A stretch of 33,753 nucleotides of DNA. Source: Lachnospiraceae bacterium. GTDB lineage: Bacteria; Bacillota; Clostridia; Lachnospirales; Lachnospiraceae. The stretch's first letter is position 1; each line of letters starts with the position of its first letter. Position numbers and translations under genes: made by a program. The stretch lies in the NCBI GenBank assembly GCA_030524665.1, contig JAUNGL010000005.1, positions 13,907 to 47,659 on the forward strand. Direction: 5' to 3'. The notes beneath the pieces are model-generated. The model was not told the origin of the DNA and made no database searches. It was given only the letters and a program-made list of their open reading frames with translations. Of the stretch, positions 1-33,753 are shown piece by piece.

Positions 1-1
1 A

Positions 2-244
2 GGAGAGATCGAACTGCGGAGAATTCTGGAGCGGAACGGATTACGGCTTTTGTCTTTTGAAGACGAGACACCCGCGTGGAGGGAATATTACATAGAGGCA
101 ATCTGGAACGGGACCATGCAGGCGACGCCTGCCGGGACAGGAAGATGCGGCTATTTTTCCCTGATTTCAGAAAAATGTCAGAGTATGGGAGCCGGACAGA
201 AACCAGAAAAGTGTCAGAGCATGGGAGCCGGACAGAAACAATGA
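2..244 (+). CDS. C-terminal fragment of a probable SAM-dependent methyltransferase (5' truncated by the window edge)
   Basis: An open frame enters from the left edge and stops at 242-244, giving about 80 residues. The segment ELRRILERNGLRLLSFEDE followed by an aromatic helix resembles the end of class I methyltransferases. In molybdenum-hydroxylase maturation loci a methyltransferase of the DVU_1556 type commonly sits beside the C-GCAxxG-C-C protein and the radical SAM protein found just downstream, so that identity is inferred from context. The catalytic region is outside the window and cannot be checked. The last 24 codons are odd: they consist of two near-identical 36-bp units encoding EKCQSMGAGQK, which look like a tail extended by a repeat and not family sequence. 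Confidence 0.45.
   Translation, partial: GEIELRRILERNGLRLLSFEDETPAWREYYIEAIWNGTMQATPAGTGRCGYFSLISEKCQSMGAGQKPEKCQSMGAGQKQ
171..238 (+). repeat. Two-copy 36-bp tandem repeat in a coding tail
   Basis: Copies at 171-202 and 207-238 share 30 of 32 bases, with a 36-bp period (12 codons). Both encode EKCQSMGAGQK, so reading frame is kept. It forms the extreme C-terminus of the truncated first gene. Confidence 0.8.
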
Positions 245-251
245 AATTTGG

Positions 252-383
252 GTTACTATTCACGGGGCAGTTGTCCCGCGAGGATTTATCCTGCCCATCC
301 TTTGGGCAGGATGCCGTCCCTGGCGAAGGGGCGTTGGGTGCGGTTACGAACCTGAATCCCGAGTTTTGTGTGCGAAAGGAGAT
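252..383 (+). repeat. Left-hand part of the dispersed GTTACTGTTCAC repeat family
   Basis: It starts with GTTACTATTCACGG and GTCCCGCGAGG, the left end seen in the copies at 7704 and 28572. A perfect 10-bp hairpin follows (ATCCTGCCCA / TGGGCAGGAT), then a second imperfect hairpin and the conserved AATCCCGAGTTTTG. The element breaks off at GCGAAA, directly where the ribosome site of the next gene begins. The right terminal repeat is absent. Confidence 0.75.
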
Positions 384-387
384 CGAT

Positions 388-813
388 ATGGATATTTTTG
401 ACAGGATCATGGAGCTTTCTGCTTCGGGCTATTACTGTTCTCAGATTATGGCGATTCTGCTTCTTGAAATGACGGAGGAGGAGAATGACGGATTGGTGCG
501 GGCGATGGGAGGACTGTGCGGCGGAGTGGGTTATTCCAATGGCTGCTGCGGCTGTATGACTGGGGGCTGCTGCCTGATTTCCTATTTTACGGGTAAGGGC
601 GGCGAAAATGAGATGGATCTTGAGGAACACAAGCCGGTCATGAAAGCATTTACCGACTGGTTTACGGAAGAAATGCAGATGGAGCATGGCGGAATTGAGT
701 GCAGTGATATTATCCGGGGAAATCCGGCGAAACGGGTACAGTACTGCCCGCAGATTATTGCCGCCTCATTTGAGAAGTGTATGGAACTTTTGCAGGAGGA
801 AGGAATCATATGA
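388..813 (+). CDS. C-GCAxxG-C-C family redox-type protein (DVU_1555-like)
   Basis: This 141-residue protein carries the family's cysteine pattern: YYCSQ near residue 17, then GGLCGGVGYSNGCCGCMTGGC in the middle and YCPQI near the C-terminus. C-GCAxxG-C-C proteins are small, probably redox-active or metal-binding, and of unproved biochemical role. One subgroup is restricted to molybdenum aldehyde oxidoreductase maturation loci, which fits here. The ATG at 388 is chosen because AAAGGAG lies 6 bases upstream and the family homology begins there, although the frame is open back to position 76. The stop codon overlaps the next start as ATGA (810-813), so translation is probably coupled to the radical SAM gene. 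The ribosome site is built from the end of a repeat remnant. Confidence 0.8.
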   Translation: MDIFDRIMELSASGYYCSQIMAILLLEMTEEENDGLVRAMGGLCGGVGYSNGCCGCMTGGCCLISYFTGKGGENEMDLEEHKPVMKAFTDWFTEEMQMEHGGIECSDIIRGNPAKRVQYCPQIIAASFEKCMELLQEEGII

Positions 814-2147
814 GGCGTGTCATCAACAGGACACAGAGCGTTTGTCCGGTATGTCTGAAAACGATTAAGGCAGAACGGATCATGGATACGGATCATAAAA
901 TCTACATGCAGAAACAATGTCAGGAGCATGGCAGTTTCCGGACACTGATCTGGGAGGGTGATCTGGCCAGCTACTACCGCTGGAACCAGCAGAACGAACA
1001 CCAGGAATCACCTGTGAATCCGGAAAAGACGGAGAAGCATGGCTGCCCGAATGACTGCGGAATGTGCACGGAGCATCTGAGTAAGGGCTGCTGTATGCTG
1101 CTGGAACTGACCAATCGCTGCAATTTGCAGTGTCCGGTCTGCTTCGCCTCTGCTGGAGAAAATCCCCCCAGTGATCTGTCTCTGGAAGAAATCGGGCGGC
1201 AGTTTGATTTTCTCATGAATCACGGAGGCCCGTTCAATATTCAGCTCTCCGGCGGAGAGCCGACGATGCGTGACGACTTGCCTGCAATTATCCAGATGGG
1301 CAGGGAGAAGGGATTTACGTTTTTCCAGTTGAACACGAATGGAATCCGGCTGGCTGAGGAGGAAGGTTATGCCGCAGAGCTGAAAGAGGCGGGTCTGAAT
1401 ACGGTATTTCTTCAGTTTGACGGTGTGACGGATGAGGTATATCAGATTTTGAGGGGACGTCCGCTGTTGGAACAGAAGCAGCGGGCAATCCGTAACTGCG
1501 GGGAGGCTGGCCTGGGTGTGGTACTGGTACCGGTGATTGCTCCGGGAGTGAATGAAAATCAGGTGGGAGATATTCTGAAATTTGCCATGGATCGGATGCC
1601 GGAGATCCGGGGCGTACATTTCCAGCCGATCAGTTATTTTGGAAGATGTTCTCTGGATGCCGAAGGGGACCGGATTACCATTCCCAGGATGCTGCGGCTG
1701 ATTGAGGCACAGACGGATGGGCAGATGAAGGCCGGGGATTTTGCCGGCGGAGGTGCTGAGAATCCATACTGTTCCTTCCATGCCAGCTATATGAAGGGAG
1801 ACAGCGGAGCTTTGCGGGCATTGAAGAAAAAGAGTACCTGCTGCTGTTGTACCAGCTCTGACGATTCCAGAGAATTTGTAGCCAGGCAGTGGAGCGGGCA
1901 GGAAGAACGGTACGAGATGCCGGCGGACGGTCCGCTGTCCGATACTTCCGGGCTAGATGCCTTTTTGGAAGAGGCAAGAAAAAGAACCCTTGCCGTGTCC
2001 GGTATGATCTTCCAGGACGCTTATAATTTTGATCTGGACAGAGTTCGCCGCTGTTATATCTGTGAACTGGACGCAGAATACGGTATGGTGCCATTCTGTG
2101 CCTATAATTTAACAAATAGAAAGGGAGAATATCTCTACAGGAAGTAA
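810..2147 (+). CDS. trsS: Radical SAM protein, TrsS-like, of the molybdenum hydroxylase maturation system
   Basis: This 445-residue protein has a radical SAM cluster motif at C104-x3-C108-x2-C111 (CNLQCPVC), SGGEPT at 147-152 and an FNIQLSGGEP strand that would bind SAM. In front is a CPVC pair (C12, C15) plus C37, and a GCPNDCGMC segment. Further cysteines form a run of four at 344-347 and a CxxC near 415-418, so more than one iron-sulfur site is likely. TrsS proteins are known as radical SAM (seleno)proteins of the DVU_1551-1558-type cluster. This copy uses cysteines only, and no in-frame TGA was seen. The start at 810 follows AGGAGGA at 795-801 and overlaps the previous stop. The substrate is unknown. 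Confidence is high for radical SAM, moderate for TrsS. Confidence 0.85.
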   Translation: MRRVINRTQSVCPVCLKTIKAERIMDTDHKIYMQKQCQEHGSFRTLIWEGDLASYYRWNQQNEHQESPVNPEKTEKHGCPNDCGMCTEHLSKGCCMLLELTNRCNLQCPVCFASAGENPPSDLSLEEIGRQFDFLMNHGGPFNIQLSGGEPTMRDDLPAIIQMGREKGFTFFQLNTNGIRLAEEEGYAAELKEAGLNTVFLQFDGVTDEVYQILRGRPLLEQKQRAIRNCGEAGLGVVLVPVIAPGVNENQVGDILKFAMDRMPEIRGVHFQPISYFGRCSLDAEGDRITIPRMLRLIEAQTDGQMKAGDFAGGGAENPYCSFHASYMKGDSGALRALKKKSTCCCCTSSDDSREFVARQWSGQEERYEMPADGPLSDTSGLDAFLEEARKRTLAVSGMIFQDAYNFDLDRVRRCYICELDAEYGMVPFCAYNLTNRKGEYLYRK

Positions 2148-2149
2148 GG

Positions 2150-3415
2150 ATGAAAAAAAGCAGACTGGATGAAATGATTATGAGACTGGAGGGGCTGGAT
2201 TCTCTGGAGCGCAGGGAAATCGAGATGCTCCAGCTTGGCAAATTGAATAAGCTGCTGCGCAGGGAATGTGAGAGGGGAGGATTTTATTCGGAGCTTCCCG
2301 AAAAACTGAATTCTCTGGCAGAGCTGTCTGATCTTCCGTTTACCACGGCGGAGGATTTGCAGCGAAACAGCGGCCGGATGCTGCTGTGTTCCCAGAACGA
2401 GGTGCAGAGAGTCATCACAGACCGGACCAGTGGGACTACCGGTCAGCCCAAACGTCTTTTTTACACAAAAGAAGATCTGGAACATACGGTCCTTTTATTC
2501 ATGGCAGGACTTGGAGAATTTATTTATCCGGGCGGCAGAACGATGATCTGTATGCCGTTTTCCGGGCCGTACGGTCTGGGGGAGCTGATCGCAGAGGCTG
2601 TGGAGCGGCTGGGAGCGGACGCCCTCCGGATCGGACCGTTTCTCACTTATTCGGAGTATGAAAAGGTGATTCGGGAGGAGCGGCCTGATACTTTTGTAGG
2701 AATGCCGGTGCAGCTGCTTTCGATTCTGCGTTTCTGCGGGAAAGGCAGTCTGCAGCGGGCATTAGTCAGTGGGGATGCCTGCCCTGAAACGGTCATGACT
2801 CAGTGTGAGGCTTTGCTGGGAACAGAACTGTTCCCGCATTACGGTTCCAGAGAAATGGCTCTGGGCGGTGCAGTTACCTGTCCGGCCCATGAGGGAATGC
2901 ATCTGAGGGAGAATCATGTGATCGCGGAGATTATTGATGAACAGGGAAGAGTGCTCCCGAATGGGCAGTATGGAGAACTGGTCATTACAACGATTGGAAT
3001 GGCGGCGCAGCCTTTAATCCGCTACCGTACAGGAGACTATACCAGAATTCTTGCAGAACCGTGTCCCTGCGGAAGCCAGACGATCCGTCTGGATCAGGTG
3101 AGGCGGAAAGAGGAAGCAGGAATCCCCACCATCGAGGAACTGGACAATATTCTTTTTGGGTTTCCGGAGGTGGTCGATTATCATGCAGACTATAGGTTGC
3201 TATTCACGACCCTACCGTCTGCAAACAGCAACGTCCAGCCGTCTCCGTGCCTGCATCTGGAACTGCTCACAGTGAAAGATTGTCCGGAAACAGCTATCTG
3301 CGGACTGATTAGAGAAAAATACAGGAATCTGGATGTGACAATAGCTGCAAGGCAGTGTACTGGCGAATGCAGATCCCTGTATAGTGGAAAGCGTGTTGTT
3401 GCGTCACTTCAGTAG
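2150..3415 (+). CDS. AMP-dependent CoA ligase-like protein (DVU_1553-type, phenylacetate-CoA ligase fold)
   Basis: The 421-residue protein has the adenylate-forming P-loop TSGTTGQPK (S94-K101), the HYGSREMALGG acyl-adenylate motif and LIRYRTGDYTRI, all typical of PaaK/CapK-like ligases. A GEL-VIT region precedes the hinge. It begins two bases after the radical SAM stop, with GGAAG upstream, and is therefore in the same operon. In related loci a ligase of this type accompanies the radical SAM and NTP transferase genes. Its substrate is unknown, and activation of a cofactor intermediate is inference only. Residues about 349-361 (LLFTTLPSANSNV) are encoded by a stretch resembling the small dispersed hairpin repeat, so this surface loop may be a recent insertion. 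The gene ends 12 bases inside the convergent cysteine desulfurase. Confidence 0.78.
   Translation: MKKSRLDEMIMRLEGLDSLERREIEMLQLGKLNKLLRRECERGGFYSELPEKLNSLAELSDLPFTTAEDLQRNSGRMLLCSQNEVQRVITDRTSGTTGQPKRLFYTKEDLEHTVLLFMAGLGEFIYPGGRTMICMPFSGPYGLGELIAEAVERLGADALRIGPFLTYSEYEKVIREERPDTFVGMPVQLLSILRFCGKGSLQRALVSGDACPETVMTQCEALLGTELFPHYGSREMALGGAVTCPAHEGMHLRENHVIAEIIDEQGRVLPNGQYGELVITTIGMAAQPLIRYRTGDYTRILAEPCPCGSQTIRLDQVRRKEEAGIPTIEELDNILFGFPEVVDYHADYRLLFTTLPSANSNVQPSPCLHLELLTVKDCPETAICGLIREKYRNLDVTIAARQCTGECRSLYSGKRVVASLQ
3196..3232 (+). repeat. Decayed minimal hairpin repeat inside the ligase gene
   Basis: GTTGCTATTCAC at 3196 and GCAAACAGCAAC ending at 3232 match each other's complements at 9 of 12 positions. 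They resemble the terminal repeats GTTACTGTTCAC/GTGAACAGTAAC. The span of 37 bp equals the minimal copies at 27620-27656 and 28690-28726. Confidence 0.5.
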
Positions 3416-4594
3416 AAACGGCTTGCGGCCCTCAACCTTATCGTTCCAGAGCGGAGAGCAGCTCCGAAGGGAGGCCACTGTCTGAGTGACAGCATGGATG
3501 ATTGTTTCCACTTCTTCCGCAGTGTTGGTCTCACACAGTGAGATGCGGAGAGAAGCGCGGGCTAATTCGCGGGGCAGGCCGATGGCACGGAGCACATGGC
3601 TGGGGTCTGCTGAGGAAGAGGTACAGGCAGAACCGGCAGAGGCACAGATTCCCTGCTGATCCAGGGCAAGGAGAAGCCGTTCACCGTCGATGCCTTCAAA
3701 GCATATATTTACATTTCCGGGCAGACGGTGCGTTGGACTTCCGTTCAGGGCAGAATGGGGAATCTGCAGCAGGCCCTCCATAAGCCTGGACTGTAAAGCT
3801 GTTACTTTAGTAGAATTTTCTTCCATGTGAAGGCAGGCTTCTTTCAGGGCAGCGGCCATTCCGAGAATCGCAGGTACATTTTCCGTACCGGCCCGTCTGC
3901 CGCCTTCCTGTCCGCCGCCTTCGATCAGGCTGGCCACCGGAGTTCCCTTCTGTGCGTATAACACGCCGGTTCCTTTTGGACCATGAAATTTGTGGGCAGA
4001 GAGTGAAAGCAGCGGAATTTCCTGTTGTTTCACATGAATCGGAATATGGCCCACTGCCTGGACTGCATCTGTGTGGAATAGTACCTGGCGCTCTCTGCAA
4101 AGCCGGCTGATCTCCGGAATGGGGAGAATGGTGCCGATTTCATTATTGGCATACATAACAGTGACCAGGGCGGTATCCGGACGGATAGCGTCTGCCACCT
4201 GTTCCGGAGTCACCTCGCCGAGGTTATTTACCGGGAGATATTCTACGGAAAATCCTTCTTTTTGAAGTTTCTGAAGGGCATGAAGGACTGCGTGGTGCTC
4301 AATGGGGGTGGACAAAATATGCTTTTTACCCTTTCGCGAACCGATTTTTGCGGCAGAGAGGATGGCCTGATTGTCCGCTTCGCTGCCGCCGGAAGTGAAG
4401 ATGATTTCCTTCGGATGGCAGCCGAGACAGGCGGCGATCTGTGTTCTGGCTTCATAGAGAGCTTCTGCAGCCTGCTGGCCGACCGAATGCAGGCTGGAGG
4501 GATTGCCGTAGATGAGGTCAAAGCAGGGGAGCATTGCCTGAATTGCGGCAGGGGACATCTTCGTGGTTGCGGCATTATCTACATAAATTTTCAT
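3404..4594 (-). CDS. Cysteine desulfurase, NifS/IscS-like (class V aminotransferase)
   Basis: This 396-residue PLP enzyme shows YVDNAATT at the N-terminus, TSGGSEADN (67-75), the PLP-contacting histidine H100, the Schiff-base lysine K202 in SAHKFHGPKG, and the catalytic cysteine C324 in GSACTSSS. NifS proteins remove sulfur (or selenium) from cysteine (selenocysteine), leaving a persulfide on the cysteine. A NifS-like gene is a known marker of selenium-dependent molybdenum hydroxylase loci, where it probably supplies the terminal sulfur or selenium ligand of the cofactor. Here it lies on the opposite strand and overlaps the ligase 3' end by 12 bases. GGAGG at 4603-4607 on the minus strand sets the ATG. 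A general iron-sulfur role cannot be excluded. Confidence 0.9.
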   Translation of the reverse strand: MKIYVDNAATTKMSPAAIQAMLPCFDLIYGNPSSLHSVGQQAAEALYEARTQIAACLGCHPKEIIFTSGGSEADNQAILSAAKIGSRKGKKHILSTPIEHHAVLHALQKLQKEGFSVEYLPVNNLGEVTPEQVADAIRPDTALVTVMYANNEIGTILPIPEISRLCRERQVLFHTDAVQAVGHIPIHVKQQEIPLLSLSAHKFHGPKGTGVLYAQKGTPVASLIEGGGQEGGRRAGTENVPAILGMAAALKEACLHMEENSTKVTALQSRLMEGLLQIPHSALNGSPTHRLPGNVNICFEGIDGERLLLALDQQGICASAGSACTSSSADPSHVLRAIGLPRELARASLRISLCETNTAEEVETIIHAVTQTVASLRSCSPLWNDKVEGRKPFLLK

Positions 4595-4766
4595 TTTCTT
4601 ACCTCCGTTCTGATGAGAATGCGGGGTTACTGTGGATTATTAAACCTTTTTGAAATGTTAGCTGCTGTTCGCAGACGGAAGGGCTGTGAATCGTAACAAT
4701 GTTATAAAAATTATAGCAATTATGATCAGAATAATCAATCAGAGAACATCAGAATTGTACAATTGT

Positions 4767-4857
4767 GTTACTGTTCGTTACTGTTCAGCTATCGGGGAGC
4801 TGCATAAGCAGCGGATCGTCTGCGGGGCTGTGGTCTGAATGGCGTCAGAATCGTAAC
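4767..4857 (+). repeat. Degenerate copy of the dispersed repeat, with a tandem 10-bp left end
   Basis: GTTACTGTTC occurs twice back to back (4767-4776, 4777-4786), followed by AGCTATCGGGGAGC and ending near a CGTAAC remnant at 4852-4857. It fills most of the divergent gap between the desulfurase and the NTP-transferase fusion. A further remnant (GTTACTGTGGA at 4626, GTGAATCGTAAC near 4686) lies closer to the desulfurase. The rest of this gap is AT-rich and shows no gene. Confidence 0.5.
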
Positions 4858-4876
4858 AAATGAAGGAGGCGGGGGT

Positions 4877-6544
4877 TTGAAAAAAGAATCAGGAACAGAG
4901 TTAATGACAGGATTGAAAACCGGTGCATTGATCACGGCAGCGGGGCTTTCTTCGAGAATGGGTGATTTTAAGCCGCTGCTCCCATACAAAAATACTACGA
5001 TGATAAGATTTCTGGTGAACCTTCTTCATGAGGCGGGGGCAGATCCTATTGCGGTGGTAATTGGTTATCGGGCGAAGGAACTGAGGGAACATTTGAAAGA
5101 TAGGGATGTTTTATTGGTTGAAAATTATCAGTATGAAGTGACAGAGATGTTTGATTCTGTAAAGCTGGGCCTTCAGAGACTGTCCGGACTATGTGACCGT
5201 GCGGCTTTTGTGCCGGTGGATGTGCCGGATTTGTCTTCTTCGCTGCTCCGGCGGGTATTTCAGACAGAGGGAAGTATTGTCCGGCCGGTATATCGTGGAA
5301 GGCCGGGACATCCGGTTGTGATGGATGCGGGGCTGATCCCGGCGGTTTGTGCATATACAGGGGACCGGGGATTTCGCGGGGCTCTGGAGTCGCTGAGCTG
5401 TGGAATCACTGAAGTGGAAGCAGAAAACGACGGCATTTACAATGATATTGATACCATCGAGGATTATCGAAATCTGGTTGGGAAGGAAAAAGTGCGGACT
5501 CTTTATCTTGTGAGGCACGGTGCTGTGGAATTCCCTGGAGGAGAAAAAAGGTGCATTGGCAGAACGGACCTGCCTCTTTCGGCGACCGGACGCAGGCAGG
5601 CATTGCAGTTACAGACATATTTTCGGGATAAAGCGATTGAGGCCGTATACGCGAGTCCACTGAAACGGGCCCGGGAGACAGCGCAATTGGCAGCAGGTGA
5701 AAATACAGTGATCCATGTGCGGGACGGTTTGACAGAGATGGATATGGGAAGCTGGGAGAATCAGCCGCTTGGCAGCCTTCATAAAAGGTTAGAAGACGAG
5801 GCGCCCGGAGGAGAACCACGAAGCAGTGCACTGAGACGTTTCTCAGAGACAGTGGATCAGATCATCGCAGAAACCAGTGGCGATATTGTGATCGTGTCTC
5901 ATGCAGGGGTAATCTGTGCTTACCTTTCAGAGCGGATGAACACTCCGTTGGAGACTTCACGAGGACTCAGGCAGCCGTACTGCGGGCTTAATATTTTTGA
6001 GGTGCGCGCTGGCAGCAGCCCGAAGCTGCGGGAGTATGGCGTGAAGGCCAGTCAGGTGCCGGAAGAAACAGAGATCAGAGAGCTGTTTGGGCGCAGAGAA
6101 ACTCCGGAACGGGTGATCCGGCACTGTGAGGCAGTGGCAGCGGAAGCACTGCGGATTGCCAAAGCCCTGAATGAAAAAGGGATGCAGCTGGATGAACAGT
6201 TGATCCGGGCATCTGCCCTGCTCCACGATGTGGAGCGGCGACAGAAGAGTCATGCCAGCAAAGGCAGTGAATTGCTGCTGCGTGAAGGATATCCCCAAAT
6301 TGCCAGTGTCATCCGCCAGCATCATGAGCTGGACCGGATCGTACTGGATGAGGCAGCTGTGGTATTCTATGCGGATAAGCGCTGCATAGAGGACCGCCGG
6401 GTCTCACTGGAAGAACGGTTTGCCGACAGCGCCGGAAAGCGGGAGCTTGACCAGACCGCGCAGATGTTCCACGCAAAGCGGTTCCGTCAGGCACTGGCCA
6501 TCGAAGCAAAGATAAACGAGATGCTGGGTAACAGCCATGCCTGA
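4877..6544 (+). CDS. Three-domain fusion: MobA-like NTP transferase, histidine phosphatase, HD hydrolase
   Basis: This 555-residue protein contains three units. Residues 17-205 are a MobA/MocA-type nucleotidyltransferase (AAGLSSRMG with K32). Residues 208-395 are a histidine phosphatase with RHG at 213-215, YASPLKRARET and a second catalytic histidine H342 in VSHAG, closest to CobC/alpha-ribazole phosphatase. Residues 400-545 are an HD domain with H450-D451 and a following QHH. MocA-like enzymes add CMP to molybdopterin to make the MCD form used by xanthine dehydrogenase-type enzymes, and DVU_1551-type NTP transferases mark this locus. The partner domains suggest phosphate or nucleotide removal on the same pathway, which is inference. 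The TTG start is supported by AAGGAGG at 4863-4869. An ATG at 4904 is the alternative, but it lacks as good a site. Confidence 0.88.
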   Translation: MKKESGTELMTGLKTGALITAAGLSSRMGDFKPLLPYKNTTMIRFLVNLLHEAGADPIAVVIGYRAKELREHLKDRDVLLVENYQYEVTEMFDSVKLGLQRLSGLCDRAAFVPVDVPDLSSSLLRRVFQTEGSIVRPVYRGRPGHPVVMDAGLIPAVCAYTGDRGFRGALESLSCGITEVEAENDGIYNDIDTIEDYRNLVGKEKVRTLYLVRHGAVEFPGGEKRCIGRTDLPLSATGRRQALQLQTYFRDKAIEAVYASPLKRARETAQLAAGENTVIHVRDGLTEMDMGSWENQPLGSLHKRLEDEAPGGEPRSSALRRFSETVDQIIAETSGDIVIVSHAGVICAYLSERMNTPLETSRGLRQPYCGLNIFEVRAGSSPKLREYGVKASQVPEETEIRELFGRRETPERVIRHCEAVAAEALRIAKALNEKGMQLDEQLIRASALLHDVERRQKSHASKGSELLLREGYPQIASVIRQHHELDRIVLDEAAVVFYADKRCIEDRRVSLEERFADSAGKRELDQTAQMFHAKRFRQALAIEAKINEMLGNSHA

Positions 6545-6553
6545 AAGGCTGAT

Positions 6554-6591
6554 GGAAACGCATCAGGTTGCTCTGCGTTCCGTCCGTTTTT
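6554..6591 (+). terminator. Probable terminator between convergent genes
   Basis: GGAAACGCA (6554-6562) can pair with TGCGTTCC (6574-6581) with one bulge, and T-rich sequence follows at 6587. It sits in the 70-bp gap between convergent genes. Confidence 0.5.
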
Positions 6592-6614
6592 AGTGTATTT
6601 AAACGTACTCACCT

Positions 6615-7490
6615 CTATCTTTGCGGATCTGGCTTCAGAATCATACAGGAACCATGCAGATCGGCCAGAGGCATCAGGCAGAGTGGTCCGTGGAGTGCTT
6701 CGTATTCTTCGACTGCCCGGTATACTCCGCGAAAACGCTGGTTATCGTAATCGTGCAGGACAATGACGCCTCCGGGATTCAGGCGGGGATAGAAATAATC
6801 CAGCCCGGCACGCGTGGGGGCGTAGAGATCTGCATCCAGACTGACCAGAGCAAAGCATTCCTGTTCCAGACCTGCAGCAGTTTCGGGAAAAAATCCTTTC
6901 TTAATGACTGCATTTTCCGGGTGGGGAATGCGTGCCAGAACAGCCTCGGCTGAGGTGTCTGAGAAGTCTCCTTCTCTGGCGGAGGAAAACTGCCGGCTCT
7001 GCTCCTGAGCCGTATCTCTGGGATCAAAACCGGCAAAGGTATCGAACAGGTACAGTGTCCGGTCAGGGAAAAGCAGGGAGAGCAGAGCTGAAAGCGCTCC
7101 CTGATAAACTCCCAGCTCCGCAATGGCGCCGGGAATGGAATGGTTCCGGATGCGTTTTGCCATTTTCTGTATCGAAGCCCCACGGATATCTATTGCATCA
7201 TAAAAGTCAGCCAGCAGACAAATGCACCCTTCATAGCCGAGGTCCAGAATCTGCTGCTTTAAAACGGCTGCTCTTGCCTTGCTGATGGGGCATAGCAGCA
7301 TCACATCACTTCGGCGGGTGACCGCCTCCTCTACAGACATGACACAATGTGTTGCAGAAGGGCAGTCCTGCGTCCATTTTTGAGAATCATTATCTGCAAA
7401 TCCAAGAATTTCCCAATGAGAAGAATGAAGCAGCGGTAATACTGCTTTTCCCATTTGCCCAAATCCGACCAGAATCATAGTGTTTTTCAT
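6615..7490 (-). CDS. TylF/MycF-family O-methyltransferase with an N-terminal nucleotide-binding domain
   Basis: The 291-residue protein has two parts. Residues 1-95 begin VGFGQMGKAV, a GxGxxG Rossmann turn followed by an acidic FADND strand end, as in small NAD- or sugar-nucleotide-binding modules. Residues 105-290 match the TylF/macrocin O-methyltransferase family: AELGVYQG (124-131) for SAM, LFDTFAGF (148-155), SLDADLYAPT (217-226) and VLHDYD (244-249), the last two providing metal ligands. The family methylates hydroxyls of sugars or secondary metabolites. The substrate here is unknown and there are no glycosyltransferase genes nearby. It interrupts the molybdenum cluster on the opposite strand, so it may be an insertion into it. 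AGAGGT sits about 6 bases before the ATG. Confidence 0.8.
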   Translation of the reverse strand: MKNTMILVGFGQMGKAVLPLLHSSHWEILGFADNDSQKWTQDCPSATHCVMSVEEAVTRRSDVMLLCPISKARAAVLKQQILDLGYEGCICLLADFYDAIDIRGASIQKMAKRIRNHSIPGAIAELGVYQGALSALLSLLFPDRTLYLFDTFAGFDPRDTAQEQSRQFSSAREGDFSDTSAEAVLARIPHPENAVIKKGFFPETAAGLEQECFALVSLDADLYAPTRAGLDYFYPRLNPGGVIVLHDYDNQRFRGVYRAVEEYEALHGPLCLMPLADLHGSCMILKPDPQR

Positions 7491-7520
7491 AGGATACCTC
7501 TAAATATTGAATCGAAGCAG

Positions 7521-7549
7521 TTGATTTATTTGGTGAAAAATGATATAGT
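7521..7549 (+). promoter_or_regulatory. Sigma-A-type promoter candidate
   Basis: TTGATT and TATAGT are separated by 17 bases within AT-rich sequence. It would give a leader of about 400 nt, containing the repeat element, ahead of the molybdopterin-binding gene. Evidence is sequence match only. Confidence 0.4.
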
Positions 7550-7631
7550 GTAAAGAAAATATATAGCTATAATATTATATTTTGCACAAAAAATCAATAA
7601 AAACAGACTTTTCAATCAAAGGGTTAAGATG

Positions 7632-7693
7632 GTTACAGTTTATACTCCGGCTATTCAGCGAGGATTTGTCCTGCACATAATTTGGGCAGGAGG
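7632..7693 (+). repeat. Degraded left-end copy of the dispersed repeat
   Basis: GTTACAGTTTATACTCCGG, then GCTATTCAGCGAGGATT and a TCCTGC...GGGCAGGA hairpin align with the left part of the copies at 252 and 15332. The right end is missing, and a complete copy starts 11 bases later. Confidence 0.55.
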
Positions 7694-7703
7694 TAGTTTT
7701 GGG

Positions 7704-7867
7704 GTTACTGTTCACGGGGGAGCTGTCCCGCGAGGTGTTCAGGTGCGGTTTCGCACCTGAATCCCGAGTTTTGAGGCGCGAAATCGCATGAAATGCGATT
7801 TCTGTGCATCGCGAAGCGTTGTTACTGGTCAGACGGCTGCCATTTGGGCAGACGTGTGAACAGTAAC
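7704..7867 (+). repeat. Complete dispersed repeat element with perfect 12-bp terminal inverted repeats
   Basis: GTTACTGTTCAC at 7704-7715 is the exact complement of GTGAACAGTAAC at 7856-7867. Inside are GTCCCGCGAGG, a perfect 8-bp hairpin (7740-7747/7752-7759), AATCCCGAGTTTTG, a perfect 10-bp hairpin with a GAA loop (7780-7789/7793-7802), CTGTGCATCGCGAAGCG, and a right-hand hairpin (7821-7867) that itself carries both end types. There is no open reading frame, so it resembles a MITE or a REP-like element. No target duplication is obvious. Confidence 0.85.
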
Positions 7868-7966
7868 GTCTTGGGCGCAGGAAGCTTTTATGCAGAGGTG
7901 CACTAATTCCCCGAAGTGTGTAGTTTGTGGTCCATGTGATGAAAGATAGTCTGGGGAGGGTACGAA

Positions 7967-8986
7967 ATGAAGTTAATCAGAACAGAAGATGCGGTAGGTC
8001 AGGTATTATGCCATGACATTACACAGATTATCAAGGGAGTCACGAAGGATGCGGTATTCCGAAAAGGTCATGTGGTTAAGGAGGAGGATATTCCGGTTCT
8101 TTTGTCAGTGGGAAAAGAACATCTGTATGTGTGGGAATGTGATGAGAGTATGCTGCATGAAAATGATGCGGCGGAGATACTGCGGGAGATCTGTCAGGGC
8201 GAAAATATGCATCCGTCTGAGGTAAAAGAGGGCAAGATCGAATTGATCTCAGATATTGATGGTCTGCTGAAAATTGATACGGAGAAGATGAACCGCATCA
8301 ATTCTCTGGGAGAGATTATGATCGCCAGCCGGCATGGAAATTTCCCGGTGCATAAAGGAGATAAACTCTGCGGAACAAGAGTCATACCGCTGGTCATTAA
8401 AAAGGAAAAAATGGAGGAGGCCGTACAGGCAGCTGGAGGGATTCCTCTGTTCCGGGTTTTGCCGTATCAGAAAAAGAAGGTTGGAATTGTTACTACAGGC
8501 AGCGAGGTATATAAGCATCGGATTGAGGATACCTTTACCCCGGTGGTGATTAGTAAGGTATTGGAGTATGGAGCGGAAATCGGAGGCCATGAGATATGTG
8601 ATGACAGTCATGAAATGATCACCGGGGCAATCAAAAAGCTTTTGGCAGAGGGCTGCAATATGATCCTGTGTACCGGAGGCATGAGTGTGGACCCGGATGA
8701 CAGGACTCCGCTGGCTATCAAAAACGCAGGCGTAGAAGTGATCACCTACGGAGCCCCGGTATTGCCGGGGGCAATGCTTATGCTCTCTTATTATGAAGGG
8801 GATATCCCGGTGATTGGTCTTCCGGGCTGTGTGATGTATGCCAAGAGGACAGTGTTTGATCTGATTTTGCCGCGTATCATGGCAGGCGAGAAGATCACTG
8901 TGGAAGAGATAAACCGGTTGGGAGAAGGCGGTCTTTGTCTGTCGTGTCCTGTTTGTCATTTCCCGAACTGTGGTTTTGGAAAATAA
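7967..8986 (+). CDS. MoeA/MogA-like molybdopterin-binding protein
   Basis: This 339-residue protein has a molybdopterin-binding domain at about 171-305: VGIVTTGSEV, the helix DDSHEMITGAIKKLL, CTGGMSVDPDDRTP and the PVIGLPGCVMYAKRTVFD loop, as in MoeA and MogA. The first 160 residues (MKLIRTEDAVGQVLCHDIT) look like the MoeA-type N-terminal region but are shorter, without the usual complete set of four MoeA domains. Proteins of this design occur with XdhC factors and MocA-like transferases in aldehyde oxidoreductase loci, probably presenting or handing over molybdopterin. The C-terminus CLSCPVCHFPNCGFGK has four cysteines, suggesting metal binding. GGGGAGGG precedes the ATG. It is followed after 52 bases by the XdhC-family gene, probably in one operon. 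Confidence 0.85.
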   Translation: MKLIRTEDAVGQVLCHDITQIIKGVTKDAVFRKGHVVKEEDIPVLLSVGKEHLYVWECDESMLHENDAAEILREICQGENMHPSEVKEGKIELISDIDGLLKIDTEKMNRINSLGEIMIASRHGNFPVHKGDKLCGTRVIPLVIKKEKMEEAVQAAGGIPLFRVLPYQKKKVGIVTTGSEVYKHRIEDTFTPVVISKVLEYGAEIGGHEICDDSHEMITGAIKKLLAEGCNMILCTGGMSVDPDDRTPLAIKNAGVEVITYGAPVLPGAMLMLSYYEGDIPVIGLPGCVMYAKRTVFDLILPRIMAGEKITVEEINRLGEGGLCLSCPVCHFPNCGFGK

Positions 8987-9038
8987 ATGAAAGTTTAGCT
9001 GACATAAAATACAGATATGACAGGGGCAGTGAATTGAG

Positions 9039-10097
9039 ATGAAAATGATAGAATTATATGAGCGAATCCGTGAATGCGGAAGCAGTCAGTCAGGTATGGT
9101 TCTTACAGCGATTGATCCGGAACTGCTGGGGGAAAAGGCTCTGGTTTCAGGAGGAAAGGTACTCTGGGAATCATCAGACGGCGGTTTTTTTTCACAGAAC
9201 TGTGAGGAGGCGGCTGCATTGCATGAAACCGGTGTATTTTGTATAGCCGGGAGACGGGTTTTTTGTGAATTGATCGGATATGGCAGGCGGATGGTGATCT
9301 GCGGCGGCGGTCACGTTGCCATTCCCATTATCAAAATTGCCAGTATGGTAGGTTTTGAGGTGACAGTAATTGAGGACCGGACACAGTTTGCACAGAATGC
9401 ACAGCAGGCCGGGGCGGATCATGTGATCTGCAATGCGTATGATGTGGCTTTGGATGAGATCAAAGGAGATTTGGATACCTATTTCGTAATTGTCACACGG
9501 GGACACAGACATGATCAGGCCTGTCTGGAGAAAATTGCCGCCAAGCCGCATGCTTATATTGGTATGATCGGCAGCCGCAGGCGCACCAGGATGGTGATGG
9601 ATCTGCTCGCGGAAAGAGGAACATCCAGAGAGGTGTTGGATCAGGTGTATACGCCTATTGGACTGGATATCGGTTCGGAGACTCCGGCAGAGATCGCAGT
9701 AGCTGTACTGGCGGAGGTGATACAGGTGAAGAGTCGGAGCCAGAGAGCAGGAGGTTATCCTAAGGAAATTCTGAAAGCTATGTTGGAAGACGAGCAGCTC
9801 CCGGGTGCTGCGGCTGTTCCCGACAGGCCCAGAGCGTTAGCTACGATTGTAAACAGGGAGGGTTCTGCGCCCAGAGAAGTCGGATCCAAGATGGCCGTTT
9901 TTGAAGATGGAACTATTGCGGGTACAGTCGGGGGCGGACTTTCAGAGGCAGAAACTATCCGAAAGGCGGTGTCGATGCTGCAGGGAGGAGAGACAAAACC
10001 GTATCTGCTCCATTCTGATATGACAAATGAGAAAGCAGAAGAAGAGGGTATGGTGTGTGGCGGAATTATGGATATCATCATAGAACCTGTGTATTAG
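9039..10097 (+). CDS. XdhC/CoxI-family molybdenum hydroxylase maturation factor with swapped domain order
   Basis: The 352-residue protein has a Rossmann domain first (about 85-215; CGGGHVA at 88-94, VIEDR at the end of the second strand, IGMIGSRRRT) and the XdhC/CoxI domain last (about 265-350; RALATIVNREGSAPREVGSK, GTVGGGLSE). Standard XdhC proteins place the CoxI domain before the Rossmann domain. XdhC binds molybdenum cofactor, protects it during sulfuration by a NifS-type desulfurase, and delivers it to xanthine dehydrogenase-type enzymes. The nearby desulfurase and molybdopterin-binding genes fit that role. The ATG at 9039 follows a weak upstream site, and an in-frame ATG two codons on is also possible. 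The annotation as a maturation factor is firm. Which hydroxylase it serves is not visible here. Confidence 0.88.
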   Translation: MKMIELYERIRECGSSQSGMVLTAIDPELLGEKALVSGGKVLWESSDGGFFSQNCEEAAALHETGVFCIAGRRVFCELIGYGRRMVICGGGHVAIPIIKIASMVGFEVTVIEDRTQFAQNAQQAGADHVICNAYDVALDEIKGDLDTYFVIVTRGHRHDQACLEKIAAKPHAYIGMIGSRRRTRMVMDLLAERGTSREVLDQVYTPIGLDIGSETPAEIAVAVLAEVIQVKSRSQRAGGYPKEILKAMLEDEQLPGAAAVPDRPRALATIVNREGSAPREVGSKMAVFEDGTIAGTVGGGLSEAETIRKAVSMLQGGETKPYLLHSDMTNEKAEEEGMVCGGIMDIIIEPVY

Positions 10098-10327
10098 TGC
10101 AGCCGCTGCTTCACTGGTCATCGAACCGACGAAAACGAATGCCATAACAAGGAAACTGTCGATGGCGGAAGATGCAGTGGGATGTTTACGGGCAATCATT
10201 GCGGTAAGGAGAAAACGGGGTTTTGTTCTGTGATATCTGAAAAAATGGATACCACTGGATAAAGCCCTGTATTTTTTAAGACATTTAACAGTTTTTAATC
10301 AGAATAAATACTAAGGAGGAAGCGGGC

Positions 10328-13315
10328 ATGAGAAGGAAGAAGTCGCAGTGGAAAAAAGCAGCGGCAGCTGTGTTGGCGGCAGCGATGGTATTGCAGAATG
10401 GTTTTTCAATAACTGCAGGGCGTGCTTTGGCACAGGAGGAAACAGAGGGTATGGAATTGCGGAAGCTGACCGCACCGGTGCTTCGGACAGAAGATGGATC
10501 GGCTTTCTCTGCCCGGCTGAGGATCGGAGACTGGCTGGATTACGGGGATTATGAAATAGAGCGCGCGGATATTCCCGGGACAGCTTATTTTTTCTATATT
10601 ACAACTCAGGATATGGATGGGACGGTGATCAATGACGATCAGCTGGCGTACTGTATTCAGTCTTATTTTCTGACGCCTTTGCCTGGGGATCACAGCGATG
10701 ATATGACGGATCAGGTTTCGGCGGTCGGAGATAAGAAAAATCTGCATAAGGTAATCTATTATGGGTACGGCGGTGAAGGTTACGAGGCGGATGAGTTTGT
10801 TGCGTTTCTTGTGCAGACGGATGCAGAATATTATAAGAACGTGTATACTGCATTGAGTGAAAGTGAGCAGGCGGAACTCTGTTATATTCTGACTCATGCA
10901 GCGGCAAGCTATGCTTATTTCACGGATGGGACACCTTTTGATGAATATATCCGGCTTCAGTTCGAGCTTAAATATGGAGAGACCTGGGAGGAGGAATTGA
11001 TTCACTTCACGGAGCAGGAGCTGGAGAAGGCGAAGATCACAGACGGCGATATGAACCTCTTCGGTGCGACCTACGGGATGAATCCTGCGGGAATTGCTCT
11101 GACAAAAGGCTGGTATCAGCTTCTGAGCAGCAAAAAGGAGCCAGGACTGAGTGTTACTGCGAACGATGGAGTTTATACATTCTATGGAAATGAAAGGAAT
11201 GACGAACTGGAGCTGACATTTGATGTTCCGGATGGTTTTAGCTGTACCATGCTCAGAAGCGGCGGAGAGGCGGAGAATGTCCCGGAAGGTACAGAAGTGA
11301 CTGTCCGTCCCGAGGAGAGCTTTGCGTTTACATTTACGGATGAAGCTGTTTCTTCAGAGCCAGGCGGTATTTCAGAATTGACTGTACCGGTGGAGGGAAC
11401 CCTGTCAGGGGCCGAACAGGAAGTCTGGAATCTTGTTTTGCTGCAGACGAATAAAGGGACTGACACAACAATCGTAAAGCGCCAGCAGGATATTGCGGCT
11501 GTTTCCATGCTGGATGCCGGAAGAACAGAGTTGAGCTTCGCGATAGAAATGCAGAAGGGTTCTGTCTCGGTCACCCTGACAGATGATACGAATCAGGCAG
11601 TGCAGGGTGCCGAATTTGGCGTTTACTATGATGAGGGATGCAGTAAGCCCGTGCAGCAGGATGGTGAAGCAGTCCGGATGATAACCGGTTCAAAGGGCGA
11701 CGCATATCTGGAATGTGTCATCAACCAGGAGTTGCAGGAAAATGGAGGCAGGCTGTATGTGAAAATGCTGACGGCACCGACCGGTTATCTTATGGATGAG
11801 GAGGTTCATTGTATAGAGATCGATCAAAATGCAGCGAGCATGGCTGAACGTGAAACAACATCCGTGAGCGGTGCAGTGAGCTGGAAGGTTCCGGAAGGGA
11901 CCGTGCTGCCGAAAGAGGTCAGCGTAGAATTGCAGCAGGATGATGAAACAGTTGATACGAAAATCGTGACAGCGGATGATGACTGGAGCTACGAATGGGA
12001 TCAACTGCCGAGATACTGCACGGAGACGGACGGCAGTGCTGCGGAATACAAATATGGTATTGAAATAGCGCCGATAGAAGGTTATGATACAATGGTCGAC
12101 GGCTATGATGCAATAAATACGATTACCGGAGAAACCAGTGTAAGCGGTCAGGTAATCTGGCACGACCATGATGATGCGGATGGGCTGCGTCCGGAAAGTC
12201 TGACGATAGATCTCTATCGCAGCCAGTATCTCCCTGATCCGGAACATGACGGAGAGCAGGAAAGTGTGACTGAGAATCTCCATCGTGAGGATGTTCCGGT
12301 TGACAGTGTGCAGATCAGTGAAGCTGATGACTGGAAGTATAGCTTTGATGGTCTGGACCGATACAGTGTGGATGGAAAGGAAGAGTACGTTTATACGGTT
12401 GGTGCGCAGGTACCGGAAGAGTATACATTTGAGCCGGAAGGGGATCAGCTTGTGGGGACACATACTGCCTCCGCTTCGGTGGACATTGAAGGGATTGTAA
12501 ATCTGAACGGCGGGGATCTGAAAGATGGAGAATATTCTTTCGAACTGACGCAGGTGACGGATGAAACCGGTGAAACTGAGGTGGAAAATGGAATCCACAG
12601 GACAGCGGTGAATGATCTGGACGGAAAGGTTGTATTTCCGGATATCATCTGTACAGAGCCCGGAACGTATTATTTCCGGATTACAGAAATAACGGCGCCA
12701 GCCGGGGACGAGGGAATCCTGGAGCAGATGGAAGACGAGAGGACAGCGGCGCCGACGGAAGACGAAGAAACGTTAGTGGAGACAGAAGACGAGGGAACTA
12801 TGGCGTCGGCAGAAGACGAGGAAACCAGGGCGCCAGCCGGGGACGAAAGAACCGCGATGCTGATGGAAGACGAAGAAACCTCAGCGCAGACAGAAGACGA
12901 GGAAACCAGGGTGCCGGTCGGGGACGAAGGAACGCCGATACAGGCAGATGAGAAGGATGCGCTGAAAGCGGCAGCATATATTGCAAAGGTAGAAGTGACT
13001 GTCGGAGGGGAAAACATGGATCAGCTGGAAGCAGAGGTTACATATCCGAATGGACAGCCTGAATTTGAACATGTATATACTGTATCTGATATGGAAACAG
13101 AGACAGAAGCCCGGGACGAGGCGGGCGAATCTGAAACTGAGATGAAAACAGAGGCGGAAAACACGGAGAACATAGAGGACACGGAATCAAAGAATGCTGA
13201 ATCAGAAAGCACAGAGAATACAGAAGCAAAACACAGCACAGTGATACCATTTCTGATTTTGATGATTATTATAGTGTTCATCATCTTTATTTGGCGAAAC
13301 AGGCACAGAAAGTAA
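10328..13315 (+). CDS. Large surface adhesin: thioester domain, CnaB-type repeats, split isopeptide-linker domain, C-terminal membrane anchor
   Basis: This 995-residue protein starts with a signal peptide (RRKKSQWKK then a hydrophobic run, cleavage near ALA-Q). A thioester domain follows: YCIQ at C109 and VQTDA at Q163 match the paired Cys/Gln motifs that form an internal thioester able to bond host proteins. A SpaA-like fold (about 411-505) and two CnaB-like units starting TSVSG (about 512 and 604) form the stalk. A pilin isopeptide-linker-like domain starts at about 735 and resumes at about 885. Between its halves lies an acidic nine-residue repeat block (794-874). The end has a transmembrane helix and RNRHRK, but no LPXTG motif was seen, so sortase anchoring is unlikely. 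AGGAGG at 10315-10320 sets the start. Host-contact function is inferred from domains. Confidence 0.85.
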   Translation: MRRKKSQWKKAAAAVLAAAMVLQNGFSITAGRALAQEETEGMELRKLTAPVLRTEDGSAFSARLRIGDWLDYGDYEIERADIPGTAYFFYITTQDMDGTVINDDQLAYCIQSYFLTPLPGDHSDDMTDQVSAVGDKKNLHKVIYYGYGGEGYEADEFVAFLVQTDAEYYKNVYTALSESEQAELCYILTHAAASYAYFTDGTPFDEYIRLQFELKYGETWEEELIHFTEQELEKAKITDGDMNLFGATYGMNPAGIALTKGWYQLLSSKKEPGLSVTANDGVYTFYGNERNDELELTFDVPDGFSCTMLRSGGEAENVPEGTEVTVRPEESFAFTFTDEAVSSEPGGISELTVPVEGTLSGAEQEVWNLVLLQTNKGTDTTIVKRQQDIAAVSMLDAGRTELSFAIEMQKGSVSVTLTDDTNQAVQGAEFGVYYDEGCSKPVQQDGEAVRMITGSKGDAYLECVINQELQENGGRLYVKMLTAPTGYLMDEEVHCIEIDQNAASMAERETTSVSGAVSWKVPEGTVLPKEVSVELQQDDETVDTKIVTADDDWSYEWDQLPRYCTETDGSAAEYKYGIEIAPIEGYDTMVDGYDAINTITGETSVSGQVIWHDHDDADGLRPESLTIDLYRSQYLPDPEHDGEQESVTENLHREDVPVDSVQISEADDWKYSFDGLDRYSVDGKEEYVYTVGAQVPEEYTFEPEGDQLVGTHTASASVDIEGIVNLNGGDLKDGEYSFELTQVTDETGETEVENGIHRTAVNDLDGKVVFPDIICTEPGTYYFRITEITAPAGDEGILEQMEDERTAAPTEDEETLVETEDEGTMASAEDEETRAPAGDERTAMLMEDEETSAQTEDEETRVPVGDEGTPIQADEKDALKAAAYIAKVEVTVGGENMDQLEAEVTYPNGQPEFEHVYTVSDMETETEARDEAGESETEMKTEAENTENIEDTESKNAESESTENTEAKHSTVIPFLILMIIIVFIIFIWRNRHRK
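12707..12949 (+). repeat. 27-bp minisatellite, nine units, in frame within the adhesin gene
   Basis: Nine consecutive units of nine codons follow the pattern Asp-Glu-(Glu/Gly/Arg)-Thr/Ile-four variable residues-Glu/Gly/Asp, for example DEETRAPAG and DEETSAQTE. Units differ by point changes, and unit number could change by slippage without shifting the frame. Confidence 0.9.
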
Positions 13316-13461
13316 GCATTTTTGCAACTATTATCACCCGAAGTGTGTGACCGCCTGCAGCCTGTATGGCTGAACTGTAACGGATTGACAGGACTGTAAT
13401 TCCAGGTATTGGCGTAACGTAAACAGAAGCAGTGATTGAGAGTGTAAGAGAAGGACGGAAG

Positions 13462-13713
13462 ATGACAGCAGGCATTGTTGAGGTAGATGTCCATGGTATG
13501 AATGTGGAAAACGCTGTGAGGGAAATCGGGCAGCAGGTGCAGAGAGCAGGAAGCAGCGTATACCGCATTCGTGTCATTCATGGATATCACGGAGGAACGA
13601 GAATCCGAAATGGGATTTGGGAGGAATTCAGCTATGGACGGGAGCCGAGAGTAAAAAGGATAGAAATGGGCTCCAACCAGGGGATTACGGAGCTGGTTTT
13701 GAGAGAATTTTAG
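13462..13713 (+). CDS. Small stand-alone Smr-domain-like protein
   Basis: The 83-residue protein contains VEVDVHGMNVENAV and YRIRVIHGYHGGTRIRNGIWE, the DxHG and HGxGxG-type motifs of Smr domains, ending with a short strand-helix region. Smr domains bind or nick nucleic acid, and some act in ribosome rescue or mismatch-related repair. Stand-alone forms are short like this one. The second motif reads HGYHGG, not the usual HGxGxG. The ATG at 13462 is preferred because AAGGA lies 7 bases upstream, while a GTG at 13432 would add ten residues. It follows the adhesin after 146 bases and precedes the metallo-hydrolase by 86 bases. The biological target is unknown. Confidence 0.75.
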   Translation: MTAGIVEVDVHGMNVENAVREIGQQVQRAGSSVYRIRVIHGYHGGTRIRNGIWEEFSYGREPRVKRIEMGSNQGITELVLREF

Positions 13714-13799
13714 TGAGGTTACAAGTGAAAACTGGCATAAGCAGAACCAGTCATCGGATGAAAGTGGAAGGAATAGAAAAAGAAAGGATGGAAAAGATT

Positions 13800-14417
13800 A
13801 TGAAGCTGACATGGATAGGGCATTCCTGTTTTAAAGTGGAATCGAAAGAGTATACGATAATTCTGGATCCATATGAGGATGGCTATGTGCCGGGATTGAC
13901 ATCGATGAGAGAGGAAGCTGATCTTGTATTATGCAGTCATGGGCATGGTGACCACAATGCGCGGCAGAATGTAGTGCTTCGCGGGGAAAAGGAATCGCCG
14001 TTTACGATCACCCGGATAGAGACGTATCATGATGACCAAAAGGGTGCACTCCGCGGTACAAATCTCATACATATTCTGGATGATGGTGTGTGCAGGATCG
14101 CACATCTGGGGGATCTGGGATGTGAATTGGAGCCGGAACAGCTGGAACAGCTGAGGGACCTGGATGTAGTGCTGGCACCGGTCGGAGGTTATTATACGAT
14201 CGATGCAGGACAGTGCCGGAAACTGATCAGCCAGATCCAGCCGAAAGTCGTGGTACCGATGCATTACCGGGGAGACGGATTTGGATTTGATGTGATCGGG
14301 ACAGTCCAGGAATATACGGAACTTTGTTCTGATACAGTAACATATGACGGCAGTGAGCTTGAAATCACAAAAGATATGGCAGCACAGACTGCGATTCTCC
14401 AGCCGAAAAATAAATAA
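13800..14417 (+). CDS. Metallo-beta-lactamase-fold metal-dependent hydrolase (UPF0173-like)
   Basis: This 205-residue protein begins MKLTWIGHSCF, typical of the short UlaG/UPF0173-like branch of the metallo-beta-lactamase fold. The metal motif SHGHGDH places H47, H49, D51 and H52. IAHLGDLG provides the bridging aspartate, and VVVPMHY supplies the last histidine. These enzymes hydrolyse phosphoesters, lactones or similar small substrates in the cytoplasm, and the substrate here is unknown. The frame is open upstream to 13617, but homology begins at the ATG at 13800. An ATG four codons earlier (13788) is possible. It is probably co-transcribed with the Smr and HD genes on either side. Confidence 0.85.
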   Translation: MKLTWIGHSCFKVESKEYTIILDPYEDGYVPGLTSMREEADLVLCSHGHGDHNARQNVVLRGEKESPFTITRIETYHDDQKGALRGTNLIHILDDGVCRIAHLGDLGCELEPEQLEQLRDLDVVLAPVGGYYTIDAGQCRKLISQIQPKVVVPMHYRGDGFGFDVIGTVQEYTELCSDTVTYDGSELEITKDMAAQTAILQPKNK

Positions 14418-14540
14418 AGATCTGATGGAAAGCAGTTGTGTAAAGTATGATGCGTGTCTCGCAGTAAAAAAGGTGACTGTTCAAGACTCTATGATTCCCT
14501 TAAAGGGCAGAAAGAGCCGAAGATTTTGCAGGGAGAAAGT

Positions 14541-15302
14541 ATGGACGCAGAAAAATTATTTCTGGATTACGCCGGACGGTATGACCGGAGCAATGGGAAA
14601 ATTGAACTGAAAATTGTGCATACGCTTGCAGTGGCAGATGTCATGGACAGGCTTACGGAAGCACTGCAGCTTAGCGGGCGTCAGCGCCGTCTGGCACATA
14701 TTTGCGCAGTGTTTCATGATATTGGAAGATTCGAGCAGGTGCGGAGATACGATACATTTCTGGATCACCTGAGTGTGGACCATGCAGAGCTTGGATGTGA
14801 GGTACTGGAACAGGAAAAGCTCCTGCGGGAGCTTCCTGAGATGGAGCAGCGTATGGTGTTGACAGCGATCCGAAACCACAATCGTTTTCAGATCGAGGAA
14901 GGACTGGAGGGAGAGACACTGCTTCTGTGCAAGCTGATCCGTGATGCCGATAAATGTGATATTTTCCGTGTATTTGCCTGTGAAGATATGGTGGATACGA
15001 TGGGAGAGACAGAGGAGCAGGTGGCACAGGAGACAGTTACGGATGAGGTCTACGACAGTATTTTTCAACATCGGTGTGTAAAAAAGGAAGTGAGGAGAAC
15101 TGGACTGGATAAATGGGTCTCCTTTCTGGCATTCTTTTTTGACCTGTATTTCAAAGAAAGTATAAAGCTTCTCGCAGAGAACCGATATTACCGCAAGCCG
15201 TTTGATCGGGTGGTTTTTACAGATCCGGAGACAGAAAGGCGTGTAAAGGAAATTCTGCAGGAAATAGAAGATTATATTACGTCAGAGCTCATGGAGAAAT
15301 AA
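14541..15302 (+). CDS. HD-domain metal-dependent phosphohydrolase
   Basis: The 253-residue protein has the HD signature: H27, FHDIGRFEQ with H59-D60, NHN near 113-115 and a later DADKCDIFR aspartate. HD hydrolases cleave phosphoesters of nucleotides or similar compounds using bound metal. Sequence alone does not show the substrate. The ATG at 14541 has GGGAG at 14531-14535, and the frame is open to 14454 without family sequence. It follows the metallo-hydrolase by 123 bases. No transmembrane segments or sensory domains are seen, so it is a cytoplasmic enzyme. Its fold matches the third domain of the 4877-6544 fusion only at the superfamily level. Confidence 0.82.
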   Translation: MDAEKLFLDYAGRYDRSNGKIELKIVHTLAVADVMDRLTEALQLSGRQRRLAHICAVFHDIGRFEQVRRYDTFLDHLSVDHAELGCEVLEQEKLLRELPEMEQRMVLTAIRNHNRFQIEEGLEGETLLLCKLIRDADKCDIFRVFACEDMVDTMGETEEQVAQETVTDEVYDSIFQHRCVKKEVRRTGLDKWVSFLAFFFDLYFKESIKLLAENRYYRKPFDRVVFTDPETERRVKEILQEIEDYITSELMEK

Positions 15303-15331
15303 AACAGGATTTACGAGGAAGAAGCAGAATA

Positions 15332-15455
15332 GTTACCGTTTACGGGGCAGCTATCCCGCGAGGATTATCCTGCCCGCCTTATGGGCAGAGTGCAGAGTGT
15401 ATGGATTCGGAAAAGCAGATGTCAGCTGAAGCTGCCGCGAATCCCGTGAAAAACT
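15332..15455 (+). repeat. Copy of the dispersed repeat, left part with diverged right side
   Basis: GTTACCGTTTACGGGGCAG, CTATCCCGCGAGGATT and a CCTGCCC...GGGCAG hairpin match the copy at 252. A GTCAGCTGAAGCTG palindromic stretch and AATCCCG follow. The right terminal repeat is not found. It fills the gap upstream of the hydrolase-rhodanese gene. Confidence 0.65.
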
Positions 15456-15485
15456 CACAGAAGTGGTTCTGAATCAGGAGAGAGT

Positions 15486-16589
15486 ATGGAAAGATTGAAA
15501 AAACGAATATTGATTCCGGTTTTGCTTTTGCTGGCGGCTGTTTTGGGCGGGGTCTATTATGTAAATGATTATTATCACAGTGATGATCATGCGAAAGACT
15601 ATCTGGCAGGTACGGAACAGGTCACGGTGACAGAAATTGCAGAGGGCTTATTTCTGGATGGCGGCGGCACGGGTTCTGCAATGATTTTTTACCCGGGAGC
15701 AAAAGTGGAATATACCGCATATCTGCCGCTTCTTTGTAAACTGGCAGAGCAGGGGACGGATTGCTTTCTGATTCGGATGCCCTGCAATCTGGCAATTCTG
15801 GGACAGAATAAAGCAGGCAGGATTCAGGAAGAATATGATTATGAAGAATGGTATCTGGCCGGACATTCACTGGGAGGCGCTATGGCGGCAGTCTATGCAG
15901 CCGGGCATTCGGGAGAATTTGACGGACTCATTCTGTTGGCTTCCTATCCAACGAAAAGCCTGAAAGGCAGCGGGATTTCTGTGCTGTCTGTCTACGGCAG
16001 CGAGGACGGTATCCTGAACATGGAGAAAGTAGAGGCCGGACGGGAACTGATGCCCGAAGCGTATTCTGAGATTTGTATCGAGGGCGGCAATCACGCACAG
16101 TTTGGAAATTATGGTATGCAGAGCGGAGATGGAGAGGCACAAATTAGCGGTGAAGAGCAGCAAATGCAGACGGTGCAAGCAATTCTTCAGCTGACCGGCA
16201 GGAAAGAACCGGAAGCAATAGCTGCTGCAGAAGAATTGGAGCATGAAAAGGAAAGCAATATGGAGAATCAGAAAATCACGTATCAGCAGATAACGGCAGA
16301 GCAGGCCAAAGAATCCATGGATTCCGATGAGAATATCATCGTTCTGGATGTACGCACGGAAGAAGAATATCAGAACGGCCATATACCGGGAGCAGTGCTG
16401 CTTCCGAATGAAACAATCGGTACGGAACAGCCGAAGGAATTGCCGGATAAAGACCAGAAGATTCTGGTTTACTGCAGAAGCGGAAACCGCAGCAGGCAGG
16501 CGGCGGCAAAGCTGGCGGAGATGGGGTATACGAATATTTACGAATTCGGCGGAATTATGAGCTGGCCGTATGAAACGGAGAAGGACTGA
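15486..16589 (+). CDS. Membrane-anchored alpha/beta hydrolase fused to a rhodanese domain
   Basis: This 367-residue protein has an N-terminal anchor (residues 7-27 hydrophobic after KKR) that places the rest outside the membrane. Residues 60-240 are an alpha/beta hydrolase: nucleophile S128 in GHSLGG, an acidic residue in YGSEDG, and a histidine in GGNHAQFG. After a glutamate-rich linker, residues 265-362 are a rhodanese with VLDVRTEEEYQNGHIPGA and catalytic C330 in YCRSGNRS. Rhodaneses transfer sulfur or act in thiol redox. The hydrolase substrate is unknown. An in-frame ATG at 16260 with AAAGGA seven bases upstream could start a free rhodanese, so one gene may give two products. GGAGAG precedes the main ATG. 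A strong terminator follows. Confidence 0.85.
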   Translation: MERLKKRILIPVLLLLAAVLGGVYYVNDYYHSDDHAKDYLAGTEQVTVTEIAEGLFLDGGGTGSAMIFYPGAKVEYTAYLPLLCKLAEQGTDCFLIRMPCNLAILGQNKAGRIQEEYDYEEWYLAGHSLGGAMAAVYAAGHSGEFDGLILLASYPTKSLKGSGISVLSVYGSEDGILNMEKVEAGRELMPEAYSEICIEGGNHAQFGNYGMQSGDGEAQISGEEQQMQTVQAILQLTGRKEPEAIAAAEELEHEKESNMENQKITYQQITAEQAKESMDSDENIIVLDVRTEEEYQNGHIPGAVLLPNETIGTEQPKELPDKDQKILVYCRSGNRSRQAAAKLAEMGYTNIYEFGGIMSWPYETEKD

Positions 16590-16601
16590 TTGATCAGAAA
16601 G

Positions 16602-16648
16602 AAAAGGCAGACGCAGAAAGAAATAAATTCGTGTGTCTGTCTTTTTTA
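16602..16648 (+). terminator. Rho-independent terminator after the hydrolase-rhodanese gene
   Basis: AAAAGGCAGACGC (16602-16614) pairs with GTGTCTGTCTTTT (16633-16645), including two G-T pairs, around an 18-nt loop. A T-run follows. Confidence 0.8.
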
Positions 16649-16994
16649 TTGTATTCTTTTTCATAACATACTACGGCCATTGGTCACAAGAAATCTATCA
16701 GGCTTGCGCCTATTACCCCTTCTGACAGATAGAATTTCCGGAGAACCTTCGCTTCTTAGTCTGCGTAAGCAGCAGATCTCGTCTTCGCTAAAAGCACCCG
16801 CTGAATTGTTTGCTTGGTATTCCGGGTCTCCGTGAATGATTCGCCTTCTGCGCCCCCTGCTGCTGCTCTCCGATGCCTTTTGCAAATCGACAGAGCAGCC
16901 CGGATGCTAATTCCCGGTGTCTGTTCGTACTGAACTGTTATAAAAATGGCATATTTCTTGGCATATTTCTAGCATTTTCTAAGCATGTATAATC

Positions 16995-17023
16995 TTGACA
17001 TCTGCCCGCAATATGTGTAAAAT
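16995..17023 (+). promoter_or_regulatory. Sigma-A promoter for ispE
   Basis: TTGACA and TAAAAT with a 17-base spacer lie 55 bases before the ispE start. The -35 box is a perfect consensus and the -10 box matches 5 of 6. Confidence 0.75.
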
Positions 17024-17077
17024 AAAGTAAAAAGCACATTGTATACAAAGTACAGAAAAATACAAGGGAGTACAGAG

Positions 17078-17953
17078 ATGAAGGAACTTGAGCTGAAGGC
17101 AGTGGCTAAGATCAATCTTGGACTTGATGTTTTGCGGAAGCGTGAAGATGGTTATCATGATCTGCGGATGGTGATGCAGAGTATCGGACTGCATGATACG
17201 ATTCAATTGAAGGTAACGGACGAAGCGGGGATTCAGGTGACGACCAATCATCCGGAGCTTCCGACAGGTGAGGATAATCTTGTTTACCGTGCGGCGAAGC
17301 TTCTGATGGATGAATTCGGAATCGGAAAGGGACTTCGGATTCATCTGGAAAAGCAGATTCCGGTTGCTGCGGGACTGGCAGGCGGAAGTTCGGATGCGGC
17401 GTCCGTCCTGACAGGGGTGAATGATCTGTTTGGTCTGCAGCTCTCGCAGGAAGAGCTGATGAAGCGTGGAGTACGGCTGGGAGCCGATATCCCGTATTGT
17501 ATTATGCGCGGTACTGCTCTTGCGGAAGGGATTGGAGAGAAGCTGACCAGGCTGCCGGACGCACCGGATTGTCTGGTATTGCTGGCAAAGCCCGGAATTC
17601 ATGTATCGACGGGATTTGTTTATGGAAATCTGAGAGCAGACAGTCTCGCCTTTCATCCGGATATTGACGGGCAGGTGGAAGCGATCCGAAACGGTGATTT
17701 CTACCAGATGGCAGAGTTGATGGGCAATGTACTGGAGACTGTTACGGTTCCTGCTCATCCGGTGATCCGGGAGATTCAGGATGAGATGCTGCGTCTGGGA
17801 GCTGTGAATGCGATGATGAGTGGAAGCGGTCCGACCGTATTCGGACTTTTTGACAGCAGGGAAAAGGCACAGAATGCATATGAAGTATTGAGGAATGGAA
17901 CTCTTGCACCGGAAGTATTTTTGACAGAATTCTATAAGCCAGAGGAACGGTGA
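17078..17953 (+). CDS. ispE: 4-diphosphocytidyl-2-C-methyl-D-erythritol kinase
   Basis: IspE phosphorylates CDP-methylerythritol with ATP in the MEP pathway to isoprenoid precursors. This 291-residue protein has AVAKINLGLDVLRKREDGYH at the N-terminus, the GHMP-kinase glycine-rich loop PVAAGLAGGSSDAA (from P95, with D106 nearby), DIPYCIMRGTALAEGIGE, and the C-terminal MMSGSGPTVFGLF motif, so it is complete and of normal length. GGGAG precedes the ATG by about 9 bases, and a consensus promoter is found upstream. The GntR-family gene begins 36 bases downstream, suggesting a shared transcript. Confidence 0.97.
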   Translation: MKELELKAVAKINLGLDVLRKREDGYHDLRMVMQSIGLHDTIQLKVTDEAGIQVTTNHPELPTGEDNLVYRAAKLLMDEFGIGKGLRIHLEKQIPVAAGLAGGSSDAASVLTGVNDLFGLQLSQEELMKRGVRLGADIPYCIMRGTALAEGIGEKLTRLPDAPDCLVLLAKPGIHVSTGFVYGNLRADSLAFHPDIDGQVEAIRNGDFYQMAELMGNVLETVTVPAHPVIREIQDEMLRLGAVNAMMSGSGPTVFGLFDSREKAQNAYEVLRNGTLAPEVFLTEFYKPEER

Positions 17954-17989
17954 AAAGTGACTATAGAAGATAAAGGATGGAGGCACCAT

Positions 17990-18664
17990 ATGGTAGAAAC
18001 GTTTCAATTACAGATGAACGAGTACCTGCCGCTGCGGGATGTGGTATTCCAGACATTGAGGCAGGCAATTCTGAAGGGAGAACTACAGCCGGGGGAGCGT
18101 TTGATGGAGATTCATTTGGCGCAGAAGCTGGGAGTCAGCCGGACTCCGGTGCGTGAGGCGATCCGAAAGCTGGAGCTCGAGGGGCTGGTCGATATGATTC
18201 CGCGCAAGGGAGCTGTAGTGGCGGAGATTACAGTCTCGGAGCTGGAGGATGTGCTGGAAGTGCGGATGGCACTGGAAGAGCTTGCGGTGAAGCGTGCGTG
18301 CCGCAATGTGACACCGGAGCAGCTGGAACGCCTGAAGCATGCAGAGGCAGAATTCAAACGGGTTCTGTACGGCAATGATCTCATTGCGTGTGCACAGGCA
18401 GATGAGGCATTTCACGAAGTGATTTACGGCATGACCGGGAATAAACGTCTGGTGCAGATCCTGAATAATCTGAGAGAACAGATGTATCGGTATCGGATGG
18501 AGTACTTAAAGGATCGGAAATCACACGCGGTACTGGTGCGGGAGCATGAAGAGATCATTGAAGCGCTGGAAACAAATAACGAAGAAATGGCACTGCGTGC
18601 AACGGCTGTTCACGTGGAAGGGCAGAAGGAGAATATTATCCGTCAGCTGATGACGAAGGAATAA
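17990..18664 (+). CDS. GntR-family transcriptional regulator, FadR/FCD type
   Basis: The 224-residue protein has a winged helix at about 18-75 (LRQAILKGELQPGERLMEIH, then KLGVSRTPVREAIRKLELEG) and an all-helical FCD ligand domain at about 85-215 with the expected metal or ligand residues in ADEAFHEVIY and AVHVEGQ. Such regulators respond to small acids or sugars and usually repress nearby genes. The target here is not evident. The ATG at 17990 is chosen because GGAGG is 6 bases upstream; a GTG at 17957 would extend the frame without a good site. It follows ispE directly and is closed by a strong hairpin terminator. Confidence 0.92.
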   Translation: MVETFQLQMNEYLPLRDVVFQTLRQAILKGELQPGERLMEIHLAQKLGVSRTPVREAIRKLELEGLVDMIPRKGAVVAEITVSELEDVLEVRMALEELAVKRACRNVTPEQLERLKHAEAEFKRVLYGNDLIACAQADEAFHEVIYGMTGNKRLVQILNNLREQMYRYRMEYLKDRKSHAVLVREHEEIIEALETNNEEMALRATAVHVEGQKENIIRQLMTKE

Positions 18665-18706
18665 GCGGTGGTTTGAGTATAAATCAAAAAAGAAATGGGA
18701 ATAATG

Positions 18707-18738
18707 AAGGATATCCTGAATAGAGGGATATCCTTTTT
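18707..18738 (+). terminator. Rho-independent terminator after the GntR gene
   Basis: AAGGATATCC (18707-18716) and GGATATCCTT (18726-18735) form a perfect 10-bp stem with a 9-nt loop and a T-run. Confidence 0.9.
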
Positions 18739-18854
18739 TATACGCATGTATTTATTATGTGACATTCGGCTATGCTTAGAAATGAAAAGGCAGGTCTGCG
18801 GTCTGCATGGCATACGGCTGAATGGTAACTTTATATATAGAGGGGAGACAGGTG

Positions 18855-20369
18855 ATGGAAGACCGGATTTCAGATCAACTGTGTGAGAATCAGAAGCGTC
18901 TGGAGCAGCTCTGCAAAAATTGTGATGACATTCTGTTCCGGACGATGACGCTTGGCACACCGGAACCGGTGGAATGTCTGATTGTGTATATTGAAACTGC
19001 GGTCAGCAATATGATGCTGGAAGATTCAGTAATTGGGAAGCTCCTGAATCATCTCTGGGAGCTGCCGGCAAAAAGTATCCGTGAGGCGGTTGCAAACAAC
19101 GGACTTGGAATTTCCGATGTCAAAGAATTCGATTCTCTGGAAGAGGCGGTCGATGCGATGCTGGCCGGAAATGCAATCTTCTTCCTGGATGGATACAACA
19201 AAGCATTAAAAATCGGAAGCAAAGGCTATCCGGGGCTGGGGGTGGCAAAGGCAGAATCGGAGAAGGTTCTGCGGGGATCGCGTGAAGCATTCAGTGAGTC
19301 AGTCAAGCTGAATACGGCACTGATCAGGAAGCGGATCCGCAGTACCGGGCTGAAGGTAGAGGAAAACTTCCTCGGAGTCCGTTCCAATACAGTGACAGCG
19401 CTTGTCTATATGGAAGATCTGGTGAGGCCGGAACTTCTGGGAGAAATTAAAAAAGAGCTGAATTCTTTTCTGATCGATGCAGTGCCGGACAGCGGAATTC
19501 TGGAACAGCTTGCGGGGCGTTTTTCATGGTCGCCGTTTCCCAAATTTCAGACGACAGAACGGCCGGATAAAGCATCGACGGCGATTCTGAATGGAAGGAT
19601 TGCGCTGCTGTCAGATAATTCTCCGGTAGCACTTCTGCTGCCTACGACGTTGAACAGTTTGATGCAGACGGATGACGATTATTATGGGAATTTTGAAATT
19701 ACATCTTTGCTGCGCTGTATCCGTTATCTTGCGGTTTTCCTGGCATTTTCCATGCCGGGGCTGTATCTGGCGCTGACCGGATTTCACCCGCAGCTGCTGC
19801 CGACCGCGCTCTCTTTGTCTCTGGCGGAAGCGAGAGCAGGAGTGCCGTTTCCGGGAATCGTAGAAATCCTTTTTCTCGAAGTGTCTTTTGAACTGCTTCG
19901 GGAGGCAGGACTTCGGATGCCGGGGCCGATCGGCAATACGATTGGGATTGTCGGTGGATTGATCATCGGGCAGGCAGCTGTCAGCGCCAATCTTTTAAGC
20001 CCCATTGTGGTAATCGTAACTGCGCTGACAGCACTCGGATCATTTTCGATTCCGAATGAGGAGCTGTCAGAAGCATTCCGTCTGCTGAAGTACGGGATGA
20101 TTTTCCTGTGCGGCTTTTTCGGGATTTACGGTTTCATTTTCGGATGGCTGTTTCTGCTGATTCATCTGGGACGACTCGAGAGCTTTGAAATACCGTATCT
20201 GATGCCTTTTATTGCTTCTTCAGAGGATGGAATATCGGCAGTAAGTGACGGCATATTGCGGGGGCCGCTGTGGAAACTGACGCGCAGACCAGTGTATACA
20301 AGACCGGGAGCCAGAGTCAGGTATCGCAGAGTAAACACATCCATGAATAAGAAGGCAGAAAAACAGTAG
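18855..20369 (+). CDS. Spore germination protein, GerA family (A subunit)
   Basis: This 504-residue protein matches GerAA-type subunits of germinant receptors. It has an N-terminal soluble domain (about 1-280) with FLDGYNKALKIGSKGYP and RGSREAFSESVKLNTALIRKRI, then a membrane region with FEITSLLRCIRYLAVFLAF, LPTALSLSLAEARAGVPFP and GPIGNTIGIVGGLIIGQAAVSA, and a basic C-terminal tail. GerA proteins sit in the inner spore membrane, where receptors respond to nutrients and act as ion channels. GGGGAG precedes the ATG at 18855. The fused GerB-GerC gene follows after 202 bases, completing a receptor from two genes. This supports a spore-forming host. Confidence 0.95.
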   Translation: MEDRISDQLCENQKRLEQLCKNCDDILFRTMTLGTPEPVECLIVYIETAVSNMMLEDSVIGKLLNHLWELPAKSIREAVANNGLGISDVKEFDSLEEAVDAMLAGNAIFFLDGYNKALKIGSKGYPGLGVAKAESEKVLRGSREAFSESVKLNTALIRKRIRSTGLKVEENFLGVRSNTVTALVYMEDLVRPELLGEIKKELNSFLIDAVPDSGILEQLAGRFSWSPFPKFQTTERPDKASTAILNGRIALLSDNSPVALLLPTTLNSLMQTDDDYYGNFEITSLLRCIRYLAVFLAFSMPGLYLALTGFHPQLLPTALSLSLAEARAGVPFPGIVEILFLEVSFELLREAGLRMPGPIGNTIGIVGGLIIGQAAVSANLLSPIVVIVTALTALGSFSIPNEELSEAFRLLKYGMIFLCGFFGIYGFIFGWLFLLIHLGRLESFEIPYLMPFIASSEDGISAVSDGILRGPLWKLTRRPVYTRPGARVRYRRVNTSMNKKAEKQ

Positions 20370-20571
20370 AAATAACAGGATGAAGACGAACCAGGCCGGG
20401 GCATAAACAGGCCAGTGTGATGGAAAAACAGTAGAGACAATATATAGAAACAACAGGATTGGGTCCGGAGAAGAATCAGGAAAAGCAATGAGATGGGGAT
20501 TGGGAATACGGAGATGAGACGTGGAATTGCAGGTAACGGGTATCAGCTAATCCGGCTGGAAAGGAGACATT

Positions 20572-22623
20572 ATGTTTTCACATAATAAAAAGATATCAGC
20601 GCGCCAGATGAAATCATTACTTATCATGGATGGACTTGCGAGATTATGTCTGCTGCTTCCGGTGTATCTGACTGGCAGGAGCCTTGGAAGTATCGTGGGG
20701 TGTCTTGCGATCGGATTGCTTGGATGGCTCTGGTTTTCCGTGTTACTTGCCCGGGCGTGTCAGGAACAGACGGGGGCAGGAATAGATACGGGAAATCTGT
20801 CTGGAGATTTTTTCACCAGAATCGGCTGTTTGTGCGGAAAAGGGTGCGCGTGGATTGTCTATCTGATCGGATTCTTTTACTTTCTGGCGCACACCGCCGT
20901 ATTTATGAATCTGTGTGCGGAGCTGGCAGGTACCTATTTGCTTCCGGATGTACCGATTCCTGTTCTGGTCGTGCTCCCGCTGATAGCAGGGCTGTATCTG
21001 GCATACAGCGGGATCGAAGTACGGGGACGGGTCAGTGAGCTGTTGACTCCGCTTCTTCTGTTTTTGTTCCTCGTAATGGTATCGGTTGGTGCTTATGGAT
21101 TGAAGCTGCAGCCCGGGGAAGAAATGCTGCTTCGTGCTGACCACCGTCTGATGTCTGGGAGCTATGAGGTATTTGCCAGTCTGGGAGGGATGTTTCTTCC
21201 AATATTAGCTGCATTTCTCGGGCAGACCGGGAAAAATGGTAAAAAAGAGGGAACGGAGGTTGGGAAAATCATCCGGCGAGCTGCCTGCTGGAGTCTGATT
21301 CCTGCAGGGATCCTGCTGTTTTTGACCGTCGCTTCCTTTGGAACGAGGGGAATGATGGCATTTAAATTCCCGCAGATCCGAGTGATGAGCAACGTAACGG
21401 TGCCGGGCGGCTTTATCCAGCGGTGGGATGTGTTTTTCCTTGCAATTTTATTGTTCTCACTGGCTATCACGGTCGGGAGTGGTTTCTGGTATATGAACCT
21501 GATCCTCGAACGTCTGTGGAAAGAAGTGAAAGAGCAGAGATACGTGTTTGCTGAAATAGAGCGCAGAGAGACAGAGCGTGCAGCTTTGATGACAGACAGC
21601 AGCGAATGGGAAGAGGAGATTGCAGCCGAACTGACCGGATTAGAGATAGAAGAGAGAATGCGGGAGGACTGCTGGGAAGAAGAGATCAGGAAAGCGTATA
21701 ACGGAAAAGAACAGGAGGAGTCTTTGAACTATGGTCTGTATCTCTTGCAGGGGATTGCGATTTTCGTAGCCTTCTGCGCGGCCGGCGGCTTTTTGAATGC
21801 GGAGACCGCGATCTCTTATTACCGGGCCTTGAATCTGTATCTGCTGACACCGGTAATGTTTCTGTTTTATTTTATTCTGTATTTTCGGGGCAGGCAGAAG
21901 AAGGCAGAAATGACAGCGCTCCTGCTGTTCCTTTGTCTGATCCTCACCGGATGTACTGCAAAAGAGCTGGAGGACCGGATGTTTCCGATGGCGCTTGAAA
22001 TACGGGCAGAAGGGGATGGAATTGCGATGACCTATGCGTGGAACGGGGAAAGCGCGTCGGGAAGCGGCGGCGGAGAGAAAGCGGACGCAGCCAATCAGGA
22101 GGAAGAGAGCGAGACGGAACAGACGGAAAACGGCTTCGAGACAGAGCCGGAGAGTCAGGAAGCTCAGGGAAGAATCACCGGAGGTACAATCATTAAAAGT
22201 ATGGAAGCGGAGGGAATGGAGCAGGGAACGGAACCAGAGATTAACAGAGAACCGGAAGAACGGGGAAATCTGACCGTCTTCCGGGGAAGTACGCTTGCAG
22301 AAATACAGAAACAGGTGGAAGCGTACAGCGACCGGTATATGGATTACAGCCACGTCAAGGCACTGATTCTGGACGAAAAGCTGGAGCAGTATCCCGAATT
22401 GGAACAGGAAATCTATGAATGGCTGACCGGGGATCCTGCGTTTGCAGCAAGCCTGATTATATATCCTGCCGGGAAGAGCGGTCTGTCATTGGAGCAAGTA
22501 GACCGCAGGTCGGATGGCGAGACAGGAATTTATCTGGAGAATCTGTATCAGAACAACCGGACAATGCGGGAAGCAGCGACAACCTTGGGGGAGATGACGG
22601 CAAAATATTATGAGAAGAGGTAG
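20572..22623 (+). CDS. Fused GerB permease and GerC lipoprotein of a germinant receptor
   Basis: The 683-residue protein combines two receptor subunits. Residues 1-440 are a multi-pass GerAB-type (APC superfamily) permease, beginning with KKISARQMKSLLIMDG and carrying an unusual charged loop at about 320-385. Residues 441-683 resemble GerC: RGRQKKAEMTALLLFLCLIL leads to LTGC, a lipoprotein signal with lipobox, and then ELEDRMFPMALEIRAEGDG, typical of the start of Ger(x)C. A low-complexity acidic stretch follows, then a reduced C-terminal domain (DRYMDYSHVKALILDEKL). Separate GerB (about 370) and GerC (about 380-400) are usual, so the GerC half is shortened. An ATG at residue 447 with AAGG five bases upstream may also start GerC separately. 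AAAGGAG precedes the gene start. Confidence 0.85.
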   Translation: MFSHNKKISARQMKSLLIMDGLARLCLLLPVYLTGRSLGSIVGCLAIGLLGWLWFSVLLARACQEQTGAGIDTGNLSGDFFTRIGCLCGKGCAWIVYLIGFFYFLAHTAVFMNLCAELAGTYLLPDVPIPVLVVLPLIAGLYLAYSGIEVRGRVSELLTPLLLFLFLVMVSVGAYGLKLQPGEEMLLRADHRLMSGSYEVFASLGGMFLPILAAFLGQTGKNGKKEGTEVGKIIRRAACWSLIPAGILLFLTVASFGTRGMMAFKFPQIRVMSNVTVPGGFIQRWDVFFLAILLFSLAITVGSGFWYMNLILERLWKEVKEQRYVFAEIERRETERAALMTDSSEWEEEIAAELTGLEIEERMREDCWEEEIRKAYNGKEQEESLNYGLYLLQGIAIFVAFCAAGGFLNAETAISYYRALNLYLLTPVMFLFYFILYFRGRQKKAEMTALLLFLCLILTGCTAKELEDRMFPMALEIRAEGDGIAMTYAWNGESASGSGGGEKADAANQEEESETEQTENGFETEPESQEAQGRITGGTIIKSMEAEGMEQGTEPEINREPEERGNLTVFRGSTLAEIQKQVEAYSDRYMDYSHVKALILDEKLEQYPELEQEIYEWLTGDPAFAASLIIYPAGKSGLSLEQVDRRSDGETGIYLENLYQNNRTMREAATTLGEMTAKYYEKR

Positions 22624-22624
22624 A

Positions 22625-22650
22625 ACGACGGCTGCTGTTTATGAAGCAGC
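22625..22650 (+). terminator. Hairpin after the germination gene, weak terminator
   Basis: ACGGCTGCT and AGCAGCCGT form a 9-bp stem with a short loop right after the stop codon. No T-run follows, so termination efficiency is doubtful. Confidence 0.4.
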
Positions 22651-22683
22651 CGTTCCGTGCGTCTGCAAAAAAATATTAAAAAT

Positions 22684-22718
22684 GTTACTGTTCACGTCCA
22701 ATGTCAGTGAATAGTAAC
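22684..22718 (+). repeat. Minimal 35-bp hairpin copy of the dispersed repeat
   Basis: GTTACTGTTCAC (22684-22695) and GTGAATAGTAAC (22707-22718) are complementary at 11 of 12 positions around an 11-nt loop. It lies in the leader region before argS. Confidence 0.85.
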
Positions 22719-22757
22719 ACAACAGTAACGATTCAAGTGATAAAATGAAAAAACAGG

Positions 22758-22787
22758 TTGTAGAAATACTTGACCGTGTGATATACT
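22758..22787 (+). promoter_or_regulatory. Promoter candidate for argS
   Basis: TTGTAG and TATACT are separated by 18 bases, about 80-110 bases ahead of argS. No T-box motif (AGGGTGGNACCGCG-like) was found in the short leader. Confidence 0.45.
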
Positions 22788-22894
22788 AGCTCAATGATTT
22801 GATGATACCTTACCGTGCAGTGCTCTATGCGGCATTGTGTATAGGGAATGCCGGGAAGGAATAAAGTATGAAAGCAGAAAAAGGGAGGATGAAG

Positions 22895-24661
22895 ATGAAA
22901 AAGGTACTTGACCTGATCAGTCAGGAAGTCATGGACGCTTTTGAGAACTGTGGATATGAAGCATCTTATGGAAAGACAGGCATTTCAAACCGTCCGGACC
23001 TGTGTGAATATCAGTGTAATGGTGCGCTTGCAGCCGCTAAGAAGTATAAAAAAGCACCGATCATGATTGCGAATGATGTGGTGGCAGTTTTGAAGGAGAA
23101 GCCGGTATTCGCAGAGGTATCGGCAGTGAATCCGGGCTTTATTAATATGAAGGTTTCCGGTGAATTTACAGCAGAATACTTGCTCGCAATGCAGGCGGAT
23201 GAAAATCTGTCTGTGGAGAAAACCGATGCTCCGAAGACGATTATCATAGATTACGGCGGGCCGAATGTGGCGAAGCCTCTGCATGTCGGACACCTTCGGT
23301 CGGCGATTATCGGAGAGAGTGTGAAGCGCATCTGCCGTTTCATGGGACATAAGGTGATCGGAGATGTACATCTGGGCGATTGGGGGCTCCAGATGGGACT
23401 GATTATCACGGAGGTGAAGCACCGCCAGCCGGAGCTTCCGTATTTCGATGAGAGCTTTACCGGAGCATATCCGGAAGAGGCACCGTTTACGATTTCTGAG
23501 CTGGAGGAGATTTATCCGACTGCGAGTGCGAAATCAAAAGAAGATGCTGCCTATAAAGAAGAAGCCCTGGATGCGACTGCAAAGCTGCAGAACGGAGTGC
23601 GCGGATACCATGCGCTGTGGCAGCATATCCTGAATGTTTCAGTTGCCGATCTGAAGAGGAACTACAGCAATCTGAATGTGGAGTTTGACCTGTGGAAAAA
23701 AGAATCCGATGCACAGCCGTATATTCCTGATATGGTAGAGGCCATGAAGAGGGACGGATATGCATATGAGGATCAGGGGGCGCTGATCGTAGATGTGAAG
23801 GAAGAGTCTGATGCGAAAGAGATCCCGCCGTGTATCATTCTGAAGTCGGATGGTGCGGCACTCTATACGACGACAGACCTGGCAACGATCATTGACCGGA
23901 TGAAGCTGTTCGCACCGGATGAGATAATCTATCTCGCCGATAAGCGCCAGGAGATGCACTTTACCCAGGTATTCCGCTGTGCACGCAAGACAGGGCTGGT
24001 GAAGGATGAGACAGGGCTGAAATTCATCGGTTTCGGTACGATGAATGGAAAGGACGGAAAACCGTTCAAGACACGTTCCGGCGGAGTGATGCGACTGGAA
24101 CATCTGCTTTCTGATATCAATGAAGAGATGTTCCGCAAGATTACGGAGAATCATGAGGTAGATCCGGAAGAAGCGCGTGAGACGGCAAAGCTGGTCGGAC
24201 TGTCTGCGGTCAAGTACGGAGACCTGTCGAATCAGGCTTCCAAGGATTATGTCTTTGATGTGGAGCGTTTTACTTCTTTTGAAGGCAATACCGGACCGTA
24301 CATTCTGTATACGATTGTGCGTATCAAGTCTATCCTGAACAAATATCGCGCAGCAGGAGGCACCGTGGAGCAGGGGCATATCGTGAGCCCGGCCAGCGAG
24401 AGTGAGAAGGCGCTGATGCTTGAGATCGTGAAGTTCAACAGCATGATGGAGCAGGCATACGAGGAGAAGGCGCCGCACAAGATCTGCTCCTTCATCTATG
24501 ATCTGGCGAACGCGTTCAACCATTTCTACCATGAGACGAAGATTCTCGGCGCGGAGGATGCGGCACAGCAGAAGAGCTGGATCGAGGTGCTGGATCTGAC
24601 ACGGAGGGTGCTTGAGACATCGATTGACCTGCTTGGGTTCGAGGCACCGGAGCGGATGTAA
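22895..24661 (+). CDS. argS: Arginyl-tRNA synthetase
   Basis: ArgRS charges tRNA-Arg with arginine in the cytoplasm. This 588-residue class I synthetase has the Arg-N domain (SNRPDLCEYQCNGALAAAKK), the HIGH-type motif HVGH at 130-133 in GPNVAKPLHVGHLRS, YTTTDLATIIDR, and the catalytic-loop equivalent FKTRSGG (K392). The C-terminal anticodon-binding domain ends with a normal LLGFEAPERM, so the gene is complete. The start at 22895 gives the usual MKKVLDLIS beginning and has GGGAGG 6 bases upstream. An in-frame ATG at 22868, with AAGGA, would add nine residues and is a real alternative. A hairpin terminator follows. Confidence 0.97.
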   Translation: MKKVLDLISQEVMDAFENCGYEASYGKTGISNRPDLCEYQCNGALAAAKKYKKAPIMIANDVVAVLKEKPVFAEVSAVNPGFINMKVSGEFTAEYLLAMQADENLSVEKTDAPKTIIIDYGGPNVAKPLHVGHLRSAIIGESVKRICRFMGHKVIGDVHLGDWGLQMGLIITEVKHRQPELPYFDESFTGAYPEEAPFTISELEEIYPTASAKSKEDAAYKEEALDATAKLQNGVRGYHALWQHILNVSVADLKRNYSNLNVEFDLWKKESDAQPYIPDMVEAMKRDGYAYEDQGALIVDVKEESDAKEIPPCIILKSDGAALYTTTDLATIIDRMKLFAPDEIIYLADKRQEMHFTQVFRCARKTGLVKDETGLKFIGFGTMNGKDGKPFKTRSGGVMRLEHLLSDINEEMFRKITENHEVDPEEARETAKLVGLSAVKYGDLSNQASKDYVFDVERFTSFEGNTGPYILYTIVRIKSILNKYRAAGGTVEQGHIVSPASESEKALMLEIVKFNSMMEQAYEEKAPHKICSFIYDLANAFNHFYHETKILGAEDAAQQKSWIEVLDLTRRVLETSIDLLGFEAPERM

Positions 24662-24681
24662 GAAAATATAGATGAATGATA

Positions 24682-24714
24682 AAGCCGGGCATGCAATGTT
24701 TGCCCGGCTTTTCT
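24682..24714 (+). terminator. Rho-independent terminator after argS
   Basis: AAGCCGGGCA (24682-24691) and TGCCCGGCTT (24701-24710) form a perfect stem, followed by TTC. It separates argS from the convergent lectin gene. Confidence 0.85.
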
Positions 24715-24775
24715 GTCTGAAAACCTGAGATGTATTTCTATGCTTTTGCAGAAATGATAAATACTTCGAGGTCAA

Positions 24776-25783
24776 TTATTTTACATTTATTGTTTTAATA
24801 GATGACCAGTTTCCATATGCTGTTTTTCCATTATTGGTTGCATATGCGCGGACGCGGACAGAATAAGTACTTTTTGACAATTTTTTCAAAACTTTGGAAG
24901 TTAAATTGGAACCAGCTTTTACCGTATAAGTCTTTCCGAAGGATTTTGTATACTGTATCTGATAGCCGGTGATGTAGTTCATTTTATTCCATTTCACAGT
25001 AATCTGTTTTGTTCCAGTGCGTTTTACAGAGACACCTGTAATCTGTTTTGGTTTTATTTTAAAGTATTTATTTAGGCTGCCGGTATATTTTCCTTTGCCG
25101 ACAATTTTGGCGTATCCATATCCGGGAAATTTATTTGCAATGTAGGTTACTGTATAATCTGTTCCTTCTGTCAGGGTCTTTTTATTTAATTGAACGGTAA
25201 CTTTAGGTTCGCGGGTTTTGCCATTATAGGTATATGAGGTAGAGGAAAGTTTCACTGTTGCATTTTTAATGGAGGTCTTGCCGGAATCCCATTCGCAAAG
25301 GAACCAATAATCACCGTCCCAGCCATTATCCCATTCGCCGACTTCCCATCGGTAAGTGCTGTTTGCTCTCGTGTTGATCACACAAATTGTCTGTCCAGTC
25401 CAGTCAGGTTGTCCGGCACCCCAATTTTGGTATTTTACTTTTTCACCTGTGACCCAGGTATCCCATGTTCCATTACTGCCATTTGCATCATACAGACCAA
25501 TCATTGCACTGCAGCCAGGGTGTTCGGAATCCAGATAATTTGTAATCATACGGTTTTCGGCAGCGGAAGAAATCGTTGCCAGATGTCCGCCCAGCGATTT
25601 GCAAAATGTGTTGGCATCTGCGAATTTCATACAGTTGTGATACAATTGATAATAATGTCCCTTCCATTCTTTTGCAGTAGACGGGATCTTTGTGGTGGCC
25701 GCTGAAACCATTAGTGGAATAGACAAACTCATAAAAACAGCGGCAATTCCAGTAAAAAGACGTACAAGTTTCTTTGGTTTCAT
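24776..25783 (-). CDS. Secreted C-type-lectin-domain protein with C-terminal fibronectin-like module
   Basis: The 335-residue protein has a signal peptide (1-28, ending VSA). A C-type lectin-like domain spans about 38-170: CKSLGGHLATISSAAEN, AMIGLYDANGSNGTWD, VKYQNWGAGQPDW and WEVGEWDNGWDGDYWFLCEW. The QPD-like motif is the position that in calcium-dependent lectins gives galactose-type preference; binding here is unproven. Residues 175-245 look like a bacterial Ig/MBG-type repeat (SYTYNGKTREPKVTV), and 248-335 like a fibronectin type III domain. It has no membrane anchor or sortase motif, so it is probably released. The gene is clearly more AT-rich than its neighbours and uses different codons, which suggests recent acquisition. 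A consensus -35 promoter lies upstream. GGGGGG precedes the ATG. Confidence 0.82.
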   Translation of the reverse strand: MKPKKLVRLFTGIAAVFMSLSIPLMVSAATTKIPSTAKEWKGHYYQLYHNCMKFADANTFCKSLGGHLATISSAAENRMITNYLDSEHPGCSAMIGLYDANGSNGTWDTWVTGEKVKYQNWGAGQPDWTGQTICVINTRANSTYRWEVGEWDNGWDGDYWFLCEWDSGKTSIKNATVKLSSTSYTYNGKTREPKVTVQLNKKTLTEGTDYTVTYIANKFPGYGYAKIVGKGKYTGSLNKYFKIKPKQITGVSVKRTGTKQITVKWNKMNYITGYQIQYTKSFGKTYTVKAGSNLTSKVLKKLSKSTYSVRVRAYATNNGKTAYGNWSSIKTINVK

Positions 25784-25819
25784 AACATGTTTTCCCCCCT
25801 TATAAAATAGATGATTTTA

Positions 25820-25848
25820 GTTTAATCTGTTATATAAAATCTTGTCAA
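25820..25848 (-). promoter_or_regulatory. Promoter candidate of the lectin-domain gene
   Basis: On the minus strand TTGACA (25848-25843) and TTAAAC (25825-25820) are separated by 17 bases, about 37 bases ahead of the start codon. The -10 box is weak. Confidence 0.5.
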
Positions 25849-25996
25849 GTGAATAATGAGGACAGTTTATCATTTTAGTATTTATTAGTTATAGAGCTTG
25901 TCTGAAAATTAATATTACGTAGTAAAACGGAAATAATTGTGATACAATATGATCTTGTAATGAGTTTCATAAATTTATGTAATACAGGAGAAATAT

Positions 25997-27028
25997 ATGA
26001 CGAATAGAAAAAGAATCACAGCTGCCGCTGCTCTCGCACTGGCATTGCTCGGTGCCGCTGCGGCCGGGTCTGCACAGCAAAAGGATGTGGAGGCGGAGAA
26101 GAATATTTTTGCTATGGACACTTTTATGACACTCAGAGCTATCGGGCCGGAAGCGGAGAAGGCAGTAGAGGCGGCTTCGAAGGAAATCCTGCGGCTGGAT
26201 GCCATGCTGTCCACAGGAAATGAGAACAGCGTGGTTTACCGGCTGAATCAGGATGGCGAGGGGACAGCGACAGAAGAGATGGCAGAGCTGCTTGCGTATT
26301 CGGAGGATTTGTATGAGAGTACGGATGGCTGCTTTAATATCGCGATTTATCCGGTGATGCAGCTTTGGGGATTCCCAACGGGAGAATATCATGTGCCGGA
26401 TGAGAAGGAGCTTGCGCAGGTACAGGATCTTCTTGATATGAGCAAGGTACAGTTTGATGAGGAAAGTGGGAAAATCACACTTTTGCAGGAAGGGATGGCA
26501 ATTGATTTCGGAGGAATTGCAAAAGGCTATACGTCCTCCAGAGTGATGGAAATGTTTGAAGAATACGGTGTGGAAGCCGGTCTGATCAATCTTGGGGGCA
26601 ATGTCCATACGTTCCGGACGAAGACGGACGGATCGTACTGGCGGGTGGCAATCAAGAACCCGTGGAATACAGATGCGTATCTCGGTGTGGTGGAAGTCGC
26701 GGATGAGGCTGTGATTACTTCAGGCGGATATGAGAGATCTTTTGAGGAAGACGGACAGACGTATCACCATATCATTGATCCTGCTACATGTACCCCGGCA
26801 GAAGCAGGGCTTACATCTGTCACGATTGTGAGCAAAGACGGCACACTGGCTGACGGACTGTCCACTTCGCTTTATATTATGGGGCGTGAGAAGGCGGAGG
26901 CATACTGGCGGGAGCACCCGGATGAATTTGAAACGATTCTGGTGGAGGAGGATGGGACGGTTGCTGTGTCGGAAGGGCTGGCGGACCGTTTTACCTCAGA
27001 GGAAGAGTTTGAGATTATGAAAAGGTGA
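25997..27028 (+). CDS. ApbE-family FAD:protein FMN transferase
   Basis: ApbE attaches FMN from FAD to threonine of flavoproteins such as RnfG and NqrC on the outer side of the membrane, with magnesium. This 343-residue protein has an N-terminal signal peptide (alanine-rich run ending near GSA), FAMDTFMTLR at the start of the mature domain, DFGGIAKGY (170-178), INLGGNVHTF and ADGLSTSLYIMG. In HHIIDPATCTP (257-267) a cysteine stands where the usual motif has glycine after threonine. No lipobox cysteine is seen, so membrane attachment may depend on an uncleaved signal. No target flavoprotein is encoded nearby. AGGAG precedes the ATG by 6 bases. Confidence 0.92.
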   Translation: MTNRKRITAAAALALALLGAAAAGSAQQKDVEAEKNIFAMDTFMTLRAIGPEAEKAVEAASKEILRLDAMLSTGNENSVVYRLNQDGEGTATEEMAELLAYSEDLYESTDGCFNIAIYPVMQLWGFPTGEYHVPDEKELAQVQDLLDMSKVQFDEESGKITLLQEGMAIDFGGIAKGYTSSRVMEMFEEYGVEAGLINLGGNVHTFRTKTDGSYWRVAIKNPWNTDAYLGVVEVADEAVITSGGYERSFEEDGQTYHHIIDPATCTPAEAGLTSVTIVSKDGTLADGLSTSLYIMGREKAEAYWREHPDEFETILVEEDGTVAVSEGLADRFTSEEEFEIMKR

Positions 27029-27161
27029 TGGATATGGCTGCCGCGAAGAAACGGTGTATGGAAAGAAATGCTGCGTCATAAAGTTGGGTTATCATATATA
27101 TGGAAACGCTGACGGATTGAGGATTGGGACAGCCATGCAGCAGAAAGACAGGAGAAAGAAA

Positions 27162-27530
27162 ATGAAATATATCAAGCAGTTTGCGATTATACTGGCGGTA
27201 TCATTTATTGGGGAGGTGCTTCACGAAATCCTTCCGCTGCCTGTACCGGCAAGCATTTATGGTCTGGTGCTGATGCTCGCAGCGTTGAAGACGGGAATCA
27301 TTCCGCTGGCTTCCGTTCGTGAGGCGGGGAAATTTCTGATTGAGATTATGCCGCTGATGTTTATTCCGGCGGCAGTCGGCCTGACGGAATCCTGGGAGCG
27401 GATCAGTCCGATTCTCGTTCCCCTTCTTGTGATTACGGCAGTTTCTACCGTGGCAGTCATGGCTGCGGCAGGGCGTGTGACGCAGGCGGTGCAGAGAGCG
27501 GGCAGCGGGAAGCATGCAAAGGAAAAATAA
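27162..27530 (+). CDS. CidA/LrgA-family membrane protein
   Basis: The 122-residue protein has four hydrophobic segments and the LrgA/CidA signature LPLPVPASIYGLVLMLAALK, followed by FLIEIMPLMFIPAAVGL. These proteins were described as holin-like. Later work connects the LrgAB type with export of small metabolites such as pyruvate or glycolate, so the function here is open. The ATG at 27162 has AGGAG upstream, and the frame is open further left without family similarity. The LrgB gene follows after 153 bases of repeat-containing sequence, so the pair is probably one transcription unit with a hairpin-rich spacer. Confidence 0.88.
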   Translation: MKYIKQFAIILAVSFIGEVLHEILPLPVPASIYGLVLMLAALKTGIIPLASVREAGKFLIEIMPLMFIPAAVGLTESWERISPILVPLLVITAVSTVAVMAAAGRVTQAVQRAGSGKHAKEK

Positions 27531-27531
27531 T

Positions 27532-27552
27532 ACGGCATCCAGTGATGCCGTG
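27532..27552 (+). terminator. Short hairpin after the LrgA-type gene, possible weak terminator
   Basis: ACGGCATC and GATGCCGT pair perfectly around CAGT. A T-run appears only 10 bases later, beyond a repeat end, so it may attenuate or simply stabilise the upstream message. Confidence 0.35.
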
Positions 27553-27656
27553 AACAGTAACTTTTTATCTCATAACAGACACCCCCGCATCACTGGGGAA
27601 GAGTGAACGTTCATTCATTGTTACTATTTACGGTTCCTTGTTCCGTGAACAGTAAT
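27550..27656 (+). repeat. Dispersed repeat pieces between lrgA-type and lrgB-type genes
   Basis: A right end GTGAACAGTAAC (27550-27561) is followed by a complete 37-bp minimal hairpin (27620-27656): GTTACTATTTACGG pairs with CCGTGAACAGTAAT. The two pieces fill the spacer between the paired genes. Confidence 0.8.
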
Positions 27657-27683
27657 CATTTATTTGCTGCAGGAGGCAGGAAT

Positions 27684-28379
27684 ATGGTTAAGGAAATACT
27701 TTGCAATTCCACCTTTTTTGGGGTGGCCGTCAGCATTCTGGCTTATGAATTCGGGCTGCTGCTGAAGAAGAAACTGAAGGTTTCGATACTGAATCCATTG
27801 CTGATATCCGTGATTCTGGTGATCGTGGTGTTGGCAGTCTTTGATGTGGATTATGAGAGCTACAGGCAGGGAGCGCAGATTCTGAGCTATCTGCTGACTC
27901 CGGCTACCGTTTGCCTTGCGATTCCGCTGTATGAACAGCTTGAACTGCTGATGCATAATCTGAAGGCAGTACTGGCAGGGCTTGTAGCCGGGGTATTGAC
28001 CAGCCTTGTCTCTATTTTTGTGCTGGCACTGCTGTTCGGGCTCAGTCATGAAGAATACGTGACGATGCTCCCGAAGTCGATCACGACAGCGATCGGGATG
28101 GGGGTATCGGAGGAGCTTGGCGGTATGGTAACAGTTACGGTAGCTGTGATTATTGTGACGGGAATTCTCGGAAATGTGATCGCAGAATACGTATGTAAAC
28201 TGTTTAAAATCGAAGAGCCAATAGCCAAAGGAGTCGCGATCGGCTCTGCCGCCCATGCGATCGGAACGGCAAAAGCAATGGAGATCGGAGAAGTAGAAGG
28301 TGCGATGAGCAGCCTTTCGATTGCGGTTGCAGGTCTTCTGACAGTAGTCGGAGCCTCAGTGTTTGCAAATTTTATCTGA
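27684..28379 (+). CDS. lrgB: LrgB/CidB-family membrane protein
   Basis: The 231-residue multi-pass membrane protein has the LrgB motifs LNPLLISVILVI, PATVCLAIPLYEQ, LPKSITTAIGMGVSEELGG and GSAAHAIGTAKAMEIGEVEG. LrgB works with LrgA. The pair has been associated with control of murein hydrolase activity and with metabolite transport. The ATG at 27684 has AGGAGG 7 bases upstream. The gene is complete. Downstream lies a 479-bp gap with a promoter-hairpin unit and a full repeat element. Confidence 0.93.
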   Translation: MVKEILCNSTFFGVAVSILAYEFGLLLKKKLKVSILNPLLISVILVIVVLAVFDVDYESYRQGAQILSYLLTPATVCLAIPLYEQLELLMHNLKAVLAGLVAGVLTSLVSIFVLALLFGLSHEEYVTMLPKSITTAIGMGVSEELGGMVTVTVAVIIVTGILGNVIAEYVCKLFKIEEPIAKGVAIGSAAHAIGTAKAMEIGEVEGAMSSLSIAVAGLLTVVGASVFANFI

Positions 28380-28395
28380 TTTACGAAAAAAGGTT

Positions 28396-28424
28396 TTGTA
28401 TTTTGTAAAATTCTGTGTTATAGT
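28396..28424 (+). promoter_or_regulatory. Promoter candidate immediately before a terminator-like hairpin
   Basis: TTGTAT and TATAGT are separated by 17 bases. Transcription would begin near 28431, only about 7 bases before the hairpin. Confidence 0.5.
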
Positions 28425-28437
28425 AAGCACTAATTAA

Positions 28438-28478
28438 GGAACAAAGACGCTCCTAAGGGGTAATTTTGTCCCTTTTTA
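28438..28478 (+). terminator. Terminator-like hairpin after lrgB
   Basis: GGAACAAA (28438-28445) pairs with TTTTGTCC (28464-28471) with one mismatch, with an inner TCCT/AGGGG pairing, followed by a T-run at 28473. It may end the LrgAB transcript, or end a very short RNA from the promoter just upstream. Confidence 0.55.
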
Positions 28479-28571
28479 TTCTATCGAGTGACTTTCTTCA
28501 ATTAAATTGCTAAAATGTGAAAGTAAAAACTCATAGAACGGGACAGCGCGCGGAGGTAGAGGAACATGCTC

Positions 28572-28726
28572 GTTACTGTTCGCAGGGTAGCTGTTCCGCG
28601 AGGTGTTTCCGGGCAGAATGCACGGAAATCCCGAGTACTGCGCGCGCGAAATTGTGCCGAAGGTACAATTTCTGTGCATCGCGAAGCGTGTTACTGCTCA
28701 CGAACCGCAGGGGTGTGAACAGTAAC
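28572..28726 (+). repeat. Near-complete dispersed repeat element
   Basis: GTTACTGTTCGC opens and GTGAACAGTAAC (28715-28726) closes the element. Inside are GTTCCGCGAGG, a 6-bp hairpin (28606-28611/28623-28628), AATCCCGAG, an 11-bp hairpin with a GAA loop (28648-28658/28662-28672), CTGTGCATCGCGAAGCG and a 37-bp right hairpin (28690-28726). The order is the same as in the copy at 7704. Confidence 0.85.
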
Positions 28727-28858
28727 ACATGCTCCGTTGCGGCCAGTACAGGAGTTGCTGGAAGCAAAAGGTAACTGTGAAAATGATGAGCAGTTATCAA
28801 AAGAAATATGCAGCGCGGAATGATAATGGCTGCAAAGAAACATGAGGAGGAAACAGGT

Positions 28859-29701
28859 ATGAAAAAAAGCAGAAGAATCGTAACAGGTGCACTTTGTGCG
28901 GCAGCAGTGCTCGCAGCAGCAGGCAGCACGGTAAATGCAGAAGAGAAGAAGACTTTAAGAGTGGCGATGGAGTGCGGCTATGCACCGTACAACTGGACTC
29001 AGCCGACCGATGAGAACGGTGCGGTGCCGATCGCGGACAGCACTGAGTATGCTTACGGATATGATGTCATGATGGCACAGCATATCTGCGATGAACTGGG
29101 ATATGATCTGGAAATTGTAAAGCTTGACTGGGATGCACTCGTTCCGGCTGTTGTATCAGGAACCGTGGATTGTGTAATTGCAGGACAGTCCATCACTTCA
29201 GAGCGTCTGGAGGTTGTTGATTTCACGGAGCCGTACTACTATGCTTCCATCATTACCCTGACCAAGAAGGACAGCGAGTATGCAGAAGCAAAGAGTGTGG
29301 CAGATCTGGCAGGAGCTACATGTACTTCTCAGCAGAATACGATCTGGTATGATTCCTGCCTGCCGCAGATCCCGGATGCAAATATCCTTCCGGCACAGGA
29401 TTCCGCTCCGGCAATGCTGGTAGCTCTGGATGCAGACAAATGCGATATTGTAGTCACCGATATGCCGACCGGTATGGCAGCACTGGTAGCTTATCCGGAT
29501 TTCACACTTCTCGATTTCTCAGGTACCGAGGGAGAGTTCGAAGTATCCGATGAGGATATCAACATCGGTGTTTCCCTGCAGAAGGGCAATACCGAGCTGA
29601 AGGATGCGATTGACAGCGTCCTGAAAGAAATGACCGTTGAGGATTTCGAAGAAATGATGAATGCAGCAATCGCTGTTCAGCCGCTTTCAGACGCAGAATA
29701 A
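28859..29701 (+). CDS. Amino-acid ABC transporter substrate-binding protein (family 3)
   Basis: The 280-residue secreted protein has a signal peptide (KKSRRIVTGALCAAAVLAAA, ending near VNA). The binding domain starts at KTLRVAMECGYAPYNW and includes GYDVMMAQHICDELGYDLEI, DCVIAGQSITSERLEVVDFT and FEVSDEDINIGV, typical of polar-amino-acid binding proteins. The expected lipobox cysteine of Gram-positive binding proteins is not clear at the cleavage site, so membrane attachment is uncertain. GAGGAGG is 8 bases before the ATG. A strong terminator follows, and then the permease and ATPase genes, so this subunit is likely made in excess. The exact amino acid is unknown. Confidence 0.93.
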   Translation: MKKSRRIVTGALCAAAVLAAAGSTVNAEEKKTLRVAMECGYAPYNWTQPTDENGAVPIADSTEYAYGYDVMMAQHICDELGYDLEIVKLDWDALVPAVVSGTVDCVIAGQSITSERLEVVDFTEPYYYASIITLTKKDSEYAEAKSVADLAGATCTSQQNTIWYDSCLPQIPDANILPAQDSAPAMLVALDADKCDIVVTDMPTGMAALVAYPDFTLLDFSGTEGEFEVSDEDINIGVSLQKGNTELKDAIDSVLKEMTVEDFEEMMNAAIAVQPLSDAE

Positions 29702-29711
29702 TGTGACTTCA

Positions 29712-29753
29712 GGGACATGGAAGCTTCAGAACGGCTTCCGTGTCTCTTTTTTT
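29712..29753 (+). terminator. Intra-operon terminator between binding protein and permease
   Basis: GGGACATGGAAGC (29712-29724) pairs with GCTTCCGTGTCTC (29734-29746) with one G-T and otherwise near-perfect pairing, followed by a run of T. Partial read-through would lower permease expression. Confidence 0.85.
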
Positions 29754-29932
29754 CGCCTGACGTACAGAAAGTGCCGCAGCAGTTTTCTGTACAGGACGGT
29801 AAGCATTCAGTCAGAATCGGATATCCCCAATGTGTACTTTTGTTATTGCTCACGGTCCTGCCGGACAGCAGTGCGACCGTAGTACTCAGCATCGGTTCTG
29901 GTTGTAAAAAGAATGAGAGAGGAGAAATTATC

Positions 29933-30727
29933 ATGCCCCAGGATTTTTTTGGGAGAATTGTGTATATCGTTCAGCGCAACGGCATGTCATATCTGAACGG
30001 TGCTGCGAATACTATGATAATTGCAGTGGTCAGTACCTTTATCGGATGCCTGATCGGGTTTGCAGTCGGTATTGTCCAGACGATACCGGTCGACAAAAAT
30101 GACAGCATCATCAAGCGTGTTTTTTTGAAGGTCATCCGGCTGATACTCGGAGCGTATGTGGAGGTATTCCGCGGAACTCCGATGATGGCGCAGGCGACAT
30201 TCATTTATTTTGGTTCGGCCGCTGTGTTTAATATCAATATGTCGATGTGGTTCGCAGCCTTCTTTATCGTGTCCATCAATACAGGCGCCTACATGGCAGA
30301 GACCGTGCGCGGCGGTATCCTGTCGATCGATCCGGGTCAGACGGAGGGTGCAAAGGCGATCGGTATGAATCATTTCCAGACAATGCTTTACGTGATTCTG
30401 CCGCAGGCACTGCGCAATATCATGCCGCAGATCGGCAACAATCTGATTATCAATATCAAGGATACGTGTGTACTTTCCACGATCGGTATCGTCGAGCTGT
30501 TCTATGCGACGAAGAGTGTGGCAGGTGCGCTGTATACTTATTTCGAGTCATATTCCGTAGCGATGGTGATTTATTTCATCCTGACATTTACTTGTTCCAG
30601 ACTGCTCCGTCTGTGGGAGAAGAAGCTGGATGGAAGTGACAATTATGATCTGGCTACGACAGACACGCTTGCTCATACAAGCGGGTTGTATAATTACACC
30701 GAGAGGAAGGAGGAGCACCATGAGTAA
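29933..30727 (+). CDS. Amino-acid ABC transporter permease
   Basis: The 264-residue protein has several membrane segments and the HisM/GlnP-type signature: [28 protein letters not shown], and the cytoplasmic EAA loop [32 protein letters not shown] is also typical. It pairs with the binding protein upstream and the ATPase downstream; only one permease gene is present, so it probably acts as a homodimer. The ATG at 29933 has AGAGGAG upstream. The frame is open further left only into the spacer. The stop overlaps the ATPase start by 8 bases, a coupled arrangement. Confidence 0.93.
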
Positions 30728-31463
30728 GGAACCGGTGATTAAGATTAACCATCTGAGCAAGGCATTCGGAAAGCATGTTGTGCTGAAGGATATTGATTTT
30801 TCTGTTTCCATGGGAGATGTGACGTGTATCATCGGTGCATCCGGCTCGGGGAAATCGACACTTCTGCGCTGCCTGAATCTCCTTGAGACACCGACGACAG
30901 GAGAGATTCTTTACCATGATCAGAATATTGCAGCACCGCACACAAATGCTGCCGCATATCGCGCGAAGGTAGGAATGGTGTTCCAGAGCTTTAATCTGTT
31001 CAATAACATGACCGTTCTGGAAAACTGCGTCATCGGTCAGGTCAAGGTGCTGAAGAAAAACAAAGAAGAAGCGAAGAAGAGTGCGCTTGCTTTTCTCGAA
31101 AAAGTAGGAATGGCGCCTTACATCAATGCGAAGCCGAGACAGCTTTCCGGAGGACAGAAGCAGAGGGTGGCGATTGCACGTGCACTTGCAATGGAGCCGG
31201 AGCTTTTGCTGTTTGATGAGCCGACCTCCGCACTGGATCCTCAGATGGTCGGGGAAGTGCTTGATGTAATGAAGCAGCTTGCACACGAAGGACTGACGAT
31301 GATTATTGTGACGCACGAGATGGCATTCGCGCGTGATGTCTCGAATCATGTCGTCTTTATGGCTGACGGTGTGATTGAAGAAGAGGGCGATCCGTCGCAG
31401 ATCTTCAGCCATCCGCAGAACCACAAAACGAAAGAATTCCTGAGCAGGTTCATGCGCGGATAA
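30720..31463 (+). CDS. Amino-acid ABC transporter ATP-binding protein
   Basis: This 247-residue ATPase has Walker [10 protein letters not shown], the Q-loop [10 protein letters not shown], the signature LSGGQKQR, Walker B LLLFDEP, D-loop SALDP and switch histidine IVTHE, as in GlnQ/HisP proteins of polar-amino-acid importers. The ATG at 30720 has GGAGGAG upstream and overlaps the permease stop, so the two are translated together. The gene is complete. The sodium:amino-acid symporter follows after 51 bases and may be co-transcribed. Confidence 0.96.
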
Positions 31464-31514
31464 GCGGCTTGCTCCGGAGGGTTGAACTTTAACACAAAAA
31501 GAGGAGAATGTATT

Positions 31515-33005
31515 ATGTTGGATTTAATCGCAAGTGTAAATGGAAAGGTCAACAATTTTGTCTGGGGACTTCCGATGCTGGTACTTCTGGTTGGTACCGG
31601 TATCCTGATGACATGCCTGACGAAGGTATTCCAGCTTTCTCATTTCGGTTTCTGGATGAAGTATACGTTCGGCAGTATCTTTACGGATAAGCACATTACG
31701 AAGCATACGGGAGAGGATGATCAGTCGATTTCACAGTTCCAGTCGCTTTGTACGGCTCTGGCAGCGACGATTGGCACCGGCAATATCGTCGGAGTGGCTT
31801 CCGCTTTGATTGCAGGAGGTCCGGGCGCGATCTTCTGGATGTGGATTGTAGCATTTTTTGGAATGATGACGAACTATTCTGAGAACGTGCTTGGTATTTA
31901 TTACCGCAAGAAAAATGAGCGCGGTGAGTGGTGCGGAGGTGCGATGTACTATCTCCGTGACGGTCTTGGCTCGAAAAAGGGCTGTAAACAGATTGGAGCT
32001 GTGCTTGCGGTTCTGTTTTCCCTGTTCTGCCTGCTGGCTTCCTTCGGTATCGGAAATATGAGCCAGATCAATTCTATCGCGGGTAATATGAAATCTGCTT
32101 TCGGTATTCCGAATATAGTGACAGGTATCGTGCTGATGGTGGCGGCCGGTCTGGTAGTCATCGGAGGTATCAAGAGAATTGCATCCGTAACGGAGAAGCT
32201 GGTGCCGTTTATGGCAATCATCTATATTATCGGTGCGCTGATTGTCTGTATCGTGAATATCGATCAGTTCGGCGCCGTGTTCGGAGCGATTTTTAAGGGT
32301 GCATTTGCAATGAAAGCAGTCGGAGGCGGTATCGTAGGGTCTGGCGTGAAGCTCGCTGTGACCTGGGGTATGAAACGTGGTGTATTCTCCAATGAGGCGG
32401 GACTCGGTTCCTCCGTTATGGTGCATTCCAGCTCCAACGTGAAGGAGCCGGTACGTCAGGGAATGTGGGGAATCTTTGAGGTATTTGCTGATACGATCGT
32501 AGTCTGCAGTCTGACTGCATTTACGGTGCTTTCTTCCGGTCTGGTAGACCTGGAGACAGGAGCAGTTCTGAGCAATTCGGAAGGCTCTGCTCTGGTAGGT
32601 GAGGCATTTTCCACCGTATTTGGCAAGGTGGGTCCAATGTTTATTGCTGTTGCGATTCTGCTGTTTGCATTCTCTACTGTACTTGGCTGGAGCCATTACG
32701 GCACGAAGGCATTTGAGTACCTGTTCGGTACCAAGGCAGTAATCGTGTATCGTGTGATCTTCATCGTATTCATTCTGGGCGGTGCAACGATGAGTCTGGA
32801 TCTGGCATGGGATCTCTCCGATACCTTTAACGGTTTGATGGCAATACCGAACCTGATCGGTGTCATCACACTTTCACCGGTGGTTTATAAGATAACAGCC
32901 AATTATGTAGCAAGAAAAATCAGGCATGAAAAAGAAGCGCCGATGCTCTCTGCATTTTCGGAAATCCAGAGAGAGCAGGAGAAGGGGCTTGATGAAAGTG
33001 ATTGA
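31515..33005 (+). CDS. Sodium:alanine/amino-acid symporter, AGCS family
   Basis: The 496-residue multi-pass protein has the AGCS signature LAATIGTGNIVGVASALIAG, followed by GGPGAIFWMWIVAFFGM, WCGGAMYYLRDGLG and FSNEAGLGSSVMVHS. AGCS carriers take up alanine, glycine or serine with sodium. Its position right after the amino-acid ABC importer suggests that both handle related substrates, or that they are regulated together; that is inference. GAGGAG precedes the ATG by 8 bases. A -35/-10 pair for the next gene starts 18 bases after the stop codon. Confidence 0.94.
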   Translation: MLDLIASVNGKVNNFVWGLPMLVLLVGTGILMTCLTKVFQLSHFGFWMKYTFGSIFTDKHITKHTGEDDQSISQFQSLCTALAATIGTGNIVGVASALIAGGPGAIFWMWIVAFFGMMTNYSENVLGIYYRKKNERGEWCGGAMYYLRDGLGSKKGCKQIGAVLAVLFSLFCLLASFGIGNMSQINSIAGNMKSAFGIPNIVTGIVLMVAAGLVVIGGIKRIASVTEKLVPFMAIIYIIGALIVCIVNIDQFGAVFGAIFKGAFAMKAVGGGIVGSGVKLAVTWGMKRGVFSNEAGLGSSVMVHSSSNVKEPVRQGMWGIFEVFADTIVVCSLTAFTVLSSGLVDLETGAVLSNSEGSALVGEAFSTVFGKVGPMFIAVAILLFAFSTVLGWSHYGTKAFEYLFGTKAVIVYRVIFIVFILGGATMSLDLAWDLSDTFNGLMAIPNLIGVITLSPVVYKITANYVARKIRHEKEAPMLSAFSEIQREQEKGLDESD

Positions 33006-33023
33006 AAAATTTTGAAGCGGGCA

Positions 33024-33051
33024 TTGACAACGGTAATTGAATATGTATAAT
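33024..33051 (+). promoter_or_regulatory. Consensus sigma-A promoter before a hairpin
   Basis: TTGACA and TATAAT, both perfect, are separated by 16 bases. The start site would be near 33058, about 10 bases ahead of the hairpin at 33068. It faces the exporter gene at 33177. Confidence 0.8.
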
Positions 33052-33067
33052 ATTGAAAGAAAATAGA

Positions 33068-33092
33068 GGGGACAGCTATGCTGTCCCCTTTA
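33068..33092 (+). terminator. Perfect hairpin with short T-run
   Basis: GGGGACAGC (33068-33076) and GCTGTCCCC (33080-33088) form a 9-bp stem with a TAT loop, followed by TTTAT. It may end the symporter transcript or act in the 5' leader of the exporter. Confidence 0.75.
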
Positions 33093-33176
33093 TCTTGAAG
33101 TAAGGTGACTGGGAAATATGCCTTATAGAAATATACAGAGACGTATCGAAATGTAAAATAGAAAGGCGGATAAATT

Positions 33177-33753
33177 ATGTTGGAAATCTTGTCAGACAGC
33201 GCACTGGACTGCCTGAAGCTGCTGCCGTTTTTATTCTTATCTTATCTGGCAGTAGAGTATATGGAACATAAGATGAGTGATAAAAGCAGGCAGATCATTT
33301 ACCGTGCAGGAGCAGCCGGACCGATTGTCGGGGGATTGCTTGGGATAATTCCGCAGTGTGGGTTTGCCGCGGCGGCAGCCGGACTGTTTGCCGGAGGTGT
33401 CGTATCACCGGGAACACTGCTGGCAGTATTTCTGTCATCTTCAGATGAGATGCTGCCGATCATGGTATCAGAAGGCGTGTCTGTGGGTATAATGAGTAAA
33501 ATAGTTCTGACAAAGGCAACGGTCGGGATTCTGGCAGGACTGTTGTTTGATCTTGTGTTAAAATATCTTGGGTACCAGCGGAAGGTTATGACACATGAAT
33601 CACCAATCTGTGAACATGACCACTGCCACTGCGGAGAGGGGCAAAGCATCTGGAGGAGTGCACTCCACCATACTGTAAACATAGCAGTATTTCTGTTCCT
33701 GCTGTCTTTCGTCATTGGTTTGGTGATGGAACAGGTGGAGGCTAAGAGCCTGT
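33177..33753 (+). CDS. Multi-pass heavy-metal or manganese exporter (ArsP_2-like), 3' end beyond the window
   Basis: At least 192 residues are visible, with no stop to the edge. Hydrophobic segments alternate with IIYRAGAAGPIVGGLLGIIP, QCGFAAAAAGLFAGGVVSPG and FLSSSDEMLPIMVSE, a pattern of the predicted ten-helix metal exporter family also annotated as a putative manganese transporter. CEHDHCHCGEG at about 145-155 is a histidine/cysteine-rich loop likely to bind metal. The ATG at 33177 has AAAGGCGG upstream and a consensus promoter 125 bases before. Substrate assignment is by family only and remains uncertain. Confidence 0.75.
   Translation, partial: MLEILSDSALDCLKLLPFLFLSYLAVEYMEHKMSDKSRQIIYRAGAAGPIVGGLLGIIPQCGFAAAAAGLFAGGVVSPGTLLAVFLSSSDEMLPIMVSEGVSVGIMSKIVLTKATVGILAGLLFDLVLKYLGYQRKVMTHESPICEHDHCHCGEGQSIWRSALHHTVNIAVFLFLLSFVIGLVMEQVEAKSL

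What the first reader, a model, noticed from the sequence alone, without database searches (positions are those of the whole stretch)
252..28726. Dispersed repeat family with terminal inverted repeats and covarying internal hairpins
At least eight copies or pieces share GTTACTGTTCAC/GTGAACAGTAAC ends: 252, 3196, 4767, 7632-7867, 15332, 22684, 27550-27656 and 28572. The two near-complete copies (7704-7867, 28572-28726) have the same module order. Their GAA-loop stems (7780-7802 and 28648-28672) keep pairing although about four base pairs differ on both sides (for example C-G versus T-A). The flanks AATCCCGAG and CTGTGCATCGCGAAGCG stay nearly constant. Compensating change means the folded form is maintained, as RNA or as single-stranded DNA. 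Small 35-37-bp hairpin forms seem to be independent units. This could be a MITE/REP family moved by a transposase elsewhere in the genome, or a structured RNA.
Basis: partly seen in the sequence, partly recalled or inferred. Interest (0 to 1): 0.75.

Follow-up and report, generated by a model that had tools for sequence, protein, structure and literature searches.

The report
Jumping DNA carrying a folded RNA
The repeats look like tiny transposons without a transposase gene, found in one large family of gut bacteria, and they carry a folded, RNA-like core whose shape is preserved across many species although its sequence changes.

Summary
In detail: the 12-bp end occurs 23 times in the window at up to 2 mismatches, against 1.5 expected, and 109 times exactly in the draft genome against 0 for the reversed control.

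Full copies (155-166 bp) are flanked by 8-bp target duplications (13 of 16 at 7/8 or better, none at eight shifted offsets). They are MITEs, not REPs. IS66-family elements in other Lachnospiraceae share the ends; two have exact 8-bp duplications.

Inside sits a ~95-nt core: two hairpins plus a near-invariant CAUCGCGAAGCG tail, without an Rfam match. It occurs in 19 of 299 sampled family genomes and 41 times in this one. Covariation is strong: 17 of 26 pairs show double changes, and 21 further sequences unlike those score 0.702 against 0.201 shuffled. The core sits between at least two kinds of ends, both with duplications. Pairing is kept on internal branches and decays on terminal ones, so selection appears to act on copies that spread. 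What the fold does, and whether it is transcribed, is unknown.

The parts
7704..7867 (+). full-length MITE, 164 bp, 12-bp terminal inverted repeats
   Evidence: exact TIRs at both ends; direct repeats GTTTTGGG/GTCTTGGG, 7/8
7696..7703 (.). left copy of target duplication (right copy 7868-7875)
7729..7825 (+). structured core (hairpins A and B plus CATCGCGAAGCG tail)
   Evidence: R1 99.9 bits, E 6e-22; this copy is one of the 45 in the model
7821..7867 (+). 47-bp palindromic right-end unit (internal TIR copy plus right TIR)
   Evidence: 42 of 47 identical, in reverse complement, to one end of the decayed IS66 in L008
28572..28726 (+). full-length MITE, 155 bp
   Evidence: direct repeats ACATGCTC/ACATGCTC, 8/8
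28564..28571 (.). left copy of target duplication (right copy 28727-28734)
28597..28694 (+). structured core, other subfamily
   Evidence: R1 98.0 bits, E 2e-21; this copy is one of the 45 in the model
28690..28726 (+). 37-bp palindromic right-end unit
   Evidence: a unit differing at one base is found solo with 7/8 direct repeats in L071
27620..27656 (.). solo 37-bp hairpin unit
   Evidence: direct repeats CATTCATT/CATTTATT, 7/8
22684..22718 (.). solo 35-bp TIR-TIR hairpin, no clear duplication
   Evidence: 4/8
252..373 (+). truncated left part with an extra hairpin module (ATCCTGCCC...GGGCAGGAT), then hairpin A; right end missing (end coordinate by eye)
7632..7695 (+). older, degraded left end directly beside the 7704 copy
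15332..15391 (+). truncated left end with extra module
3196..3232 (.). degraded 37-bp hairpin unit inside a mechanical ORF (2150-3415)
   Evidence: no duplication seen by eye
4767..4788 (+). two overlapping end motifs of a degraded copy; inverted end motif at 4686-4697
27550..27561 (-). isolated right end

Best explanation
These are non-autonomous transposons (MITEs). SHOWN: 12-bp ends, 8-bp target duplications, high and patchy copy number, and the same ends on IS66-family transposase elements in related bacteria. INFERRED: an IS66-type transposase, supplied in trans and now rare or lost, moves them by these ends. SHOWN: in this genome all 16 full pairs carry a ~95-nt core (in some relatives the same ends also enclose unrelated interiors). 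The core has hairpin A (base CGAGG/CCGAG, read here as holding a tandem G.A, then a variable helix), hairpin B (GCGC...GUGC with a near-constant G.U pair and a bulged U, then a variable helix) and a near-invariant AUCGCGAAGCG tail. Pairing is kept through many compensating changes across genera, while several unpaired parts stay nearly fixed. INFERRED: one strand of the fold, most likely as RNA, is under selection for spread of the element rather than for a job at each site, because inserted copies lose pairing while the lineages that gave rise to other copies keep it. My best guess is that the folded transcript makes the copy productive or tolerable, by binding a protein or by shielding and processing neighbouring transcripts; that last step is a guess. 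Solo 37-47-bp units with duplications can arise by deletion between the left end and the internal direct repeat of that end.
For: Duplications: 13 of 16 full pairs 7/8 or better, 0 of 16 at each of eight shifted offsets. In 139 cores of L153-L292 (a few of them from the own genome), 103 have both ends and 74 of those a 7/8 or better duplication; the script picked the best-scoring end pair. IS66: both ends within 2 mismatches in 6 of 9 loci, exact 8-bp duplication in 2; PF03050 at E 1e-19 or better in the three proteins scanned, NF033517 below its cut-off; 17-bp end identity between the G031 IS and this genome's MITE unit. Core in all 16 full pairs. Fold: 45 sequences, covariation 0.414 against 0.170 shuffled and 0.11 or less slid; 29 distinct, 0.604 against 0.172; the 21 distinct of these that are less than 94% like any A1 row give 0.702 against 0.201, though aligned to the model; 73 double events on a tree of unpaired columns only, control mean 5.1, largest 27. 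Strand: G.U at one pair in 44 of 45 and 116 of 118; WC-to-GU against WC-to-AC events 38:20, p 0.025. Kept:lost 54:9 on internal and 40:36 on terminal branches, Fisher p 5e-5.
Against: No transposition or transcription was observed. Genomes with the core often lack a detectable intact matching IS66: none in this draft; of 8 named core-bearing genomes 4 have PF03050, and the nine elements whose ends could be read are of the GTAAGCG/GTAACCG type, while five further matches had no readable ends. The IS66 loci do not carry the core (no hit at E 1 in L008, L113, L115, L125-L132), so its origin is unexplained. Of the six IS loci with both ends, three have only 2-4 of 8 duplication matches. Orientation to neighbouring genes is only weakly biased (41 co-directional, 27 opposite, p 0.11), which gives little support to a cis-acting RNA. 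RNAalifold prefers another register at the base of hairpin A, so the tandem G.A is my reading. Sense folding is more stable in 114 of 118, but shuffles of 40 cores show nearly the same difference (mean -4.8 against -6.1), so energy says nothing about strand. The antisense strand of the window copy also folds far better than shuffles (z -9.1 against -6.7 sense). Some loss of pairing on terminal branches is expected under any purifying selection.
Confidence: 0.78

Rival explanations
1. The pairing is kept by a DNA process, not by selection: template switching or hairpin-guided repair keeps copying one arm onto the other, so palindromes stay perfect without any function.
For: Direct double changes far outnumber one-sided paired intermediates (73 against 27), as arm copying would give; the right-end units are themselves palindromes; both strands fold well.
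Against: The near-constant G.U pair and bulged U in hairpin B would be repaired away. Intermediates favour G.U over A.C (38:20), whereas arm copying is strand-blind. Copies lose pairing on terminal branches.
Confidence: 0.12
2. The fold works as single-stranded DNA, for example a hairpin exposed on one strand during replication or transposition, which the transposase or a host factor binds.
For: GCGAAGC, known as an unusually stable DNA mini-hairpin (recalled), lies in the near-invariant tail; a strand bias would also fit ssDNA.
Against: 8-bp duplications and inverted ends fit a double-stranded DDE reaction. The core is not needed for insertion: L133, L145 and L152 have exact duplications and no core match at E 1.
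Confidence: 0.15
3. The core serves the host: a cis-acting mRNA element or a small RNA kept at each locus, like a terminator or stabiliser.
For: Most copies lie between mechanical ORFs (107 of 124 with usable context; 30 at locus edges and 4 without neighbours set aside) and most cells stay paired.
Against: Weak orientation bias (p 0.11); no T-run behind the two window copies; terminal-branch decay; presence varies between species.
Confidence: 0.12
4. The repeats are moved by some other DDE transposase, and the shared end with IS66 elements is coincidence.
For: Only IS66 elements were searched for, because the decayed copy pointed there; no intact one in the own draft.
Against: The end at both sides of several IS66 elements plus the same 8-bp duplication in two; a decayed IS66 in this genome carries the MITE's own 47-bp end unit, 42 of 47.
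Confidence: 0.07

Closest known systems
bcr1-bcr18 repeats of the Bacillus cereus group (PMC3446304, passages seen; primary papers only cited there)
   Same: Interspersed intergenic repeats; bcr1-3 described as MITE-like, bcr10 and bcr18 as having conserved secondary structure; 84 of 165 and 62 of 155 repeat copies found in transcripts in two strains
   Different: Other host group; in the passages seen, MITE character and conserved RNA structure are ascribed to different bcr families; no IS66 link is mentioned in them
IS66 family insertion sequences (PF03050, NF033517)
   Same: DDE_Tnp_IS66 transposase, 8-bp duplications, inverted ends
   Different: The nine readable elements end GTAAGCG/GTAACCG; the elements matching the repeats end GTTACTGTTCAC or close variants, show one long sense ORF in the copies listed, and score just below the NCBIfam cut-off
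BOX, ERIC, RUP and NEMIS/Correia repeats (recalled, not tested)
   Same: Short modular or palindromic intergenic repeats able to fold as RNA; several are MITE-like
   Different: Sequence and ends differ; no such cross-genus covarying core recalled
REP/REPIN elements with RAYT (PMC3116915, start of abstract in a search listing only)
   Same: High-copy palindromic extragenic repeats
   Different: RAYT-type movement gives no target duplication (recalled); here 8 bp

Membership tests
MITE | terminal inverted repeats | tested here: met
MITE | target-site duplication of fixed length | tested here: met
   8 bp; 13 of 16 full pairs, 74 of 103
MITE | short, no transposase gene, many copies | tested here: met
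   mostly 141-166 bp; 41 cores and 109 motif hits in the genome
MITE | shares ends with an autonomous element | tested here: met
   intact element not found in the own genome
MITE | mobilised in trans | not testable with these tools
   needs a transposition assay
IS66-derived | IS66 transposase between the same ends | tested here: met
   6 of 9 loci with both ends within 2 mismatches; PF03050
IS66-derived | interior homologous to the IS | tested here: not met
   core absent from the IS loci; only the end unit is shared
structured RNA family | covariation beyond controls | tested here: met
   R-scape itself was not available
structured RNA family | transcribed | not testable with these tools
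   no expression data
structured RNA family | known Rfam family | tested here: not met
   no match for the window nor for the core in three relatives' stretches, L137, L139, L141
REP/REPIN (RAYT) | no target duplication | tested here: not met
   8-bp duplication

The most novel reading that the evidence does not exclude
A mobile structured RNA: a Lachnospiraceae RNA class, without an Rfam match in the stretches scanned, that travels as the cargo of MITEs, has been joined to at least two sets of transposon ends, and is selected because its fold is needed for the element to spread. It would be an RNA part in the life cycle of a DDE-type element, or a ribozyme or protein-binding RNA not yet described.
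Probability: 0.3. Interest if true: 0.85.

Novelty: new variant of a known kind. Interest (0 to 1): 0.62.

Why it matters
MITEs are usually seen as little more than ends (recalled). Here a family of gut bacteria carries them with a core whose fold is conserved across genera, in up to 70 copies per genome (G031), and the same core lies between different ends. That makes it testable whether an RNA (or one DNA strand) helps a DDE-type element spread or be tolerated. The core also had no Rfam match where scanned.

Tried and rejected
REP/RAYT: rejected by the 8-bp duplications. Known RNA family: no Rfam match (the only hit is a purine riboswitch beside the element in L139). Core inherited from the IS: rejected for the loci. 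Phage carriage: 7 viral stretches match the 16-mer exactly, none scores with the model at E 0.01. Intrinsic terminator: no T-run directly after the two window copies. Strand preference from fold energy: composition nearly explains it. Base-exact empty site in sister species: not shown. In 11 relatives whose matches flank the 28572 site on one contig, the interval is 117-338 bp shorter, in 9 of them by more than the 163 bp of copy plus duplication, but the intergenic stretch is too diverged to align in the ten loci tried. G113 C8 55475-56988 looked like an autonomous element by spacing but holds a 429-aa ORF that by eye looks like a housekeeping gene. CsrA and pseudoknot ideas were not pursued.

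Print: no paper in the held library contains the 12-mer or a core 14-mer. Searches joining Lachnospiraceae, IS66, structured RNA or repeat terms with MITE terms gave nothing on these repeats by titles and abstract starts (one search listed 20 of 378). Nothing outside that library was searched.

Full report
1. What is there. The motif GTTACTGTTCAC occurs 23 times at up to 2 mismatches in the window; shuffles give 1.47 on average and 4 at most. In the draft genome (3.39 Mb, 242 contigs, 82% complete) there are 109 exact hits and none for the motif read backwards. Counting the own genome, 34 of 47 genomes of the genus have at least one hit, and 87 of 299 in the family sample, patchily, up to 80+93.

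2. It is a transposon. I took 51 stretches around motif hits of the own genome besides 30 loci and the window, and listed pairs of inverted ends. Of 16 pairs 150-170 bp long, 13 have direct repeats matching at 7 or 8 of 8 positions, and none does at any of eight shifted offsets. The three misses are L048 (5/8) and two adjoining copies in L059 (6/8 and 0/8). Other lengths also have 8/8 repeats (for example 78, 211 and 212 bp). Short units of 26-60 bp reach 7/8 or better in 8 of 53 pairs; many of the rest are ends of longer copies.

3. The source of mobility. L008 in the own genome holds a 1248-bp unit with 8/8 duplications, one end with 2 mismatches, and pieces of an IS66 transposase (PF03050 E 0.0075 for one piece, below the curated cut-off, none for the other). 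A relative of it in G031, cut by the contig end, has GTTACTGTTCACACGTC directly behind the gene, 17 bases shared with the right-end unit of this genome's MITEs. With that protein, 8 of 299 family genomes gave matches at E 1e-40. Of nine loci then examined, six have the end at both sides; two of these have exact 8-bp duplications, three have 2-4 of 8, and one lies at a contig end; the other three show one end or none complete. The three proteins scanned are IS66 by Pfam and match NCBIfam's IS66 model just under its cut-off. No PF03050 gene passed E 0.001 in the own draft. In eight named core-bearing genomes four have PF03050; the nine elements with readable ends are of the GTAAGCG/GTAACCG type, five matches had none. 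An intact matching IS thus seems rarer than its MITEs.

4. The core. All 16 full pairs of this genome contain a ~95-nt segment. From all loci 160 cores were cut and 13 seeds set aside; 147 are unique, some of them chance seeds. 118 pass a sequence filter on the first nine bases and length, 29 were dropped, and 45 remain below 94% similarity. On these 45 (A1) 96.5% of cells pair against 84.0% shuffled, 17 of 26 pairs change on both sides, and the covariation score is 0.414 against 0.170, with 0.03-0.11 when slid. The structure was set by me from the alignment; RNAalifold finds the same two helices with another register at the base of hairpin A. On a tree from unpaired columns only, 73 compatible double changes are counted over 25 pairs against a mean of 5.1 (maximum 27) with partner columns permuted. 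Thirty matches in loci, fitted to the model and so leaning towards it, give 0.604 against 0.172; eight of them are close to A1 rows, and the 21 distinct others give 0.702 against 0.201, largest shuffle 0.245.

5. Spread. The model R1 finds the core in 19 of 299 family genomes (at most 14 candidates scored each), 7 of 40 genus genomes with 41 copies in the own genome and 70 in G031, and 2 of 391 class genomes, both in the same family; each count includes the own genome, and searches used stricter filters. R1 gives no hit in the IS66 loci. Rfam has no match in the window, nor for the core in three short stretches from relatives.

6. One core, different ends. In 139 cores of L153-L292, 103 have both ends. 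Ends of the GTTACTGTTCAC kind are followed by a duplication of 7/8 or better in 43 of 57; of the GTAACAGTTCAG kind in 23 of 34; GTTACAGTTCAC 7 of 9; GTAACTATTCAG 1 of 3. The script chose the best-scoring pair of ends, which favours duplications slightly. In the other direction, the same ends enclose unrelated interiors in some relatives.

7. RNA or DNA, and for whom. One pair is G.U in 44 of 45 and 116 of 118 sequences beside a bulged U; perfect-palindrome repair would remove both. Changes from a standard pair go to G.U 38 times and to A.C 20 times (p 0.025), which favours one strand. Fold energy does not: the sense-antisense difference is close to that of shuffled cores, and both strands of the 7704 copy fold better than shuffles. 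On a tree of all columns, pairing is kept in 54 and lost in 9 changes on internal branches, 40 and 36 on terminal ones (p 5e-5). Copies therefore seem to decay after insertion, while the lineages that multiply keep the fold. Neighbouring genes show 41 co-directional against 27 opposite placements (p 0.11); 17 of 124 copies with usable context lie inside a mechanical ORF.

8. Solo units. The 37-bp and 47-bp units are the right ends of full copies and begin with a direct repeat of the left end. Deletion between the two repeats would leave exactly such a unit with its duplication; independent movement is the alternative. The data do not decide.

9. What is not shown. No transcript, no transposition, no base-exact empty site. 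The function of the fold is inferred from its evolution alone. The closest parallels in print that I saw are the bcr repeats of Bacillus cereus (PMC3446304, passages; PMC2267715, passages).

Noticed in passing
window 13370-13381; L060 5142-5367: A second MITE family with ends near GTTACAGTTCAG; the L060 copy is 226 bp with an exact 8-bp duplication. The window holds a fragment.
   Followed up: partly
L084 1485-1512, L083 2131-2172 (G113): 28- and 42-bp units that are little more than two abutting ends, each with an exact 8-bp duplication: among the shortest duplication-flanked units I saw.
   Followed up: no
window 252-373, L040, L019, L031: Some copies carry extra hairpin modules between the CGCGAGG motif and hairpin A, or beside hairpin B, so the interior is modular.
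   Followed up: no
L092, L098 (G113); L133, L134, L150 (G002): MITEs with the same ends but another interior, shared between two genera.
   Followed up: no
window 12686-12933: Direct repeats with 27-bp spacing inside a 995-aa ORF (10328-13315).
   Followed up: no
window 168-239: Tandem pair of a 36-bp unit, 94% identical.
   Followed up: no
L139 481-576: Purine riboswitch about 100 bp from a MITE copy in G156.
   Followed up: no
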